From Streptomyces sp. NBC_00286 (lineage in GTDB: Bacteria; Actinomycetota; Actinomycetes; Streptomycetales; Streptomycetaceae): a stretch of 64,000 nucleotides of DNA. The stretch covers positions 4,340,001 through 4,404,000 of the forward strand of contig NZ_CP108054.1 in NCBI RefSeq assembly GCF_036173125.1, read 5' to 3'. The notes below the pieces were generated by a model. The model was not told where the DNA came from. It ran no database searches and saw only the letters and a program-made list of their open reading frames with translations. Positions 1-64,000 of this stretch are shown here, piece after piece (positions within the stretch are counted from its first letter, which is position 1; the number at the start of each line of letters is the position of its first letter). The translations under genes and the position numbers were made by a program.

Positions 1-608
1 ATGCGCTCAGCCATGTCTCACACTCGGGGAAGATCTACAACGGTCGTCCGGCCGACACCGTCACGGCGCACGCGGGCGCGGAGTTCAGCGGTATCGACAA
101 GCCTCGGCACATCGTCTCGCGCGGCGTCCTGCTGGATGTGGCCCGCGCGCGGGGGACGGATCGCCTGGCGGGCGATCACGCGGTGACGCCGGAAGACCTG
201 GAGGCGGCCGAGGAACTGGCGGGCACGCGGGTCCGCTCCGGTGACATCGTTCTCGTACGTACCGGGCAGGTCCAGCTCTATCTGGCGGGCGACAAGCATG
301 CGTACGCGTATCCCTCGCCCGGGCTGTCCGTCCGTACTCCGGAGTGGTTTCACACGCGTGACGTCGCGGCGGTCGCGAATGACACCCTCACCTTTGAGGT
401 GTTTCCTCCGGAAATAGAGGGGTTGTGGTTGCCTGTCCATGCCCTCGATCTCGTCGAGATGGGGATGCTTCAGGGGCAGAACTGGAATCTCGAAGAGTTG
501 TCCACAGCCTGTGGACAAGAATCCAGCTATACGTTTCTACTGTCGGCGATGCCTGAACCGTTCGTCGGCGGTACGGGGACCCCTGTGGCGCCGGTCGCCA
601 TCCTCTGA
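1..608 (+). CDS. cyclase family protein (kynurenine formamidase-like), 5' end outside window
   Basis: This is the C-terminal part (about 201 residues) of a cyclase/kynurenine-formamidase-like metal hydrolase; the open frame enters from the left edge with its first full codon at base 3. It reads through HVSHSGKIYNG, IDKPRHIVSRGVLLDVAR and SGDIVLVRTGQ to a TGA at 606-608. The RGVLLDVA and GDIVLVRTG strands are typical of the cyclase fold, in which an N-terminal HxGTHxD motif (not in the window) carries the metal ligands. Members hydrolyse N-formylkynurenine or related cyclic amides and esters; the substrate here cannot be inferred. The gene converges on the HATPase gene across a repeat-filled gap. 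Confidence 0.85.
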   Translation, partial: ALSHVSHSGKIYNGRPADTVTAHAGAEFSGIDKPRHIVSRGVLLDVARARGTDRLAGDHAVTPEDLEAAEELAGTRVRSGDIVLVRTGQVQLYLAGDKHAYAYPSPGLSVRTPEWFHTRDVAAVANDTLTFEVFPPEIEGLWLPVHALDLVEMGMLQGQNWNLEELSTACGQESSYTFLLSAMPEPFVGGTGTPVAPVAIL

Positions 609-1003
609 GCTCCCGATCCTCCGAGCTCCCACTCCTCTGAGTTCGCACCGATCCGGTGTCGTACTGATCGGCTGGCGGCGCGCTCCGCTGCCCCGAGCAC
701 GGCACTGCGCGCCGCCATCCGGCTCCGGCGTACCCGCCCTGCCCCTCGGACGAACCCCGCTCGTGCGAGGACACCCCGTGGCCCTGTAGGAGCCGACGCC
801 GAATTGCGACTCGCACTCGTCGAGGGTTCCCCGTCACCGGAACCCTCGTCGTCCCCTCACGGCGAATCGCTGACCACAAGCGTGATCAAACGGACACGTC
901 ACGTCAACACCTGGCCGGTGGTTCTGGAAGCACTCACCGGCGCACTCGGCTGCGCTGACCCTCCGCTGGGTGCGCGTTTGAGCCTGCGGGTTCGTTGTGG
1001 TTG

Positions 1004-1131
1004 TTCGCTCCCCCACTCTCGGCTGCTCCCCCACTCTCGGCTTCGCTCGAGCGGGGGGACCCCCATGAGCGGGGGCCCCCATCGCGGCGGAGCCGCAAAT
1101 GTCACAGCCCCGCGCCCCTGAAGGGCGCGAT
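1004..1131 (-). repeat. modular intergenic repeat, copy 1 (CTCGAG type)
   Basis: In minus orientation it reads GGGGCTGTGACATTTG, the mini-hairpin GCGGC-TCC-GCCGC, alternating G/C runs, the CTCGAGCGAAGCC core, then two copies of the GAGAGTGGGGGAG module. Seven related copies occur in the window. This one lies between convergent 3' ends. Confidence 0.85.
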
Positions 1132-1146
1132 TCCGCACCGTGCTAT

Positions 1147-1380
1147 GGATGGCGCGCCCTGCGTGCGCGTTGCCCGCCGTTGGAGGTGCGTTTCGACGCC
1201 GCGGGTCCGCTGCGGCTTGTCGCGCAATTCCCCGCGCCCCTAAAGGGGCGCTGGACCGCGCCGCTGCTTCGGATGGCGCGCCCTGGGTGCGCCTTGCCCA
1301 GCGCTGGATGCGCGCTCGACACTGCGGGTGCGTCGTGGCTGGTCGCGCAGTTCCCCGCGCCCCTGAAGGGGTCTGCGGCC
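1147..1380. repeat. tandem duplication of about 124 bp with hairpin ends
   Basis: Two diverged units both begin GGATGGCGCGCCCT (1147 and 1271) and both end with a CCCCGCGCCCCT stem-loop; the hairpin at 1234-1251 is perfect. The same CGCAGTTCCCCGCGCCCC module recurs near 14280 and 19900, so the array is related to the wider repeat family. Confidence 0.6.
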
Positions 1381-1399
1381 CCCCTCAGGCGCGGCTTTC

Positions 1400-1951
1400 T
1401 CAGACCGCCTCGTACGCCAAGTCCTCGTACGCCGACTTGCCGGCGCAGTACGCCCCCGCGCCGCCCTCGAACGTCGCAGGAGCCGTCTCGCATGTTGTCG
1501 TGGTCGTGCTGTGGGGCGAACTGCGGTCCACCTCGCACCAGATGCGTTTGCCTGCGCCCTCTGGGCTCCAGCCCCAGCGGTCGGCCAGGCCGTCCACCAG
1601 GGCCAGGCCGCGGCCGCCTGTTTCGTCGTTGTCGACGCAGCGGGGGCGTGGTGGGCGGGCGCTGGTGTCGGCCACCTCCAGGCGGACTGTGGCGGGGGCC
1701 TGGCCCGCAGTGCCGTCCCCCGCACCCGCGTCGGGCGCCGTGCCCGGCAGGGACAGGCGCAGTACGGCTGGACTTCCGGTGTGGACCACGGCGTTGGTGA
1801 CCAGTTCGGAGACGAGGAGGATCAGCGTCTCGGCCAGTGGCTCATCGACTCTTATGGCCGAGCCGGCAATCCGCGAACGGACCCATCTCCGGGCTCGCCC
1901 CACCTCTGCGGGGTCGGGCCGGATCTCCAGCTGCACTTGAAGCACCTGCAC
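1400..1951 (-). CDS. ATP-binding regulatory protein (RsbW/SpoIIAB-like HATPase)
   Basis: A 183-residue protein with a single histidine-kinase-like ATPase fold of the anti-sigma/serine kinase type common in Streptomyces. The N box LLVSELVTNAVVHT is near residues 43-56, the G1-like VADTS near 92, and the G2-like GGRGLALVDGLADRWGW near 110-127. It lacks a dimerisation/His domain and any membrane segment, so it is not a conventional sensor kinase. Proteins of this type bind ATP and either phosphorylate STAS antagonists or sequester sigma factors. Its partner is not adjacent; a STAS protein lies 6 kb away at 8.2-8.5 kb, but linkage is unproven. Confidence 0.85.
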   Translation of the reverse strand: MQVLQVQLEIRPDPAEVGRARRWVRSRIAGSAIRVDEPLAETLILLVSELVTNAVVHTGSPAVLRLSLPGTAPDAGAGDGTAGQAPATVRLEVADTSARPPRPRCVDNDETGGRGLALVDGLADRWGWSPEGAGKRIWCEVDRSSPHSTTTTTCETAPATFEGGAGAYCAGKSAYEDLAYEAV

Positions 1952-2437
1952 CGTTCACACCATCCGAACCGGCGGACACATCGCCTCGTGACCGAGGGCC
2001 ACAATCATGGGCAGAACAGGGATCACGGACTGTGATTCCCTTGCGTGACAGCATGGTTGACGTACAGTCACCCCAACAAGCGCTTCGGGCATATTCCAGC
2101 GCGAAGGAGTATGCGTACGGCATACTGTGCGACGCTCGTCACGGGAAGTCGAACGGGCTGGACCGGGGCTTGATCCCGCCCTGCGAGGGCGGCGCATCGC
2201 CGGGTCCGGAGCCACCTCAAGGGCAACACCGGGATGGCTCGGCCTCAGAACCACTCGCATCCCACACAAGGTACCGGAGCTCACCGCTGACTCCAGGCCG
2301 TGACGAGTCACACCTCGGACACAACCCGATATCGACGCACGGTAATTCCGGTATGCCACATTCCGCGACATCCGTCCGTTTCGGGGTGCCACGATCGGCG
2401 ACAAAGGGCTCGCGCGGCGGGCGTTCAAGGGGCTCGC
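1952..2437. other. gene-free gap upstream of the HATPase gene
   Basis: This 486-bp stretch lies between the start of the HATPase gene and the 3' end of the acyl-CoA dehydrogenase gene, both on the minus strand. Open frames here have poor codon bias and no convincing start. An imperfect palindrome around 2055-2070 (GTTGACGTACAGTCAC) could belong to the HATPase promoter region. Nothing else is recognised. Confidence 0.5.
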
Positions 2438-3313
2438 CTACCGTGCCGCCGGGGACAGCAGATGCTCCGCGAGTGCCTCCTCGGCGTCCGCCGCGCCGTG
2501 GCCCCGCCTGGCCCGCACCCAGGCGCGTTTGAGATGAAGGTGCACGTCGGACTCCCATGTGAAGCCCATGCCGCCGTGCACCTGAAGGCAGTCGCGGGCG
2601 CCCCGTTCGGCAGCCTCGTCGGCGAGCAGTCCGGCCGCGGCGATGTCGAGCGGGTCGGCCGTGACGGCGGCCGCGTACACCGCGACACGGGCCACCTCCA
2701 CGCGCACCAGCATCTCCGCGCACAGGTGCTTGACCGCCTGGAAGGCCCCGATCGGTTGCCCGAACTGCTCGCGCGCCCGGGCGTGTTGCACGGCCGCTTC
2801 GCAGGTACGGGCTGCCGATCCGAGTTGCTCGGCGGCGGTGAGCAGGGCGGCAACGGGGTCGGCGGAGGCGCCGCGCGGGACGCGGTGGAGGGGTGTCAGC
2901 GGGTCCGCCGAGCGCATCGCGACCGCTCCCGTCACATCCCCACGTACGGTGTCGGCCTCGTCCAGCCACTCCACGAGGGTGCCGTCCACGGCTGCGACGA
3001 CACATTCGCCGGTGGCGGCTCCGGGAACCTCGCCGGCCGCCAGGTGGGTGGCCACCAGCGGGCCGGGGAGCAGGGCGCGGCCCGCTTCCTCGAAGGCCAG
3101 GACCGCCTCGGGGAGCCCGAGCCCGACACCGCCGTCCGCCTCGGGGAGCCGCAGCGCGAAGAAGCCCGCCTCGCCGAGTTCGCGCCACAGGGCGCGATCG
3201 AGGTTCGGGGCGTCCACGGCGGCCCGGAGCTGTTCGCGTCCGAAGCGGCGCGTGAGGAGTTCACGTACTCCTGCTTGCAACGCCCGCTGGTCCTCCGTGA
3301 GTTGGAAACGCAT
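2438..3313 (-). CDS. acyl-CoA dehydrogenase family protein (short, partner-type subunit)
   Basis: A 291-residue acyl-CoA dehydrogenase-fold protein, clearly shorter than the usual 380-400 residues. It begins MRFQLTEDQRALQAGVRELL and ends with the C-terminal helical domain containing LQVHGGMGFTWESDVHLHLKRA, a signature of partner subunits in actinobacterial heteromeric FadE enzymes. It lies 9 bp downstream of a full-length acyl-CoA dehydrogenase gene on the same strand, so the two probably form one alpha/beta enzyme using FAD. Such pairs desaturate acyl-CoAs with bulky, branched or ring-derived side chains. The substrate is unknown. Confidence 0.9.
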   Translation of the reverse strand: MRFQLTEDQRALQAGVRELLTRRFGREQLRAAVDAPNLDRALWRELGEAGFFALRLPEADGGVGLGLPEAVLAFEEAGRALLPGPLVATHLAAGEVPGAATGECVVAAVDGTLVEWLDEADTVRGDVTGAVAMRSADPLTPLHRVPRGASADPVAALLTAAEQLGSAARTCEAAVQHARAREQFGQPIGAFQAVKHLCAEMLVRVEVARVAVYAAAVTADPLDIAAAGLLADEAAERGARDCLQVHGGMGFTWESDVHLHLKRAWVRARRGHGAADAEEALAEHLLSPAAR

Positions 3314-3322
3314 GTCGGGAGG

Positions 3323-4477
3323 TCACCTGCCCTTCGGGAGGCCCAGGATTCGCTCGGCCACGATGTTCCGCTGGATCTGCGAGGTGCCGGCCGCGATGGT
3401 GTACGAGAGGGACGACAGCCGGTCCAGGGTCCAGTCGGCGGACAGGTCGAGCGACTCGGGGCCGAGGACATCGGCGGCGGTGTCGTACAGCTCTTGCCGC
3501 GCGTGTGAGTACCTCAGTTTGAAAACCGAACCCCCGATACCGGGGACGCCGCCGGTGCGTTCGGATTCGCCTACGTTCCACTGCGTGAGCCGCCACAGGG
3601 CGCGGAACTCGGCGTTCAGTCTGCCCAGCCGGCGTCGTAGCACCGGGTCGTCCCACCGGCCGTTCTTCCGTGCCTCACGGGCCAGTTCGCCCAGTACGCG
3701 GCGGCAGGCCACGACCTCGCCTACGAAGGCCGTGCCGCGCTCGAAGGAGAGGGTCACCATGGTCACGCGCCAGCCGTCGTTCTCCGGGCCGACCCGGTTG
3801 GCCACAGGGACCCGCACCTCGTCGAGGAAGACCTCCGCGAACTCGGTGGAGCCCGCGAGGGTGCGCAAGGGGCGGACCGTGATCCCTGGGGCGTCCATCG
3901 GCATCGCGAGCCAGGAGATGCCGCGGTGTTTGGGCGCCCGGGGATCCGTACGCACCAACAGCTCACACCAGTCGGCGACTTCTGCATGGGAAGTCCAGAT
4001 TTTGGACCCACTCACTACGTAGTCGTCGCCGTCACGCCACGCGCGCGTGCGCAACGCCGCGAGGTCCGAGCCGGCGTCCGGCTCGCTGAACCCCTGGCAC
4101 CACACCTCCTCGCCGCGGAGCACGGGCGGCAGCCAGCGCGCCCGCTGCTCGGCGGTGCCCTCGGCGGCGATCGTCGGCCCGGCGTGCAGCAGGCCGACGA
4201 AATTGGCCCCTACGTAGGGGGCGCCCGCCTTTTCCGTCTCCTCCAGGAAGATCAGATGCTGCGTCGGGGTCGCCCTGCGCCCGCCCGCGTCGACGGGCCA
4301 GTGCAGGCCCGCGTACCCGGCGTCGTACAGCATGCGCTGCCAGCCGAGGTCGTACGCGCGCCGGGCGGGCCAGTCGTCGGGGGATGGCTTCGGGGGGAGT
4401 GTGGGGAGCACCTTGCCCAGCCACTCGCGCAGCCGGGCGCGGAACTCCTCCTCTTCGGGCGTGTACGCGAGGTCCAT
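3323..4477 (-). CDS. acyl-CoA dehydrogenase, full-length
   Basis: A 384-residue FAD-dependent acyl-CoA dehydrogenase. The N-terminal helical domain begins MDLAYTPEEEEFRARLREWL; the middle domain carries CQGFSEPDAGSDLAALRT (about residues 128-145) and the FAD/substrate strand KIWTSHAEVADW. The C-terminal signature is AAGTSQIQRNIVAERILGLPKG. Together with the short homologue downstream it looks like the larger subunit of a heteromeric FadE-type enzyme. It is 24 bp downstream of the amidohydrolase gene, probably in the same operon, transcribed from the divergent control region at 5.7-5.85 kb. Confidence 0.93.
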   Translation of the reverse strand: MDLAYTPEEEEFRARLREWLGKVLPTLPPKPSPDDWPARRAYDLGWQRMLYDAGYAGLHWPVDAGGRRATPTQHLIFLEETEKAGAPYVGANFVGLLHAGPTIAAEGTAEQRARWLPPVLRGEEVWCQGFSEPDAGSDLAALRTRAWRDGDDYVVSGSKIWTSHAEVADWCELLVRTDPRAPKHRGISWLAMPMDAPGITVRPLRTLAGSTEFAEVFLDEVRVPVANRVGPENDGWRVTMVTLSFERGTAFVGEVVACRRVLGELAREARKNGRWDDPVLRRRLGRLNAEFRALWRLTQWNVGESERTGGVPGIGGSVFKLRYSHARQELYDTAADVLGPESLDLSADWTLDRLSSLSYTIAAGTSQIQRNIVAERILGLPKGR

Positions 4478-4501
4478 GACGCGTCCGCTCGTCCTGTCCG
4501 G

Positions 4502-5695
4502 CTACTTGTCGAAGTCCAGGTCCAGCATGCGGATCGCGTTGCCGCGCATCAGCTTGTAGACCGTCTCGTCGTCGAGGCCCTTCACATGATCGAGGGCGAC
4601 CTCCTTGGTGTGCGGGAAGGTCGAGTCGACGTGCGGGTAGTCGGTCTCGAAGGTCGCGTTGTCGCGACCGACCACGTCCAGCGAGGCGACGCCGTGCTTG
4701 TCGCGGAAGAAGCAGCAGAAGATCTGCCGGTAGTAGTACGTCGACGGAGGCTCGGGGATCAGGTCGCGCACCCCGCCCCAGGCGCGGTGTTCCTCCCAGA
4801 CGTCGTCGGCGCGCTCCAGGGCGTACGGAATCCAGCCCATCTGGCCTTCGGAGTAGGCGAGCTTGAGCTGCGGGAACTTCACCAGGACGCCGCTGAACAG
4901 GAAGTCCATCATCGAGGCCATCGCGTTGTTGAAGCTGAGCGAGGCCTGGACCGCCGGGGGCGCGTCCGGGGAGGCGGCGGGCATCTGGGAGCTGGAGCCG
5001 ATGTGCATGTTGACGACCGTTCCGGTCTCCTGGCAGATCGCGAAGAACGGGTCCCAGTAGCCGGAGTGGATGGACGGCAGCCCCAGGTAGGTGGGGATCT
5101 CGGAGAAGGTCACAGCCTTGACGCCGCGCGCCGCGTTCCGCTTGATCTCGGCGACCGCGAGGTCGATGTCCCACAGGGGGATGATGCACAGCGGGATGAG
5201 CCGGCCGCCGCTGTCGCCGCACCACTCCTCGACCATGAAGTCGTTGTACGCGCGCACACAGGCCAGCGCCACTTCCTTGTCGTGCGCCTCGGCGAAGGTC
5301 TGCCCGCAGAAGCGCGGAAAGGTCGGGAAGCACAGGCTGGCCTCGACGTGGTTGGCCTCCATGTCCTTGAGGCGCTCGACCGGGTCCCAGCAGCCCGGCC
5401 GCATCTCCGCGCGCGTGATGCCCTCCAGCGTCATCTCGTCGCGGTCGAAGCCGACGGCGGCGATATTGCGCTTGTACGGGAACTTGAGGTCCTCGTAGAT
5501 CCACCAGTCGGTCGGCGGTCCGTCCGGGTCCATCGTGATCTGGTACTTGCCGCCCACGTACGCGAGTTCCCCGATGCCGGCGGTCAGCGGCTTGGGCCCG
5601 CGGTCCTGGTACTTCTTCGGCAGCCAGGTCTCGAAGAGGTGTGCGGGCTCGATGACGTGGTCGTCGACGCTGATGATCCGAGGCAGTTCGGTCAT
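4502..5695 (-). CDS. amidohydrolase family metal-dependent hydrolase
   Basis: A 397-residue amidohydrolase_2 family TIM-barrel protein. It starts MTELPRIISVDDHVIEPAHLF, where the DDHVIEP segment is the usual first metal-binding strand. VVNMHIGSSS and FETDYPHVDSTFP provide later His and Asp candidates. The ATG at 5693-5695 follows a good GGAGGGG ribosome binding site; the open frame continues upstream but without family similarity. Relatives are annotated as hydrolases or decarboxylases (ACMSD-like) and often sit with acyl-CoA dehydrogenases in actinobacterial degradation clusters. It is first in a probable three-gene minus-strand operon and diverges from an acyl-CoA ligase gene. Confidence 0.92.
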   Translation of the reverse strand: MTELPRIISVDDHVIEPAHLFETWLPKKYQDRGPKPLTAGIGELAYVGGKYQITMDPDGPPTDWWIYEDLKFPYKRNIAAVGFDRDEMTLEGITRAEMRPGCWDPVERLKDMEANHVEASLCFPTFPRFCGQTFAEAHDKEVALACVRAYNDFMVEEWCGDSGGRLIPLCIIPLWDIDLAVAEIKRNAARGVKAVTFSEIPTYLGLPSIHSGYWDPFFAICQETGTVVNMHIGSSSQMPAASPDAPPAVQASLSFNNAMASMMDFLFSGVLVKFPQLKLAYSEGQMGWIPYALERADDVWEEHRAWGGVRDLIPEPPSTYYYRQIFCCFFRDKHGVASLDVVGRDNATFETDYPHVDSTFPHTKEVALDHVKGLDDETVYKLMRGNAIRMLDLDFDK

Positions 5696-5736
5696 GGGTT
5701 CAGTCCCCTCCGGCGGGCGGGTGCGAGGGCCCGTAT

Positions 5737-5751
5737 CTGATGGACCGTCAG
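5737..5751. promoter_or_regulatory. palindromic operator candidate 1
   Basis: CTGATGGACCGTCAG is an almost perfect 15-bp palindrome lying 42 bp upstream of the amidohydrolase start. A second copy of the same architecture lies 64 bp away. The size and symmetry suit a TetR-type acyl-CoA-responsive repressor, but no regulator gene is adjacent. Confidence 0.55.
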
Positions 5752-5815
5752 AAAGAAGGCTAGCTCCGCACCCCTGGACCGACAAGGCGGCGCGGCCTAC
5801 GCTCCTGGCTACGAT

Positions 5816-5830
5816 CTGACTAGCCGTCAG
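5816..5830. promoter_or_regulatory. palindromic operator candidate 2
   Basis: CTGACTAGCCGTCAG has perfect CTGAC/GTCAG arms around five bases and lies 25 bp upstream of the GTG of the acyl-CoA ligase gene. With the site at 5737-5751 it places one operator-like box before each divergent gene, which suggests common repression. Confidence 0.55.
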
Positions 5831-5855
5831 TTTTAGGCCTCTTGGGGGATCCGTC

Positions 5856-7394
5856 GTGACTGCTGATACCGCGCACGCCCTCGGTACCTCGCGCACCTTC
5901 TGGGAGCTCGTCGAACGCCGTGCCGAGCTCACGCCCCGCCGTCCCGTCCTCCTCCAGGACGACCGCACCCTCACCTTCGAGGAGCTGCGTTCGGGAGCTG
6001 AGCGGGCGGCTGCGGGCCTGTACGGAATGGGGGTGCGCCCCGGCTCGGTCGTCGCCTGGCAGCTGCCCACGCGGATCGAGACGGTGCTGCTGGCGATGGC
6101 CCTGGCGCGGCTCGGGGCCGTGCAGACTCCGGTCATCCCCTTCTACCGGGACCGTGAAGTCGCCTTCGCGCTACGGGAGTCCGAGGCCGCGTACTTCGCC
6201 GTGCCGGGCCAGTGGCGCGGCTTCGACCACACGGAGATGGCGCACCGCATCGGGGCGCGGGGCGTCTTCGAGGCGTACGACTCGCTGCCCGACGGCGATC
6301 CGGACGTACTGCCCCCGCCGCCCTCCGACGGCACCGAGGTGCGCTGGATCTACTGGACCTCGGGCACCACCTCCGACCCCAAGGGCGTGCTGCACACGGA
6401 CCGGTCGCTGATCGCGGGCGGGTCGTGTCTCGCGCACGCGCTGCATCTGTCGGCGGACGACGTCGGCTCGATCGCGTTCCCCTTCGCGCACATAGGGGGC
6501 CCGGACTATCTGGTGATGCTGCTGCTGTACGGGTTCCCGGCGGTGCTCTTCGAGAAGTTCGCGCTGCCGGAGTCCCTGGAGGGGTATCGCAAGCACGGGG
6601 TGACGGTGGCGGGCGGGTCGACGGCGTTCTACTCGATGTTCCTCGCCGAGCAGCGGAAGCAGCCCGGCACTCCGGTCATCCCGACGCTGCGGCTGCTCGC
6701 GGGCGGAGGGGCGCCGAAGCCGCCGGAGCTGCACCATGCCGTCGTACGGGAGATGGGGGTCCAGCTCACGCATGGGTACGGCATGACCGAGGTGCCGATG
6801 ATCACGATGGGGTCGCCGGACGACAGCCCTGAGGACCTCGCGACGACCGAGGGGCGGCCTCCGGAGGGCATGGAGATACGGATCGTGGACGGGGAGGTGC
6901 GGCTGCGCGGGGAGGCCGTGTGCCAGGGCTATCTGGACCCGGCGCAGACCGCCGAGGCCTTCGACGAGGACGGTTTTCTCATCACCGGGGACCTTGGGCG
7001 GCTCACGGAGAGCGGCCATCTGGTGCTCACCGGGCGCCTGAAGGACGTCATCATCCGCAAGGGCGAGAACATCTCGGCCAAGGAGATCGAGGATCTGTTG
7101 CATCGGCATCCGGACGTCGGGGACGCCGCGGTGATCGGGCTGCCGGACGCCGAGCGTGGGGAGCGGGTCTGCGCGGTGGTCGAACAGCCGCCTGGGGCTT
7201 CGGCGTTGACACTGGAGGCGGTGACTTCGTATCTCCGTGCGGAAGGGCTGTCCGTGCACAAGCTGCCGGAGCAGTTGGAGGTGGTGGACGCCCTTCCGCG
7301 CAACGAGACGCTGCGGAAGGTCCTCAAGTACAAGCTGAGGGAGCGTTTTTCGGGGTCTACAGGGGCCGCATCAAAGAATGCGGCCTCTACGTAG
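5856..7394 (+). CDS. AMP-binding acyl-CoA ligase
   Basis: A 512-residue adenylate-forming enzyme. Motifs in order: YWTSGTTSDPKG (A3, near 164), YGMTE (A5, near 307), ITGDLGRL (A7, near 376), GRLKDVIIRKGENISAKEIE (A8, from about 393) and the C-terminal PRNETLRKVLKYKL holding the catalytic Lys. It activates a carboxylic acid as acyl-AMP and transfers it to CoA. It starts with GTG at 5856. It diverges from the amidohydrolase/acyl-CoA dehydrogenase genes and probably feeds them; a terminator hairpin overlaps its 3' end. Confidence 0.95.
   Translation: MTADTAHALGTSRTFWELVERRAELTPRRPVLLQDDRTLTFEELRSGAERAAAGLYGMGVRPGSVVAWQLPTRIETVLLAMALARLGAVQTPVIPFYRDREVAFALRESEAAYFAVPGQWRGFDHTEMAHRIGARGVFEAYDSLPDGDPDVLPPPPSDGTEVRWIYWTSGTTSDPKGVLHTDRSLIAGGSCLAHALHLSADDVGSIAFPFAHIGGPDYLVMLLLYGFPAVLFEKFALPESLEGYRKHGVTVAGGSTAFYSMFLAEQRKQPGTPVIPTLRLLAGGGAPKPPELHHAVVREMGVQLTHGYGMTEVPMITMGSPDDSPEDLATTEGRPPEGMEIRIVDGEVRLRGEAVCQGYLDPAQTAEAFDEDGFLITGDLGRLTESGHLVLTGRLKDVIIRKGENISAKEIEDLLHRHPDVGDAAVIGLPDAERGERVCAVVEQPPGASALTLEAVTSYLRAEGLSVHKLPEQLEVVDALPRNETLRKVLKYKLRERFSGSTGAASKNAAST
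7361..7388. terminator. bidirectional terminator hairpin
   Basis: GGCCGCAT at 7364-7371 pairs perfectly with ATGCGGCC at 7378-7385 and the stem extends to about 11 bp with one G-U pair. It overlaps the last codons of the ligase gene and lies just before the 3' end of the convergent EF-hand gene. Confidence 0.65.
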
Positions 7395-7416
7395 GGGACG
7401 AAGTAGGGGGCGAAAA

Positions 7417-7929
7417 CTACTCGGGCACCGTGAAATAGCGGGCGAAGGCGGTTACGATCTCCGGCTCGGTGATGCGGCCGTCGGCGTCTGCGTCGAGGGC
7501 GCCGGCCGCGGTGGTGGCGAGGTCGTCGGGTACGCCGAGGACCTTGAGGACGCGCGCGGCCTCATCGATCGTCACCGCGCCGTCCCGGTCGCTGTCGGCC
7601 ACGGCGAGGGCCGCGTCCAGGAACGGGCGGGCGATGTCGGCGAACCGGTCCGGGTTGTCTCGGAGCCGCTTGACGGCGCCGTTCACGAACTCCTCGCGGG
7701 TGATCCGCTGGTCGCCGTCCCGGTCGGCTATCCCTGCCATGCCCTGCCAGAAGGCCTCCGCGCCGATGTAGAGGGCCTGCCCTCTGTCGGACCGGGCCGT
7801 CGTATCGAACTCGGCGAGCAGCTTCTTGGCCGCGCCGCTGAAGTCCTCGCGGTCGATATAGCCGTTGCCGTCCTGGTCGAAGGTGGCGAACCGGGCGGCG
7901 ATCCGTCGCTCGTACTCGGTGCTGACCAT
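7417..7929 (-). CDS. calmodulin-like EF-hand calcium-binding protein
   Basis: A 170-residue cytoplasmic protein with four canonical 12-residue EF-hand loops: DQDGNGYIDRED (18-29), DRDGDQRITREE (69-80), DSDRDGAVTIDE (112-123) and DADADGRITEPE (146-157). All four keep the acidic residues at positions 1, 3, 5 and 12. There is no signal peptide or enzyme domain, so it is a calcium sensor or buffer like the CabB/calerythrin-type proteins of actinomycetes. The start at 7929 gives a natural N-terminus just ahead of the first EF-hand. Confidence 0.95.
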   Translation of the reverse strand: MVSTEYERRIAARFATFDQDGNGYIDREDFSGAAKKLLAEFDTTARSDRGQALYIGAEAFWQGMAGIADRDGDQRITREEFVNGAVKRLRDNPDRFADIARPFLDAALAVADSDRDGAVTIDEAARVLKVLGVPDDLATTAAGALDADADGRITEPEIVTAFARYFTVPE

Positions 7930-8155
7930 GTCTTTTCAGGCCGCCTTACACATCAGATGGGGTGCGTCTGGCAGGGAGCGTACGACGCCGGGCGCTCCTG
8001 GGGAGCGGAAAACGACGCTTGTGCCAAGGACGGGGGAATTCCGCGACAACGCCGTGGCGAAGTCTCAAGGGCGATATTTCAGGGGCAATCGACGTTTGCG
8101 CGTGACGAAGGTCACGCCGACAGAAACGGTCCTCGGGCGATCGGTCCGAAGGTGC

Positions 8156-8530
8156 TCAGGCCGACAGGGGGCTCGACTCGTCGTCCACGGCCGCGTCGAC
8201 GTCCGGGTAGACGTCGAAGAGGCGGCGTACGCCGAGGGCGCCCAGGACGCGGTTGACATGCGAACCGTCCACGGCTCCCTGGGCGGGGAGGATGAGACGG
8301 AGCTCGCCCTGACAGGAGCGGATCAGCCGGCGGGTGGCTATCAGTACGCCGACGCCGCTGGAATCGCAGAACAGCACTTCGGAGAGGTCGACCACGATGC
8401 TGCGGCGGCCGTCGGCCACGGCGTCGTGCACCCGCTGTCGCAGTACCGGTGACGTCACCAGATCCATCTCGCCCGATACCTGGAGCACGGCCCAGCCGCC
8501 CTGCTCGCCGTCGGTCACCCTGAGCGTCAC
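8156..8530 (-). CDS. STAS-domain anti-sigma factor antagonist
   Basis: A 124-residue single STAS domain. The DLSEVLFCDSSGVGVLIATRR segment carries the conserved DSSG (residues 56-59), the usual phospho-acceptor serine site controlled by RsbW-type kinases. GTG at 8530 is preferred because a GAGGGAGAGG ribosome binding site precedes it; the frame extends 17 codons further upstream without similarity. When unphosphorylated, such proteins release sigma factors by binding the anti-sigma factor. It is divergent from a sigma-factor gene 466 bp away, though functional pairing is not shown. Confidence 0.92.
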   Translation of the reverse strand: MTLRVTDGEQGGWAVLQVSGEMDLVTSPVLRQRVHDAVADGRRSIVVDLSEVLFCDSSGVGVLIATRRLIRSCQGELRLILPAQGAVDGSHVNRVLGALGVRRLFDVYPDVDAAVDDESSPLSA

Positions 8531-8996
8531 GCGCCTGCCTCTCCCTCGACGATGCTGACCTTGAACCGGGCACCCCTGCACCGAGCCCCGAAAGGTCCCT
8601 GTAGACCCCGTAGATCCCGAAAGGCCCTCAGAGGCCAGGGGACGGAAGCGGAAGTGATTCCTACACTTCCCTGGGTGCGCGGCTGCCCCACCTTCGCTCC
8701 GTGAAACACCCGAATCCCGAATTGAATTGCGTCCCGGGCGCCCCTCGATTCGGTCGTACGCGGTCTACTTCGATCCTGTCTGATCAGAAGCAGAAAGGGT
8801 AGGCGCATGCACAGCGTGAGGAGAGCACTACCATCCGCGGCCCTCTCAGGGGCGCGCATTGCCGTAAAGGGACGTGCGCCGTCAGGGCCGACGACTACAT
8901 TCGGGAAGATGCCGGGGACGCGGATCCGACGAGGTCCGAGGAGAATCCGGTGAACAAGGGACAGGTGCCGGGCACGACCGGGGGTGAGGGGGCCGC
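8531..8996. other. divergent intergenic region with a possible 48-codon ORF
   Basis: This region separates the STAS gene (minus) from the sigma-factor gene (plus). An ATG at 8807 follows a fair ribosome binding site (AAAGGGTAGG) and opens a 48-residue basic ORF ending at 8953 with no family similarity. The perfect palindrome TCTGATCAGA lies about 25 bp before it. It may be a leader ORF of the sigma operon; this is speculative. Confidence 0.35.
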
Positions 8997-9578
8997 ATGG
9001 CCGACAGGGACGCGCCGCCCCGCTGGGACCGCAAGATGCAGCAGCGGCTCGCACGGGGTGAGGCTGCCGCACTCGGTGAGCTTTACGACCGTTTCTCTTC
9101 ACTTGTGCATGCTCTTGCCTATCGCGTGCTCAGTGACGAACGCGCCGCCGACAGCATCACCCGCGAGGTGTTCGCCCACGCCTGGGAGAACCCGGACGCG
9201 TACGACCCCAGGCAGGGCCCCCTCCGCTCCTGGATCGCCACGCTGACCCACCGGCTCGCCGTGCGGCGCCTGCGGGAGACCGAGGCGGCCGCGCTCGCCG
9301 AGGGCGGCCCGGGCAGCGCGGAGGAACTGGAGCGCAGGGTGCGTCGCGCCTCGGTGGCCGCCCGCGCCGACTACATCGTCACGGCGATGCCCGCCCCGCT
9401 GCGCGCGGCCCTGGACCTGGCGTACGTACAGCGCCGCGACTACCGCCAGGCCGCCGCCGACCTGGACGTCACCGAGGACGAGGCCCGCCGCCGGCTCCGC
9501 CTCGGCCTCCAACTGCTGGCCACCGCCCACGACAGCGGACCGTCCGGGGCCCTGCCCGAAGACGGGGGTGGACGGTGA
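8997..9578 (+). CDS. RNA polymerase sigma factor (sigma-70/ECF-like)
   Basis: A 193-residue sigma factor. Region 2 spans roughly residues 20-90 (GELYDRFSSLVHALAYRVLSD, FAHAWENPDAYDP, LRSWIATLTHRLAVRRLRE). A region-4-like helix-turn-helix lies near 125-170 (LDLAYVQRRDYRQAAADLDVTEDEARRRLRLG). ATG at 8997 follows a GGTGAGGGGG ribosome binding site. The stop overlaps the GTG of the next gene (GTGA, 9575-9578), so the sigma factor and its probable anti-sigma partner are translationally coupled. The target promoters are unknown. Confidence 0.92.
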   Translation: MADRDAPPRWDRKMQQRLARGEAAALGELYDRFSSLVHALAYRVLSDERAADSITREVFAHAWENPDAYDPRQGPLRSWIATLTHRLAVRRLRETEAAALAEGGPGSAEELERRVRRASVAARADYIVTAMPAPLRAALDLAYVQRRDYRQAAADLDVTEDEARRRLRLGLQLLATAHDSGPSGALPEDGGGR

Positions 9579-11032
9579 GCGACGCGGACCATTTCGGGGC
9601 GTACGACAGAGAAGAGAAGAACGACGCACAGGGAGAGCAGGGGGAGCAGGGGGAGCACGCGAAATCGGAGGAGGAGCACCACGGCCCTGTGGGTGCCCAG
9701 GGCAACGGGCCACCGGGCCGGGTCGGCGGGGACGGAACAGCCGACCGGGACGGCGGCGTTGGACCACCCGGCTGGGACAGCAGCGACGGACCGCAGGGGC
9801 CGGGCGACGCCAAGGGCCCCGGCAGCGGCCAAGAGGCCGGAGGCCCGCTGCCCATCCCCATGCCGCGTTCCTCCGTGGAGGACACCGGGCTGCCGCTGCC
9901 CGATCCGCCGCCGGCGCCGTTGCTGCTCGAGCACCGGGTGCTGCAGTCGCTGCTCGGCGCCTGGGCGCTGGCCGCGTGCTCGCCCGAGGAGACGGCAGCC
10001 GTGGAGGAGCACCTCGGCCTCTGCGGGGCCTGCGCTGACGAGGCGCTGCGGCTGCGCGAGGCCGTCGGGCTGCTGCACAAGCCGGAGAGCCTCGACCTGG
10101 ATCCGCGGCTGCGCTGCCAGGTCCTCGAGGGGGCTCTCGAGCGACGCCCGCCCCGTATCCCGGTGCCGGACTGGGCGGTCCCGTACGACGCGGAGGCCGC
10201 CCGGCTCGACGCGCTGCTCCAGGACTTCGGCGACGCCGAGTGGCACGCGCCCGTACGGCTGCACTGGTTCGAGGGCGACAAGCCCACGAGCCGGCGTACG
10301 ACCGTCGCCAAGGTCATCGCCCACCTGCTGGCCGTCGACGGCTTCGTCGCCGTCGCCCTCGGCCTCGACGACCCGCTCGGCGACATCACCGCTCCCGCGC
10401 AGACCCCGGCGGGCCGCACCGAGGCCTTCTGGCGCGCGGCGCACTTCCCGCACACCCGGTCCGTACGCGGACCGTGGCGCGAGCAGAGCCACAACCTCGT
10501 GCGTACGGCGTCGTTCGCGGGCGGAGGCTCCGGGGAACTGTCCGTGCCGTACGGCGACTTCGAGCTGTCGTTGCAGGACGCGATGCTGGACCGGGCCTTC
10601 GAGTGCTGGGTGCACGCCGGGGATATCGCGGACGCCGTGGACTATCCGTACGAACCGCCCGCCCCGCGGCAGCTGCACCGGATTCTCGAACTCGCCGCCC
10701 GCATGCTGCCCCGAGTGCTGGCCGCCCGCCGCCAGGCGGGGCTCGCCGGGCCCGGCAGCGCGCGGCATCTCGTGCCGGCCGGTACGCCGGGCCGCACCCT
10801 GCGCCTGGAGATCGAGGGCTCCGGTGGCGGCGAATGGCTCATCCCGCTCGACTCCCCCGGCGCGCTGGCGTCCGCCGACCTCGAAGTGGCCCATGTGGCG
10901 CTCGACGGCGTCGAGTTCTGCCGACTGGCGGCCGGTCATATCTCGCCCCTGGAGGCGGCGGCCGGGCAGAAGGGCGACCGGGAGGCGATCAGGGACGTAC
11001 TGTTCGCGGCGGCTTCAATGAGCCGGATGTAG
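9575..11032 (+). CDS. anti-sigma factor-like protein: zinc finger plus MDMPI domain
   Basis: A 485-residue protein made of three parts. Residues 1-115 are charged, Gly/Glu-rich low complexity. Residues about 125-165 form an anti-sigma zinc finger with the ZAS pattern HLGLCGAC (HxxxCxxC). Residues about 200-450 form a mycothiol-dependent maleylpyruvate isomerase-like (MDMPI) module including WHAPVRLHWFEGD, KVIAHLLAVDGF and CWVHAGDIADAVDYPY. No membrane segment is seen, so it should act in the cytoplasm. It overlaps the sigma gene by four bases and is very probably its regulator. The MDMPI domain may add thiol or small-molecule sensing (inference). Confidence 0.88.
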   Translation: MSDADHFGAYDREEKNDAQGEQGEQGEHAKSEEEHHGPVGAQGNGPPGRVGGDGTADRDGGVGPPGWDSSDGPQGPGDAKGPGSGQEAGGPLPIPMPRSSVEDTGLPLPDPPPAPLLLEHRVLQSLLGAWALAACSPEETAAVEEHLGLCGACADEALRLREAVGLLHKPESLDLDPRLRCQVLEGALERRPPRIPVPDWAVPYDAEAARLDALLQDFGDAEWHAPVRLHWFEGDKPTSRRTTVAKVIAHLLAVDGFVAVALGLDDPLGDITAPAQTPAGRTEAFWRAAHFPHTRSVRGPWREQSHNLVRTASFAGGGSGELSVPYGDFELSLQDAMLDRAFECWVHAGDIADAVDYPYEPPAPRQLHRILELAARMLPRVLAARRQAGLAGPGSARHLVPAGTPGRTLRLEIEGSGGGEWLIPLDSPGALASADLEVAHVALDGVEFCRLAAGHISPLEAAAGQKGDREAIRDVLFAAASMSRM

Positions 11033-11295
11033 CTGAGCCGGATGCAGGGTGCGTACGCCCACGCGCCAGGCCTCAGGGCGCTTCTGAAGCGTGCTGAGCC
11101 GACTTGCCGAAGTCCGGCGCGATACGGCGCCCCGTCAGGGGCGCGGGGCTGTGACATGTGCGGCTCCGCCGCGATGGGGGTCCCCCCGCTCTGGGGATCC
11201 CCCAGGCCCTTAAGGCACTGGGGGCGCAGCCGAGAGTGGGGGAGCGACCAGCGACAACGAACCCGCAGCTTCGAACCGCGCTCCCAGCGGAGCGC
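11033..11295. other. convergent gap with repeat copy 2
   Basis: No gene. It contains the modular repeat and flanking GC-rich sequence between the 3' ends of the anti-sigma-like gene and purU. Confidence 0.6.
11129..11270 (+). repeat. modular intergenic repeat, copy 2 (CTTAAG type)
   Basis: It starts with a CGCCCCGTCAGGGGCG hairpin, then GGGGCTGTGACATGTG, GCGGCTCCGCCGC, alternating G/C runs, the alternative core CAGGCCCTTAAGGCACTGGG and one GAGAGTGGGGGAG module. It lies between convergent 3' ends. Confidence 0.85.
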
Positions 11296-12189
11296 CTACG
11301 CGAAAACGACCGTGCGCCGTCCGTTCAGCAGGATCCGGCGCTCCGCGTGCCACTTGACCGCGCGGGCCAGCGCCTGGCACTCCACATCGCGACCTACGGC
11401 GACGAGTTGCTCCGGCGTGACCTCGTGGCCCACGCGCTCGACCTCCTGCTCGATGATCGGGCCCTCGTCCAGGTCGGCCGTCACATAGTGCGCGGTGGCG
11501 CCGATCAGCTTCACACCGCGCGCGTGCGCCTGGTGGTACGGCTTCGCGCCCTTGAAGCTCGGCAGGAAGGAGTGGTGGATGTTGATGATCCGGCCGCTCA
11601 ACTGCTTGCACAGGTCGTCGGAAAGCACCTGCATATAGCGGGCGAGGACGACAAGCTCGACCTTCTCCTCGCGCACGAGCTCCAACAGCCGCGCCTCGGC
11701 CTGCGCCTTCGTGTCCTTGGTGACTGGCGTGTGATGGAAGGGGATGTCGTACGAGGCGACGAGTTCGGCGAAGTCGGTGTGGTTGGACACCACGGCGGCG
11801 ATCTCGACGGGCAGCGCGCCGATCCGGGCGCGGAACAGCAGGTCGTTCAGACAGTGGCCGAACTTGCTGACCATGAGGACGACGCGCATCTTCTCCTCGG
11901 CGCGACCCAGCTGCCAGTCCATCTGGAAGGAGTCACCGATCGCGGCGAAGCTGGCCCGCAGCTTGTCCAGGCTGACCGGAGGCTCCGCGGAGAAGTGGAC
12001 CCGCATGAAGAACAGTCCCGTGTCGTGATCGCCGAACTGCTGGCTGTCCTCGATGTTGCACCCGGTCATGAAGAGGTAGCTCGACACGGCGTGCACGATC
12101 CCCTTCTTGTCCGGGCAGGAGAGGGTCAGCACGTACTGGTCGGCCTGGTAGGCGGCGGGCTCGGCCCCGCGCACGGACTGCTCGGTCAT
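11296..12189 (-). CDS. purU: formyltetrahydrofolate deformylase
   Basis: A 297-residue PurU enzyme that hydrolyses 10-formyl-THF to formate and THF, balancing one-carbon pools. Residues about 18-100 form the ACT domain (YVLTLSCPDKKGIVHAVSSYL). The C-terminal formyltransferase-fold domain carries MVSKFGHCLNDLL, IINIHHSFLPSFKGAKPYHQA and TAHYVTADLDEGPII with the Asn/His/Asp catalytic residues typical of the family. ATG at 12187-12189 (MTEQSVRG) is preferred over a 16-codon upstream extension; no strong ribosome binding site is obvious. Confidence 0.96.
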   Translation of the reverse strand: MTEQSVRGAEPAAYQADQYVLTLSCPDKKGIVHAVSSYLFMTGCNIEDSQQFGDHDTGLFFMRVHFSAEPPVSLDKLRASFAAIGDSFQMDWQLGRAEEKMRVVLMVSKFGHCLNDLLFRARIGALPVEIAAVVSNHTDFAELVASYDIPFHHTPVTKDTKAQAEARLLELVREEKVELVVLARYMQVLSDDLCKQLSGRIINIHHSFLPSFKGAKPYHQAHARGVKLIGATAHYVTADLDEGPIIEQEVERVGHEVTPEQLVAVGRDVECQALARAVKWHAERRILLNGRRTVVFA

Positions 12190-12316
12190 GCCTGCCAGGG
12201 TCCCATATCGGTACGACACGATGGGCACTCGTCCCACTTCACGGACGTACGGCCCAGGGGTGCGGAGATACGGCCGAAGGTGCGGGCGTATCCACGTACG
12301 TGCTGCGTACGTACGG

Positions 12317-12763
12317 TCAGGCGGACCGGGTCATGATCCGGAGGACCTCGAGTGTGCGCGGCGGTACGTCCGGGTCCTCCCCGTCGCTCGCCGCCATCCG
12401 CACATGCGCGTCCCGGGCGGCCCGTACAGCCTCCGGCCACGCCTGGTGGTCGAGATACGCGGAGACGGGCGCGTCCGGACCCACCTGGTGCATGATCCGC
12501 AGTACGCGCAGTACAGCGCTGTCGACGAGCGCCGCCTCCTGCGAGTCCCGGAAGATCGTGCCGACGTATTTCTCGGCGGACCAGTTGTCCAGCCAGGTGT
12601 CCTCGACGAGGCGGTACACGGCGTCGGTGACGTCGCCGTACCCGTCCACGCCCGCGAGCCAGACGTTCTGCTGGAAGCCGGGGTCGGAGAGCATGTGCAG
12701 CGCGGAGCGCACATTGCTGCGCCAGCGCCACCACGGCATGTCGTTGAGTGCCATGCCGCCCAT
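12317..12763 (-). CDS. conserved Streptomyces protein (SCO4402-like), function unknown
   Basis: A soluble protein of about 148 residues with a tryptophan-rich start (MGGMALNDMPWWRWRSNVRSALHML) and conserved blocks VYRLVEDTWLDNWSAEKYVGTIFRDSQEAALVD and LRIMHQVGPDAPVSAYLDH. No enzymatic motif, signal peptide or membrane segment is visible. The start is uncertain: candidates are the ATGs at 12763 and 12754 and a GTG at 12817, none with a strong ribosome binding site. I believe it is the conserved actinobacterial SCO4402-type protein, from memory. It sits upstream of purU on the same strand and divergent from a lipoprotein gene. Confidence 0.75.
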   Translation of the reverse strand: MGGMALNDMPWWRWRSNVRSALHMLSDPGFQQNVWLAGVDGYGDVTDAVYRLVEDTWLDNWSAEKYVGTIFRDSQEAALVDSAVLRVLRIMHQVGPDAPVSAYLDHQAWPEAVRAARDAHVRMAASDGEDPDVPPRTLEVLRIMTRSA

Positions 12764-12935
12764 GGTGGATGAGCGGCGGCCATGACGGGAAGACTTCTCC
12801 GAACCTTGCACGGTCACCGATCGTACGTTCCCGCCCGAAACCGTCCTCGTGGACCCCCGCTATTCACCTTCGCGTAACCGAATGTTGAAGCAAGATCACT
12901 CGGGCATTTGGAATGTGGCGGAATCGTGCGTGTCC

Positions 12936-14222
12936 ATGACCGGCAGGCGTAGCACCCCCCACCGTCTCAGCCCTCGACGCATCAAGGCCAGCATGCTGTC
13001 CGCGGGCGCCCTGGTGGCCTGTGCCTCCCTGGCCGCTGGATGCGGGGTGGTCTCCGGGGTCACGGGGGGCTCCGGAGGCGACACCGTCACCGTCATGACC
13101 ATGGCGCCGGAAAAGACCAAGGCGACGAACAAGCCCGGTATGCCCGCCATGGCGAAGGCCTATGCCCGCTGGATCAACAAGGGCGGCGGCATCAACGGCC
13201 GCAAGTTGAACGTGATCACCTGCAACGAGCAGAACGACTCCGTGCGCGCCGCCGAGTGCGCTCGGCGCGCGGTCAAGGAGGACGTCGCCGCGGTCGTGGG
13301 CTCGTACAGCCAGTACGGCCGTTCCCTCCTCTCCCCGCTGGAGGCGGCCGGCATCCCGTACATAGGCGGATACGGCCTCACCGACGACGAGTTCACCAGC
13401 CCGCTCTCCTATCCCGTCAACGGCGGCCAGCCCGCGCTGCTGGCCGGACTCGGCCGGGAGCTCGCCACGAACTGCGGCCCCGTCGCCCTCGTACGCCCCG
13501 ACACGATCGCCGGCGACGAACTGCCGGTACTGCTCGACTCCGGGCTCTCCGCCGAGAAGCACGCGGAGGCCGCCGATCTGCGGGCCGCCGACGACGCCAC
13601 GGAGTACTCGCGGCATGCCGAGCAGGCGATCGAGCGGGCCACCTCCGACCCCGTGGGCAAGAAGGGGTGCGTGGTGCCCGCGCTCGGCGACCGCACCAGC
13701 ACCTTCATGGACTCCTTCCGGCGCATCGCCGACGACTATCCGTCGGTGCGGACCGCGACCGTGCTCGGCAGCGTCGACCAGTCGGTGATCAACGCCACGG
13801 GCCGTACGTACGAGGGGTCGTACGTCACCGGCTGGTACCCCGCGTCGAGCGACTCGCGGTGGAAAGCGATGCGCGACGTGATCCAGAAGGAAGCCTTCGG
13901 CGACAACCGGATCGACGCCTCGGACGCGGGCGTGCAGACCACGTGGATCGCCTACGAGGTCCTGAAGAAGACCGTCGAGTCGCTGGGCGACGGCGAGGTG
14001 TCCGCCCGCACGGTGCGGCGCACGCTGGACGACGGCCTGAAGATCGAGACGGCCGGGCTGACGCCCACGCTGAGCTGGGCCTTCTCGGACCTGATCGCGG
14101 CGAGCGGCTTCCCCCGGTTGATCAACTCGAACGTGACCTTCCAGGTGGTGCGGGACGGGCAACTGGTGGCGGCTCGGAAGGGCTTCACTAACGTGTCCCG
14201 GATCCTCGAGAACGCCGGTTAG
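12936..14222 (+). CDS. ABC-type solute-binding lipoprotein (periplasmic-binding type 1)
   Basis: A 428-residue extracytoplasmic lipoprotein. The basic N-terminus and hydrophobic stretch end in the lipobox LAAGC, with the lipidated Cys at about residue 36. The mature protein resembles branched-chain amino acid/amide-type receptors: AKAYARWINKGGGINGRKLNVITC, AAVVGSYSQYG, GIPYIGGYGLTDDEF. ATG at 12936 is chosen because it gives a proper short lipoprotein signal; the frame is open further upstream. No permease or ATPase gene is adjacent, so it is an orphan receptor and the ligand is unknown. Confidence 0.88.
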   Translation: MTGRRSTPHRLSPRRIKASMLSAGALVACASLAAGCGVVSGVTGGSGGDTVTVMTMAPEKTKATNKPGMPAMAKAYARWINKGGGINGRKLNVITCNEQNDSVRAAECARRAVKEDVAAVVGSYSQYGRSLLSPLEAAGIPYIGGYGLTDDEFTSPLSYPVNGGQPALLAGLGRELATNCGPVALVRPDTIAGDELPVLLDSGLSAEKHAEAADLRAADDATEYSRHAEQAIERATSDPVGKKGCVVPALGDRTSTFMDSFRRIADDYPSVRTATVLGSVDQSVINATGRTYEGSYVTGWYPASSDSRWKAMRDVIQKEAFGDNRIDASDAGVQTTWIAYEVLKKTVESLGDGEVSARTVRRTLDDGLKIETAGLTPTLSWAFSDLIAASGFPRLINSNVTFQVVRDGQLVAARKGFTNVSRILENAG

Positions 14223-14567
14223 CTCCGCTGGTTGAGCGGGTGGGTTCGTTTTTGGTGCGGGTGCGTGGTGGTTGCTCACGCAGTTCCCCGCGCCCCTAAA
14301 GGGCGCGTCACTGGAGCCGCCAGCCACCAAGTGCCCGCACTTGCCCACTGCCCTGGCCCACCACGCACCTAAGGGGCGCGGGGCTGTGACATTAGCGGCT
14401 CCGCCGCGATGGGGGTCCCCCCGCTCATGGGGGTCCCCCCGCTCGAGCGAAGCCGAGAGTGGGGGAGGAGCCGAGAGTGGGGGAGCGACCAGCCACGACG
14501 GGCCTGCAGTCGCCCATGAAACCGAACCCACCACCCCCGTGGGCGCCCCGCGCCAGACCGGCGAAGG
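14223..14567. other. convergent gap with repeat copy 3
   Basis: No gene. It contains the CGCAGTTCCCCGCGCCCC hairpin module (about 14279-14308) and the full modular repeat copy between convergent 3' ends. Confidence 0.6.
14366..14502 (+). repeat. modular intergenic repeat, copy 3 (CTCGAG type)
   Basis: Order of modules: AAGGGGCGCGGGGCTGTGAC, GCGGCTCCGCCGC, two CGCTC-containing G/C-run modules, CTCGAGCGAAGC, two GAGAGTGGGGGAG modules, and the CGACCAGCCACGAC end. It lies between convergent genes. Confidence 0.87.
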
Positions 14568-17171
14568 TCAGAGCTGCGTGGGCTGGCGTTCCGTCAAGCC
14601 GTACGTCTGGGCGATGGCGTTCCACAGCGGAGCGGCCTTCGCCTTCTGGGTGGTTGCGGTGCCGGATTCGCGGTTGCCCGCCCGGGTTTGGGGCGTGGTG
14701 CGGGCCTTGCCCTTGGGGCAGCCCTTCTTGGCGGCGACCTGGTCGGCCCAGGCCGCGTAGTGGTTGTCCGCCGCGGCGGAGGCCTTCCAGGCGCTGTTGA
14801 GGGCGGCGGTCAGTTGGGCGTGGTTCGGCAGCTTGTCGACGGAGAGGCCCGCGAGACGGGTGACCAGTTCGTTGCGCTGAGTGGCGGCGTTACGCAGGTC
14901 GGTGGCGGCCTGACCGAGGTTGGTGCACGTCCGTACGTTGGATACGGCCCTGATCACCGCGTCACGGCTGTCGTTGCTGTCCGCCAGGAGCTTGTCGAGG
15001 GCCACGGCCTGTGCCTTGGCCGGGTCGGCGGAGGCGGACGGCGACTCCTCCGCGGTGGGGGCGGTGGCTGCCACGGTCTTGTTCTCGTCGCCGCCGTCGT
15101 CGCCTCCGCTGTCGCTGAGCATGGCGCCCGCGCCGATACCGAGCACGGCGATGCCGACGCCCACGGCGGCGATGAGGGGGATACGGCCCCGGCTCCTGCC
15201 GCCGTTGCCGTTGCCACGGCTGCTGTCCGCCGATCCGCGCTCGCGCCGGGCTGCGGCCCGTCCGCCGGGCGCCCCCGGCAGGTCGACCTGCGGCAACTGC
15301 TGCGTGGCGTCCGGACCGTCCGATGCCTCCCGGAAGAGGTTGTCGAACTCGGCCGGTGGCTGCCGGTCACCCGGCGCACCCGGCCGTATCCCGTACGCCG
15401 CGCCGCCCCCTCCGGGCTGCGCGGGAACCGGCGGGATGTACTGCGTGGCCTGGGCGTCCGGGTCGCCGTCGGCGGCGGGAGGCATGGGGCCGGCACCCGC
15501 CCCTGCGGCGGCAGCTCCTGCGGCGGGCATCGACCCCGGACCGCCCTGCCGAACCCGGCCGAGGAACCGCGTCGCCTCGGCCTCGGAACCCGCCGACGCC
15601 TCCGGCGGCAGAGCCCCCGGACCCACCGGAGGGATGTACTGGGTGGCCCCCTCATCACCGGGCGCCCCGGCCGGAACCGGCGGCAGGTACTGGGTGGCGC
15701 CTTCGTCAGCACCGGCTGCGGGCGGCAGGGGCGCCGAGTGCCTGCCCTGCGCTTGCGCCGGAAGCTCGGCGGGAGGAAGGGGCGTCGCCGCTTGACCGGC
15801 TGAGGTCTGCGAGGGGTCGTACGCGGCTGATGTCGGGGATGCTGCGGGCCCGGCGGGAGCCTGCTGAGCGGTGGAGCCGGCGGACCCCTGCGGTGCCGGA
15901 TGCTGAGCCGAGGGAAGCGGCGACGCCTGACCCGACGGTGGCTGGGAGGCGCCGTAGCCATCGGGCGCCTGCGAGGCGGCAGGCTCAGCAGGCCCTTGCG
16001 GGGCGCCGTGCCTGCCGGATCCGCGCGGCGCCGACTGCCCGGCGAAATCCGGCGAGGCTACGTAACTGCCCGGCGCCTGCGCCTCAGCCGGGCCACCTGG
16101 CATCTGCGAGGCCGGGTTCCCGGCCGGAGGCAGTGACGCCGCCTGGCCATGGGCAGCCTGCGGCGCGCCGTGCGCATCCGTCGTCTGCGAACCGGCGGGA
16201 CCAGTAGACGTCTGCGAAGCGCCATATCCGACCTGCGGCTGCTGCCCTGCAGAGCCACCCGACGCCTGCGCCCCAGCCGGGCCACCCGGCATCTGCCCCG
16301 CCAGGTTCTCCGCCGGAGGCAGCCGCGCATTCTGGCCATCGGCAGCCTGCGACATGCCGTACGCATCCGACGCCTGCGAACCGGCAGGGCCGGCAGCCGC
16401 CTGCGAATCGCCGTATCCGATCTGGGGCTGCTGCCCAACGGAGCCGCCCGGCATCTGCGGTGCCGGGTTCCCCGCCGGAGGCAATGGCGCCGCCTGGCCA
16501 TGGACAGCCTGCGGTGCCCCGAATCCGTCCGTCCGCTGCGGCGCCCCGTACCCCGCCGCCCCCTGCGGCGGCGAGGTCTGCCCCTCCGGCGGGAGCCCTC
16601 CCGCGTCAGCCGACTGCCCCACCTGGGGAGCCGATGCGTTGGCCGGAGGGTGCTGGTGGCCCCCAGCACCCGGCGCAGACGGGGCGGTGCCCCACTGGCG
16701 CAAGGCGTCGGCGTTCTGCGTCCCGTACTGCGGCGCCGAGGCGGAACCCTGCGTCCCGTACTGCGGCGCCGGGGCCGAGCCCTGCGCACCGTACTGCGAC
16801 GCCTGATCGTGCCCCTGGGCTCCGTACCCCGCCCCCTGCGCGGAGCCCTGCACCCCATACCCCGACCCCGCGCCCTGATCGCCGTCCCACCCAGACGTGG
16901 AGTCGGACAGCGCGCCCCACGACGGTGCGGAGGCCTGCCCGTTCTGTGCCGGGTCCGGCCAACCCTCGGCCTGGCCGCCGTGCTCCGGACCCGGCGGAGT
17001 CTGTGGCGGTCGTCCGGGGCCCCAGGGCTGGTCCCAGGACTGGCCGCCTGCCGGGGTCGTGTGGTCCGGTGCGGCGCCCGGCAGGAGGGGGGCGCTGCCG
17101 TCGGACGGCAGCACGATGCCTTCGCGCGCTGGTCGCGGCGAGGGCTCCTCGCCCTGTCCGTTCTGCGTCAC
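14568..17171 (-). CDS. large repeat-rich single-pass membrane protein with five ATQ/ATR-x-x-I/L motifs
   Basis: An 867-residue protein. Residues 1-480 are Gly/Pro/Gln/Ala-rich with degenerate repeats (YGASQ, LPPAGNPA, QMPGG). Between about 490 and 630 there are five short motifs: ATQYLPPV, ATQYIPPV, ATRFLGRV, ATQYIPPV and ATQQLPQV. One transmembrane helix follows a basic stretch near 660-690 (IPLIAAVGVGIAVLGIGAG). The C-terminal 170 residues are probably extracellular (LDKLLADSNDSRDAVIRAVSNVRTC) with two cysteines. GTG at 17171 follows a TAGGAG ribosome binding site. The Thr motifs look like Ser/Thr-kinase/FHA docking sites (inference). Function unknown. Confidence 0.85.
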   Translation of the reverse strand: MTQNGQGEEPSPRPAREGIVLPSDGSAPLLPGAAPDHTTPAGGQSWDQPWGPGRPPQTPPGPEHGGQAEGWPDPAQNGQASAPSWGALSDSTSGWDGDQGAGSGYGVQGSAQGAGYGAQGHDQASQYGAQGSAPAPQYGTQGSASAPQYGTQNADALRQWGTAPSAPGAGGHQHPPANASAPQVGQSADAGGLPPEGQTSPPQGAAGYGAPQRTDGFGAPQAVHGQAAPLPPAGNPAPQMPGGSVGQQPQIGYGDSQAAAGPAGSQASDAYGMSQAADGQNARLPPAENLAGQMPGGPAGAQASGGSAGQQPQVGYGASQTSTGPAGSQTTDAHGAPQAAHGQAASLPPAGNPASQMPGGPAEAQAPGSYVASPDFAGQSAPRGSGRHGAPQGPAEPAASQAPDGYGASQPPSGQASPLPSAQHPAPQGSAGSTAQQAPAGPAASPTSAAYDPSQTSAGQAATPLPPAELPAQAQGRHSAPLPPAAGADEGATQYLPPVPAGAPGDEGATQYIPPVGPGALPPEASAGSEAEATRFLGRVRQGGPGSMPAAGAAAAGAGAGPMPPAADGDPDAQATQYIPPVPAQPGGGGAAYGIRPGAPGDRQPPAEFDNLFREASDGPDATQQLPQVDLPGAPGGRAAARRERGSADSSRGNGNGGRSRGRIPLIAAVGVGIAVLGIGAGAMLSDSGGDDGGDENKTVAATAPTAEESPSASADPAKAQAVALDKLLADSNDSRDAVIRAVSNVRTCTNLGQAATDLRNAATQRNELVTRLAGLSVDKLPNHAQLTAALNSAWKASAAADNHYAAWADQVAAKKGCPKGKARTTPQTRAGNRESGTATTQKAKAAPLWNAIAQTYGLTERQPTQL

Positions 17172-17319
17172 CGGGACTCCTACGAATGGGGGATCTACGG
17201 AATCGTCGGTTCACGCTACCGGGTCCCCACAACCCGATGCCACGCAGCTCAGGACGTGACCCTCGCCCCACCGCGCACGCGTAACGGAATCGCCGCGCGG
17301 GACGCTGTTAATGGCCCCG

Positions 17320-18705
17320 TTACGCGGCGGCCTGCAGATCCAGCCGCGCCCCGAACTCCCGTACCGCAGGCTCGTCCTGGTACGGCGTCAGCCGCTGCTG
17401 GAAGTCTTCCAGGTACTCGGCGCCACGGTTGGAGCGGAGCGTGTCGAGGAGTTCGACCGCCTTCATCCCCGTATGGCAGGCCTGTTCCACCTCACGCTGC
17501 TGCACCTGCGCGGTGGCCAGCAGGACGAACCCGATCGCCCGCCGCCGGGCGCGCGACTCCGGGTGCCCGGCGAGGGACTCCTCCGCGCACCGCGCGGCCG
17601 CCTGCGCCTGCCCGAGGTCCCGATGACAATGCGCCAACTCATCGGCCAGATATGCCTCGTCGAAGTGCGCGATCCACCGCGGATCGTCCCCGGAGGCGTC
17701 ATCGACCGCCTCCATGGCGTTGACCGCCCGCCCCGACGCCACCTGGGCCGCCCGCGCGTCACCCATGAGCGCGTGCCCGCGCGCCTCCGCGGCGTGGAAC
17801 ATCGCCTCCGCACGCGGGGTCACCCGCCCACGCGCCCCCTCCTGCGCCGCGCGCGCCAACTGCGCGATCTCCCGCGGATTCCCGAGCTGCGTGGCCAGGT
17901 GGCTCATGGACGCGGCAAGAACGTAGCCGCCGTACCCTCGGTCCCCCGCCGCCTGGGCGAGCCGCAGCGCCTGGATGTAGTAGCGCTGCGCGAGCCCCGG
18001 CTGCCCGGTGTCGACGGCCATATAGCCCGCCAGCTCCGTCAACCGCGCGACCGCCGCGAACAGTTCACGCCCCACCGTTTCCCGGTACGAGCCCGCCAGC
18101 AGCCCGGAGACCACGCTGTTCAGGTAGTGCACGACCACCGGACGTACATGCCCGCTGCCATGCTGGTGGTCCAGGTCCACCAGCGCCTGCGTCATCGCCT
18201 TCACGGCCGCCACGTCCGCCGACCCCACCCGAGGCCCCGCCGAGCGCGCCACCTGTGCGTCCGGCGAGGAGATCAGCCAGTCGCGGCTCGGCTCGACGAG
18301 CGCGGAGGCGGCGACGGACGAGCCGGAGAGGAAGTCCCGCCGCCCCACGTCGCTGCGCCACAGCTCGCAGACCTGCTCTATGGCGCCGACGACGGTCGGC
18401 GAGAACTGCAAGCCCACCCCGGAGGCGAGGTTCTTGCCGTTCGCCATCCCGATCTCGTCGACCGTGACCGTCCGGCCCAGCTTGCGGCCGAGCGCCTCGG
18501 CGATGATGGCCGGCGCCCGCCCGCGCGGCTGCTGTCCGCGCAGCCAGCGCGCCACGGACGTTTTGTCGTAGCGCAGATCGAGACCGTGTTCCGCGCCGCA
18601 CATGTTGACCCGGCGGGCCAGCCCGGCGTTCGAGCAGCCCGCTTCCTGGATGAGCGCCTGCAGTCGTTCGTTCGGCTGCCTTGCGACGAGCGGCCTTGCG
18701 GCCAT
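17320..18705 (-). CDS. HTH transcriptional regulator with TPR-like C-terminus
   Basis: A 461-residue regulator. The N-terminal 100 residues include a degenerate helix-turn-helix (ERLQALIQEAGCSNAGLARRVNM, TSVARWLRGQQPRGRAPAIIAEAL). Residues about 170-450 are helical repeats of the TPR type (GQPGLAQRYYIQALRLAQAAGD, ARAAQEGARGRVTPRAEAMF, DLGQAQAAARCAEESLAG). This layout is shared with the Streptomyces Nsd-type regulators of development and antibiotic production, but the sequence is not NsdA itself. ATG at 18705 follows AGGGGGT. It is divergent from the primase-like gene and upstream of the repeat-rich membrane protein on the same strand. Confidence 0.85.
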   Translation of the reverse strand: MAARPLVARQPNERLQALIQEAGCSNAGLARRVNMCGAEHGLDLRYDKTSVARWLRGQQPRGRAPAIIAEALGRKLGRTVTVDEIGMANGKNLASGVGLQFSPTVVGAIEQVCELWRSDVGRRDFLSGSSVAASALVEPSRDWLISSPDAQVARSAGPRVGSADVAAVKAMTQALVDLDHQHGSGHVRPVVVHYLNSVVSGLLAGSYRETVGRELFAAVARLTELAGYMAVDTGQPGLAQRYYIQALRLAQAAGDRGYGGYVLAASMSHLATQLGNPREIAQLARAAQEGARGRVTPRAEAMFHAAEARGHALMGDARAAQVASGRAVNAMEAVDDASGDDPRWIAHFDEAYLADELAHCHRDLGQAQAAARCAEESLAGHPESRARRRAIGFVLLATAQVQQREVEQACHTGMKAVELLDTLRSNRGAEYLEDFQQRLTPYQDEPAVREFGARLDLQAAA

Positions 18706-19026
18706 GGCGTACCCCCTGTGGCTGCGGTGCCTGCCCACGCACCGAGTTGACGTGTCCTCAGCGGCCGAACCTCCGGTCCATGAAAGGAGCGAAAAGTTCC
18801 GGCCTCGAAGATCAATGCCCCGCCGACATACCGAAGATGCGGGACATATGAGGATTGCCGGGGTAATGGCTGGTGCCGTCCCCCACACCTGGCTACCCAG
18901 CCCCCGCTGCCGTTGCCCGTGCGCGCCCCCATCCATGCATCCATGCGCCCCACATGCGAAAACGGTGCTCCCCCACCGCGCACGCCGGGGCCGTAACGCC
19001 AAATGGGTGACGCAGTTGAGCTGAGC
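18706..19026. other. divergent promoter region
   Basis: This 321-bp region lies between the HTH/TPR regulator (minus) and the primase-like gene (plus). It must hold both promoters, but no clear -35/-10 pair or palindrome was identified. Confidence 0.4.
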
Positions 19027-19698
19027 ATGGAAGAGACGATCACGAGCACCGAAACCGCGCGGATCCCCAAGCAGCGCGGGGAGACTCTGCAGGACATCGC
19101 CGTGCGCTACGCCGAAGAGCGCCACTGGGACGTGTTTCCCGGCACTTGGCTGGAAGCCGTCGACGGGGTGCAGCACTGCTCGTGCGGCGAGCCCTCCTGC
19201 GTCGCGCCCGGGGCGCATCCGGCGCGGGAGGACTGGCCGACGCAGGCGACGGGCAGTGCGACCGTTGCGCGCCGGCTGTGGGCGAAGCAGCCGACCGCGT
19301 CGATTCTGCTGCCCACGGGCCGTACGTTCGACGCGATTTCCGTTCCGGAGACGGCGGGGTTCCTCGCGCTGGCCCGGATGAAGCGGATGGAGCTGTCGCT
19401 GGGGCCGGTGACCTGGACGCCGGATCGGCGGGTGCAGTTCTTCGTGCTGCCGGGGGCGAACGTGAAGGTGCCCGATCTTGTACGGAAGTTGGGGTGGCCG
19501 CTTGCGTCGCTGGATCTGGATGTGCTCGGGGAGGGGGCGTATGTGGCTGCGCCGCCTACGCGGTTCGGGGCGCACGGGAGGGTTCAGTGGGCCTGTCGGC
19601 CCACGCCCGAGAATCGTTGGCTGCCGGATGCGGAGGAGTTGATCTCGCCGATCGCTTATGCGTGTGGGCGGGATGTGCGGCGGTCGCTCCGCGGGTAG
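19027..19698 (+). CDS. bifunctional DNA primase/polymerase-like protein
   Basis: A 223-residue protein of the small primase/polymerase (prim-pol-like) family common in Streptomyces. Recognisable features are YAEERHWDVFPGTWLEAVDGVQHCSCGEPSC, GAHPAREDWPTQATGS and the ILLPTGRTFDAISVPE strand. The zinc-binding-looking CSCGEPSC lies near residue 51. Most family members in this genus stand alone and their role is untested. A methionine at 19003 offers an alternative start 8 codons upstream; neither start has a strong ribosome binding site. Confidence 0.75.
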   Translation: MEETITSTETARIPKQRGETLQDIAVRYAEERHWDVFPGTWLEAVDGVQHCSCGEPSCVAPGAHPAREDWPTQATGSATVARRLWAKQPTASILLPTGRTFDAISVPETAGFLALARMKRMELSLGPVTWTPDRRVQFFVLPGANVKVPDLVRKLGWPLASLDLDVLGEGAYVAAPPTRFGAHGRVQWACRPTPENRWLPDAEELISPIAYACGRDVRRSLRG

Positions 19699-19726
19699 GC
19701 AGTTCGTCATCTGCGGGCCGGATGGG

Positions 19727-19851
19727 GCTGGTCGCTCCCCCACTCTCGGATGCTCCCCCAGTGCCTTAAGGGCCTGGGGGGACCCCCAGAGCGGGGGGAC
19801 CCTCATCGCGGCGGAGCCGCAAATCGACACAGCCCCGCGCCTCCAAGGGGT
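19727..19851 (-). repeat. modular intergenic repeat, copy 4 (CTTAAG type)
   Basis: In minus orientation: GGGGCTGTGTCGATTTG, GCGGCTCCGCCGC, G/C runs, CAGGCCCTTAAGGCACTGGG and the GAGAGTGGGGGAG end. A CGCAGTTCCCCGCCCCT hairpin module follows at about 19898-19926. It lies between tandem plus-strand genes, directly 3' of the primase-like gene. Confidence 0.85.
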
Positions 19852-19957
19852 CCTGCCCCGTCGGGTGCATGGCTGCCTGCGGGTTGTACCTGGCTGAGCG
19901 CGCAGTTCCCCGCCCCTACGGGGCCCCTGACAGGGCGCTCCCCCGTATCGTGCCCCC

Positions 19958-20749
19958 ATGACCGAGGGAACAACGGCGGTTCAAGTCGCCGTACGCGTGC
20001 AGGGGTTGTGGAAGCGGTTCGGGGAGCAGATTGCTGTTGCGGGGGTTGATCTGGAGTTGCCCGCTGGGCGGTTCATCGGGCTGGTCGGGCCGAATGGGGC
20101 CGGGAAGACCACGACGTTGTCGATGGTGACCGGGCTGTTGCGGCCCGACCAGGGGTCCGTCGAGGTCGTCGGGCATGACGTGTGGCGGGATCCGGCTCAG
20201 GTCAAGGCGCGTATCGGGGTGTTGCCCGAGGGGCTGCGGCTGTTCGAGCGGCTGTCGGGGCGGGAACTCCTCGCGTACACCGGGCGGCTGCGGGGGCTGC
20301 CCGGTGCCGAGGTCGACAAGCGGGCCACCCAGCTCCTGGACGTACTGGACCTGGCCGGTGCCCAGCACAAGCTGGTCGTCGACTACTCGACGGGCATGCG
20401 GAAGAAGATCGCCCTCGCCTCCGCGCTGCTCCACAACCCCGAAGTCCTCTTCCTGGACGAGCCGTTCGAGGGGGTCGACCCCGTCTCCGCGCAGACGATC
20501 CGCGGCGTCCTGGAGCGCTACACCGCCTCCGGCGCCACCGTTGTCTTCTCCTCCCATGTCATGGAGCTGGTCGAGTCGCTGTGCGACTGGGTCGCCGTGA
20601 TGGCCGCGGGCCGCATCCGCGCCCACGGCACGCTCGCCGAAGTGCGCGGCACGGAACGCTCCCTCCAGCAGGCGTTCCTCGAACTCGTCGGGGCGAACGG
20701 CCGCGACACCGCCTCCGACCTCGACTGGCTGGGCGGCGGCGCCCGATGA
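19958..20749 (+). CDS. ABC transporter ATP-binding protein
   Basis: A 263-residue ABC ATPase. Walker [10 protein letters not shown] is at residues 44-52, the signature-like YSTGMRKKIALAS near 145-157, Walker B VLFLDEPFEGVDP near 165-177, and the switch His in FSSHVMEL follows. It powers the permease encoded by the next gene, whose ATG overlaps its TGA (20746-20749), so the pair is translationally coupled. The direction is probably export (ABC-2-like architecture). Substrate unknown. Confidence 0.95.
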   Translation: MTEGTTAVQVAVRVQGLWKRFGEQIAVAGVDLELPAGRFIGLVGPNGAGKTTTLSMVTGLLRPDQGSVEVVGHDVWRDPAQVKARIGVLPEGLRLFERLSGRELLAYTGRLRGLPGAEVDKRATQLLDVLDLAGAQHKLVVDYSTGMRKKIALASALLHNPEVLFLDEPFEGVDPVSAQTIRGVLERYTASGATVVFSSHVMELVESLCDWVAVMAAGRIRAHGTLAEVRGTERSLQQAFLELVGANGRDTASDLDWLGGGAR

Positions 20750-22353
20750 CCACGGCCACCTCCGTCGGTTCGATCACCCCCGTCTTCGTACGGCTGAAGC
20801 TGTCCCTGCTGCGCAACGGTCTGCGGCAGTCGGCCGGGCGGCGGGCCGCCTACGTCGCGTCGATCGTCTTCACTCTGCTCTTCGCCGCGCTCCAGCTCAT
20901 CGGCTTGATCGTGCTGCGCGGCAACGCGCACGCGGCGAGCGTCACCGTGCTGCTCACCGCCATCCTGGCGCTCGGCTGGGCCACGATGCCCCTGTTCTTC
21001 CCCAGCGGCGACGAGACGCTCGACCCCACCCGCCTGGTGATGCTGCCGCTGCAGCCGCGCCCTCTCGTGCGGGCCCTGCTGGTGGCCTCGCTGGTCGGGA
21101 TCGGGCCGCTGTTCACGCTGTGCATGTTCGCCGGTTCGGTGATCGCGATGGCGCACGGCATGGCCGCGTACGTCACCGGGGTCGTCGCGATCGTCCTCGC
21201 GCTGCTGGTCTGCGTGGCCCTGGCGCGTGCCGTCGCGGCGGCCAACATCCGACTGCTGAGCAGCCGTAAGGGCCGCGATCTCGCCGTACTGAGCGGCCTG
21301 GTCATCGCCGTGGGCGCGCAGTTCGTCAACTTCGGGGCGCAGAAGCTCGGTTCCTCGGGCCTGTCGACGCTGGATCCGGCGGCCGAGGTGCTGCGCTGGG
21401 TGCCGCCCGCCTCGGCGATCGGCGCGGTGGACTCGGTGAGCGAGGGTTCGTACGCCACTGGAGTCGCCCAACTCGCCCTGAGCGCCGGAGCGTTGGTGGG
21501 CCTGCTGGCACTCTGGCAGCGGAGTCTGACCCGGCTGATGACCTCGCCGGACGGCTCCACGCTGCAGGCCGCCGAGCCCGCGCGGGACACGGCGGGCCGC
21601 TCCTCCGGCCTGTCCCGGCTGCTGCCCGCCGGGCGCACGGGCACGGTCATGGAGCGCAGCCTGCGGTATGTGTGGCGCGATCCGAAGACGAAGGCCGCGT
21701 GGGTGACCTACCTCGCGATCGGGCTGATCGTGCCGGTGTTCAACGCGCTGCAGGGCACCGGATCGATCTACCTCGCCTGCTTCGCCGCCGGGATGCTCGG
21801 GGTCCTGATGTACAACCAGTTCGGGCAGGACACGTCCGCGTTCTGGATGGTCGCGCTGACCATTTCCTCCACGCGGGACGCGTATGTCGAGCTGCGGGGC
21901 CGGGCGTTGGCGCTCCTGGTGATCACGCTCCCGTACGCGACGTTCGTGACCGTCCTGACCACGGCGATGCTCGGCGACTGGCCCGCCCTGCCCGAAGCCC
22001 TGGGCCTGTCCTTCGCACTGCTCGGCGCGATGCTGGCCACCGGCGCCTGGTCCTCCGCGCGCTACCCGTACTCGATCCCGCAGGAGGGCTACAAGAACGC
22101 GGCCCCCGGTCAGGCGGGCCTCGCCTGGATCTCCATCTTCGGCGGCATGCTCGCGGCGGCCCTGCTGTGCGCACCGGTCATCGCCTTCACGATCTGGCTG
22201 CATGGGTCGGCGGGCGGCGACGACTGGACATGGCTGCTGCTGCCGCTGGGGACCGCCTACGGCGCGGGGCTCACGCTGCTGGGACTGCGAATCTCCGCAC
22301 CGCGGACGGCGGCGCGGCTGCCAGAGATTCTGACGGCGGTGAGCAAGGGCTGA
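20746..22353 (+). CDS. ABC-2-like transporter permease
   Basis: A 535-residue integral membrane protein with roughly twelve hydrophobic helices, for example YVASIVFTLLFAALQLIGLI, VTVLLTAILALGWATMPLFF, VVAIVLALLVCVALARAVA and FGGMLAAALLCAPVIAFTIW. It pairs with the upstream ATPase through a four-base start/stop overlap. The two-half organisation with a central hydrophilic loop near residues 265-305 suggests a fused pair of six-helix halves. Substrate unknown; a terminator-like repeat follows. Confidence 0.9.
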   Translation: MTTATSVGSITPVFVRLKLSLLRNGLRQSAGRRAAYVASIVFTLLFAALQLIGLIVLRGNAHAASVTVLLTAILALGWATMPLFFPSGDETLDPTRLVMLPLQPRPLVRALLVASLVGIGPLFTLCMFAGSVIAMAHGMAAYVTGVVAIVLALLVCVALARAVAAANIRLLSSRKGRDLAVLSGLVIAVGAQFVNFGAQKLGSSGLSTLDPAAEVLRWVPPASAIGAVDSVSEGSYATGVAQLALSAGALVGLLALWQRSLTRLMTSPDGSTLQAAEPARDTAGRSSGLSRLLPAGRTGTVMERSLRYVWRDPKTKAAWVTYLAIGLIVPVFNALQGTGSIYLACFAAGMLGVLMYNQFGQDTSAFWMVALTISSTRDAYVELRGRALALLVITLPYATFVTVLTTAMLGDWPALPEALGLSFALLGAMLATGAWSSARYPYSIPQEGYKNAAPGQAGLAWISIFGGMLAAALLCAPVIAFTIWLHGSAGGDDWTWLLLPLGTAYGAGLTLLGLRISAPRTAARLPEILTAVSKG

Positions 22354-22386
22354 GCCGCCCCCTGCGCCCCGAAAGATGCGCAGGGG

Positions 22387-22519
22387 GCGCCCCGTAAGGG
22401 GCGCGGGGCTGTGTCAATTGCGGCTCCGCCGCGATGGGGTCCCCCCCCCGCTCTGGGGGTCCCCCCAGGCCCTTAAGGCACTGGGGGAGCATCCGAGAGT
22501 GGGGGAGCGACCAGCCACG
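22387..22519 (+). repeat. modular intergenic repeat, copy 5 (CTTAAG type)
   Basis: It starts with the CGCCCCGTAAGGGGCG hairpin, then GGGGCTGTGTCAATTG, GCGGCTCCGCCGC, long C and G runs, CAGGCCCTTAAGGCACTGGG, GAGAGTGGGGGAG and the CGACCAGCCACG end. It lies between convergent 3' ends. Confidence 0.87.
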
Positions 22520-22599
22520 GGCGGTCCGCAGCCGAAGGACGGCGCGGTTCAACGGCGCTCGCTTTCAGGGTGCCCCTAGCGGAACCCCATCGCGGAGCC

Positions 22600-23460
22600 T
22601 CACGGCGGCGCGAGCCCCTCCAGAAACGGTTCAATCGCGGAGCGCCACGCCTCCGGCTGGTCGTAATGCACGAGGTGGCCTGCGTCGGCGACCTCCGCGT
22701 ACTGGCCGTGAGGGAGGACGCGGACCATCTCCTGGGACTCGGCCCGGCCGAGTTCGCCGTCGAGGCCGCGGACGACGAGGGCGGGGCAGCGGACCTGGGC
22801 CAGTTCCTCCCAGTGCGCGTCGTAGACCCAGGTCTCGCGGGACTTGAGCATCTGGCCGGGGTCGAAGACGGGGCGCCAGCCGTCGTCGGACTCGGCCATG
22901 ACTTCCGCGTAGAACTCGCCGCGGGAGGGGTTCGGGCGCTCCACCCAGGGGTCGTCCTCGCCGAACCACTTGCGGACGTCGGCGAGGGTGGCGAAGGGGA
23001 CGGGCCAGGACTTGAACCACGCCTCCCATTCGCGCTGTGACGCCGCGCCGAGTGCGGAGGCCCGCATATCGCAGATGATCAGGCCGCGGACGAGGTCGGG
23101 GCGCTTCGCGGCGAGCTGCCAGGCGGTCAGCGCGCCCATGGAGTGGCCGATCAGTACGGCCGGCGCGAGACCGAGCTGTTCGAGCGCGGCCTCGGCGTCG
23201 TCGACATACGCCTCGCGTGTGTACGGGCCCTCGGGGGGTTTGTCGCTCTGGCCGTGGCCGCGCTGGTCGAGGGCGACGGCCCGATGCCGCTCGGAGAGCC
23301 AGCGGGCGGTGGACGCCCAGTGCGAGGCGCGGCCCATCAGGCCGTGCAGTAACAGCACGCCCGGCGTCCGGTCGACCTCCCCGGTCTTGGGAGGATCGGC
23401 GAACTCCCAGGCGGCGAGGCTTACGCCGCCTGCTCCGGTCACGTCGATGCGCCGCACCAT
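22600..23460 (-). CDS. alpha/beta fold hydrolase
   Basis: A 286-residue alpha/beta hydrolase. LLLHGLMGRASHW (oxyanion HG, residues 39-40), LDQRGHGQSDKP and the nucleophile elbow GHSMGA (Ser107) are intact. GLDGELG provides a plausible acid near 236, and DAGHLVHYDQPE the His near 262. ATG at 23460 follows an AGGGGGG ribosome binding site; the frame is open a further 67 codons without similarity. It is the next gene on the same strand below dmdR1, but 678 bp away and with its own upstream region containing a LexA-box-like palindrome. Substrate unknown. Confidence 0.92.
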   Translation of the reverse strand: MVRRIDVTGAGGVSLAAWEFADPPKTGEVDRTPGVLLLHGLMGRASHWASTARWLSERHRAVALDQRGHGQSDKPPEGPYTREAYVDDAEAALEQLGLAPAVLIGHSMGALTAWQLAAKRPDLVRGLIICDMRASALGAASQREWEAWFKSWPVPFATLADVRKWFGEDDPWVERPNPSRGEFYAEVMAESDDGWRPVFDPGQMLKSRETWVYDAHWEELAQVRCPALVVRGLDGELGRAESQEMVRVLPHGQYAEVADAGHLVHYDQPEAWRSAIEPFLEGLAPP

Positions 23461-23609
23461 ACGTTGGCACCCCCCTTGATCCACTCGGCTTCCTCGTCCC
23501 ACACGAGTCGGCCGCCGCTCCCGTACTGGCTCGTCGTTCCGCTGCTCCTGGTGCCTGTGCTCGCTGGTTGTGCCCGTTGCTTGTTCCTGCGTTCCGTGCG
23601 CTGGTTCCG

Positions 23610-23852
23610 TCACCACGCTATCGAAAACATGTTCGAAAGTGCGCTCCATGCACGGTAACACCCCTCGTTCGAGTGACCTCGTTCCGGGATTGACCGTCGC
23701 CGCCGAGGGGAGATCTTCTGCGGGAGGCGGGCCGCTCGGGGAAATCGGTCCGCAGGGGATGACCCTGGGAGCTCGGGGCTCCGGGTCAGCACAGGGGAGG
23801 ACAGGCCCCGGCGCCGCAGGGCGCCGGGGCCCTCGAACGTTCTGTGGCGCAT
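23610..23852 (-). CDS. possible small basic protein, unrecognised
   Basis: An 80-residue frame starts at ATG 23850-23852 behind a very strong purine-rich ribosome binding site (GGGAGGAGGGGGGAG). It is Arg/Pro-rich (MRHRTFEGPGALRRRG at the start) and resembles no family I know. A strong 11-bp GC hairpin lies inside codons 7-16, which argues against efficient translation. It could instead be a leader or a regulated small RNA upstream of the hydrolase gene. Confidence 0.3.
   Translation of the reverse strand: MRHRTFEGPGALRRRGLSSPVLTRSPELPGSSPADRFPRAARLPQKISPRRRRSIPERGHSNEGCYRAWSALSNMFSIAW
23621..23636. promoter_or_regulatory. LexA (SOS) box-like palindrome
   Basis: TCGAAAACATGTTCGA matches the actinobacterial SOS consensus TCGAAC-N4-GTTCGA with one mismatch. 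It lies 161 bp upstream of the alpha/beta hydrolase start. LexA control of this gene is an inference from the site alone. Confidence 0.5.
23805..23830. terminator. strong GC hairpin, terminator-like
   Basis: GCCCCGGCGCC and GGCGCCGGGGC form a perfect 11-bp stem around a GCAG loop. It has no U-tract, as is common for Streptomyces terminators. It may end transcripts coming from dmdR1 or sit in a leader of the small ORF that spans it. Confidence 0.45.
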
Positions 23853-24106
23853 ATGTCTCCCCCCTCCTCCCAGAGACAGACTTACACGCAACCCGTGAAT
23901 GCGCTGCGCTCAGGAACGGTCAACTACCCGCAAAGAAAGGCCAGTTGGCGTACGTGTCAGGCCGGGTCATCGATGGCTTCGATGAACGTGGTGCGTTCGG
24001 CCACCCCTGTGGCAGGGGTGAACCGACCGGGCACCACCCCCACTGATCGGCGCCCGGGGCAACCTCTCCACGCCAGAGCCGCCCCTTCGGCCGACCCTGC
24101 GAGGAG

Positions 24107-24919
24107 ATGGGAACCCTAACCCGACCGATCACTCGGCGTCAGCGCTTCGCTACGAAAACATGTGAAGCGGTGTCCGCCTCCAGCTCAGCCGCCTCGCCGC
24201 CGCTGCCCACCAGGACGCCACCCGCCGACTCCGTCACGCTGACCACCGAGCCGGGCTGCACGCCGGCCCGCCGCAGCGTGTACATCAGCTGGGCGTCCGT
24301 CTGGATGGGCTCGCCGATGCGGCGTACGACGACCGTCTTGCCGTCGGTCCCGGGGTCCAGGTCGGCCAGCGAGACCATGCCCTCGTCCAGGAACGGGTCG
24401 GCGCCGTCCTTCTCGCCCAGCTCCTCCAGGCCCGGGATCGGATTCCCGTACGGCGACTCGGTCGGGTGGCGCAGCAGCTCCAGTACGCGGCGCTCGACCG
24501 CCTCACTCATCACGTGCTCCCAGCGGCAGGCCTCGGCGTGCACCTGCTCCCACTCCAGACCGATCACGTCGACGAGCAGGCACTCCGCGAGACGGTGCTT
24601 GCGCATCACGCGCGTGGCCAGCCGGCGGCCCTCGTCCGTGAGCTCCAGATGCCGGTCGCTGGCGACCGCCACCAGGCCGTCGCGCTCCATCCGCGCCACC
24701 GTCTGGCTGACGGTCGGCCCGCTCTGGTCGAGCCGCTCGGCGATACGGGCGCGCATGGGGACCACACCTTCCTCCTCCAGCTCGAGGATGGTGCGGAGAT
24801 ACATCTCCGTGGTGTCGATCAGTCCGGACATACGTGCCCCTCGATGTGATCTGCCGGAGGCTGAGTGGCTCACCGGCGTGTGCGCTGGCCCTGACGTCAA
24901 TTCTGACGCATCCCGCTGA
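24107..24919 (+). other. antisense reading frame over dmdR1 (adm-like)
   Basis: A 270-codon open frame runs antiparallel across the whole of dmdR1. Its product is Ser/Arg-rich, as expected for a shadow frame. However, an antiparallel gene adm overlapping dmdR1 has been described in S. coelicolor with effects on siderophores and antibiotics. The frame is recorded for that reason; coding status here is unproven. Confidence 0.3.
24139..24831 (-). CDS. dmdR1: iron-dependent transcriptional regulator, DtxR family
   Basis: A 230-residue DtxR/IdeR protein that represses siderophore and iron-uptake genes when bound to Fe(II). Residues 1-73 form the winged helix (GPTVSQTVARMERDGLV). The metal ligands fall at DtxR positions: Met10, Cys102, Glu105, His106 (primary site) and His79, Glu83, His98 (ancillary site). 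Residues 150-230 form the SH3-like domain. ATG at 24831 follows GAGGGGC. Its position next to the SIS and PAS genes matches S. coelicolor dmdR1 from memory. A long antisense frame, equivalent to the published adm gene, covers it on the plus strand. Confidence 0.93.
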   Translation of the reverse strand: MSGLIDTTEMYLRTILELEEEGVVPMRARIAERLDQSGPTVSQTVARMERDGLVAVASDRHLELTDEGRRLATRVMRKHRLAECLLVDVIGLEWEQVHAEACRWEHVMSEAVERRVLELLRHPTESPYGNPIPGLEELGEKDGADPFLDEGMVSLADLDPGTDGKTVVVRRIGEPIQTDAQLMYTLRRAGVQPGSVVSVTESAGGVLVGSGGEAAELEADTASHVFVAKR

Positions 24920-25006
24920 CAACCGTGTCGTGCGGGCGAAAGCAGAGGGTTACGAATGTCTGCGCTGCGGGTAGAAGACTGCCTCCGCGCCCGCCCAGTC
25001 GCCGTA

Positions 25007-25032
25007 TTGACAGCGCACTGGTCCAGACCGCA
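25007..25032 (+). promoter_or_regulatory. promoter with DasR-like (dre) operator before the SIS gene
   Basis: A TTGACA -35 hexamer at 25007-25012 is followed at 25017-25032 by ACTGGTCCAGACCGCA, which matches the DasR consensus ACTGGTCTAGACCACT at 13 of 16 positions. The operator occupies the spacer, where a GntR repressor would block RNA polymerase. It lies 103 bp upstream of the SIS-domain start. Confidence 0.6.
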
Positions 25033-25134
25033 ACGTGATCCGCGGCACGACCGGGAGTACGGCCGTGGCGGGGCGGCGGTTCAGTGGCTTCCCCGGCGCG
25101 CGCTCAGCGACGCGACTTCGAAGGGGCTTCGCCG

Positions 25135-25896
25135 GTGACGAACAGTGGGAGCGAGTTGGGCGGGCGGTTCTTCGATGCCGCGATCGGGCTCCTGGAGCGG
25201 GTGCGGGACGAGGAGGCCGAGGGCATCGCGGCCGCCGGGACGCTGATCGCCGACACGGTCGCCGCCGAGGGACGGCTGTTCGCCTTCGGCGCCGGACACT
25301 CCTCGCTGGCCGCGCAGGAGATCGTCTACCGGGCGGGCGGCCTCGCGCTCATGAACCTGCTCGCCGTACCGGGCGCCGTCGGCGTGGACGTCGTACCGGC
25401 CACACTCGGCTCCGCCCTGGAACGCGTCGAAGGCCTCGCCGCCGCCGTCCTCGACTCCAGCCCCGCGCGCGCGGGAGACCTCCTCGTGATCATCTCCCTC
25501 TCCGGACGCAACGCCCTGCCCATCGAGATGGCCATGCACGCCCGCGCCCTGGGCCTCAAGGTCATCGGGGTCACATCGGTCGCGTACGCCTCCGAGACGA
25601 AGTCCCGGCACGCCTCGGGTACGTACCTCAAGGACCACTGCGACCTCGTCCTCGACTCGAAGATCGCGATCGGCGACGCGGAACTCACCCTCGACACCGT
25701 CCCCGCCCCCTTCGCCCCCGCCTCCGGCGTCGTCACCTCGGCGCTCCTCCAGGCGGTCATGGCCACCGCGGCGGGCGCCCTCGCGGACCGCGGCATCGAG
25801 CCCCCGCTCCTGCGCTCGGGGAACGTGGACGGGGGCCATGAATGGAACGCTCGCGTCTTCGAGGAGTACGCGGACCGGATCTTCTATCTCCGGTGA
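25135..25896 (+). CDS. SIS-domain phosphosugar-binding protein
   Basis: A 253-residue sugar isomerase (SIS) domain protein of the MurQ/phosphosugar type. The phosphosugar-binding loops are FAFGAGHSSLAAQE and LLVIISLSGRNALPIEMA; VIGVTSVAYAS and the C-terminal SALLQAVMATAAGAL helices complete the fold. GTG at 25135 follows AAGGGG. The DasR-like site upstream points to amino-sugar (N-acetylglucosamine or cell-wall sugar phosphate) metabolism, which suits the fold, but the reaction is not known. A 23-bp tandem duplication overlaps the stop codon. Confidence 0.9.
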   Translation: MTNSGSELGGRFFDAAIGLLERVRDEEAEGIAAAGTLIADTVAAEGRLFAFGAGHSSLAAQEIVYRAGGLALMNLLAVPGAVGVDVVPATLGSALERVEGLAAAVLDSSPARAGDLLVIISLSGRNALPIEMAMHARALGLKVIGVTSVAYASETKSRHASGTYLKDHCDLVLDSKIAIGDAELTLDTVPAPFAPASGVVTSALLQAVMATAAGALADRGIEPPLLRSGNVDGGHEWNARVFEEYADRIFYLR

Positions 25897-25919
25897 ACCG
25901 GATCTTCTCTCTGCGGTGA
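25874..25919. repeat. 23-bp tandem duplication over a stop codon
   Basis: Two copies of a 23-bp unit (25874-25896 and 25897-25919) differ at two positions. The first contains the last codons and TGA of the SIS gene, and the second preserves a copy of the same 3' end. Confidence 0.7.
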
Positions 25920-25954
25920 ACCGGTACCGGCGGTGAGGGTGCCGGTGGCGCGGC

Positions 25955-27355
25955 TCAGCCCCGCTCCCGTCCCTCCGCAAGACGCTCATCCGCCAGGTCC
26001 AGCAGCGCGGCGATCCGTACGGCGACGTCCTCGGCGTACATCGCGTCGGTCCGCTCGAACTGCGTACGGCTGGCGCCCCTCAGGAACGTCACGACGCCCA
26101 GGGTCCGGCCCCGGCTGCGCAGCACCGCGCACAGGGCGTGCACCGCGTCGGCCGGCCACTGCCGGGCGACGGCCCACTCGCGGATCTGCTCGGGATCCGA
26201 CGCGCCCGCACTGGCGCGTACGGAACCGATCCGCTCCACACACTGGAAGGCGGGATGCCCTTCGGCGTACCGCGCGGGCAGCCCGGCACGTCCGTCAGCG
26301 GGCAGGCTGGGGCCGGGAGCGCCCGAGGGCGTGGCGGCGGCCCGTACGAGGCGAACCGTCTCCTCGCCGTCCCGTACGGAGCCGCCCGCGACCCGGTCGA
26401 TCAGCGCGTGATCGGCGAACCCGGCCAGCGAGAAGTCCAGGTGGACGACCGCGGCCTCGGCCGGGTCCTCGCACTCGGCCGCCGCGCGCGCGGCGCGGTG
26501 CAGCTGGTTGGCCCGGAACCGCAGCTGCGAGGCCTCCTGCTCGCTCTGCTTGCTCTCGGTCACGTCCTGGAAGAGCCAGCCGACACCGAGCGGTACGGGC
26601 TCCTCCGCGAGCGGCGAGGACAGACGCAGGAAGCCACTCCGCCAGCACCGCCGCTTCTCGCCCTCCGGCGTGCGCACGGTCACCCACATCTCGGCGGGCG
26701 CGGGCGGCGCCCCCTCGGCGAGCACATGCGTCAGCGCACTCTCCAGCTCCTCGACACCCTGCGCGAGCAACTCACCCAGCGGGCGCCCCAGTACGGCCGT
26801 ACGCCCTATGCCGAGCGCCCGAGCCGCGTGCGCGTTGACCACGGCGGGCCGCAGATCGGCGTCGACGAGTACGACGCCCCATGACGCGTCCTCGAGCAGC
26901 GCCTCGCTCAGGGCGATCGACCGCTCCAGATCGATCTGCGCGTGCACCTCACTGAAGGCGCAGTAGACCCCCGCGGGCTTCCCGTTGGGCCCCCGCACGG
27001 CCGCGGACTGCGTTCGTACGAGGACCCGTCCACCGTCCTTGGTGAGCAGCGCGAACTCGTGCACCTGCCGGCCCGGAGCGTGCATCGCCGACATCAGCCG
27101 GCTCTCGACCTCCTCGGCGTCCGCGGTCCGCACGGCCCACCCGGCGAACCCGCGCCGGCCGACCGCTTCCTCCGCGCTCCACCCGAGAATCCGCTCCGCC
27201 TCACGGTTCCAATGGGTCACGACACCGTCGGCGTCGAACGCGCACAACGCCGCGTCCATCCCATCCAGCAAAGCGGCAAGCAGATCGGCCCCGTCCCGCT
27301 CGGGCTCCTGCGGCCCGAGCTCGTCCGTGGTCCCACTACGCCGGGAAGCACTCAC
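25955..27355 (-). CDS. PAS-domain sensory protein with C-terminal GAF-like region
   Basis: A 466-residue cytoplasmic sensory protein. The first PAS domain spans about 25-140 (LDGMDAALCAFDADGVVTHWNREAERILGWSAEE, VYCAFSEV). The second spans about 150-280 (DASWGVVLVDADLRPAVVNAHAARALGIG, GWLFQDVTESKQ). The C-terminal 170 residues look GAF-like (HALCAVLRSRGRTLGVVTFLRG, YAEDVAVRIAALLDLADERL). There is no histidine kinase, GGDEF or phosphatase domain, so the output may be protein-protein. GTG at 27355 follows AGGGGGT. Convergent with the SIS gene. Confidence 0.88.
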   Translation of the reverse strand: MSASRRSGTTDELGPQEPERDGADLLAALLDGMDAALCAFDADGVVTHWNREAERILGWSAEEAVGRRGFAGWAVRTADAEEVESRLMSAMHAPGRQVHEFALLTKDGGRVLVRTQSAAVRGPNGKPAGVYCAFSEVHAQIDLERSIALSEALLEDASWGVVLVDADLRPAVVNAHAARALGIGRTAVLGRPLGELLAQGVEELESALTHVLAEGAPPAPAEMWVTVRTPEGEKRRCWRSGFLRLSSPLAEEPVPLGVGWLFQDVTESKQSEQEASQLRFRANQLHRAARAAAECEDPAEAAVVHLDFSLAGFADHALIDRVAGGSVRDGEETVRLVRAAATPSGAPGPSLPADGRAGLPARYAEGHPAFQCVERIGSVRASAGASDPEQIREWAVARQWPADAVHALCAVLRSRGRTLGVVTFLRGASRTQFERTDAMYAEDVAVRIAALLDLADERLAEGRERG

Positions 27356-27546
27356 CTGGCACCCCCTGCAGGCCGTGTCGGCGTGTCCTGCGCGGTTCGC
27401 CCGCGCGCCCGTTCCCTCACTGCGAATCACTCACTAGTAATCATTCAACTCGAACGTGACGCAGCACACACCGGGTTCCCACAAGATTGAAGAAAATCGT
27501 TGCACCCCGGAAATGCACCTCACACGTCCCGCGGCCCCCATGCCAG

Positions 27547-28371
27547 TCAGTCGGACGGTACCGACGCCAAGTCCGCGACGACCGCCGCATGGTCGGACGG
27601 CCATACGCCGTCGACGGGACCGTCGCCCGCGCGGTGCACCGAGCGCACGTGGCCGAGCGCGTCCGGGCCCGGCGGTCCGACGTGGATGTAGTCCAGGCGG
27701 ACGTCGGGATTGCCGGGCTTGATGTAGGGATTGGCCGCGGCCCAGGTGGCCGCCGGGGTCCCTGGATCCGCGTACTCCCAGGCGTCGAGGAACACCTGCC
27801 CGGGGACGGCCGGTGCCGTTTTGTAGCCGCCGAACAGCCGGATCTCGTCCGAGTCGGGCCAGGCGTTGAAATCCCCGGTGACGACCGGCGGAAACGCCGT
27901 CCCGCCGCGATGATCCGCGACAAACCCGGCGAGAACGCGGACCTGTTCGCACCGCACCGCCGAAGCGTGAGTGAGGGAGGTCAGGTGGGTCGTGAAGAAC
28001 GGCACCGGATGGCCCGGCGCGTCCAGCCGCGTATACAGCGCCAGCCGCCCGTCGTCCTCCCCCTCAGGCTTCGGCAAGCGCACCACCGCCCGGTCCACGA
28101 TGGGCCACCGACTGAGCACGGCGTTGCCGAGATCTACCGTCGAGTCCCCGAGCCTCTGCTGCCACCACTCGGGCGCCTCCGAAGCGGCCCAAGTCCAGTA
28201 CAGCCCCAACTCATCCGCCAGCCACCCCGCCAGGTTCTCCCCACCACAGGCCCACACCTCCTGCAGCCCCACCACATCCGGCCGCAAATCCCGCAACACG
28301 GCCAGAACCGCCTTCCGCCGCTCCTCCCAAGGCCCGAACCGCCACCAGAGGTTCCACGTCACTACGCGCAT
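27547..28371 (-). CDS. endonuclease/exonuclease/phosphatase family protein
   Basis: A 274-residue EEP-superfamily hydrolase. All core motifs are present: VTWNLWW (Asn7), VGLQEVW (metal-binding Glu near 39), VTGDFNAWPDS (near 165), VRLDYIHVG and the terminal SDHAAVVADL. Members cleave phosphodiester or phosphomonoester bonds in nucleic acids, sphingomyelin or inositol phosphates; the substrate is not predictable. There is no signal peptide, so it is probably intracellular. It is divergent from the GntR/ABC operon. Confidence 0.9.
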   Translation of the reverse strand: MRVVTWNLWWRFGPWEERRKAVLAVLRDLRPDVVGLQEVWACGGENLAGWLADELGLYWTWAASEAPEWWQQRLGDSTVDLGNAVLSRWPIVDRAVVRLPKPEGEDDGRLALYTRLDAPGHPVPFFTTHLTSLTHASAVRCEQVRVLAGFVADHRGGTAFPPVVTGDFNAWPDSDEIRLFGGYKTAPAVPGQVFLDAWEYADPGTPAATWAAANPYIKPGNPDVRLDYIHVGPPGPDALGHVRSVHRAGDGPVDGVWPSDHAAVVADLASVPSD

Positions 28372-28466
28372 GCGCGCCCTGCCTTCCCGAGATCACGGGC
28401 GTGTACGACTTGCGAACTGTCCGCGGCCAGGCGCCGCGTCGCCATCATCCTCACGATGACCTTGTC

Positions 28467-28500
28467 TTGACAGACCTTCGCACTAGAAGCTTAAAGTGCT
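28467..28500 (+). promoter_or_regulatory. promoter with overlapping inverted repeat, GntR/ABC operon
   Basis: A consensus TTGACA lies at 28467-28472. A possible -10 (TAAAGT, 28492-28497, long 19-bp spacer) lies inside an inverted repeat with perfect GCACT/AGTGC ends (28480-28499). The position between -35 and -10 suits autorepression by the YtrA-type regulator just downstream. Confidence 0.55.
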
Positions 28501-28526
28501 AGACAACTAGATAAATGGAGGAACTG

Positions 28527-28919
28527 GTGATTGAGTTCCACCTGAACGGCCGTTCTGGCCTGTCTCCGTACCAGCAGCTGGTCCAGCAGGTGCGCCACGC
28601 GCTGCGGCTCGGCCTGCTCAAGGAAGGGGACAGGCTCCCCACGGTCAAGGAGGTGGCCCGGCAGATGGCGGTCAACCCGAACACCGTGCTCAAGGCGTAC
28701 CGGGAGCTTGAGCACGAGGGGCTGGTGGCCGCCCGGCCAGGGGTGGGGACATTCGTGACCCGGACGCTGGCCGACGCCTCGCTCGCCGCGCACGGACCGC
28801 TCCAGAAGGACCTGCGGCGCTGGCTGGCCAAAGCCCGCCTGGCCGGGCTCGACGACGAGTCCATCGAGGCCCTGTTCATGAACACCTTTCGGACCGCCGC
28901 TGGAGAGGACATAGCGTGA
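28527..28919 (+). CDS. GntR-family (YtrA subfamily) transcriptional regulator
   Basis: A regulator of about 130 residues with an N-terminal winged helix (SPYQQLVQQVRHALRLGLLKEGDRLPTVKEVARQM, NPNTVLKAYRELEHEGLVAARPGVGTFVT) and a short helical tail, the size expected of YtrA-type GntR repressors of ABC operons. GTG at 28527 is preferred to the ATG at 28515 because the bases between them (GGAGGAAC) form the ribosome binding site. Its TGA overlaps the GTG of the ABC ATPase gene. It probably represses its own operon in response to an envelope-active or small-molecule signal. Confidence 0.92.
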   Translation: MIEFHLNGRSGLSPYQQLVQQVRHALRLGLLKEGDRLPTVKEVARQMAVNPNTVLKAYRELEHEGLVAARPGVGTFVTRTLADASLAAHGPLQKDLRRWLAKARLAGLDDESIEALFMNTFRTAAGEDIA

Positions 28920-29812
28920 GCGCCGTCTTACGAGCCCAGGACCTGGGCAAGAGATACAAGCAGCGCTGGGCGCTGCAGAACTGCGACCTGGACGTGCCCG
29001 CCGGGCGGGTCGTCGGCCTGGTCGGCCCCAACGGGGCAGGAAAGTCCACCCTGTTGAACCTTGCCTCCGGGATGCTGACCCCGACCGCGGGCACGATCGA
29101 GGTGTGCGGCGGCCGTCCCGCCAGCGGCCCCGCGCAGCTGGCCAAGGTCGGCTTCGTCGCCCAGGACACCCCCACCTACGCCGCCCTGAGCATCGCCGAT
29201 CACCTGCGGCTCGGTGCCCGCCTCAACCCCGGCTGGGACGACGCCCTGGCCCGCGACCGCATCCGTCAGCTCGGCCTGGACCTCAAACAGAAGGCCGGGA
29301 GGCTGTCCGGCGGTCAGCGTGCGCAGCTCGCCCTCACCCTGGGCCTCGCCAAGCGGCCCGAGCTGCTGATCCTGGACGAGCCGGTCGCCGCACTCGACCC
29401 CCTCGCCCGCAGGGAGTTCATGCAGGACCTGATGGAGGCCGTCGCCGAACACGAGCTGAGCGTCGTGCTCTCCTCCCACCTGGTCTCCGACGTGGAACGG
29501 ACCTGCGACTACGTCATCGTCCTGGTCGACTCCCGGGTCCAGGTGGCCGGCGACATCGACGACCTGGTCGCCTGCCACCACCGCCTCACCGGACCGCGCC
29601 GAGCCCCGGACACGCTCCCGGCCGGTCAGCACGTCATCACCGCCAGCCACACCGACCGGCAGACCACCCTCCTGGTGCGCACCGACACCGCGGTCCACGA
29701 TCCCGTCTGGACCGTCAGCCCGCTCGACCTGGAAGACATCGTCCTGGCCTACATGACCCGGCCCGCCGATGCGGTACGTGACACCCGACCCGCACTGGAG
29801 GTCCTCCGATGA
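28916..29812 (+). CDS. ABC transporter ATP-binding protein, TTA codon at position 5
   Basis: A 298-residue ABC ATPase: Walker A GPNGAGKST (37-45), signature LSGGQRAQLALTLGLA, Walker B LLILDEPVAALDP and the switch region VVLSSHLVSDVE. The last 80 residues form an extra C-terminal domain. Codon 5 is TTA (28928-28930), the leucine codon read in Streptomyces by the bldA tRNA, so translation may depend on development. GTG at 28916 overlaps the stop of the GntR gene. It drives the permease encoded next. Confidence 0.95.
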   Translation: MSAVLRAQDLGKRYKQRWALQNCDLDVPAGRVVGLVGPNGAGKSTLLNLASGMLTPTAGTIEVCGGRPASGPAQLAKVGFVAQDTPTYAALSIADHLRLGARLNPGWDDALARDRIRQLGLDLKQKAGRLSGGQRAQLALTLGLAKRPELLILDEPVAALDPLARREFMQDLMEAVAEHELSVVLSSHLVSDVERTCDYVIVLVDSRVQVAGDIDDLVACHHRLTGPRRAPDTLPAGQHVITASHTDRQTTLLVRTDTAVHDPVWTVSPLDLEDIVLAYMTRPADAVRDTRPALEVLR

Positions 29813-30816
29813 TCTGGCTGACCTGGCGCCAGTTCCGCACCCAGGCCGCCGTGATCTTCGCCGCGGTGACCGCCCTCGCCGCCACCCTCGCGGCCACCGG
29901 CCCGCAACTGGCCGACCTCTACCGAACCGCCGGCAGCAGCCTGGTGGACCGGGTCTCCAGCGCGGACCAGACCCTCTACTACGCCGGACTGCTGGGTGTA
30001 CTCGCCGTACCGGCCGTCATCGGGATGTTCTGGGGCGCACCGCTGATCTCCCGTGAACTGGAGACCGGCACCCACTACCTCGCATGGAACCAGGGCGTCA
30101 CCCGCACCCGCTGGCTGGCAACCAAGCTGGGCCTCGGCGCGGCGGCCGCCATGACCGCCGCCGGACTGGCCGCACTCGCCGTGAGCTGGTGGAGCAGCCC
30201 CATCGACCGGGCCATCAACGGCGGCGGCGCGACGGACACGTACTTCCCGCGGCTCGACCCCGTGGCCTTCGCCGCACGAGGCGTCGCCCCCATGGCCCAT
30301 GCCGCCTTCGCCTTCGTCCTGGGCGTCGCCCTCGGCCTCGTCATCCGCCGCACCCTGCCCGCGATGGCCACCACGCTCGTCGTCTACGCCACCGTCCAGA
30401 TCACCGTGCCGATGTGGATCCGGCCCCACCTGGCCGCCACGGACCGGACCACCGTGCCGATCGAGCCCGGCGGCGCCCCCATCAGCATCCAGGAGGGCGC
30501 CAAGCAGATCGTCACGCACCCCGAAGTGCCCGGCGCCTGGCTCACCTCCCAGCAGACGCTGAACGCCGCCGGTCAGCCGGTCCCGGTACCGTCGTCCTTC
30601 GCCGACTGCCTGCACACCGAATCGGGCCCGCCCACCGCGCAGCAATTCGACGGCTGCCTCGCCGACCTCGGCGCCCAGGGCTACCAGCAGCAGGTGACCT
30701 ACCAGCCCGCCGGCAACTTCTGGACCCTGCAATGGGCCGAGACCGGGCTCTACCTCGGCCTCGCCCTGGCCCTGACCGGGTTCTGCGCCTGGTGGATCCG
30801 CCGCCGACTGACCTGA
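29809..30816 (+). CDS. ABC transporter permease
   Basis: A 335-residue membrane protein with about six helices, including AAVIFAAVTALAATLAATG, YYAGLLGVLAVPAVIGMFWGA, AAAMTAAGLAALAVSWWSS, AAFAFVLGVALGLVIRRTLPA and TGLYLGLALALTGFCAWWI. A roughly 120-residue extracytoplasmic loop separates the last two helices. Its ATG overlaps the ATPase stop (ATGA). With the upstream genes it forms a three-gene YtrA-type transport operon. Substrate unknown; export or peptide-stress sensing is plausible by analogy. Confidence 0.9.
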   Translation: MIWLTWRQFRTQAAVIFAAVTALAATLAATGPQLADLYRTAGSSLVDRVSSADQTLYYAGLLGVLAVPAVIGMFWGAPLISRELETGTHYLAWNQGVTRTRWLATKLGLGAAAAMTAAGLAALAVSWWSSPIDRAINGGGATDTYFPRLDPVAFAARGVAPMAHAAFAFVLGVALGLVIRRTLPAMATTLVVYATVQITVPMWIRPHLAATDRTTVPIEPGGAPISIQEGAKQIVTHPEVPGAWLTSQQTLNAAGQPVPVPSSFADCLHTESGPPTAQQFDGCLADLGAQGYQQQVTYQPAGNFWTLQWAETGLYLGLALALTGFCAWWIRRRLT

Positions 30817-31253
30817 CCCGGCGTCTGTCGAACTGTCCGAGAGCCGGGCTCCGGAGCGGGAGCGAGGCCAGCCGGAATCCAGCCGCACCTCGCGGTGCCT
30901 CACGGCGTCGCCCGAGTCTGATCAGCACCGATGCGTCCATTGGACAGCGGGGTACGCGCACGGAAGATCCTCAGCGAGCGCGTCAGATAACCGCGGCATG
31001 AAGCGAACGGCGTCTGATGCGGCTCTAGCAGCAAGATCCGTTGCATGTTCAGGGAATGGGAGTGATTCGCACATATGGGCGCCTTCGGGGGAGATTGGCT
31101 TCCTGTGGCCGCTTGATCGCTAGCGTGATGGATGCACTCGAGAGGGGAGGTCACTCGCTCCTCGGCCGCAAGCCGCAGCCTTTGCCGTGTGACGGACAGG
31201 CCGAGTGACCAGCCCAAGTCATCACGATCCGCAAGATCAGCGAGGTGCCCTCG
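30817..31253. other. gene-free stretch downstream of the ABC operon
   Basis: No open frame with actinobacterial codon bias or a recognisable family is seen on either strand. No convincing repeat or promoter is visible here. Confidence 0.4.
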
Positions 31254-31403
31254 ATGACTACGTTTTCTGCAGGCGAGCAGACCCACCCCAGCGTGCTTCC
31301 TCAGCGCCGGGCTCTGGAATCCGTGGGAGCAGACACCCCTGGGAGCAGGGACGAAACGGCTCACGGACAAAAACCGGTTGAGCGGTGGGCGATCGGTTCC
31401 TAG
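31254..31403 (+). CDS. possible 49-residue peptide, unrecognised
   Basis: ATG at 31254 opens a 49-residue frame (MTTFSAGEQTHPSVLPQRRA at its start) ending at TAG 31401-31403. No family is recognised, there is no signal peptide, and the ribosome binding site (GCGAGGTG) is moderate. Its stop codon coincides with the -10-like TAGGGT of the promoter described next. Coding status is uncertain. Confidence 0.3.
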   Translation: MTTFSAGEQTHPSVLPQRRALESVGADTPGSRDETAHGQKPVERWAIGS

Positions 31404-31406
31404 GGT
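31378..31406 (+). promoter_or_regulatory. housekeeping-type promoter
   Basis: TTGAGC (31378-31383) and TAGGGT (31401-31406) are separated by exactly 17 bp, a good HrdB-type promoter. It would start transcription near 31412, just ahead of an exceptionally strong ribosome binding site. Confidence 0.5.
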
Positions 31407-31420
31407 GGGACCCACGCTGT

Positions 31421-31525
31421 GAAAGGAGGTGATCCGGTACATGTATGAAACCCGGACGAGCGAGGTGGCTGCGGGCTAGCGGCCCGTCACCACATCCAGT
31501 GCGGTGCCGGACCAGCGCGGGTTAG
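31421..31525 (+). other. possible leader-peptide or small-RNA unit with near-complete anti-SD complement
   Basis: GAAAGGAGGTGATCC (31421-31435) is perfectly complementary to the 3' tail of 16S rRNA over 15 bases. It precedes ATG 31441 (12 codons, MYETRTSEVAAG, then TAG) and ATG 31445 (26 codons, ending 31525). The flanks do not match 16S rRNA. A promoter lies upstream and a large hairpin downstream, so this may be an independent small transcript. Confidence 0.4.
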
Positions 31526-31560
31526 ACACGCGCAGCCGGCCCAATCTCAAGCAGTCACCC

Positions 31561-31625
31561 GACCCGCGAGCTCGCCGGTAAGTCCGGCCGGCTCCCTCCT
31601 CGGAGGGGACCAGAGCTCGCGGGTC
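31561..31625. terminator. branched hairpin with 13-bp closing stem
   Basis: GACCCGCGAGCTC (31561-31573) pairs perfectly with GAGCTCGCGGGTC (31613-31625). Inside are two smaller stems, GCCGG-TAAGT-CCGGC and CCCTCC-TC-GGAGGG. It lies between the small unit above and the 3' end of the convergent citrate synthase gene and could terminate both. Confidence 0.65.
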
Positions 31626-31667
31626 GTCTGCGTTCCAGCGCTCCAGGTACGCGAGGACTCGGTGCGC

Positions 31668-32768
31668 TCAGTGCGCGATGTCCCCGTAGCCCTCGATCTC
31701 GCGCGGGTCGCGCGTGCCGGGGCCCACGTAGCGCGCGGACGGCCGTACGAGGCGGCCCGTGCGCTTTTGTTCCAGGATGTGGGCTGACCAGCCTGCTGTG
31801 CGGGCGCAGGTGAACATCGAGGTGAACATGTGGGCGGGGACCTCGGCAAAGTCGAGGATGATGGCGGCCCAGAACTCGACGTTCGTCGCCAGGACTCGGT
31901 CGGGGCGGCGGGCGTGGAGTTCCGCGAGGGCCGCTTTTTCGAGGGCTTCGGCGATTTCGAAGCGGGGGGCGCCGAGTTCGCGGGCGGTGCGGCGGAGGAC
32001 TCGGGCTCGGGGGTCTTCGGCGCGGTAGACGCGGTGGCCGAAGCCCATGAGGCGTTCGCCCTTGTCGAGGGCCTGGCGTACGTAGGCTTCGGCGTTCCCG
32101 GTGCGTTCGATCTCCTCGATCATGCCGAGTACGCGGGAGGGGGCGCCGCCGTGGAGGGGGCCGGACATGGCGCCGACCGCGCCGGAGAGGGCCGCCGCCA
32201 CGTCTGCGCCGGTCGACGCGATGACGCGCGCCGTGAAGGTGGAGGCGTTCATGCCGTGTTCGGCGGCGGACGTCCAGTAGGCGTCGACTGCTGCTACGTG
32301 CTTGGGGTCGGGTTCGCCGCGCCAGCGGATCATGAAGCGTTCGACGACGGACTGGGCTTTGTCGATCTCGCGCTGGGGGACCATGGGCAGGCCCTGGCCG
32401 CGGGCGGACTGGGCGACGTAGGAGAGGGCCATGACGGCGGCGCGGGCGAGGTCTTCGCGGGCTTGCTGTTCGTCGATGTCCAGCAGGGGTTTGAGGCCCC
32501 AGACGGGTGCCAGCATGGCGAGGGCCGACTGGACGTCCACGCGGATGTCGCCGGAGTGGACGGGGATCGGGAAGGGCTCGGCGGGCGGCAGGCCGGGGTT
32601 GAAGGCGCCGTCGACGAGGAGCCCCCAGACGTTGCCGAAGGAGACATGGCCGACCAGATCCTCGATGTCGACGCCCCGGTATCGCAGGGCGCCGCCCTCC
32701 TTGTCCGGTTCGGCGATCTCCGTCTCGAAAGCGACGACTCCCTCGAGTCCGGGTACGAAGTCGGACAT
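31668..32768 (-). CDS. citrate synthase family protein (second citrate synthase)
   Basis: A 366-residue citrate/2-methylcitrate synthase family enzyme that condenses an acyl-CoA with an oxoacid such as oxaloacetate. Catalytic segments are GPLHGGAPSRV (first His), GFGHRVYRAEDPRARVL (second His) and WAAIILDFAEVPAHMF (Asp). ATG at 32768 (MSDFVPGLEG) follows GAGGAG; the frame is open 37 codons further. The protein is shorter than hexameric GltA-type enzymes. Its divergent pairing with pdxH matches S. coelicolor SCO4388/SCO4387 from memory. Whether it uses acetyl- or propionyl-CoA cannot be told. Confidence 0.93.
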   Translation of the reverse strand: MSDFVPGLEGVVAFETEIAEPDKEGGALRYRGVDIEDLVGHVSFGNVWGLLVDGAFNPGLPPAEPFPIPVHSGDIRVDVQSALAMLAPVWGLKPLLDIDEQQAREDLARAAVMALSYVAQSARGQGLPMVPQREIDKAQSVVERFMIRWRGEPDPKHVAAVDAYWTSAAEHGMNASTFTARVIASTGADVAAALSGAVGAMSGPLHGGAPSRVLGMIEEIERTGNAEAYVRQALDKGERLMGFGHRVYRAEDPRARVLRRTARELGAPRFEIAEALEKAALAELHARRPDRVLATNVEFWAAIILDFAEVPAHMFTSMFTCARTAGWSAHILEQKRTGRLVRPSARYVGPGTRDPREIEGYGDIAH

Positions 32769-33113
32769 CAGGCGGCTCCTCATGATGTGGGCGACGGATG
32801 GTGCGGTGCGGGGTTGCGTTTTCGGGATTGGGTTTTTGGGGTTGCGTTCGGGGTTGCCGGTTGTGCGTACGTCAGTCATGGGCGGGTTGCCGACGTGCGG
32901 TTCCGCGGTCGTTGCTGGACTCGCGGTCCGTACGTGCGTGCGTACCCCGGTGATGCCCGCTGCGGCGGGCGGTCACCCGTTTCGGCCACAGGACGATATC
33001 CCTTGGTGCCACCTTTGGGGAGAGTTCGCGGCACTCAGTGCCATGTGTGAGGAAGCACACGCCCGGCGGGGACCCCTCGGTGTGGGGCGATCGGGATGCG
33101 GCAAGATGACCGC
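32769..33113. other. divergent region between citrate synthase and pdxH genes
   Basis: Near the citrate synthase start are several degenerate GGGTTGCG/GGGTTT direct repeats. A perfect 13-bp palindrome, GGCACT-C-AGTGCC (33030-33042), lies 71 bp upstream of the pdxH start and may be an operator. No gene is supported. Confidence 0.45.
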
Positions 33114-33788
33114 GTGACCGACCATGACCCCGTCCTCGACCCGGCCCTGATGCGTAAGCAGTACCGGGCCGAGGGACTCGACGAGACCGAGCTGGCCGAC
33201 CACCCGATGGAGCAGTTCGCGCACTGGTTCCGGCAGGCGGCGAAGGCCGCGGCGCAGGGCGCGGTGTACGAGCCGAACGCCATGGTGGTGTCCACGGTGG
33301 ACGCGGCGGGGCTGCCGAGTTCGCGGACGGTGCTGCTGAAGCAGTTCGACGAGCGGGGTTTCGTCTTCTACACGAACTACGCGTCCCGTAAGGCGCGCGA
33401 TCTGGCGGAGAACGCGTACGTCTCGCTGCTGTTCCCCTGGCACGCACTGGCCCGCCAGGTCGTCGTCAGCGGTGTCGCGCGGCGTACGGGGCGTGATGAG
33501 ACGGCCGCGTACTTCCGGACCCGTCCGCATGGCTCCCAGCTCGGCGCCTGGGCCAGCACGCAGTCCGCTGTCGTGTCCTCGCGGGCCGAACTCGACGCGG
33601 CGTACGCGGAGTTGGCCGCGCGTTACCCGGAGGGCGAGCAGGTTCCGGTGCCGCCGAACTGGGGTGGTTTCCGTGTCGAGCCGCAGACGGTCGAGTTCTG
33701 GCAGGGGCGGGAGAACCGGCTCCACGACCGGCTGCGGTATGTGGCGACGCCGGGCGGTGGGTGGCGGGTGGAGCGGCTCAGTCCCTGA
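33114..33788 (+). CDS. pdxH: pyridoxamine 5'-phosphate oxidase
   Basis: A 224-residue FMN-dependent PNPOx that makes pyridoxal 5'-phosphate from PNP or PMP. Family segments are present: [18 protein letters not shown]-like [36 protein letters not shown] (FMN binding), [25 protein letters not shown], and the C-terminal [32 protein letters not shown] at 33114 is preferred for length; ATG at 33096 is an alternative, and neither has a strong ribosome binding site. Confidence 0.96.
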
Positions 33789-33845
33789 GCGGCCGGGGGT
33801 CCGTGTTGGGCCGGAGTCCGTGCGCGATTCGGGGTCCGTGGGGTG

Positions 33846-34481
33846 TCAGTCGAGCACCCCGTCCAAGATCTCTCCCCATTGCGCGACGACCCGCTCTCGC
33901 CTCGCGCCGTCGTCCGTGAGGAGGTTGGCGAGGCCGAGGCCTCGGGCCATGTCCAGGAGGCCCTGGACGGTTTCGCGGACGCCGGGGCGGGATTCGTCCG
34001 CGCCGAGGAGGTCCACGGCTATGTGGTGGGTTTCGCGGCCTACTCGGGCCTCCAACTCCGTGACGCGGGGGCGGAGTTGGTCCTCGTTGGAGGCGGCGAC
34101 CCAGAGGTGGAGGGCGGCGCGGAACAGTGGGCCCGTGTAGAGGTCGACCAGGGCGCGTACGACGGCGCGGCGGTCCGCGGGGCCGTCGGGGAAGAGGTCG
34201 CGCAGGGCGGTGGAGCGCTGTTCGGCGACGTACTCGACCGCTGCCGTGAAGAGGTCCTCGCGGGTCGGGAAGTGGTGCTGGGCGGCGCCGCGGGAGACCC
34301 CGGCGCGTTCGGCGACGACGGAGACCGTGGAGCCCGCCCAGCCGTGTTCGGCGAGGCAGGCGACGGCGGCCTCCAGGAGTCGCTTGCGGGTGGCGCGGCT
34401 GCGGTCCTGCTTGGGGGCGCGGTCCTGCTTGGGGGCGCGGTCCTGCTTGGGGTCCACAAGCCCGGCGTTCACAGCACCCAT
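33846..34481 (-). CDS. TetR-family regulator of the Atu-like operon
   Basis: A 211-residue TetR regulator. The N-terminal 25 residues contain three copies of PKQDR(A), from an 18-bp tandem repeat, giving a charged tail ahead of the helix-turn-helix (RKRLLEAAVACLAEHGWAGSTVSVVAERAGVSRGAAQHHFPTREDL). The rest is a helical ligand domain. Its ATG overlaps the 3' end of the enoyl-CoA hydratase gene by 13 bases, so it is the last gene of the seven-gene minus-strand operon and a good candidate for its repressor, probably sensing an acyl-CoA. The palindrome at 42525-42536 is the likely operator. Confidence 0.92.
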   Translation of the reverse strand: MGAVNAGLVDPKQDRAPKQDRAPKQDRSRATRKRLLEAAVACLAEHGWAGSTVSVVAERAGVSRGAAQHHFPTREDLFTAAVEYVAEQRSTALRDLFPDGPADRRAVVRALVDLYTGPLFRAALHLWVAASNEDQLRPRVTELEARVGRETHHIAVDLLGADESRPGVRETVQGLLDMARGLGLANLLTDDGARRERVVAQWGEILDGVLD

Positions 34482-35203
34482 TCGGGATCCCGTCGTTCGA
34501 GGAGGGACGTTATGCCCTCGCGGGCGTCGGCGGAGGCGAACAGGCGGGCCGAGAGCCCGGCCAGTTCGCCGGCGTCCTGGTGGAAGGATTCCAGCACCTT
34601 AGCCGTGAGCAGCCGCTTCGTCTCCCGCAGGCCTTGGGGGGAGGCTCGGCGCAGGCCGTCGAGGATGGGTTCGAGCACTTCGTCTACGTCGCTGCCGGCC
34701 GCCGTCAGCAGGCCGATGCGTGCCGCTTCGGCCGATCCGAAGTCCTCGCCGGTGAGGTAGTAGCGGCTGAGGGCGCGTGGGTCGGTGCGGTGCAGGAGCG
34801 GCAACGAGATGACGGCGGGCGCGACGCCGATGCGTACCTCCGTGAAGGCGAAGGTGGCCTCGGCGCCCGCGACCGCGATGTCGGAGGCGCCGAGCAGGCC
34901 GAGGCCGCCCGCCCGTACGTGCCCGGTGATCCGGGCCACGACGGGTTTGCGCAGCTCGATGATCTGCCTCAGCAGCCGGACGATCGCCGTCGGCTGCGGG
35001 GTGTAGCGCAGGTCGGCGCCCGCGCAGAACGTGTTCCCGGTGTGGGTGAGGACGACGGCGCGTACGTCGCCGTCCTTGCCGCTCTGTTTCAGCGCGTCCG
35101 CCAGTTCGGCCACGAGGGCGATGGACAGGGCGTTGCGGTTGGCCGGTGAGTCGAGGGTGAGGGTGGTGATGCCGCGCTCGTGCGACCGGCGGACCAGGGT
35201 CAT
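34469..35203 (-). CDS. enoyl-CoA hydratase/isomerase family protein
   Basis: A 244-residue crotonase-fold enzyme. LTLDSPANRNALSIALV and TGNTFCAGADLR form the first CoA/oxyanion segment; ARITGHVRAGGLGLLGASDIAVAG the second; FTEVRIGVAPAVISL and YYLTGEDFGSAEAARIGL flank the active site. ATG at 35203 follows AGAGGGAGC. In the Atu-like operon it corresponds to AtuE, which hydrates an isohexenylglutaconyl-type enoyl-CoA in Pseudomonas. Here the substrate is inferred only from context. Confidence 0.93.
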   Translation of the reverse strand: MTLVRRSHERGITTLTLDSPANRNALSIALVAELADALKQSGKDGDVRAVVLTHTGNTFCAGADLRYTPQPTAIVRLLRQIIELRKPVVARITGHVRAGGLGLLGASDIAVAGAEATFAFTEVRIGVAPAVISLPLLHRTDPRALSRYYLTGEDFGSAEAARIGLLTAAGSDVDEVLEPILDGLRRASPQGLRETKRLLTAKVLESFHQDAGELAGLSARLFASADAREGITSLLERRDPEWVL

Positions 35204-35289
35204 GCGCGCTCCCTCTGTTCCCGTCGCGGGACTGCGTATTCGCTGCGGAACATGGTTCCTCCTCGCGTGCCTGTCACAGCGGGTGCCGG

Positions 35290-36429
35290 TCAGTACGACT
35301 TGGGCAGGCCCAGGGTCTGGTGGGAGACGTAGTTGAGAATCATCTCCCGGCTGACGGGGGCGATTCGGGCCACACGGGACGCCGTGATGAGCGAGGCGAG
35401 GCCGAACTCGCTGGTCAGGCCGTTGCCGCCGAGGGTGTGTACGGCCTGGTCGACGGCTTTCACGCAGGCCTCGCCCGCCGCGTACTTCGCCATGTTGGCG
35501 GCCTCTCCTGCGGCGGTGTCGTCGCCCGCGTCGTACAGGGCGGCGGCCTTCTGCATCATCAGGCGGGCGAGTTCGAGGTCGATGTGGGCCTGCGCGAGGG
35601 GGTGCGCGATGGCCTGGTGGGCGCCGATGGGTTCCTTCCATACGGTGCGCTCGCGGGCGTATTCGACCGCCCTGGAGAGCGCGTAGCGGCCCATGCCGAT
35701 CGCGAACGCGGCCGTCATGATGCGCTCCGGATTGAGCCCGGCGAAGAGCTGGAGCAGGCCGGCGTCTTCGTCGCCGACCAGTGCGTCGGCGGGCAGTCGT
35801 ACGTCGTCGAGGGTGAGCTCGAACTGGTACTCCGTGGTGTGGAGTTCCATGTCGATGCGGCGGTGCTCGAAGCCGGCCGTGTCGCGCGGGACGATGAACA
35901 GGCAGGGCTTGAGCCTGCCCGTACGTGCGTCTTCCGTGCGGCCGACGATGAGGGTGGCGTCGGCCTTGTCCACGCCGGAGATGAAGACCTTACGGCCGGT
36001 GAGGAGCCAGTCGGTGCCATTGCCGTCGCGGCGGGCTGTGGTGGTGAGGCGGTGGCTGTTGGAGCCGGCGTCCGGTTCGGTGATGCCGAAGGCCATGAGG
36101 CGGGTGCCGTCTGCGAGGCCGGGCAGCCACTCCTGCTTCTGCTCTGTTGTGCCGAAGCGGGCGATTACCGTGCCGCAGATCGCCGGCGACACGATCATCA
36201 TGAGGAGGGGGCAGCCTGCGGCTCCCAACTCCTCCAGGACTATGGAGAGTTCGGATATGCCGCCGCCTCCGCCGCCGTATTCCTCGGGGAGGTTGACTCC
36301 TAGGTAGCCGAGTTTGGCTGTCTCGGACCAGAGATCTTCGGGGGTGTGGTTGCGGCCGTGGCGTTTGCCCAGGGCTGCGACTGCTGATCGGAGGGCTGCG
36401 TGTTCTTCGGTTTCCACGACGGGGGACAT
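35290..36429 (-). CDS. acyl-CoA dehydrogenase (AtuD/Liu-like)
   Basis: A 379-residue FAD-dependent acyl-CoA dehydrogenase: LGYLGVNLPEEYGGGGGGISELSIVLEELG, FGITEPDAGSNSHRLTT (FAD/substrate binding), KVFISGVDKADATLIVGRT, and a C-terminus with AVHTLGGNGLTSEFGLASLITASRVARIAPVSREMILNYVSHQTLGLP. It lies 8 bp downstream of the biotin carboxylase gene, so they are probably co-transcribed. By position it matches AtuD (citronellyl-CoA dehydrogenase) in the Pseudomonas terpene pathway, or an isovaleryl-CoA-type enzyme. Confidence 0.94.
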   Translation of the reverse strand: MSPVVETEEHAALRSAVAALGKRHGRNHTPEDLWSETAKLGYLGVNLPEEYGGGGGGISELSIVLEELGAAGCPLLMMIVSPAICGTVIARFGTTEQKQEWLPGLADGTRLMAFGITEPDAGSNSHRLTTTARRDGNGTDWLLTGRKVFISGVDKADATLIVGRTEDARTGRLKPCLFIVPRDTAGFEHRRIDMELHTTEYQFELTLDDVRLPADALVGDEDAGLLQLFAGLNPERIMTAAFAIGMGRYALSRAVEYARERTVWKEPIGAHQAIAHPLAQAHIDLELARLMMQKAAALYDAGDDTAAGEAANMAKYAAGEACVKAVDQAVHTLGGNGLTSEFGLASLITASRVARIAPVSREMILNYVSHQTLGLPKSY

Positions 36430-36437
36430 GGGGCTCC

Positions 36438-38300
36438 TCAGGGGGAAGGGGGTTCGTTGTCCTGGACCACCGCTAGCAAGGTGCCGGGCTCTACCTGCTG
36501 GCCTGGAGTCGCGTGCAGGGCGCTCAGCGTGCCCGAGACCGGCGCCGAGATCTTGTGTTCCATCTTCATTGCCTCCAGCCAGATGAGGGGCTCCCCTGCC
36601 CGCACAACGGACCCCTCGGCCAGCCCCTCAGCGACCCGTACGACCGTGCCCGGCATCGGTGCCAGCAGGGAGCCGGGCTCTTGCTGGGCCGTGGGGTCGG
36701 GGAAGCGGGGGAGGGCCTTGAGGGCGGTGGTGTTCACGTACACCTCGTCGCCGTAGCGGGCCACGTCGAAGTTCCTTCGTACGCCGTCCACTTCGAGTAC
36801 GACCCGGTCGGCGGCCGTGTGCAGGACGCGTACCCCGTCGGCGGTCAGACCGAGGCGGGTGTGGTGGTAGCGGACCTCGTGCTCGGTGCCGTCCATCAGG
36901 TAGCGCTTGGTCTGCGGCTGTGACGGCAGGTTGCGCCAGCCGCCGAAGCGGGAGCGGCCTTGCGCATCGGCGAGGGCGGCGGCCAGGGGTCCGTACGGGT
37001 CCGGCGCAGGCGTCGTCAGCTCGCCCAGGTGCCGGTCGTAGAAGCCCGTGTCCATGCGGCCCGACGTGAACTCCGGGTGCCGGAGCGAGCGTACGAGGAG
37101 GTCTCGGTTGGTGACCGGGCCGTGGATCGTCGCCCTCTCCAGGGCGCCTGCCAGCTTGCGCAGGGCCTCCGCGCGTGTGGGGGCGTGGGCGACGGCCTTG
37201 GCGAGCATCGGGTCGTAGTGGACGCCGATCGTGTCGCCGTCCTCGTAGCCCGTGTCGAGGCGGATTCCGGGGACGGTGAGGCGGTGCAGGGTGCCGGTCT
37301 GTGGGGTCCAGCCGTTCGCCGGGTCTTCCGCGTAGAGGCGGGCCTCGATCGCGTGGCCGGAGGGGAGCGGTGGGCTGCCGTCCAGGGCGGCGCCCTCGGC
37401 GATCCGGATCTGGAGGGCCACGAGGTCGATGCCGAACACCGCCTCCGTGACGGGGTGTTCGACCTGGAGCCGGGTGTTCATCTCCAGGAAGTGCGCCTTG
37501 CCGTCGGCTACGAGGAACTCGACCGTGCCCGCGCCCACGTAGCCGACCGTACGGGCCGCTCGTACCGCCATCGCGTACAAGGAGTCGGTCAGTTCGGATG
37601 TCAAACCCGGTGCCGGGGCCTCCTCGATCACCTTCTGGTGGCGGCGCTGGAGGGAGCAGTCGCGGGTGCCGAGCGGCCACACCGTGCCGTGCGTGTCGGC
37701 CAGGATCTGCACCTCGACATGCCGACCGCCCTCCACGTAGGGCTCGATGAAGACTTGGCCGTCTCCGAAGGCGCTCTGGGCCTCGGCCCGCGCTGCCGCC
37801 AACTCGCCTTCCAGGTCGCCGAGTCGGCGTACGACACGCATACCGCGCCCGCCTCCGCCCGCGGCGGCCTTCACCAGGACGGGCAGGTCGTCCTCGGTGA
37901 CGTCCTTGGCGTCGGTCAGCGAGGCGAGCCCCATCAGCTCCTTGGCGCGTGTCTTGGAGGCCATCGCCTCGATCGCCTCGGGCGGCGGGCCGATCCAGAC
38001 GAGGCCCGCGTCGAGGACGGCGCGCGCGAAGTCGGCGTTCTCGGAGAGGAAGCCGTAGCCGGGGTGCACGGCGTCCGCGCCCGCATTCAGGGCCGCCTTC
38101 ACAATCAGTTCGCCGCGGAGGTACGTATCCGATGGCGCCGCGCCCGGCAGCCGTACCGCCGCGTCGGTCACGCGCGCGTGGAGGGCGTTTTCGTCGGCGT
38201 CCGAGTACACGGCGACCGTTCGGATTCCCAACTCACCGCAGGTGCGGAAGACACGGCAGGCGATCTCGCCCCGGTTGGCGACCAGCACACGGGAAATCAC
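36438..38300 (-). CDS. biotin-dependent acyl-CoA carboxylase alpha subunit
   Basis: A 620-residue fusion of biotin carboxylase and biotin carboxyl carrier domains. Residues 1-445 carry VLVANRGEIACRVFRTC, GYGFLSENADFA, VKAAAGGGGRGMRVV (ATP-grasp loop) and HFLEMNTRLQVEHPVTEAVFGIDLV. The C-terminus has the biotinylation site EAMKMEH near residue 586. The segment before the glycine-rich loop (KELMGLASLTDAKDV) lacks the usual AGVP-type sequence. GTG at 38300 follows GAGGAGAGGG. It works with the carboxyltransferase encoded 13 bp upstream. Confidence 0.96.
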   Translation of the reverse strand: MISRVLVANRGEIACRVFRTCGELGIRTVAVYSDADENALHARVTDAAVRLPGAAPSDTYLRGELIVKAALNAGADAVHPGYGFLSENADFARAVLDAGLVWIGPPPEAIEAMASKTRAKELMGLASLTDAKDVTEDDLPVLVKAAAGGGGRGMRVVRRLGDLEGELAAARAEAQSAFGDGQVFIEPYVEGGRHVEVQILADTHGTVWPLGTRDCSLQRRHQKVIEEAPAPGLTSELTDSLYAMAVRAARTVGYVGAGTVEFLVADGKAHFLEMNTRLQVEHPVTEAVFGIDLVALQIRIAEGAALDGSPPLPSGHAIEARLYAEDPANGWTPQTGTLHRLTVPGIRLDTGYEDGDTIGVHYDPMLAKAVAHAPTRAEALRKLAGALERATIHGPVTNRDLLVRSLRHPEFTSGRMDTGFYDRHLGELTTPAPDPYGPLAAALADAQGRSRFGGWRNLPSQPQTKRYLMDGTEHEVRYHHTRLGLTADGVRVLHTAADRVVLEVDGVRRNFDVARYGDEVYVNTTALKALPRFPDPTAQQEPGSLLAPMPGTVVRVAEGLAEGSVVRAGEPLIWLEAMKMEHKISAPVSGTLSALHATPGQQVEPGTLLAVVQDNEPPSP

Positions 38301-38313
38301 GGGCTCCCTCTCC

Positions 38314-39912
38314 TCACATCCGGAAGACGCCGAAGCCACCGCGTACGCCCTCATAGGGCGCCGTGTGGATCGCGGACAGGCACAGGCCGAGGACGGTGCG
38401 GGTGTCGCGCGGGTCGATGACCCCGTCGTCGTACAGCCGCCCGGACAGGAACATCGGCAGCGACTCGGCTTCGATCTGCTGCTCCACCATGGCGCGCAGC
38501 GCCGCGTCGCCGTCCTCGTCGTACGGCTGCCCCTTGGCCGCCGCGGACTGCCGGGCCACGATCGACAGGACTCCGGCGAGCTGTTGAGGCCCCATGACGG
38601 CCGACTTGGCGCTGGGCCAGGCGAACAGGAAACGCGGGTCGTACGCCCGCCCGCACATCCCGTAGTGACCGGCCCCGTAGGAGGCCCCCATGAGCACGGA
38701 CAGGTGCGGGACCGTCGAGTTGGACACCGCGTTGATCATCATCGCGCCGTGCTTGATGATGCCGCCCTGCTCGTACTCCTTGCCGACCATGTAGCCGGTG
38801 GTGTTGTGCAGGAACAGCAGCGGGATGTCGCGCTGGTTGGCGAGCTGGATGAACTGGGCCGCCTTCTGGGACTCCTCGCTGAACAGCACCCCTTGGGCGT
38901 TGGCCAGCACGCCCACCGGATAGCCGTGGAGTGTGGCCCACCCGGTGGTGAGGCTCGTCCCGTAGAGCGACTTGAACTCGTCGAAGTCGGAGCCGTCGAC
39001 GATACGGGCGATGACCTCGCGCGGGTCGAAGGGCACCTTCAGGTCGCCGGGGACGATGCCCAGGAGCTCGTCCTCGTCGTACTTGGGGGGCGCGGCCGGC
39101 CCCGGATCGTCGTACGCCTTGCGGTGGTTGAGGCGGGCGATCACCCGGCGGGCCTGGCGGAGGGCGTCCGGTTCGTCGACCGCGAAGTGGTCCGCGAGGC
39201 CCGACACGCGCGCGTGCATCTCGGCGCCGCCCAGGGACTCGTCGTCGCTCTCCTCGCCGGTGGCCATCTTCACCAAGGGCGGCCCGCCGAGGAACACTTT
39301 CGCCCTCTCCTTGACCATGATCACGTGGTCGGACATCCCGGGGATGTACGCGCCTCCGGCGGTCGAGTTCCCGAAGACGACCGCCACGGTCGGGATCCCG
39401 GCGGCGGACAGCCTGGTGAGGTCGCGGAAAATCGCGCCCCCAGGGATGAAGATTTCCTTCTGGGAGGGCAGATCGGCGCCACCGGACTCCACCAGGCTGA
39501 TGCACGGCAGCCGGTTGGCGAGGGCGATGTCATTGGCCCGCAGCGCCTTTTTCAGGCTCCAGGGGTTGCTGGCTCCGCCGCGTACGGTCGGGTCGTTCGC
39601 GGTGATCAGGCACTCCACGCCCTCGACGACGCCGATCCCGGTGACGAGCGAGGCGCCGACGGAGTACTCGCTCCCCCAGGCGGCGAGCGGCGAGAGTTCG
39701 AGGAACGGCGTGTCGGGATCCAGCAACAGCTCGATGCGTTCGCGGGCGAGCAGCTTGCCGCGTTCGCGGTGCCGGGTGACGTACTTCTCGCCGCCGCCCG
39801 CGAGGGCCTTCGCGTGCTCGGCGTCGAGTTCGGCGAGCTTGCCGAGCATGGCTTCGCGGTGGGCCGTGTAGTCGGGGCCTGTGGTGTCGAGCGCGGTCGC
39901 CAGGACGGTCAT
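38314..39912 (-). CDS. acyl-CoA carboxylase carboxyltransferase (beta) subunit
   Basis: A 532-residue carboxyltransferase of the MCC/GCC beta type. Key segments: RHRERGKLLARERIELLLDPDTPFLELS, RGGASNPWSLKKALRANDIA, LVESGGADLPSQKEIFIPGG, VVFGNSTAGGAYIPGMSDH and LLFLHNTTGYMVGKEYEQGGIIKHGAMMINAV. The last two form oxyanion-type CoA and biotin sites. Methylcrotonyl- and geranyl-CoA carboxylases share this signature better than propionyl-CoA carboxylases. ATG at 39912 overlaps the TGA of the AtuA-like gene. Confidence 0.95.
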   Translation of the reverse strand: MTVLATALDTTGPDYTAHREAMLGKLAELDAEHAKALAGGGEKYVTRHRERGKLLARERIELLLDPDTPFLELSPLAAWGSEYSVGASLVTGIGVVEGVECLITANDPTVRGGASNPWSLKKALRANDIALANRLPCISLVESGGADLPSQKEIFIPGGAIFRDLTRLSAAGIPTVAVVFGNSTAGGAYIPGMSDHVIMVKERAKVFLGGPPLVKMATGEESDDESLGGAEMHARVSGLADHFAVDEPDALRQARRVIARLNHRKAYDDPGPAAPPKYDEDELLGIVPGDLKVPFDPREVIARIVDGSDFDEFKSLYGTSLTTGWATLHGYPVGVLANAQGVLFSEESQKAAQFIQLANQRDIPLLFLHNTTGYMVGKEYEQGGIIKHGAMMINAVSNSTVPHLSVLMGASYGAGHYGMCGRAYDPRFLFAWPSAKSAVMGPQQLAGVLSIVARQSAAAKGQPYDEDGDAALRAMVEQQIEAESLPMFLSGRLYDDGVIDPRDTRTVLGLCLSAIHTAPYEGVRGGFGVFRM

Positions 39913-41654
39913 AGGAGCGCCTCCGGGATGTCCAGGTGACGGGAGCGGAGCCATTCGCCGAGGGCCTTGGCCTGCGGGTCGAAGCGGGCCTGCGAGGCGA
40001 CGCCCTCGCCGAGGAGTCCCTCGACGACGAAGTTCAGGGCGCGGAGATTGGGCAGCACGTGTCGTACGACCGTCAAGTCGGCGGTCTCCGGGAGGAGTTC
40101 GCGGAAGCGGTCGACGGTGAGGGCGTGCGCGAGCCAGCGCCAGGCATCGTGCGTGGGGGCCCAGAGGCCGACGTTCGCGTCGCCGCCCTTGTCGCCGCTG
40201 CGGGCGCCGGCGACTCGCCCGAGCGGCGCCCGCCGCACCCGGCCGTCGGGCAACGGCCCGGGCAGCACCAGCTCTTCGTCCATGTTCGCGAGCGGGCGCG
40301 TCCGGGTCGGCGGATCGATGCGTACGCGGCTGCCGTCGGGCAGCACGGCCGTGTGCGGGACGGCGCCCTGCTCGACGTACGCGGCCTCGAAGACTCCATA
40401 CGGGCTGCCCTTCCCGGGTGGCGCCGTGACATGGAATCCCGGGTAACTGGCCAGCGCCAGCTCGACCGCGGCCCCGCTCAGCGCGCGCCCCACCACCTCG
40501 GGATCGGCGTCCCGCACCACGAGCCGCAGCAGCGCGCTCGCGGTCTCCTCGGTCGGGGCGTCGGCCCGGTCGGTGCGGGCCAGCTCCCAACTCACCTCAT
40601 TGGGGCGGGCCTTGGCATTCGCCAGTGCGGCTTCCATCTGGTCCCGTACGAGGGCCGCCTTCTGCTCGACCTCAAGTCCCGTGAGAACGAAGACGACTTG
40701 GTTGCGGAAGCCGCCGAGCCGGTTGAGGCCGACTTTGAGGGTGGGCGGTGGGGGCTCGCCGCGTACGCCGTCGATGCGTACGCGATCCGGGCCCTCCTGG
40801 GTGAGCCGTACGGAGTCGAGGCGGGCGGTGACATCGGGGCCCGCGTACCGGACGGCGCCCGTCTCGTACAGGAGCTGCGCGGTGACCGTGCCGATGTCCA
40901 CGACGCCGCCGGTGCCGTCGTGCTTGGTGATGACGCTCGAACCATCCGCGTGGACTTCGGCGAGCGGGAAGCCGGGGTGGAGGAAGGTGCTCCGGGGGTG
41001 GTCGGTGAAGCGGGCGTAGTTGCCGCCGGTGGCCTGGGTGCCGCACTCCAGGATGTGCCCGGCGACGACGGCGCCCGCAAGCCGGTCGTGGTCGTCCTGC
41101 CGCCAGCCGAAGTGGGCGACGGCGGGCCCGGTGACCAGCGCGGCATCGGTGACACGGCCGGTGACGACGATGTCCGCGCCCGCGCGCAGACAGGCGGCGA
41201 TACCGAAGCCGCCGAGGTAGGCGTGCGCGGCGAGGCTGCCGGAGTACCGGGCGGTGAGGTCGTCGCCTTCGACGTGGGCGACGCGGACCGGGATGCCGAG
41301 GCGGTCCGCCAACTCCCTTACGGCGTCGGCGAGTCCGGCCGGGCTGAGGCCACCGGCGTTGGCGACGATGCGTACGCCTCGCTCGTGCGCGAGCCCGAGG
41401 CACTCCTCCAGCTGGCGCAGGAAGGTGCGGGCGTATCCGGCGGCGGGGTCTTTTTGCCGATCCCGTCCCAGGATGAGCATGGTGAGTTCGGCGAGGTAGT
41501 CGCCGGTGAGGACGTCCAGGGGGCCGCCGGTGAGCATTTCGCGCATCGCGTCGAAGCGGTCGCCGTAGAAGCCGGAGGCGTTGCCGATGCGGAGGGGTGG
41601 GGTCTGTTCCGGGCGCGTCTCCGGGCGCGTCTCCGGGATCGTTTCCGGGCTCAC
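39909..41654 (-). CDS. AtuA-like protein (DUF1446, acyclic terpene utilisation family)
   Basis: A 581-residue protein of the AtuA/DUF1446 family. After a short PETRPETRPE repeat tail it carries IGNASGFYGDRFDAMREMLTGGPLDVLTGDYLAELTMLIL, IVANAGGLSPAGLADAVRELADRLG, VTGRVTDAALVTGPAVAHFGW and LGRVAGARSGDKGGDANVGLWA. In Pseudomonas the atuA product is required for citronellol/geraniol growth but its reaction is unknown. GTG at 41654 overlaps the TGA of the upstream gene, and its own stop overlaps the next ATG, so three genes are translationally coupled. Confidence 0.93.
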   Translation of the reverse strand: MSPETIPETRPETRPEQTPPLRIGNASGFYGDRFDAMREMLTGGPLDVLTGDYLAELTMLILGRDRQKDPAAGYARTFLRQLEECLGLAHERGVRIVANAGGLSPAGLADAVRELADRLGIPVRVAHVEGDDLTARYSGSLAAHAYLGGFGIAACLRAGADIVVTGRVTDAALVTGPAVAHFGWRQDDHDRLAGAVVAGHILECGTQATGGNYARFTDHPRSTFLHPGFPLAEVHADGSSVITKHDGTGGVVDIGTVTAQLLYETGAVRYAGPDVTARLDSVRLTQEGPDRVRIDGVRGEPPPPTLKVGLNRLGGFRNQVVFVLTGLEVEQKAALVRDQMEAALANAKARPNEVSWELARTDRADAPTEETASALLRLVVRDADPEVVGRALSGAAVELALASYPGFHVTAPPGKGSPYGVFEAAYVEQGAVPHTAVLPDGSRVRIDPPTRTRPLANMDEELVLPGPLPDGRVRRAPLGRVAGARSGDKGGDANVGLWAPTHDAWRWLAHALTVDRFRELLPETADLTVVRHVLPNLRALNFVVEGLLGEGVASQARFDPQAKALGEWLRSRHLDIPEALL

Positions 41655-42457
41655 CCGGTGGCTCCCTTGGGCCCTTTAGGCTCGCGTCCCGCGCCCGGAG
41701 GTCCCGCGAAGGCCTGGGCGATGTCCAGCCACCGGTCGGCGTCCGGACCTTCGGCCTGCACTGCGAGGTCGGCGCGGTGGGCGCGCCGGGTGACCAGCAG
41801 GCAGAAGTCGAGCGCGGGTCCGGTGACGCGCTGGGGTGCGTCTTCAGGGCCGTACGCCCACACGTCGTCCCCCGACGGCGCCACGAGCTCGACGCGGAAC
41901 TCCTCTTCCGGCGCGCTCAACCCCCGTACGGAGAAGGCGAAGTCGCGGGCGCGGACGCCGATGCGTACGACGTGGCGGAGGCGGTTGGTGGGGGTGCGCA
42001 CGAGGCCGAGCGCGTCGGCGATGTCCTGCCCGTGGGCCCAGGTTTCCATGATCCGGCCGGTGGCCATGGAGGCGGTGGACATCGGCGGCCCGAACCAGGC
42101 GAAGCGCGCGCAGGGCGGTGCCGCTCGCAGCGCGACCTGCAGGAGCGCCCGGCTCTTACGCCACCGCGCGAGGAGCTCGGCGGGCGGGAGTCCGGCGCCT
42201 TCCTCGGCGCCCTCGTCCACGAAGGTGTCCGAGGACCCGAAGGCCTTCTGCACCTGCCTCGCGAAGGCCTCCGGGTCGTGCACGGCGAGCAGCGCGGCCC
42301 GGTCGGTCCAGGCGAGGTGCGCGATCTGGTGGGCGACGCTCCAGCCGGGCGCGGGCGTCGCACGCGCCCACTCGCCCTCGGTCAACTCCCTTACGAGCCG
42401 GTCGAGTTCGTCGCTCTCGTCGCGCAGGTCGTCGAGTACGGGCGTGGGGTCGGACAC
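41651..42457 (-). CDS. MDMPI-like metal-binding protein (TIGR03084-type)
   Basis: A 268-residue DinB/MDMPI-like four-helix protein: LDDLRDESDELDRLVRELTEGEWARATPAPGWSVAHQIAHLAWTDRAAL, RIMETWAHGQDIADALG and VRDFAF-like RARDFAFSVRG. The helices carry His residues in the positions used for metal (HLAW, HGQD). Members are repeatedly found as first gene of AtuA/acyl-CoA carboxylase operons in actinobacteria, as here. GTG at 42457 follows GGAGGGCCCT. It leads the seven-gene operon; its reaction is unknown, perhaps a mycothiol- or CoA-linked isomerisation. Confidence 0.9.
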   Translation of the reverse strand: MSDPTPVLDDLRDESDELDRLVRELTEGEWARATPAPGWSVAHQIAHLAWTDRAALLAVHDPEAFARQVQKAFGSSDTFVDEGAEEGAGLPPAELLARWRKSRALLQVALRAAPPCARFAWFGPPMSTASMATGRIMETWAHGQDIADALGLVRTPTNRLRHVVRIGVRARDFAFSVRGLSAPEEEFRVELVAPSGDDVWAYGPEDAPQRVTGPALDFCLLVTRRAHRADLAVQAEGPDADRWLDIAQAFAGPPGAGREPKGPKGATG

Positions 42458-42524
42458 AGGGCCCTCCGGGGACGGCGGGTGTGGCGTGGTGTGCCTGGAG
42501 CATGGCAGCCGCCGGAAAAACAAG

Positions 42525-42536
42525 CAAGCATGCTTG
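42525..42536. promoter_or_regulatory. palindromic operator candidate of the Atu-like operon
   Basis: CAAGCATGCTTG is a perfect 12-bp palindrome 68 bp upstream of the first gene of the seven-gene operon. It is flanked by A/T-rich bases unusual for this DNA. It is the best candidate site for the TetR protein encoded at the operon's end. Confidence 0.6.
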
Positions 42537-42587
42537 GAAATTTTCCCAGCGGGGCGCTCCGCGGGAGGGGTGGTTCGAAGCTGCGGG

Positions 42588-42672
42588 TTCGTCGTGGCTG
42601 GTCGCCCGCGCGGCGGAGCCGCAAATTGATACAGCCCCGCGCCCCTTAAGGGGCCTGCGGCCCCTCGGGGCG
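42588..42672 (-). repeat. modular intergenic repeat, copy 6 (internally deleted)
   Basis: It keeps both ends, GGGGCTGTATCAATTTG with GCGGCTCCGCCGC and the CGACCAGCCACGACGA end, but lacks the G/C-run modules, the CTCGAG or CTTAAG core and the GAGAGTGGGGGAG modules. It lies between the 3' end of the EamA gene and the promoter of the Atu-like operon. Confidence 0.75.
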
Positions 42673-42690
42673 CCGGTGCCGTGCGACGAC

Positions 42691-43674
42691 TCAGCTGACG
42701 TTCCGGGCCTTTCCCCGCCCCACCTGCGTCCGTACCGCACCCATGCTCGCCGCGATGACCAGGCCGATCGCGAGGGACTCCGTCAGTGTGAGGGTCTGGC
42801 TGAGGATGAGGAAACCGGCGATGGCGGCGATGGCCGGTTCGAGGCTCATCATGATCGCGAAGGTGGAGGCGGGGAGGTGGCGCAGGGCGAGGAGTTCGAG
42901 GGTGTACGGGAGGACGGAGGAGAGAACGGCGACCGCGGCGCCCAGGGCGATCGTGGTCGGGTTCAGGAGCTTCGCCCCCGACTCGACGATGCCCAGCGGG
43001 AGAAACAGCACCGCCCCGATCACCATGGCCAGCGCGAGCCCGTCGGCCTGGGGGAATCGGCGGCCCGTACGCGCACTGAAGATGATGTACGCCGCCCACA
43101 TCGCCCCCGCGGACAGGGCGAACGCGACGCCGACCGGATCGAGCGAGCCGAAGCCTCCGCCACCGAGCAGGAAGACGCCCGCGAGGGCGAGGCCGGCCCA
43201 GACGAAGTTGATGGCGCGACGGGAGGCCAGGACGGAGAGCGCGAGGGGCCCGAGCACTTCGAGGGTGACGGCGGGGCCGAGCGGGATGCGGGCGGCCGCC
43301 TGGTAGAAGAGCCCGTTCATGGCGGCCATGGTGATGCCGAAGAGGATGACGGTTCCCCAGTCGGCCCGCGAATGCCCCCGCAGCCGCGGCCGGCAGACGA
43401 CGACCAGCACGACGGCGGCGACCACAAGCCGCAGGCTCACCACCCCGAGCGCCCCCGCCCGCGACATCAGACTCACGGCCAGCGCCCCACCGAACTGAAC
43501 GGACACGCATCCGGCGAGCACCAGCCCGACGGGGCCGAGGGAGCCCCGTCGCCTCCTCGGGCCCGGTCCGCCTCCGGGCGCCGCGACAGCCTCCGGCTGC
43601 GTGGCGGCGCCCACGGCCGCGGTCGCGTCGGGCGACGGGGAGCGGGCTGCGCGGGGGAGGTTCACGAGGGCCAT
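42691..43674 (-). CDS. EamA/DMT-family transporter (RhtA-like)
   Basis: A 327-residue drug/metabolite transporter with ten predicted helices in two EamA repeats, for example VGLVLAGCVSVQFGGALAVSLM, LRLVVAAVVLVVVCRP, PAVTLEVLGPLALSVLA and SLEPAIAAIAGFLILSQTLTL. The SLEPAIAAIAGF segment is typical of RhtA-type amino acid exporters. A Pro/Ala-rich cytoplasmic tail of about 40 residues precedes the first helix. The start is uncertain: ATG at 43674 is used, with GTG at 43707 as an alternative. The palindrome just upstream may bind a regulator. Confidence 0.88.
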   Translation of the reverse strand: MALVNLPRAARSPSPDATAAVGAATQPEAVAAPGGGPGPRRRRGSLGPVGLVLAGCVSVQFGGALAVSLMSRAGALGVVSLRLVVAAVVLVVVCRPRLRGHSRADWGTVILFGITMAAMNGLFYQAAARIPLGPAVTLEVLGPLALSVLASRRAINFVWAGLALAGVFLLGGGGFGSLDPVGVAFALSAGAMWAAYIIFSARTGRRFPQADGLALAMVIGAVLFLPLGIVESGAKLLNPTTIALGAAVAVLSSVLPYTLELLALRHLPASTFAIMMSLEPAIAAIAGFLILSQTLTLTESLAIGLVIAASMGAVRTQVGRGKARNVS

Positions 43675-43701
43675 CCAGGAGGTTCGACTCTGTTCAGCAT
43701 G

Positions 43702-43719
43702 CTGCACTTCGAGGTGCAG
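43702..43719. promoter_or_regulatory. 18-bp palindrome upstream of the EamA gene
   Basis: CTGCACTTCGAGGTGCAG has one mismatched pair. It overlaps the alternative GTG start and lies 28 bp ahead of the ATG at 43674, in the expected place for an operator. The cognate regulator is unknown; the small GntR nearby is one candidate. Confidence 0.45.
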
Positions 43720-43816
43720 AATAGTGGTCTACGCAAGGAGCGTAAAGCCACTTAGCGGCTTACGAACGAGTTCAAACAGGGGCTGGCGGGACGCCCACCA
43801 GGGCACCGCAGTCGGC

Positions 43817-43872
43817 GATTGGAGGCTTTGGGACAGTTTTTCGGGCCCGTACGTGTCCCAAAGCTTCCAATC
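43817..43872. terminator. 19-bp inverted repeat (hairpin) between GntR and EamA genes
   Basis: GATTGGAGGCTTTGGGACA (43817-43835) is repeated inverted at 43854-43872 with one mismatch, around an 18-base loop. It lies 35 bp beyond the 3' end of the minus-strand GntR gene. It could terminate that gene, or be a large operator ahead of the EamA gene; A/T-rich arms are unusual here. Confidence 0.5.
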
Positions 43873-43907
43873 ACCCAGGGAAGCAGCCTCGGCCGCCGAC
43901 CCCGCAC

Positions 43908-44168
43908 CTACGCCCCGGCCTCTTCGGAGGGCTTCGCGGGCTGCTCGGCGACGAAGGAGCCGAGGCCCGGCTCCGTATACGTCAGCCCTTCCTCGCGCAG
44001 CGCACTGAGAACCTTGTGCGCGGTCGCGTTGGCGATCCCGAACTCCGAGGTGAGCTGAACAACGGACGGGACACGCGTGCGCGGCGGATAGGTGCCGTCG
44101 GCGATCCGGCCGCGCACCACCTCGGCCACTTGGCGCCAGCGGGGGATGTCGGGAACAAATTCGATCAC
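43908..44168 (-). CDS. small GntR-family DNA-binding protein
   Basis: An 86-residue protein consisting almost only of a GntR winged helix: WRQVAEVVRGRIADGTYPPRTRVPSVVQLTSEFGIANATAHKVLSALREEGLTYTEPGLGSFV. It has no effector domain. Such mini-GntR proteins are abundant in Streptomyces, some on conjugative elements (KorSA-like) and some in chromosomal pairs with small genes, as here. GTG at 44168 follows a GGAG ribosome binding site. It is divergent from two small genes across a region rich in palindromes, which are probably its binding sites. Confidence 0.9.
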   Translation of the reverse strand: MIEFVPDIPRWRQVAEVVRGRIADGTYPPRTRVPSVVQLTSEFGIANATAHKVLSALREEGLTYTEPGLGSFVAEQPAKPSEEAGA

Positions 44169-44174
44169 CGCTCC

Positions 44175-44237
44175 AGCATGCGCATGCTTAGGCTTCTACG
44201 CGATACAGGGAATACGTAGAACACCTAGCATGCCTAG
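44175..44237. promoter_or_regulatory. divergent promoter region with nested palindromes
   Basis: Three symmetric elements lie within 63 bp: AGCATGCGCATGCT (44175-44188), a TTCTACG/CGTAGAA inverted repeat (44194-44221) and CTAGCATGCCTAG (44225-44237). They lie between the small GntR gene and the divergent small genes and suggest multi-site autoregulation. Confidence 0.55.
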
Positions 44238-44260
44238 ATTGCTTGGAGTACGGTGAGGCC

Positions 44261-44566
44261 ATGACCGACCTGATCCGCCGTCTCGCCGCCCGGCTGGGCC
44301 TCCTGCCTACCCCTCGCGGCACGCATCGCGTACGCCCACCCCACCTGGCGCCCAGCACCGCCCCGCCGCAGCCGCTCGAGATGCGGCTCCCGGCCCACCG
44401 CAGCCCCTACGGGCTGGACACCCCGCTCGACGCCACCGCGACAAGACCCGTACGCCCGTACGTGATCGCCCACGAGCAACGGTCGCGGCGCCGCGAACTG
44501 GCCCTGGCCACCCTGGGGTTGGACGCGCCCGGCCCGTACTGGATCCACGGGACGGAGGTCGCCTGA
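44261..44566 (+). CDS. small conserved protein, unknown function
   Basis: A 101-residue protein starting at ATG 44261 behind GGTGAGG. It is Pro/Arg/Leu-rich: MTDLIRRLAARLGLLPTPRG at the start, ending with YVIAHEQRSRRRELALATLGLDAPGPYWIHG. No domain, membrane helix or signal peptide is recognised. It overlaps the next small gene by one base and is divergent from the small GntR gene, a pairing seen repeatedly in Streptomyces. Confidence 0.75.
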   Translation: MTDLIRRLAARLGLLPTPRGTHRVRPPHLAPSTAPPQPLEMRLPAHRSPYGLDTPLDATATRPVRPYVIAHEQRSRRRELALATLGLDAPGPYWIHGTEVA

Positions 44567-44871
44567 TGAGACCGGAATCGCCGCAACCGCAGCCGCCACG
44601 GGAGGGGCGCCTGCTGCCCTGGCCCGGGGCCGAGGGCAAGCCCTGCTACCTGCTCACCGACGATTGCGGCGGACCCGTGTCCCGCCTGGCCGACGCCACG
44701 GAGTCCATCCAGCTCGATATGGGCACACAACTCCTCGCCCACGCCCACGACATGCTCCCGGGCACCCCGCCAGGCGACCTCCGTTTCCTCGCCGAGCGGC
44801 TGACCGAGGCCCTTCGCGACGCGCTCCGCGTCGCCGAAAGTCGCGGTCGACGGTTGAACCACTTGAACTGA
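44566..44871 (+). CDS. small conserved protein, unknown function
   Basis: A 101-residue acidic protein. Conserved-looking core: GKPCYLLTDDCGGPVSRLADATESIQLDMGTQLLAHAHDML, then an amphipathic helix LRFLAERLTEALRDALRVAESRGRRL. Its ATG overlaps the preceding stop by one base, so the two small genes are coupled. No enzymatic motif is seen. Together with the GntR protein it may form a small regulatory unit. Confidence 0.75.
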   Translation: MRPESPQPQPPREGRLLPWPGAEGKPCYLLTDDCGGPVSRLADATESIQLDMGTQLLAHAHDMLPGTPPGDLRFLAERLTEALRDALRVAESRGRRLNHLN

Positions 44872-44947
44872 GCGCGGCGGCAACGACATTCGTGCCCGAG
44901 TTGTGAAGGCCACTCCCGAACCTTCCCATTACGATCACGAACTCCCA

Positions 44948-44953
44948 TATAGT
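44948..44953 (+). promoter_or_regulatory. -10-like hexamer upstream of cvnA
   Basis: TATAGT sits in a locally A/T-rich stretch 61 bp before the cvnA start. No matching -35 is found at 16-18 bp, so this is tentative. Confidence 0.3.
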
Positions 44954-45013
44954 GACGGCCAGTTGAGCACCAGGTGTCGCTTCCCGCCCAGGACACGACC
45001 GAGGACACGATTC

Positions 45014-47203
45014 ATGACCGCGCCCATCCCTCCAGCGCGCCCCAGTACTGATCGGCCGTCCCTCGCGCACTCCAGGGGCGAGCGTCCCAGCCTGCGTGCC
45101 GTAGCGCCCGCGCCGTTGATCGCCGCTGTGCCGACCGCGTTGGCCGTTGTCGGGGCGGTTGTCGCGGCCCCGGAGTCGTTCCGCGTGCCTCTCGGGTTCG
45201 GTGCTGGAGCCGCTGCTCTGCTGTTATGCGCCGTCGTCGCCTTTGCGAGCCATGCCACGCAGAAGGCGCGCCTGTTACGGCGTCGGCTCGAAGCGGTCAC
45301 CGACGATGCGGGGCGGCTGCTTCAGGAGCGGGCGCGGATCGCCGAAGTATCTGCCCGCGAACAGGCCCGGCTCACCAAGGAGTTCGAGCGGGTACGCGTA
45401 CACGAGGCTGATCAGTTCGCTCAGGAGAAGACGCGCCTGAGTGCCGAACTCGCGCAGGAACGCGCCCGGCTCGGTGCGGAGAACGCCCGCCTGGCCGAGG
45501 AGTTGCGCCGGACCAGGACCGAGGGCGGCGCCGCCATCTCCGCCGCCGCCAACGCCGCCGGGCGGATGCAGGCCCAGGCCACCAGCATGCTCGCCGATCT
45601 GCGGGCCATGGAGGAGAAGCACTCCGACGAGGACGTACTCGCCGACCTCCTCCACCTCGACCACCGCACCGCGCAGGCGGGCCGGCTCGCCGACTCCGTC
45701 GCCGTTCTCGCGGGCGCGCGTTCGGGACGCCGCTGGGCGCGGCCCATCGTCATGGAGTCGATCCTGCGCGGCGCGATGGGCCGGATCGGCGGCTACCAGC
45801 GCGTCCGCCTCCACTCGGCCAGCGAGGCCGCGGTCGCCGGGCACGCCGCCGAAGGCGTCATGCACGCACTCGCCGAACTCCTCGACAACGCCGCGAACTT
45901 CTCGCCGCCCACCTCCGAAGTGCACGTCTACGTAGAGGAAGTACCGGCCGGCGTCATCGTCTCCGTCGAGGACGCCGGCCTGGTCATGGGCGACGTACAG
46001 CTACGCCGCGCCGAACGCGCCGTCGCTGGAGAAACCACCGAGATCGGCGGCCTCACCGGCACCCGCCTCGGCCTCGCCGTCGTGGGCCGCCTCGCCCGCA
46101 AGTACGGGCTGAAGGTCTCCTTCCGCCCCTCCGCCCGCGGCGGCACGGGCGTCCTCGTCCTGATCCCCCAGGACATCCTCGCGGGGCCGGGGGCTACGGA
46201 GCCGGCGCCTGCCGCGCTGCCGCGGGCCAGGTCTGGCGTCGAGGTCCAGATCCGGGCCTCAGGGGCGTACGGCCTCACCGGACCGGCCGCGTCGGAATCC
46301 GCGCCCGACGCGCTGCGGACCGAGCCGGGCGTCGAGGTCGAGGCCCGGACCCCAGGGGCGTACGGCCCCACCGGACCCGCCGCACCGGAATCCACACCCA
46401 CCGCGCCGCGGGCCAAGCCCGGCGTCGAGGTGCAGGCCCAAGCCTCAGGGGCGTACGGTCTCACCGGACCCTCCGCGTCGGAATCCGCACCCACCCCGCC
46501 GCGGGCCAAGCCCGGCGTCGAGATCCAGGCCCGGACCTCAGGGGCGTACGGCCTCACCGGACCGGTTGCCCCGGAACCCGCACCCGCCTGGCCGCAGACC
46601 AAGCCCGAGGGCCAAACTCAGTCCCAGGCGCGCACCGCAGGGGCGTACGGCCTCACCGGACCGGCCGCGCCGGAATCCGCACCCGGCTCGCGGCAGACCA
46701 CACCACGGCTACCGGTCCCGATCCCGACCCACACCCCGGAGTCGTACGCCACCGCCCGCGCCCTCCCCGACCTGGACCCGGAACCCGTCCCGACCCACGA
46801 ATCCCCGGACCGCACCGGCGAGAGCGCGAGCACGACCGGGACCGGGACCGGGACCGGGAGCATCAGCGACAGCGAGCCCGACACCGTCAGCGGGCTCCCC
46901 AAGCGCCGCCGGGGTCGCACCCTCGCCGAAGCCGAGGCCCAAGCCGCAGCCGCTGCCCAAACCGAACGCACCCGCCCCGCAGCCTCCTCGCCCCGCCCCA
47001 CCCCCGCCGAAAACGCCCGCATCCGCGCCGCCCGCTTCGGCAGCTTCCGTCAGGCGGTACGGGGCGCGACGGCGAGCGAGGCCGTACGAGCCGACGGCGC
47101 CGATCGCGTCGTACGGGACACCGCGCCCGACACCGAGCCGACCGCCACCCCGCAACCCCCCGCCCGCGCGACCCCCCACCCGGAAGGCGACCCCACCCCA
47201 TGA
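45014..47203 (+). CDS. cvnA: conservon sensor-kinase-like protein CvnA, two TTA codons
   Basis: A 729-residue membrane-anchored histidine-kinase-like protein. Two helices lie near residues 28-52 and 58-82, followed by a coiled coil (about 88-170). The ATPase domain (about 275-395) has an N box LAELLDNAANFSPP and GLTGTRLGLAVVGRLARKYGL. The tail (about 400-550) has four to five 31-residue repeats centred on GAYGLTGPAA, then a Pro/Ser/Thr-rich stretch. Codons 71 and 88 are TTA (45224-45226, 45275-45277), suggesting bldA dependence. It overlaps cvnB (ATGA). CvnA proteins form G-protein-like membrane complexes with CvnB-D. Confidence 0.93.
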   Translation: MTAPIPPARPSTDRPSLAHSRGERPSLRAVAPAPLIAAVPTALAVVGAVVAAPESFRVPLGFGAGAAALLLCAVVAFASHATQKARLLRRRLEAVTDDAGRLLQERARIAEVSAREQARLTKEFERVRVHEADQFAQEKTRLSAELAQERARLGAENARLAEELRRTRTEGGAAISAAANAAGRMQAQATSMLADLRAMEEKHSDEDVLADLLHLDHRTAQAGRLADSVAVLAGARSGRRWARPIVMESILRGAMGRIGGYQRVRLHSASEAAVAGHAAEGVMHALAELLDNAANFSPPTSEVHVYVEEVPAGVIVSVEDAGLVMGDVQLRRAERAVAGETTEIGGLTGTRLGLAVVGRLARKYGLKVSFRPSARGGTGVLVLIPQDILAGPGATEPAPAALPRARSGVEVQIRASGAYGLTGPAASESAPDALRTEPGVEVEARTPGAYGPTGPAAPESTPTAPRAKPGVEVQAQASGAYGLTGPSASESAPTPPRAKPGVEIQARTSGAYGLTGPVAPEPAPAWPQTKPEGQTQSQARTAGAYGLTGPAAPESAPGSRQTTPRLPVPIPTHTPESYATARALPDLDPEPVPTHESPDRTGESASTTGTGTGTGSISDSEPDTVSGLPKRRRGRTLAEAEAQAAAAAQTERTRPAASSPRPTPAENARIRAARFGSFRQAVRGATASEAVRADGADRVVRDTAPDTEPTATPQPPARATPHPEGDPTP
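46221..46690 (+). repeat. 93-bp tandem repeats inside cvnA
   Basis: The word AGGGGCGTACGG recurs at 46261, 46354, 46447, 46540 and 46639, spacings of 93, 93, 93 and 99 bp. The repeats keep frame and encode about 31 residues each, centred on GAYGLTGP. Confidence 0.9.
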
Positions 47204-47616
47204 CCGGCACCACCGCGACCGTGAACGGCGACGAGAAGCTCAGTTGGCTCATCGAGGGCCTGCTGGAACGCACTTCGGGTGCCCGGCACGCGCTCGTGCT
47301 CTCCCGTGACGGGCTGAAGCTGTGCCGTACGGGAGGGCTCACCTCGGACCAGGCCGATCAACTCGCCGCGATCGCCGCCGGGATCCAGTCGCTGACCCAT
47401 GGGGCGTCCGTGGAGTTCGGGGACGGCAGCGGGGGCATCCGGTCGGCGATGGCCGAGTTCTACGGCGGGGTCCTGTTCATCGTCGAGGCGGGCGCGGGCG
47501 TACACCTCGCCGTGGTCACCGACGAGGAGGCGGACGCCGGGGCCGTCGGGCACAACATGAGCGAGTTCGTGGAACAGCTCGGCGGACACCTGAACGCGCT
47601 GCCGCGTACGTCATGA
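47200..47616 (+). CDS. cvnB: roadblock/LC7-domain protein CvnB
   Basis: A 138-residue roadblock/LC7 protein: LSWLIEGLLERTSGARHALVLSRDGLKLCRTGG, ADQLAAIAAGIQSLTHGASVEFGDGSGG and the GVHLAVVTDEEADAGAVGHNMSEFVEQLG helix. In conservons CvnB binds CvnA and is thought to act with the GTPase CvnD, like MglB with MglA. It overlaps cvnA by four bases and cvnC by four bases. Confidence 0.95.
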   Translation: MTGTTATVNGDEKLSWLIEGLLERTSGARHALVLSRDGLKLCRTGGLTSDQADQLAAIAAGIQSLTHGASVEFGDGSGGIRSAMAEFYGGVLFIVEAGAGVHLAVVTDEEADAGAVGHNMSEFVEQLGGHLNALPRTS

Positions 47617-47969
47617 GCCGCCCGGGCAGGGACGACGCGCCCGACCGGCTCTACACGCTCACCGGTGGACGCAGCCGGTCCGCGCCCGACACCCCCTTCG
47701 ACCTGGTCACGCTGATCGTCGCCGAGTGCGATCCGGTGCCGGGTATGCAGTCCGAGCACGCGGCGATCCTGCGGCTGTGCGAGCGGCCGACGGCGGTCGT
47801 GGAGCTCGCCGCCCTGCTGCGGCTGCCGGTGAGCATCACCCGGATCCTGCTCTCCGACCTCCTCGCCGCGGGCCGCGTCCGGGCCCGTCATCCGCGCCGG
47901 GGCGATACGGGCGACGCCCCCGATCCCGACGTACTGGAGCAGGTGCTCGTTGGCCTCCGAAATCTCTGA
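47613..47969 (+). CDS. cvnC: DUF742 protein CvnC
   Basis: A 118-residue DUF742 protein with a winged-helix-like core: RLYTLTGGRSRSAPDTPFDLVTLIVAECDPVPGMQSEHAAILRLCERPTAVVELAALLRLPVSITRILLSDLLAAGRVRAR. It is the third conservon component. The expected next gene, the small GTPase cvnD, is absent; instead a P450 gene begins inside its last codons. Confidence 0.94.
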   Translation: MSRPGRDDAPDRLYTLTGGRSRSAPDTPFDLVTLIVAECDPVPGMQSEHAAILRLCERPTAVVELAALLRLPVSITRILLSDLLAAGRVRARHPRRGDTGDAPDPDVLEQVLVGLRNL

Positions 47970-49233
47970 GACGACTGAAACGGCAACGGCTACGGCTACG
48001 ACGCGACCCGTTGCCCTCGGCGGGGAGCGGTTCCAGGCCGAACCCGCCGCGCTGTACCGGGAGTTGCGGCGCGAGCACGGTGCCGTGGCGCCGGTGGTCC
48101 TCGACGGGGACGTACCGGCGTGGCTCGTCCTCGGTTATCGCGAGCTGCATCAGGTCACCGGCGATCCCGTGCTGTTCAGCCGGGACTCCGGCCTGTGGAG
48201 CCAGTGGCCGCGCATCCCCGATGACTGGCCGCTGCTGCCGATGATCGGGCGTGGGCAGCCGTCGATCCTCTACACGGTCGGCGAGCGGCACCGCGAGCGC
48301 GCCGCGATGATCAGCGACGCGCTCGAAGCCGTCGACGCCTTCGAACTCCGGGGCCACGCCGAGAAGTTCGCCGACGAGCTGATCGACGCGATCTGCGCCA
48401 AGGGCGAGACGGACATCGTCGCGGACTACGCGATGCTGCTGCCCGTGCGCGTACTGGCGACGCTGTACGGGTTCGCCGAGGAGCAGGGGCCGGCTCTGGT
48501 CACCGCCCTCAACGACATGATCAACGGGCGCGAGAACGCCCTCGCGGGGCAGCGGCATCTCGCCACGTCCATGGCGCGACTGGTCGCGGACCGGGCGGCG
48601 CGGCCCGCGGACGACGTGGTGAGCCGCATGCTCGCCACGGGACATGCAAAAGAAGCCTCCGGCTTCACGTACGAGGAGATCACCCAGGACCTGATGGTGA
48701 TGATGGCCGCGGGTCATCAGCCGACGGCGGACTGGATCGGCAACTCGTTGCGGCTGATGCTGACGGACGAGCGTTTCGCGGCCTCGCTGTTCGGCGGCCG
48801 GCATAGTGTCGCCGAGGCCATGAACGAGGTGCTGTGGGAGGACACGCCCACGCAGAACGTGGCCGGTCGCTGGGCCTCCCGCGACACCCAGCTCGGCGGC
48901 CGCCGTATCCGCGCGGGCGATCTGCTGCTGCTCGGCCTCCAGGCCGCCAACAGCGATCCGCAGGTACGGCTCGACGGCTCCGTCCTCACCGGCGGCAACA
49001 GCGCCCACTTCTCCTTCGGCCACGGCGAGCACCGCTGCCCGTTCCCGGCCCGGGAAGTCGCGGAGGTCATCGCGCGTACGGGCATCGAGGTGATCCTCGA
49101 CCGGCTGCCGGACCTGGACCTTGCCGTACCGGCCGACTCGCTGACGCGCCGTCCGTCGCCGTGGCTGCGGGGGCTGATGGAGCTGCCGGTGAGGTTCACG
49201 CCGAGTCCGGCATTGGGCGGCGGCGCGCTCTGA
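47950..49233 (+). CDS. cytochrome P450, CYP157-like, without the ExxR motif
   Basis: A P450 of about 427 residues. The heme loop FSFGHGEHRCPFPAREVAEV keeps the Cys ligand but has Phe in place of the usual Gly after it. The I helix reads MMAAGHQPTADW instead of AGxETT. The K helix reads NEVLWEDTPTQNV: Glu is present but the Arg of ExxR is Trp. Loss of ExxR is the published hallmark of the Streptomyces CYP157 family. The TTG at 47950 overlaps cvnC by 20 bases and has a GGAG upstream; the start is tentative. It is paired with a CYP154-like gene, as usual for CYP157. Substrate unknown. Confidence 0.9.
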   Translation: MASEISETTETATATATTRPVALGGERFQAEPAALYRELRREHGAVAPVVLDGDVPAWLVLGYRELHQVTGDPVLFSRDSGLWSQWPRIPDDWPLLPMIGRGQPSILYTVGERHRERAAMISDALEAVDAFELRGHAEKFADELIDAICAKGETDIVADYAMLLPVRVLATLYGFAEEQGPALVTALNDMINGRENALAGQRHLATSMARLVADRAARPADDVVSRMLATGHAKEASGFTYEEITQDLMVMMAAGHQPTADWIGNSLRLMLTDERFAASLFGGRHSVAEAMNEVLWEDTPTQNVAGRWASRDTQLGGRRIRAGDLLLLGLQAANSDPQVRLDGSVLTGGNSAHFSFGHGEHRCPFPAREVAEVIARTGIEVILDRLPDLDLAVPADSLTRRPSPWLRGLMELPVRFTPSPALGGGAL

Positions 49234-49273
49234 CCACCGCAGTCCAGCGGCGAGCGCGCCGTACCCCTGATGG

Positions 49274-49360
49274 CCACGCAAGCGCCGTATGCCGTATGAC
49301 GACCGACCGTCACAGAAGCGCCGTACGTGTACTACGTCCGACCGCCACGCAAGCGCCGTA
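49274..49360. repeat. three degenerate 35-36-bp tandem repeats between the P450 genes
   Basis: Copies of CCACGCAAGCGCCGTA (49274 and 49345) and TCACAGAAGCGCCGTA (49310) recur every 35-36 bp, each preceded by a CGACCG-type sequence in copies 2 and 3. They fill most of the 153-bp gap before the second P450. Confidence 0.65.
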
Positions 49361-49386
49361 CGACCCGACCTTGGAGGCCCCTGCCC

Positions 49387-50631
49387 ATGACCACCGAGAC
49401 GAGCCCGGCCGCCCCGGCCCGTATCGCCCTCGATCCCTTCGTCGCCGACCTCGACGGCGAGAGTGCCCGGTTGCGTGCCGCGGGGCCGCTCGCCGCCGTG
49501 GAGTTGCCGGGTGGGGTGCCGGTGTGGGCGGTCACGCAGCACGCCGAGGCCAGGCAGCTGCTGATCGATCCCCGGCTGGTGAAGGACATCAACGTCTGGG
49601 GCGCCTGGCGGCGCGGCGAGATCCCGCCGGACTGGCCGCTGATCGGGCTGGCGAACCCTGGCCGTTCGATGCTCACTGTGGACGGTGCGGAGCATCGCCG
49701 GATGCGTACGCTCGTCGCGCAGGCGCTGACGCAGCGGCGGGTGGAGCAGATGCGGGAGCGGATCACCAAGCTGACGGCCGATCTCCTCGACGCGCTGCCC
49801 CAGGGTGCGGGCGCCCCCGAAGTCGTCGACCTGAAGGCGGCGTTCGCGTATCCGCTGCCCATGTACGTCATCGCGGACCTCATGGGCATCGACGAGGCCC
49901 AACTCCCCCGTCTGAAGGAGCTGTTCGAGAAATTCTTCTCGACCCAGACGCCGCCCGAGGAAGTCATCGCCACGCTGACCGAGCTGGCGGGAATCATGGC
50001 GGAGACGGTCGCGACGAAACGCTCCGCTCCCGGCGACGACCTCACGAGCGCACTGATCCTCGCCTCCGAGGACGGTGACCATCTCACCGACGAGGAGATC
50101 GTTTCGACGCTCCAGTTGATGGTGGCGGCCGGTCACGAGACGACGATCTCCCTCATCGTCAACGCCGTCGTGAACCTGTCCACGCATCCCGAGCAGCGCG
50201 AGCTGGTGCTGGCCGGGGCGGCCGACTGGTCGTCGGTGATCGAGGAGACCCTGCGCTGGTCGACGCCCACGTCTCACGTCCTGATCCGGTTCGCGACGGA
50301 GGACGTCCGGGTCGGCGACAAAGTCCTCCCGGCGGGCGGCGCCCTGATCGTCTCGTACGCCGCGATCGGCCGCGACGAGAAGGCCCACGGCCCGACGGCC
50401 GGCGACTTCGACATCACGCGCGTCCCGGAGAACCGCCACATCTCCTTCGGCCACGGCCCTCACGTCTGCCCCGGCGCGGCCCTGTCCCGCCTGGAGGCAG
50501 CGGTCGCACTGCCCGCACTGTACGAACGCTTCCCTGAGCTGGAGTTGGCGGTCCCGGCGAGGAAGCTCCGCAACAAGCCGGTCGTGACGCAGAACGATTT
50601 GTTCGAGCTGCCGGTGCGATTGGGGGGCTGA
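49387..50631 (+). CDS. cytochrome P450, CYP154C-like
   Basis: A 414-residue soluble P450 with all canonical motifs: I helix MVAAGHETTISLI, K helix EETLRWSTPTSHVLIRFA (ExxR intact), and heme loop ISFGHGPHVCPGAALSRLEA. The N-terminal ARIALDPFVADLDGESARLRAAGPLA and NPGRSMLTVDGAEHRRMRTLV resemble S. coelicolor CYP154C1, a macrolactone/steroid hydroxylase relative, from memory. ATG at 49387 follows GGAGG. It needs ferredoxin and reductase partners, which are not encoded nearby. Confidence 0.95.
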   Translation: MTTETSPAAPARIALDPFVADLDGESARLRAAGPLAAVELPGGVPVWAVTQHAEARQLLIDPRLVKDINVWGAWRRGEIPPDWPLIGLANPGRSMLTVDGAEHRRMRTLVAQALTQRRVEQMRERITKLTADLLDALPQGAGAPEVVDLKAAFAYPLPMYVIADLMGIDEAQLPRLKELFEKFFSTQTPPEEVIATLTELAGIMAETVATKRSAPGDDLTSALILASEDGDHLTDEEIVSTLQLMVAAGHETTISLIVNAVVNLSTHPEQRELVLAGAADWSSVIEETLRWSTPTSHVLIRFATEDVRVGDKVLPAGGALIVSYAAIGRDEKAHGPTAGDFDITRVPENRHISFGHGPHVCPGAALSRLEAAVALPALYERFPELELAVPARKLRNKPVVTQNDLFELPVRLGG

Positions 50632-50704
50632 GGGCTTCCCGACGTCATCGCCGCCGACCTCGCAGCCCGCAACGCCCGCTCGTGACTCGCCCCGGAGAGA
50701 CACC

Positions 50705-51244
50705 GTGTATGTCATGCGACCGGCCACAGCAGCCGACGTTCCCGCCTACGCCGCGCTGATCCGCGACCGTGCCGCCTGGATGGTCCGGCGCGGCCTGGAG
50801 GGCGGCGAGGAACTGCCGGACCGTGCCGACCAGATCGCCGCCCAAGCCGCCGACGACGACACTCCGGTCTGGGCCATGACCGATGTCGAGGGACGCCTGA
50901 TCGGCTGCACCAGCCTGTACGAGGAGACCCCGCACTGGGGCTGGACCGACGCCGAACGTGCCGAACCCGCGCTCTTCCTCGCAACCACCTTCACCGACCC
51001 GGCCCGTCGGGCCGAACGCCCCGGCGCCCTGATCGCCTCGTGGGCACTCGGACACGCGGCACTCAACGGCAAAGAGTGGGTACGGCGCGGCTGCGGGCAC
51101 CCGGGCCTGGTCCGCTACTACCGCGACGTTCAGGGCTTCGAACTCGTCCACGCCACCGAACGCCACGGACACCCCGCCTACCTCCTGGCACGCAGGGCCG
51201 AAGAACTCGCCGACCTGCCCATCCGGTCGGCCATCAATGCCTGA
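50705..51244 (+). CDS. GNAT-family N-acetyltransferase
   Basis: A 179-residue GNAT-fold protein: MYVMRPATAADVPAYAALIRDRAAWM at the start, RLIGCTSLYEETP (strand beta-4 region), ALFLATTFTDPARRAERPGALIASWALGHAALNGKEWVRRGC and LVRYYRDVQGFELVHATERHGHPAYLLAR (C-terminal alpha4/beta6). The acetyl-CoA-binding loop is degenerate compared with Q/RxxGxG/A. GTG at 50705 is used. It converges on the deaminase gene with only 21 bp between them. Acceptor unknown. Confidence 0.85.
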   Translation: MYVMRPATAADVPAYAALIRDRAAWMVRRGLEGGEELPDRADQIAAQAADDDTPVWAMTDVEGRLIGCTSLYEETPHWGWTDAERAEPALFLATTFTDPARRAERPGALIASWALGHAALNGKEWVRRGCGHPGLVRYYRDVQGFELVHATERHGHPAYLLARRAEELADLPIRSAINA

Positions 51245-51265
51245 CCCGTAGCGCCGCTGGTGGTG

Positions 51266-51712
51266 TCAGCCCGTGCTGAGTGGCTCGGTGTTCTCGGCGT
51301 TCTCGGCGTCGAGCTGGTGGTCTGCCCAGACGTAGCTTTCGGGCAGCAAGTCGGTGATGAGGACGGTTCGGAGGCGGTCGCCCGCGCCGACGATGACCTT
51401 GAGGTCGGGGAAGTAATCGAGCAGGACCTGACGGCACCGGCCGCACGGAGGAACGACCCCTCGGTCGCGGTCGCCCACGGCGACGATCGTGTCCAGGTCG
51501 TAGGCGCCCTGGGCCGCCGCCGTGCCGATGAGGACCAGCTCGGCGCAGGGGCCTCCGGTGAAGTGGTAGGCGTTCACGGCGGTGACGATCCGGCCGCCCC
51601 GGGCACGGGCCGCGGCCGCCATGGTGTGGTTGTCGCCCCGGCAGCGTGTGCGAGCGATGTGCGCTGCGGCTTCTATGAGTTCGTGGTCTACGGGGTGGGT
51701 CTGCGTGGTCAT
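51266..51712 (-). CDS. cytidine deaminase-like protein resembling blasticidin-S deaminase
   Basis: A 148-residue zinc deaminase. Zinc and catalytic residues are Cys56 and Glu58 (GGPCAELV) and Cys90/Cys93 (PPCGRCRQVLLDYFP). The segments VNAYHFTGGPCAELVLIGTAAA and RELLPSGYVW-like TDLLPESYVW closely recall fungal blasticidin-S deaminase rather than housekeeping Cdd. It could detoxify a nucleoside antibiotic such as blasticidin S or simply salvage cytidines. It lies in an accessory-looking stretch beside a transposase remnant. Confidence 0.9.
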   Translation of the reverse strand: MTTQTHPVDHELIEAAAHIARTRCRGDNHTMAAAARARGGRIVTAVNAYHFTGGPCAELVLIGTAAAQGAYDLDTIVAVGDRDRGVVPPCGRCRQVLLDYFPDLKVIVGAGDRLRTVLITDLLPESYVWADHQLDAENAENTEPLSTG

Positions 51713-51995
51713 CGTCTGTCTCTGCCTTCGTCGGGGTGTCAGGCGACGTTGGCCCGCGCGGCGAGGGCGTGCAAGCGGATATCGGCGGTGTCCGCGAGCG
51801 TGCTAGTTGGCTGTGACCGCTCTTCCGTTATGGCTACGGCTGCAGGAGGGTTCGGGCTCTGAGCAGGGTGAAGGAGGCTCGGCCGTACATCTGCCGTTTG
51901 ATCGTCTTGATTCTGTGCAGTCCGGGCGCTACCGGCCCAGGCTCTGGCCCGGCCATCCCTCGGCGCTGTCCTGGCGCCGTCGGCGTGGGCGGTTG
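51713..51995. other. gap holding an insertion-sequence remnant
   Basis: No intact gene. The sequence from about 51820 to 51920 is the end of an ISL3-type element with the last codons of its transposase (see the pseudogene entry). The rest is unrecognised. Confidence 0.55.
51834..51920 (-). pseudogene. C-terminal remnant of an ISL3-family transposase
   Basis: Read on the minus strand, the last 28 codons of a transposase are visible: LHRIKTIKRQMYGRASFTLL then RARTLLQP and TAG at 51834-51836. This tail is typical of ISL3-family transposases in actinomycetes. The bases beyond the stop (CGCTCTTCCGTTATGG on the plus strand, about 51818-51833) look like the element's terminal inverted repeat. Upstream the frame is lost at once, so the element is truncated. 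Confidence 0.65.
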
Positions 51996-52907
51996 TCAGT
52001 CGACGGATGCCATGAAGTTCAGCATCCTGTGGTTGATCTCCTCCGCGTGGTCGATCTGCGGCCCGTGGCCCGTGTTGGAGATGATCTCGGCTCGGGCGCC
52101 GGGGACCAGGCGCGGCACGCGCTCCGCCTGCCGCTGCGGGTGCACGAGGAGGCTTCGCTTGCCGAGTACCAGATAGAGCGGAGTGCGGATGGTGGACAGC
52201 TCCTCCTCGGACAGGGGAAGCGGGGCAGGGCGGCGTATGCGGTAGGCGCGAACGGCCGTTCTGATCATCGTGCGCAGTTCCGGCATGACGAGGACCGGCT
52301 GTTCCAGCCAGGCCGCCAGCCGCGGGCGCAGTGCCTTGGGCGCGAAGGTCGCGAAGAGGCCGGCGAAGATCCAGACGAAGAAGCGCAGCCCCACTTTCTC
52401 AAGGCCGCCGGGGTCGAGCAGCGTGACCGAGGCGAGGCGACCGGGCCTGCGGTGCGCCTGGTTCAGGGCGAGCCATCCGCCGTAGGAGGTGCCGACGAGG
52501 TGCACGCGGTCAAGGCCGAGTCCGGCGAGGGTCTCGTCCAGCCACTGTGCGGCGCGCTCGGGCTGGTGGATCGATTCGCGCTGCACGCTGCGGCCGGGAT
52601 CACCCGGGGTGTCGATCGCGTAGACCGGGCGGTCGGCGCTGAGGGCGGGGGTGTTCGGGTACCACATGGCGGAGCAGGAGCCCGCTCCGTGTACCAGGAC
52701 GACGGGGGTGCGGGATCGAGCGGCCTCGTTCGCGGGGCCGTAGCGGTAGACGTGCGTGGTGCCGAAGGAGGTCTCCACGTCCTCTTCCGCGAGCGCGGGT
52801 GCGCCCAGTGCATAGACCGCGTCGCAGGCCGCGAAGTAGCGGTCGCGCCAGGCATCGCTCACGTAGCGGCCTATGTCGGCTCGGGCACGGACAGCAGTCT
52901 CGGACAC
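51996..52907 (-). CDS. alpha/beta fold hydrolase
   Basis: A 303-residue alpha/beta hydrolase: VVLVHGAGSCSAMWYPN (oxyanion), AIDTPGDPGRS, and the nucleophile elbow GTSYGGWLAL (Ser141). Later, YLVLGKRSLLVHPQ holds no clear acid and NTGHGPQIDHAEEIN holds the His. GTG at 52907 is preferred over GTG 52913 because GGAGG lies five bases before it. It is divergent from a TetR gene, with a large palindrome between them, so it is probably the regulator's target. Substrate unknown; esterase or haloalkane-type cleavage is possible. Confidence 0.9.
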   Translation of the reverse strand: MSETAVRARADIGRYVSDAWRDRYFAACDAVYALGAPALAEEDVETSFGTTHVYRYGPANEAARSRTPVVLVHGAGSCSAMWYPNTPALSADRPVYAIDTPGDPGRSVQRESIHQPERAAQWLDETLAGLGLDRVHLVGTSYGGWLALNQAHRRPGRLASVTLLDPGGLEKVGLRFFVWIFAGLFATFAPKALRPRLAAWLEQPVLVMPELRTMIRTAVRAYRIRRPAPLPLSEEELSTIRTPLYLVLGKRSLLVHPQRQAERVPRLVPGARAEIISNTGHGPQIDHAEEINHRMLNFMASVD

Positions 52908-52931
52908 GGTCACCTCCGGATCTCATTTTCG

Positions 52932-52969
52932 TGATACGAACGTACCACAACGTTGGTACGGCTGTATCA
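52932..52969. promoter_or_regulatory. 38-bp concentric palindromic operator
   Basis: Two inverted repeats share one centre (52950.5): TGATAC/GTATCA at the outside (52932-52937, 52964-52969) and CGTACCA/TGGTACG inside (52941-52947, 52954-52960). It lies 25 bp upstream of the hydrolase start and 53 bp upstream of the TetR start, the expected operator of the divergent TetR protein. Confidence 0.75.
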
Positions 52970-53021
52970 TCAAGGTCCCACTGGGGCCACAACAGTGGAA
53001 CGACGAGCGGAGAAACGGCCA

Positions 53022-53639
53022 ATGCCCAAGCGCGTGGACCACGCAGAACGGCGCACCGAGATCGCCGAGGCACTGGTCCGCGTCGCCGGGCGACGCGGGC
53101 TGCATGCCGTGGGGATGCGCGATGTGGCAGCAGAGGCGGGCGTATCACTGCGGCTGGTGCAGTACTACTTCCAGACCAAGGAGAAGCTGCTGCTTTTCGG
53201 ACTGGAGCACCTGACAGAGAGGTTCGGGGAACGGGCCTCCGCCCGTGTGCAGGCCGCCGGGGGCAGTCCCGGTCCGCGGGAAATGATCGAGGCGCTGCTG
53301 ATGGCGGCGCTGCCGACCGACGAGGACAGCCGCACCTTCCACTTTGTCTACACCTCCTACGCCGTTCTGGCCGTGACCGACCAGGCACTCGCCGCCCAAC
53401 CCTTCATCAAGAACCCGGATGCCGCAGAAGAGGCGGTAACCCAGCTCCTCCGGCAGGCACAAGAGGCAGCTCTGCTTGAGCCCGGTGTGGACGCACAGTT
53501 GGAGGCAGCCGGCCTGCTTGCCATGTCTGCGGGACTCGGCACCAGCATCCTCGTCGGCCAGCGCAGCCCGGAGTCTGCCATCGCCGTCCTGGACCACCGC
53601 CTGGACCGGATCTTCCGCACCGGTGATGCGGCTCGTTGA
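53022..53639 (+). CDS. TetR-family transcriptional regulator
   Basis: A 205-residue TetR regulator. The helix-turn-helix is RRTEIAEALVRVAGRRGLHAVGMRDVAAEAGVSLRLVQYYFQTKEKLL; the C-terminal ligand domain is helical, including LGTSILVGQRSPESAIAVLDHRLDRIF. ATG at 53022 follows GCGGAG. It is divergent from the alpha/beta hydrolase gene and probably represses both through the 38-bp palindrome between them. Confidence 0.93.
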   Translation: MPKRVDHAERRTEIAEALVRVAGRRGLHAVGMRDVAAEAGVSLRLVQYYFQTKEKLLLFGLEHLTERFGERASARVQAAGGSPGPREMIEALLMAALPTDEDSRTFHFVYTSYAVLAVTDQALAAQPFIKNPDAAEEAVTQLLRQAQEAALLEPGVDAQLEAAGLLAMSAGLGTSILVGQRSPESAIAVLDHRLDRIFRTGDAAR

Positions 53640-53860
53640 TGGGCGGCCGACTCACCGCGTGGGAGCCGCTGTCGACGGGGCGATCGCATGCCCTGTCCAG
53701 CCGATCTCATACATACGGCGCCGTCGGCGTGAGGCGTCGAGTGCGCGTCGAGCGGTGTTGCCCGCGTCGGTCTGTCGGTCGCCTCCTCGGGAGGGGTCCC
53801 CGGGCCGGCGGTCTACAAATGCCGTACGGATTCCCCCACTTGAAAGCAGGAGGTCCACTG

Positions 53861-54223
53861 ATGAGTACGCGCATGAGCCGGCGAGCCGCGAAGACTGCCC
53901 TGACGCTGACCACGGCGGGCGCACTGGGCTTCGGCCTGATGACGCCGTCCGCGTCGGCTGCCAACGGGCCCTGCTACGACGGGCGTTGCCAGGGCACCGT
54001 GTCGGCGCCCAAGACCATCAAGGTCAACAGCAGCAAGTTCGGGTTCGGGAAGCTGAAGATCACGTCCATCAGCTCCCGGTCCGTACGGATGTCGGCCGCC
54101 GGCGGGGCACTCACCGGCAGCACCAGCCCCGGCGGCGTCGTCCAGTTCAACAACCTCAAGATCTGGGTGAAGTCGGTCTCCGGCAGCAAGGCCAGGCTTC
54201 AGCTGTTCCCCACGCGTTACTGA
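53861..54223 (+). CDS. small secreted protein, unknown function
   Basis: A 120-residue exported protein. The N-terminus MSTRMSRRAAKTALTLTTAG continues with a hydrophobic core and a likely signal-peptidase site after ASA (residue 33). The mature 87-residue protein starts ANGPCYDGRC, with two cysteines (38 and 43) able to form a tight disulfide loop, followed by a beta-rich basic domain (KTIKVNSSKFGFGKLKITSI). ATG at 53861 has a perfect AGGAGG ribosome binding site. No known domain is recognised. Confidence 0.85.
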   Translation: MSTRMSRRAAKTALTLTTAGALGFGLMTPSASAANGPCYDGRCQGTVSAPKTIKVNSSKFGFGKLKITSISSRSVRMSAAGGALTGSTSPGGVVQFNNLKIWVKSVSGSKARLQLFPTRY

Positions 54224-55623
<1,400 letters not shown>

Positions 55624-55657
55624 TCACGCACGTACGACCCACGCATGTACGACCCTG

Positions 55658-55690
55658 AAGGGCGCCCGGTGACCACCACCGGGCGCCCTT
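55658..55690. terminator. 14-bp stem bidirectional terminator
   Basis: AAGGGCGCCCGGTG (55658-55671) pairs perfectly with CACCGGGCGCCCTT (55677-55690) around a five-base loop. It lies between the convergent serC and SMI1/KNR4 genes. Confidence 0.85.
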
Positions 55691-55723
55691 GTCGTGCGGG
55701 CTCGAGTGATGCGGGGCCGCGCG

Positions 55724-56362
55724 TCAGGAGCCGTTGCCGTTGCCGTGGTTGCCGCCGAGGGGCCCGAACTGGCGGGCAAGACTGTCCATGTCCCACTCAA
55801 CGGGTCCGTCGAGTTCCTCGGTCCACGAGAGGGTGCCCGGGAAGACAGCATCCTGATACGTCGCCTCCCACTCTTCCTCACCCGGCAGCATCGCGATCCA
55901 CGGCGGCGGGGAGTCCAGGACATCTGCTACGAACGCCAGCACAGTTGAGAATGACTCCCAGAGCGGATCGTCCTCCCAGAAACACCCCTGCTCGGGGTCG
56001 TAGCCCCCGATCCGCCCCGTCCTGGTGTCGACGATCTCCTCCCACGAGCCAATGTTGCCGATGGGCACGTACACGCTCTCTTCACCCTTGGTGAAGCGGC
56101 CCTGGGAGCGCGCCATCTCGCGCGCCATCTCGCGCGCGATCTCGTCTACGCCATACAGGACAACGCCAGGCGGAACGATCGTGACGAACCCCGATCCGTT
56201 GTGCCGCAGCAGCGACTGCTCGACATCCGGAGGAAGCCGGACGCCGATCTGATCGGAAAGTCTCGCGATGTCGTCCGGACTGGCCGGCCCCGGCAGCTTG
56301 TCTTCAGGCGCATACCGCACCAGCCACCGCTCGATCTTCTCCCACGACTCATCGACCGTCAC
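55724..56362 (-). CDS. SMI1/KNR4 family protein
   Basis: A 212-residue SMI1/KNR4 (SUKH-like) fold protein: SWEKIERWLVRYAPE at the start, GPASPDDIARLSDQIGVRLPPDVEQSLLRHNGSG, GSWEEIVDTRTGRIGGYDPEQGCFWEDDPLWESFSTVLAFVADVL. A short AREMAREMAR repeat comes from a 12-bp tandem repeat. Some bacterial SUKH proteins are immunity factors for nuclease or deaminase toxins, but no toxin gene is adjacent. Confidence 0.88.
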   Translation of the reverse strand: MTVDESWEKIERWLVRYAPEDKLPGPASPDDIARLSDQIGVRLPPDVEQSLLRHNGSGFVTIVPPGVVLYGVDEIAREMAREMARSQGRFTKGEESVYVPIGNIGSWEEIVDTRTGRIGGYDPEQGCFWEDDPLWESFSTVLAFVADVLDSPPPWIAMLPGEEEWEATYQDAVFPGTLSWTEELDGPVEWDMDSLARQFGPLGGNHGNGNGS

Positions 56363-56389
56363 CGGGCCGCTCCTTCGGGCGTCGTACGG

Positions 56390-56989
56390 CTACCGCGATC
56401 CGTCGCTCACTCTCGCCGCTCCTACTGAGCCATGTGCGATGGCTTTGAGCCAGTCCTCGACGGCAAGGACATCTGCCCACTGCGGGAACAGCTTTTCGGT
56501 GAGCATCGTGTGCACCTCGGGGTCGGTGTCGAGGCAGGCATCCGCCAGGACGGTGAGGCCGAAGTCCAGGTCGATGGCGTGCCACAGGGTGGACAGCACT
56601 ACAGCGCTGGTGGCGATGCCGGTCAGAACGAGGCTGTCGATATCGCGAGCCCTGAGTACCAAGTCGAGGTCGCTGCCCGAGAACGCGCTCCCCCGCCTCT
56701 TGGTAACCACGACCTCGCCCTCCTGGGGCGCGACGTCGTCATGGATCTCGGTGCCAGGGGCCCCCTCGCGGAACAGGCCGGCCCGCACGGCGTTGGTGAT
56801 CACCTTGTTGCGAGGGCTGACTTCTGGATCACCCGGCCGTAACGCGAACACCACGTAGATCACTGGGATGCCGGCAGCCCGAGCACCGTCGATCGCCCTG
56901 CGCAAACGCGGCAGATATCCGGAGCCGTCGTCGGCGATGGCCACGATGTCCCGTTGGACGTCCATCACCAGAAGTGCACTGTTCGCCAT
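56390..56989 (-). CDS. isochorismatase/cysteine-hydrolase family protein, catalytic Cys not seen
   Basis: A 199-residue isochorismatase-fold protein: ALLVMDVQRDIVAI (Asp10), GIPVIYVVFALRPGDPE, VVVTKRRGSAFSGSDLDLVLRARDIDSLVLTGIATSAVVLSTLWHA. The triad Asp and Lys are present, but the cysteine expected in the TGxxTxxCV segment is absent (TGIATSAVV). Subfamilies with this TGIATS-VVLS motif are common in actinobacteria and their activity is doubtful. ATG at 56989 follows GGAGAAGGG. It is upstream of the SMI1/KNR4 gene on the same strand. Confidence 0.88.
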   Translation of the reverse strand: MANSALLVMDVQRDIVAIADDGSGYLPRLRRAIDGARAAGIPVIYVVFALRPGDPEVSPRNKVITNAVRAGLFREGAPGTEIHDDVAPQEGEVVVTKRRGSAFSGSDLDLVLRARDIDSLVLTGIATSAVVLSTLWHAIDLDFGLTVLADACLDTDPEVHTMLTEKLFPQWADVLAVEDWLKAIAHGSVGAARVSDGSR

Positions 56990-57109
56990 GCTTGCCGTCC
57001 CTTCTCCGTTGGGAATCAGGAGCAAGTCTGGTGGATCAACCGAGCTGCGGCGGAGGTTCCGGAGATCCAGATCGGGGCGGCTCGCCACGTACTGGCGCTC
57101 GCACGTGAA

Positions 57110-57137
57110 GCGCCCGGCACTTTCCCGTGCCGGGCGC
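57110..57137. terminator. 11-bp stem terminator of the Drr-type ABC operon
   Basis: GCGCCCGGCAC (57110-57120) pairs perfectly with GTGCCGGGCGC (57127-57137) around a six-base loop, 23 bp beyond the stop of the minus-strand permease gene. Confidence 0.8.
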
Positions 57138-57159
57138 CCCCATCTCCGTACCGCCGAAA

Positions 57160-57987
57160 TCACCTGCTGAGCTCCTGGAAGCGCCGTACCGCCAGCGGCA
57201 GGAAGATCGCCGTCAGGATCACCGGCCACACGCCCGACATCAGCAGCGCGTGCTGCTCGACCCACGAGTCGCCGCTGCCGACCGGGGTGCCGAACAGCTC
57301 GCGCGTGGCAGCGGCCGTCGACGAGATCGGGTTCCAGGCCGCGACGAAGCCCAGCCAGTCCGGCATCAGTTGGGGTGCGACGAAGATGCTGGAGATCATG
57401 GTCAGCGGGAAGGCGACCGCGAACAGACCGCCCGCCGCCTCCGGGTTGGGGACCAGGAGGCCGAGCCACACGCCGAGCCAGATCAGTGAGAGGCGTAGCC
57501 ACAGCAGCAGGCCGAAGGCGAGCAGGAAGTCCAAACCGCCGTTCGGCCGCCAGCCCATGGCGACCGCGGTGAGCATCAGGATCGTCAATTCCGCGCAGGC
57601 CATGATCAGATCGGTGGCACCGCGTCCGGCGACGACCGCCGACGGCGCCATGGGCATGGAGCGGAAGCGGTCGATGACGCCGTTCGTGGAGTCGTACACG
57701 ACGAGCGTCGCGGTGTTGATGAAGCCGAAGGCCATCGTCATCACGAACATGCCGGGCATCAGGAAGTCCTTGTAGTCCCCGCCGCCGGGCACCTTCATCG
57801 CGCTGCCGAAGACGTACCCGTAGAGGAGGACGGAGAGGATCGGGAAGCCCAGCATCCAGGCGATGTTGACCGGTTGGCGCTGGTAGTGGGTGAGGCCGCG
57901 GCGCACGATGTTCCAGCAGTCGGCGAGGGCCCAGTAGGCGCGGCCGTGGCTGCTGCTCTGTCCGGTCGTCAGGTCGAGTGCGCTCAT
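57160..57987 (-). CDS. ABC-2 transporter permease (DrrB-like)
   Basis: A 275-residue integral membrane protein with six helices: [112 protein letters not shown] and [16 protein letters not shown]. The [20 protein letters not shown] motif in the first cytoplasmic loop is typical of DrrB-type drug exporters. Its ATG overlaps the ATPase TGA, so the pair is coupled. Confidence 0.94.
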
Positions 57988-58997
57988 GCCGCCGCCCCTT
58001 CCTTGGAGTCCTGGGGGTTCTGAGGGTCCTGGGGGTCCTGCGGGTTCTCGGAAACGTCCGTGCGGTGTCCCGTCAGGCGCATGAAGACGTCGTCGAGGCT
58101 CGGCCTGCGCAGCCCCATGTCCTCCACCTGGACCCCCTCGTCCTGGAGGGTCCGTGCGACCTCGGTGAGCGCCGAGACCCGGTCGGTCACCGGTGCGTGC
58201 ACCTTCAACTCGGTCTCGTCCGTCTCCGGTTCGGCATCGGAGACCTTGGCGAGGACCTTCACGGTGCGCGGGATGTCGGCGCGGTCGGCGAGGACGACCT
58301 CGAGGCGGTCGCCGCCGACCGTGTTCTTCAGCCCGTCCGGGGTGTCGTCGGCGATGGCGCGTCCCTGGTCGATCACGGTGATGTGCGAGGCGAGCTTGTC
58401 GGCCTCGTCCAAGTACTGGGTGGTCAGCAGTACGGTCGTGCCGCCTGCCACCAATGCCCGTACGGATTCCCAGACTTCGCCTCGGCCGCGGGGGTCGAGC
58501 CCGGTGGTCGGTTCGTCGAGGAACAGCACGGCCGGGGTGAGGATCATCGATGCGGCGAGGTCCAGGCGCCGCCGCATGCCTCCGCTGTACTTGCCGACTC
58601 CCTTGTCGGCCGCGTCCACCAGGTCGAACTGTTCCAGCAGTTCACCGGCCCGCAGGCGCGCCCTGCGTCCGCCCAGGTGGAAGAGCCGGCCGAACATCTC
58701 CAGGTTCTGCCGTCCCGTCAGCACCTCGTCCACCGCCGCGTACTGGCCGGTGAGGCCGATCCGGGCCCGTACCTCCCGCGGCTGCCGTGCCACGTCCAGG
58801 CCGGCCACCAGAGCCTGGCCGCCGTTGAGCTTGATGAGCGTCGACAGGATGCGGACGGCGGTGGTCTTGCCCGCGCCGTTCGGACCGAGCAGGCCGTGAA
58901 CGGTTCCCTCCCGCACCGCCAGGTCGAAGCCGTCCAGTGCGCGCTTCTCCCCGTACCTCTTCTCGAGCCCCTCGGCCCGGACCGCGTAACCGGTCAT
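57984..58997 (-). CDS. ABC transporter ATP-binding protein (DrrA-like)
   Basis: A 337-residue DrrA-type ATPase: Walker [10 protein letters not shown] (38-46), [25 protein letters not shown], signature [15 protein letters not shown], Walker [17 protein letters not shown] and the Drr-type C-terminal domain [10 protein letters not shown] degenerate [11 protein letters not shown] tail comes from 9-bp repeats. ATG at 58997 follows GGAGGGG with good spacing. The system resembles daunorubicin-type multidrug exporters and is divergent from its likely TetR regulator. Confidence 0.95.
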
Positions 58998-59043
58998 GTG
59001 CACCCCTCCCGTGAGTCCTGAGATCCCGCTTCAGCCATAAACT

Positions 59044-59079
59044 GAGTACGCCGTACTCATTTGAGAGTACACCGTACCC
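59044..59079. promoter_or_regulatory. two tandem TetR operators
   Basis: GAGTACGCCGTACTC (59044-59058) is a perfect palindrome and GAGTACACCGTACCC (59065-59079) is a close second copy 21 bp on, two helical turns. They lie midway between the divergent drug-exporter and TetR genes. Confidence 0.8.
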
Positions 59080-59110
59080 AGTTTTCGGTCCAGGGATTAT
59101 CCTGAGGCAC

Positions 59111-59890
59111 ATGACGAGCACGTCGGGTCCGGAGACCAGTGGCAGCGGAGACATCTCCGTCACCCTCAAACTGTTGTGGAACACGGGTAAGCGCCCCAGT
59201 CGCGGCCCCAAGCCGGCTCTGACGCTCGACCGGATCGTGGAAGCGGCCATCCAGATCGCGGACACGGAGGGCCTGGAGGCCGTCTCGATGCGCCGACTCT
59301 CCAAGGAACTCGGCACCGGGACGATGTCCCTGTACCGGTACGTCCCCGGCAAGGGCGAGCTGCTCGATCTGATGCTGGACCGCGTACAGCGGCCGACCGG
59401 GGACGAGGGCGCGCTCGGCGAGGGCTGGCGCGCCGCTCTGGAGGCTCTGGGGCGCGAGACCCTTGCCCTCTATCGGCGCCATCCCTGGTTGCTGCAGGTG
59501 AACCAGACGCGTCCGGTGCTCGGGCCGGGCGCTCTCGCCGGCATGGAGATGGTGCTCGCCCGTATCAAGCCCATGGGGCTGACCGACCCCGAGCTGATCT
59601 CGGCGATCATCATGATCGACGGGTACGTCATCGGGGCTGCCCGTACGCAGCTGTACCAGAAGGAGGCTGAGCGGAAGTCGGGCCTTACGGATGCGGAGTT
59701 CTGGGAGGCGCAGGCCCCCGTCCTGGAGAAGGCCATGACCAGCGACCGGTACCCCGTCCTCGCCTCACTCAGCGAAGACGCTTTCGGGACCGACTTCGAT
59801 CACTTCGAGTTCGGTCTTCAGCGGATTCTGGATGGGCTGGAGGCGCTGGTCGCGCGGCGTGGTGGCGGGGCTTCGCGCGGCGAACAGTGA
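59111..59890 (+). CDS. TetR-family regulator of the Drr-type exporter
   Basis: A 259-residue TetR protein with a 35-residue N-terminal extension before the helix-turn-helix (LDRIVEAAIQIADTEGLEAVSMRRLSKELGTGTMSLYRYVPGKGELLDLMLD) and a TetR_C-like ligand domain. ATG at 59111 lies 113 bp from the divergent ABC operon, with two matching operators between. It probably represses the exporter until a drug binds. The modular repeat copy 7 follows its stop. Confidence 0.93.
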   Translation: MTSTSGPETSGSGDISVTLKLLWNTGKRPSRGPKPALTLDRIVEAAIQIADTEGLEAVSMRRLSKELGTGTMSLYRYVPGKGELLDLMLDRVQRPTGDEGALGEGWRAALEALGRETLALYRRHPWLLQVNQTRPVLGPGALAGMEMVLARIKPMGLTDPELISAIIMIDGYVIGAARTQLYQKEAERKSGLTDAEFWEAQAPVLEKAMTSDRYPVLASLSEDAFGTDFDHFEFGLQRILDGLEALVARRGGGASRGEQ

Positions 59891-59953
59891 CGGGTGGCTC
59901 CGCCGGTTGGGCAGGTCGGAGAGCTCGGTGGGTTGCGGAGTTTTACGGCTGCG

Positions 59954-60094
59954 AGTGCGTCGTGGCTGGTCGCTCCCCCACTCTCGGCTCCTCCCCCACT
60001 CTCGGCTTCGCTCGAGCGGGGGGACCCCCATGAGCGGGGGGACCCCCATCGCGGCGGAGCCGCCAATGTCACAGCCCCGCGCCCCTAAGAGGCC
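59954..60094 (-). repeat. modular intergenic repeat, copy 7 (CTCGAG type)
   Basis: In minus orientation: GGGGCTGTGACATTGG, GCGGCTCCGCCGC, two G/C-run modules, CTCGAGCGAAGC, two GAGAGTGGGGGAG modules and CGACCAGCCACGACGC. It lies between the convergent TetR and beta-propeller genes. Confidence 0.87.
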
Positions 60095-60143
60095 TGCGGC
60101 CTCCTTAAGGAGCGCGTACGGCACCGGGCTTCGTCAAGGCCTC

Positions 60144-61139
60144 TCAAGACCTGCGCCTGAACAGCCTCTTGAGCCCGTAGAGGACGACGACCCCGGCGCC
60201 GAGGGCGAGGGCGGCCCTCCTAAGGTTGTCGTTCGACCCGTCACCGTCACCGTCGCCGTCCCCGTCTGCGGACGAACTCCCGTCCCCCGAGGGGGATTTG
60301 CCGTCCTCCGCGCCGGGGACGCTGCCTGCCTCGACCGAACTCTGCTCCCCCTCGGTCCCGTACAGCAGCGTGGAGCCGTCCGGGGTATACGTCACAGACT
60401 CGCCCTGCCCCTGGAGCGGCACGCTCAGCCGGCCCTGGCGCTTCGGCTTCCCGTTGTTCCACTCGTACGCGATGCCGCCGAAGTAGCCGCGTACGGCGAG
60501 CTGTTGGCCGTCGGGAGAGAAGGCGGCGTCGGTGGTCCACAGGTCGATGGGGGCGATGGGCTTGAAGACGTTCGTGCCGGAGGAGGAGAGCTGGGCCGGG
60601 CCGTCGTACAGGTGCCCGCCGTCCTCCTGCTTGTCGATGATGTAGACGCGCCCGGTCTTGGGGTGCACGACGAGCGACTCGGCGTCGCGGGGTCCGTCGG
60701 AGTACTTCACCACGTACTGCGTGGCCTGGACCGTCTGGTCCTTGAGCTGCTTGGGCTCGGGCAGCCGGTAGACCCACACGAAGGACCACTCCACGCCGTC
60801 GTTGTCGCCGATGTCGCCGACGTAGATCTCGTTGTCCGGGCCGATGGAGATGGCCTCGATGTCGCGCGGGATGCCGACGCCGGTCATGGTGATCGTCGCG
60901 ACGGTGTCGCCGGTTTTGCTGTCGACGGCGTAGAGGTAGGCGCCCTTGTCCTGGTCGTTGTGGGTCCAGTAGACGCCCTTGTGCTGGCGGGAGGCGGCGA
61001 GGCCGCTGGACTCGGTGATCCCCGGGTCCTTGATCGTGAACCCCTCCGAACCGTCGTCGCCGTCGGCGGCGACGGCGGCGGGCGCGCCGAGCGCGAGGAC
61101 GAGCAGGGCTGAGGCGAGTAACGACAGCGAACGGCGCAT
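60144..61139 (-). CDS. exported, membrane-anchored beta-propeller-like protein
   Basis: A 331-residue protein. A signal peptide (MRRSLSLLASALLVLALGAP, cleavage likely after AVAA) is followed by a propeller-like domain with repeated strands (GVYWTHNDQDKGAYLYAVDSKTG, IEAISIGPDNEIYVGDIGDN, DAESLVVHPKTGRVYIIDKQ, DAAFSPDGQQLAVRGYFGG). An acidic Ser/Gly/Asp-rich linker (DGDGDGDGDG) leads to a terminal hydrophobic helix and RRRS tail, so the protein is anchored by its C-terminus. No LPXTG-type sorting motif is visible. Function unknown; it may bind a surface ligand. Confidence 0.87.
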   Translation of the reverse strand: MRRSLSLLASALLVLALGAPAAVAADGDDGSEGFTIKDPGITESSGLAASRQHKGVYWTHNDQDKGAYLYAVDSKTGDTVATITMTGVGIPRDIEAISIGPDNEIYVGDIGDNDGVEWSFVWVYRLPEPKQLKDQTVQATQYVVKYSDGPRDAESLVVHPKTGRVYIIDKQEDGGHLYDGPAQLSSSGTNVFKPIAPIDLWTTDAAFSPDGQQLAVRGYFGGIAYEWNNGKPKRQGRLSVPLQGQGESVTYTPDGSTLLYGTEGEQSSVEAGSVPGAEDGKSPSGDGSSSADGDGDGDGDGSNDNLRRAALALGAGVVVLYGLKRLFRRRS

Positions 61140-61259
61140 GCCCCCAAGCGTGCCATCCCCGCACTGCGTTCCCGCACGGTGTTCAGCTTCACAGTCCTGA
61201 TCGCGCCGTGATCAGGGATCTGGGAGGGATCTCGCGCCGTGGTCAGGGATGATGAGCGG

Positions 61260-61940
61260 ATGCTCAGGTTCATGCCCGTAGGCGACTCCCAGACCATCGG
61301 CAGCGCGGGCGAACACACATGGCGTTACCGGATGTGGCAGCACCTGCGCGCGACGTACGGCGGCCCGTTCCGCATCGTCGGCCCCCGCGAGACGCTCTTC
61401 GACAAGGCGACGGACAAGGCCGACTCGTACGAGTACGCCGACCCCGACTTCCCCCGTTCCCACCTGGCGGGCTGGGGCGAGGGCTGGCTCCACATGACGC
61501 CACTGATCGCGGATGCGATACGCACTGAGCGCGCGGACGTCCTGCTGATCTCGCTGGGCCTGATCGACCTGGGCTTCTATACGGACGCGGACCACACGGC
61601 GGCGAACGTACGGCTCTTTGTGTCCGAGGCCCGCTCGGCCAACCCCCGCGTGGCGATGGTCTTCCTCCCCGTGATCCCGAACGTGAGGGCCGACACGGAC
61701 ACCGCCTTCGCCACCGAGGTAGCCCGCTTCAACGAGCTGCTGGCGAAGACGGTCGCGGACCTGGACGAACCATCGTCCCCACTGCTGCTGGCCTCGCCCC
61801 CGGAGTCGTACGACCTCAGCCGCGACACCCACGACGGCACGCACCCGAACGCATCGGGCGAGCACAAAATCGCGGCGGCTTTCGCCGAAGCGATGTACCA
61901 GGCCTGGGACTTGGGCGAGTCCTACGACCTCCGTCCTTGA
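61260..61940 (+). CDS. SGNH/GDSL-type hydrolase family protein
   Basis: A 226-residue SGNH-fold protein. Block I is LRFMPVGDSQTIGSAG with the nucleophile Ser; block V is THDGTHPNASGEHKIAAA with Asp and His. In the block III position it reads ISLGLIDLGF, where the usual GxND Asn is not seen. No signal peptide is present. ATG at 61260 is used; GTG 61239 is a possible alternative. Activity (esterase or lipase) is uncertain because of the missing Asn. Confidence 0.85.
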   Translation: MLRFMPVGDSQTIGSAGEHTWRYRMWQHLRATYGGPFRIVGPRETLFDKATDKADSYEYADPDFPRSHLAGWGEGWLHMTPLIADAIRTERADVLLISLGLIDLGFYTDADHTAANVRLFVSEARSANPRVAMVFLPVIPNVRADTDTAFATEVARFNELLAKTVADLDEPSSPLLLASPPESYDLSRDTHDGTHPNASGEHKIAAAFAEAMYQAWDLGESYDLRP

Positions 61941-61962
61941 GGAGGTCGGTTCGTGCTCGGGA

Positions 61963-62898
61963 TCAGAACATCGTGTTGTCGTTGGCGGAGTTCTCCGGTA
62001 CGTCCTGGATCACGTCCCAGTGCTCGACGATCTTTCCGTGTCGCACGCGGAACAGGTCGATGATCGCCTGGCCCCGCTCCCCCGGTGTGTTCACGTAGTG
62101 GCTGTGGACCGCCACAAGGTCACCCTCGGCGACGACCCGCTTCGGGGACACCTTCAGCTGGGGGAACGCGTCGAAGTACGCGCCCAGGCCCGCCTTCACG
62201 CCATCCACGCCGTCGGCGATGTTCGGGTTGTGCTGGTGGTATTCAGGACCCACGTACTTGTCGACGGCGGACAGGTCCTTCTTGACCAGGAGCTGGTCGA
62301 CGTACGCCGTGACCAGCTTCTTGTTGTACGCGGTGAGCCAGCGCGGGCCCGGCTTGTTCGTACGGGGCCAACTCTCCGTGGAGAACATGTCGTTGCCGTT
62401 CACCGTGGTCGCCGGCACCTCCTGCGCCGTGTCCCAGTGCTCGGCGATCTTCCCGCCCTGGAAGCGGAAGATGTCGAAGACGGCGCTGCCGCGCGTACCC
62501 GGCGTCAGGACGACGTTGGAGTGCACGAGCACGAGGTCGCCCTCGGAGATGACCCGCTTGATGCCGTACTCGGCGTCCGGGAACTGCTGGCTGAGGGCGG
62601 TGCCGAGGTTCTTGAGGGCCTCGGAGCCGTCGGGAGCGAGCGGGTTGTGCTGGATGTAGTCGGGCCGGACGTAACGGTCGACGACCGACGTATCGCCTCG
62701 CTCGAACACGCCCTTGAGCACCTTGACGGCGACGGACTTCTGGTAGCCGAGGCGGGCGGAGTCGCCGTAGCCGACCTGGTGCACGGCGGCGACCGAAGCA
62801 GGAGCCGCGGCGGCGGGCACGACGGCCACGGCGGTGAGAGCTGCGGCGGCCATGAGCGCGGTGGCGAGGGTACGGCGGGCGGGTGCGGTGGTGGTCAT
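61963..62898 (-). CDS. exported protein with two SnoaL-like (NTF2-fold) domains
   Basis: A 311-residue secreted protein. The signal peptide (MTTTAPARRTLATALMAAAA, cleavage near AAAA) is followed by two tandem SnoaL-like domains: residues about 55-180 (VDRYVRPDYIQHNPLAPDGSEALKNLG, GKIAEHWDTAQEVP) and about 185-311 (VDKYVGPEYHQHNPNIADGVDGVKAGL, GKIVEHWDVIQDVPE). Both keep YxQHNP and the paired HWD. Such domains bind small hydrophobic molecules or act as isomerases. ATG at 62898 is used. An inverted-repeat operator lies 100 bp upstream. Confidence 0.9.
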   Translation of the reverse strand: MTTTAPARRTLATALMAAAALTAVAVVPAAAAPASVAAVHQVGYGDSARLGYQKSVAVKVLKGVFERGDTSVVDRYVRPDYIQHNPLAPDGSEALKNLGTALSQQFPDAEYGIKRVISEGDLVLVHSNVVLTPGTRGSAVFDIFRFQGGKIAEHWDTAQEVPATTVNGNDMFSTESWPRTNKPGPRWLTAYNKKLVTAYVDQLLVKKDLSAVDKYVGPEYHQHNPNIADGVDGVKAGLGAYFDAFPQLKVSPKRVVAEGDLVAVHSHYVNTPGERGQAIIDLFRVRHGKIVEHWDVIQDVPENSANDNTMF

Positions 62899-62997
62899 GG
62901 GGTGCTGATCTCCGGTCCTGTGGGGAGGAAGGCGGTAAGCATGACCTTCAGGGCCTCTAAGTATTGAAAGTTCAAGCTCACACGGGCCAAAGGAAAG

Positions 62998-63016
62998 CAC
63001 TAACCATCAGTTAGTG
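62998..63016. promoter_or_regulatory. TetR-like operator upstream of the SnoaL gene
   Basis: CACTAAC-CATCA-GTTAGTG is a perfect 7-bp inverted repeat with a five-base spacer, 100 bp upstream of the SnoaL-protein start. Its regulator is not encoded in the window. Confidence 0.65.
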
Positions 63017-63096
63017 TCAAGATCGGCGTCCCGCGCGAAGACCCGCCCAACCGGTGCAGCGTGCGCTGGGGGCCGCCCCGTCAGGGTGCGCCCGCC

Positions 63097-63318
63097 ACAG
63101 GGGCGCCCCGATAGGGGCGCGGGGCTGTATCAATTTGCGGCTCCGCCGCGATGGGGGTCCCCCGCTCATGGGGGTCCCCCCGCTCATGGGGGTCCCCCCG
63201 CTCGAGCGAAGCCGAGAGTGGGGGGAGGAGCCGAGAGTGGGGGAGGAGCCGAGAGTGGGGGAGGAGCCGAGAGTGGGGGAGGAGCCGAGAGTGGGGGAGC
63301 GACAAGCCACAACGAGCC
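63097..63318 (+). repeat. modular intergenic repeat, copy 8 (expanded)
   Basis: The largest copy: hairpin and GGGGCTGTATCAATTTG, GCGGCTCCGCCGC, three G/C-run modules with CGCTCATGGGGG, CTCGAGCGAAGC, then six GAGAGTGGGGG modules spaced 18-19 bp. It lies between the aldo/keto reductase 3' end and the SnoaL-gene promoter. Confidence 0.9.
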
Positions 63319-63535
63319 CGCAGCCGCACACGATTCCCGACGCCCCACCCCGGTAGGCGCCCCACCCAGCCACGAACCCACCCGCCCGCGGTAGGCGCCC
63401 CACCCGCCGGAGGCAGCGGGGCCTGGGGGCGCAGCCCTCAGTTTCGGGAAGGGGCGGGGCTGGGGAGAAGTGACCACCGCGCACCGGCCACCGGCCGAGG
63501 TAGCGGCGGCCACCCCTGGCCCCCGACCTACCCCG
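63319..63535. other. gap downstream of the aldo/keto reductase gene
   Basis: No gene. Repeats of CCACCCCGGTAGGCGCCCC type (about 63345-63400) and a GGGGGCGCAGCCCTCAGTTTC segment are present but no terminator is clear. Confidence 0.4.
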
Positions 63536-64000
63536 TCACCAAGCGAACGCCTCCGGAGAAGGCCCCGGCCCCGGGAAGATCTCATCCAGCCCGGCCAGCA
63601 GTTCCTCGCCGAGCTCCAACTCGACGGCCCGCAGCGCGGACTCGAGCTGTTCGGCGGTACGCGGCCCGACGATCGGCCCCGTCACCCCCGGCCGCGTGAG
63701 CAACCAGGCCAGCCCCGCCTCCCCCGGCTCCACACCGTGCTTGTCGAGCAGATCCTCGTACGCCTGGATCTGCGCCCGCATCGCGGTGTTGGCGAGGGCG
63801 TCGGCGGCCCGGCCGCTCGCCCGTCGGCCTCCCTCGACCTCCTTCTTGATGACGCCGCCGAGCAGACCGCCGTGCAGCGGAGACCAGGGGATGACCCCCA
63901 GCCCGTACTCCTGCGCGGCGGGGATGACCTCCATCTCGGCCCGCCGCTCGGCGAGGTTGTAGAGGCACTGCTCGCTGACGAGGCCGATCGTGCCGTGGCG
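63536..64000 (-). CDS. aldo/keto reductase, 5' end outside window
   Basis: The C-terminal 155 codons of an aldo/keto reductase: LVSEQCLYNLAERRAEMEVIPAAQEYGLGVIPWSPLHGGLLGG, GEAGLAWLLTRPGVTGPIVGPRTAEQLESALRAVELEL and the terminal LDEIFPGPG. These are the NADPH-binding strand VIPWSPL and the PIVGPRTAEQL loop typical of YajO/YghZ-type reductases. The frame runs off the right edge, so the catalytic Tyr/Lys/Asp region is not seen. Confidence 0.93.
   Translation of the reverse strand, partial: RHGTIGLVSEQCLYNLAERRAEMEVIPAAQEYGLGVIPWSPLHGGLLGGVIKKEVEGGRRASGRAADALANTAMRAQIQAYEDLLDKHGVEPGEAGLAWLLTRPGVTGPIVGPRTAEQLESALRAVELELGEELLAGLDEIFPGPGPSPEAFAW

What the first reader, a model, noticed from the sequence alone, without database searches (positions are those of the whole stretch)
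1004..63318. A mobile-looking modular repeat family between genes, eight copies in 64 kb
Eight copies (about 1.0, 11.1, 14.4, 19.7, 22.4, 42.6, 60.0, 63.1 kb) share the same order of modules: GGGGCTGTGACA-type end, mini-hairpin GCGGCTCCGCCGC, alternating G and C runs, one of two cores (CTCGAGCGAAGC or CAGGCCCTTAAGGCACTG), GAGAGTGGGGGAG modules, and CGACCAGCCACGAC end. All lie immediately 3' of a gene, five of eight between convergent genes, in both orientations, and each can fold strongly. No ORF is inside. They may be terminators spread by copying, or non-autonomous elements.
Basis: partly seen in the sequence, partly recalled or inferred. Interest (0 to 1): 0.7.

Follow-up and report, generated by a model that had tools for sequence, protein, structure and literature searches.

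The report
Stackable mobile hairpins in Streptomyces
The eight repeats in this Streptomyces window are stacks of small DNA hairpins, and one of these hairpins, which typically lengthens the DNA by 36 bases, has also landed in frame inside ordinary enzyme genes elsewhere in the genome, adding about 12 amino acids without breaking them.

Summary
The eight copies are real and belong to a genome-wide family: 196 exact left-end matches in the own genome, none for the reversed pattern. They are stacks of units. A ~45-nt short repeat carries a ~30-nt hairpin (T); seven of the eight also carry a stack of ~42-nt palindromes (P1, sister P2), one nested in the apex of another. Stacks grow mostly in 36-nt steps. 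P1 also occurs without the other units. Of 134 own-genome P1 cores I examined the 100 listed: 38 lie outside T context, and 20 of those read in frame through ORFs (five of the 20 judged by eye). Seven in-gene cases were compared with uninterrupted relatives and all seven confirmed: FabH, UdgX, acyl-CoA dehydrogenase, response regulator, xanthine-dehydrogenase type and LigD-type polymerase gain 36 nt (12 aa), SucD gains 33 nt of P2. In two class samples the family was seen only in this genus. Closest analogue: Rickettsia palindromic elements. The mobilising enzyme is unknown. Terminator function is untested. 'Non-autonomous elements' is supported, 'terminators' is not.

The parts
984..1119 (-). 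copy 1, long form: T hairpin 1084-1113, P array 1009-1083 (P1 nested in P1)
   Evidence: the S. ureilyticus-like genome G377 has the intermediate form, without the P array, at the same place
11137..11268 (+). copy 2, long form: T hairpin 11143-11172, P array 11173-11243 (P2 nested in P1)
   Evidence: absent in the orthologous spacers of the four relatives aligned (L084-L087)
14372..14509 (+). copy 3, long form: T hairpin 14378-14407, P array 14408-14484 (P1 in P1); inverted partner, a short element, near 14255-14294
   Evidence: S. flaveus has an inverted pair of short elements at this place, S. ureilyticus only a remnant
19711..19844 (-). copy 4, long form: T hairpin 19808-19838, P array 19736-19807 (P2 in P1); begins 12 nt after the stop of a Prim-Pol gene (19003-19698)
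   Evidence: S. flaveus has the intermediate form without the P array; S. ureilyticus lacks it
22397..22531 (+). copy 5, long form: T hairpin 22403-22432, P array 22433-22506 (P2 in P1)
   Evidence: absent in S. ureilyticus and S. flaveus
42581..42646 (-). copy 6, intermediate form: T hairpin 42610-42640, no P unit
   Evidence: interior missing in G377, left end present
59949..60086 (-). copy 7, long form: T hairpin 60051-60080, P array 59974-60050 (P1 in P1)
   Evidence: G377 has 71 bp where the window has 213 bp
63113..63323 (+). copy 8, long form: T hairpin 63119-63149, P array 63150-63298 of 149 nt (three left arms, five right arms)
   Evidence: not testable in G377, which also lacks the neighbouring gene
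1199..1371 (-). two tandem short-type elements (about 123-bp period), without T and P
   Evidence: families D5/D12; short-element motif at 1345

Best explanation
The window copies are hierarchical nests of mini-palindromes. (1) A short repeat (AGGGGCGCGGGG-AACT-GCGCGACCAGCCACRACGnACCCGCAG) is scattered between genes. (2) In many copies AACT is replaced by hairpin T (GCGGGGCTGT-loop-GCGGCTCCGC). (3) In the long copies a 42-nt palindrome P1 (GATGGGGGTCCCCCCGCTCGAGCGAAGCCGAGAGTGGGGGAG) stands in place of the 5-6 nt after T, and further P1 or sister P2 units are nested in the apex of P1. P1/P2 is the mobile unit: it is copied to new sites, where it replaces about 5-6 nt, for a typical net gain of 36 nt (P1) or 33 nt (P2). 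Both are multiples of three and P1 has no stop codon in any of six frames, so it can settle inside genes as a ~12-residue peptide. Shown: the modules, the 36-nt ladder, in-frame insertion against empty orthologous sites, differences between close relatives. Inferred: gain rather than loss; that copying occurs through a single-stranded hairpin (at replication forks or by a DNA-strand enzyme acting in trans); that placement at gene 3' ends reflects tolerance rather than a selected terminator role.
For: P1 occurs independently of T and of the short repeat: G212 has 15 P1 arms and 1 T, while G103 has 46 T and no P1 arm, G222 32 and none. Empty sites in DNA: response regulator 48 nt between fixed anchors against 12 in G377; SucD 38 against 5 (G377 and G128); LigD-type 42 against 6 (both); xanthine-dehydrogenase type 93 against 57 in G377 and 60 in G128: net +36, +33, +36, +36 (+33 against G128). 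Proteins: FabH 355 against 343 aa, UdgX 228 against 216, acyl-CoA dehydrogenase 404 against 392. Pfam domains of the interrupted proteins are intact and over cut-off. Ladder: of 102 T-bearing elements, 34 have 4-6 nt after T and 35 have exactly 41 (21), 77 (9), 113 (3), 149 (1) or 185 (1) = 5+36k. Same-site transitions: copy 1 long in the window, intermediate in G377; copy 4 long in the window, intermediate in S. flaveus. Apex nesting is visible in copies 1-5, 7 and 8. Six open frames.
Against: No mobilising enzyme was found; the three IS200/IS605-type Y1 transposase genes have no such repeats within 1.5 kb. Gain or loss was not tested on a tree; G377 is a draft of about 530 contigs, in which repeats may be under-assembled. 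31 of the 66 P-bearing elements are off the exact ladder: 5 half-steps (59, 95), 4 with P2 (71-74), 16 within 1-4 nt of a full rung, 6 others (56, 58, 72, 82, 126, 137). The exact number of replaced nt is clear only for LigD and SucD; flanks have diverged at the other two. Only 7 in-gene insertions were checked against relatives; 15 of the 20 own-genome P1 cases rest on codon scores and frame alone. An insertion shared by several species (FabH) shows that some copies are old and inherited. The 15-nt arm pattern also gave 6 reversed-control matches in 392 genomes, so genomes with one or two arm matches may be chance.
Confidence: 0.72

Rival explanations
1. The composites are bidirectional, T-tract-free (I-shaped) transcription terminators, kept at gene ends by selection and spread by recombination.
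For: Location: 17 convergent, 34 tandem, 3 divergent, 1 in a gene, 1 at an edge, of 56; binomial P 4.8e-5 for so few divergent and 5e-4 for so many convergent of 54 against spacer length. Copies 2, 3 and 5 fold with z about -3. Structured transcript ends without U-tracts are reported in S. clavuligerus (PMC8269248, passages seen).
Against: Five copies are missing from orthologous gene ends of a close relative; no orientation bias; no T-tract signal; P1 itself sits inside coding sequence in frame. The length-based test is biased because the elements lengthen the spacers they sit in, my gene finder missed at least one gene, and a preference of stem-loops for convergent over divergent spacers is reported as general in bacteria (PMC1590033, passages seen).
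Confidence: 0.3
2. No mobility: intergenic hairpins diversify by slippage and gene conversion in place, and the in-gene peptides are old insertions differentially lost.
For: Half-unit (18-nt) steps exist (59 and 95 nt); some in-gene insertions are shared by several species (FabH; acyl-CoA dehydrogenase); the copy-3 site has held a related element in S. flaveus.
Against: P1 sits in unrelated sequence contexts with no shared flank; the closest relatives carry uninterrupted genes; two records both named S. flaveus differ for the UdgX insertion (P0122 and P0128).
Confidence: 0.15
3. P1/P2 are minimal MITE-like elements of an IS200/IS605, REP-transposase (RAYT) or IS110-type enzyme present in only some Streptomyces.
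For: Hairpin form, high copy number, insertion into apices of other palindromes; P1 lies at one identical site in what I read (recalled motif, no search) as a TnpB zinc-finger region in two species.
Against: No element flanks the three Y1 transposase genes of this genome; target bases are replaced rather than duplicated or left intact. IS110-type enzymes were not searched.
Confidence: 0.35

Closest known systems
Rickettsia palindromic elements (RPE)
   Same: Palindromic repeats inserted in frame in unrelated genes, adding a peptide (review PMC10969869, passages seen); also outside genes.
   Different: RPEs are about 150 bp in that review; P1 is 42 nt (net 36). P1 nests in its own apex and in other palindromes. 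Different phylum (recalled); no sequence comparison with RPEs was run.
BOX / RUP / SPRITE elements of Streptococcus pneumoniae
   Same: Repeats that cluster and insert into one another (PMC10969869, passages); left unit, variable number of middle units, right unit (boxA-boxB-boxC, recalled).
   Different: Here the middle unit is an independent palindrome that also enters genes; no target-site duplication seen.
REP/BIME sequences with RAYT transposases
   Same: Many short extragenic palindromes downstream of genes.
   Different: No Y1 transposase linked to the repeats in this genome; in-gene in-frame copies; the GTAG tetranucleotide of REPs (recalled) is absent from the P1 consensus.
I-shaped (U-less) terminators of GC-rich bacteria
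   Same: GC-rich hairpins near gene ends without a U-tract.
   Different: Copies differ between close relatives, have no preferred orientation, and part of the same repeat lies in coding sequence.

Membership tests
Rickettsia palindromic elements | palindromic repeat able to fold into a hairpin | tested here: met
   P1 -19.9 kcal/mol, z -1.94; P2 -21.6 kcal/mol, z -1.05: hairpins, though not much better than shuffles
Rickettsia palindromic elements | inserted in frame in otherwise intact unrelated genes | tested here: met
   7 of 7 cases checked against uninterrupted relatives
Rickettsia palindromic elements | about 150 bp long, member of a known RPE sequence family | tested here: not met
   42 nt (39 nt for P2 in SucD, my count); similarity to RPE families was not tested
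MITE / insertion-sequence derivative | target-site duplication | tested here: not met
   No duplication in the four DNA alignments; 6 nt replaced at LigD and about 5-6 at SucD, boundaries unclear at the other two
MITE / insertion-sequence derivative | autonomous partner with the same ends | not tested
   Only Y1_Tnp (PF01797) was searched, in the own genome
REP/RAYT | repeats flanking a REP-type Y1 transposase | tested here: not met
   3 PF01797 genes in the own genome, none with these repeats within 1.5 kb
Canonical intrinsic terminator | hairpin followed by a T-tract | tested here: not met
   2 terminator-like sites in 10500-23500 against 3.2 in shuffles; one overlaps the right edge of copy 2, the other lies in none of copies 2-5; copies 1, 6, 7, 8 not scanned
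I-shaped terminator | transcript 3' ends at the hairpin | not testable with these tools

The most novel reading that the evidence does not exclude
P1/P2 is a currently active mobile DNA hairpin with a dedicated, undescribed insertion mechanism: it replaces 5-6 target nt with a ~42-nt hairpin so that the net gain is 36 nt (33 for P2), prefers other hairpin apices and particular loops (three acyl-CoA dehydrogenase-type genes hit in the same loop), and by keeping all six frames open it works as a peptide-tag generator inside core-metabolism genes across Streptomyces.
Probability: 0.3. Interest if true: 0.85.

Novelty: new variant of a known kind. Interest (0 to 1): 0.72.

Why it matters
It turns 'intergenic repeats' of Streptomyces into a layered mobile family with one member that rewrites proteins. 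Core genes (sucD, fabH and others) carry extra peptides that annotators would take for family variation. The regular 36-nt step and the replaced target bases make the unknown mobilisation mechanism open to test in easily grown laboratory Streptomyces. The copies could also disturb draft assemblies and seed rearrangements (inference).

Tried and rejected
Rfam at gathering threshold matched none of the window repeats (whole window) nor four further 20-kb loci. No match of copy 7 in 50,697 phage records; the left part of copy 7 matched three plasmid records in part (64-66% of the query), all Streptomyces, so a phage or plasmid vehicle is not indicated. REP-type transposase: three Y1_Tnp genes found, no repeats beside them. 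Terminator scan of copies 2-5: nothing beyond chance. Literature: searches by topic or by sequence letters. The letter searches gave one unrelated paper and none; two searches gave none; in the other listings no title or abstract start that I saw names these repeats. I opened five papers and saw passages only: PMC8269248, PMC1590033, PMC10969869, PMC2635572, PMC3765725. The library is open-licence PMC only, so absence in print is not shown. Considered and dropped: that copy 4 lies between divergent genes (my gene finder missed the Prim-Pol gene); that the hit 854318, first counted as coding, is one (it lies in a variant T context). Planned but not done: an RNA covariance model, a structure prediction of an inserted loop, a search for a recombinase that tracks copy number.
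Full report
Setting. The window is positions 4,340,001-4,404,000 of a one-contig 9.85-Mb genome, 70% G+C. The six named loci that encode a relative of one window protein are all Streptomyces. The closest, S. ureilyticus (L084), appears to be the same contig as in genome G377 (same length and position). G128 appears to be S. umbrinus and G212 S. albiflavescens, because protein records of those names come from contigs of the same length.

Observation. The eight copies are there. The left end recurs 196 times in the genome, with no match for the reversed pattern; eight in 64 kb is a local excess over a mean of about 1.3 (my arithmetic; the window was chosen because they were seen). In the genus, 105 of 246 sampled genomes have the left end, the own genome far ahead of the next ones (81, 79, 68). 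In a sample of the class, 10 of 296 genomes have it, all of this genus (10 of 28 genus members, 0 of 268 others).

Anatomy. Elements printed base by base (50 of them) and flank profiles (49, 55 and 60 sequences) show homology from AGGGGCGCGGGG to CCCGCAG. Three layers are visible. The short element has GGGGAACTGCGCGACC (283 exact GGGGAACTGCGCGA, reversed control 0). The intermediate element has T in place of AACT; T folds as a hairpin of about ten or more pairs with a 5-7-nt loop. The long element has a P array after T. P1 is GATGGGGGTCCCCCCGCTCGAGCGAAGCCGAGAGTGGGGGAG; P2 has the apex AGGCCCTTAAGGCACT. Copies 1, 3 and 7 are P1 nested in the apex of P1; copies 2, 4 and 5 are P2 nested in P1; copy 8 has further units; copy 6 has none.

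Ladder. One search measured the distance from T to the right end in 102 elements. The set is not random: most stretches were fetched because they hold P1. It is 4-6 nt in 34 and 9 nt in two. Of the other 66, 35 sit exactly at 41, 77, 113, 149 or 185 nt, which is 5+36k; five are half-steps (59, 95); four P2-bearing ones are at 71-74; 16 lie within 1-4 nt of a full rung; six are elsewhere (56, 58, 72, 82, 126, 137). I read this as insertion of whole units plus occasional slippage of one 18-nt arm and small indels.

Orthologous spacers. Against S. ureilyticus/G377 the unaligned stretches at copies 2, 3, 4 and 5 shrink from 267, 219, 240 and 261 bp to 47, 0, 16 and 113 bp (flanks 91-96% identical), and at copy 7 from 213 to 71 bp (flanks 88 and 92%). 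Copy 6 lacks its interior. Copy 1 is the intermediate form. Copy 8 could not be tested because the next gene is missing too. S. flaveus has no copy 2 or 5, the intermediate form at copy 4, and an inverted pair of short elements at copy 3. So positions can be old while the P units inside differ.

Independence of P1. The 15-nt arm CCGAGAGTGGGGGAG is in 164 of 392 genus genomes; the reversed pattern gave 6 matches in 6 genomes, so low counts may be chance. Counts of T and P1 do not go together: G103 46 T and 0 P1 arms, G222 32 and 0, G212 1 and 15; G350 has 138 arms, more than the own genome's 128. A longer P1 core was in 18 of 394 class genomes, all in the genus (18 of 40 genus members, 0 of 354 others, reversed controls 0). 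In the other genomes sampled P1 lies in quite different sequence, including genes (17 stretches printed).

In-frame insertions. In the own genome 134 P1 cores are within two mismatches, reversed control 0. The tool listed 100, which I examined; 34 were not seen. 54 are in T context; I moved eight more there by eye (variant T or right end), leaving 38 free copies. Of these, 15 pass a codon-score test on both flanks in one open frame, nine lie in another palindrome family (GCTGTGGGCAATCGTTCCGCAGGGC...GGTGGGCACAGC), three in a third repeat context, and 11 in other places; five of the 11 read in frame through a gene near an end or with a weak flank (1804022, 3444266, 4612292, 7771032, 8258276; judged by eye). 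That makes 20 of 38. Pfam scans of 15 of the own-genome P1-bearing ORFs and of SucD found domains over cut-off in all but one (8258276, no family): response regulator, molybdopterin-type xanthine dehydrogenase, LigD Prim-Pol, solute-binding protein, zinc alcohol dehydrogenase, enoyl-CoA hydratase, MMPL, two copper-type P-ATPases, Cu-oxidase_4, three acyl-CoA dehydrogenases, DUF2000, succinyl-CoA ligase (UdgX). Peptides are mostly MGVPPLERSREWG, WGSPRSSEAESGG (or GGTSRSS...) and, antisense, LPHSRLRSSGGTP, so several frames and both strands are used. P1 has no stop in six frames; P2 has a stop in two of six.

Verification. Seven in-gene cases were compared with uninterrupted relatives and all seven confirmed. 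DNA: response regulator (3444265), xanthine-dehydrogenase type (2091768), LigD type (1804021) and P2 in SucD (3765340), against G377 and G128; the G128 response regulator is only 71% identical and may be a paralogue. Anchor distances are 48 against 12, 93 against 57 (60 in G128), 42 against 6 and 38 against 5. At LigD 42 nt stand where both relatives have 6 (GGnCCG). Protein: FabH of G212, 355 aa against 343, 13 sequences chosen from 120 listed; UdgX, 228 against 216, ten chosen from 120, where one S. flaveus record has the insertion and another lacks it; acyl-CoA dehydrogenase, 404 against 392, 13 chosen from 120, where one further record has the same peptide and S. umbrinus and S. phaeochromogenes carry longer, changed versions at the same loop. 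Three acyl-CoA dehydrogenase-type genes of the own genome carry P1 in the same loop.

Where the composites lie. In 864 kb (two 400-kb segments and the window), 56 T-bearing left ends: 34 in tandem, 17 in convergent, 3 in divergent spacers, 1 in a predicted gene, 1 at an edge; spacer lengths are 59%, 13.5% and 27%. Copy 4 is one of the three 'divergent' and is really tandem. The tests (P 4.8e-5 and 5e-4) are biased by the elements' own length. There is no orientation bias relative to the upstream gene in 34 tandem spacers (16 against 18). The pattern fits both a terminator role and simple tolerance after gene ends, and a convergent-over-divergent bias of stem-loops is general in bacteria (PMC1590033, passages). 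I favour tolerance because copies are not kept at orthologous gene ends.

How it may work. Shown: unit differences, in-frame compatibility, replacement of about 6 target nt at LigD and SucD, nesting in hairpin apices. Inferred: a hairpin-forming single strand is copied or pasted at exposed single-stranded targets such as hairpin loops at replication forks, with a few matching bases at the ends, probably with an enzyme in trans. None was identified; the three IS200/IS605-like genes are not linked to the repeats.

Known relatives. Rickettsia palindromic elements are the nearest known kind: palindromic repeats in frame in unrelated genes (PMC10969869, passages). P1 is about a quarter of their length, nests in itself, and belongs to another phylum, so it works like an RPE but is not shown to be one. 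BOX and related pneumococcal elements that insert in one another are the nearest for the composites (same source). The searches named under Tried and rejected showed no description of these repeats, within an open-licence library and mostly from listings only.

Limits. Gene calls come from a simple codon-score finder. G377 is a draft in which repeats may assemble poorly. Gain against loss was not tested on a tree. Fifteen of the 20 own-genome in-gene P1 cases have no comparison with a relative.

Noticed in passing
window 31414-31632 (+): Actinobacteria sRNA Ms_IGR-5 (RF02471), 81 bits, the only Rfam match of the window at gathering threshold.
   Followed up: no
L053 about 4480-4650, L050 about 3040-3190, L066 about 16500-16650: A ~130-nt conserved, self-complementary core (GGGCCGGTGCGTCAGCCCGTCGCC...GCTAAGCGACGG...GACGCACCGGCCC) flanked by inverted short elements, seen in 6 of 7 regions printed; no Rfam match in the four loci scanned.
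   Followed up: partly
own genome 3181262 and L183 about 243: P1 sits at the same point of a sequence that I read as a TnpB zinc-finger region (recalled motif) in two Streptomyces genomes.
   Followed up: no
own genome 791407, 8305547, 8894337: Three acyl-CoA dehydrogenase-type genes carry P1 in the same loop, suggesting a site preference or conversion between paralogues.
   Followed up: partly
own genome 1503798, 3182846, 3764452, 3934227, 5955015, 6149482, 8500268, 9280057, 9394998: A further palindrome family (GCTGTGGGCAATCGTTCCGCAGGGC...GGTGGGCACAGC) with P1 in its middle, nine copies among the 38 free P1 sites.
   Followed up: no
window 46219-46683 and 16069-16608: Tandem 93-bp repeats and 162/189-bp repeats, the latter inside an 867-aa ORF without Pfam match.
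   Followed up: no
window 61927-63470: A 1.5-kb stretch with a SnoaL-like gene and copy 8 is missing from the orthologous place of G377.
   Followed up: no
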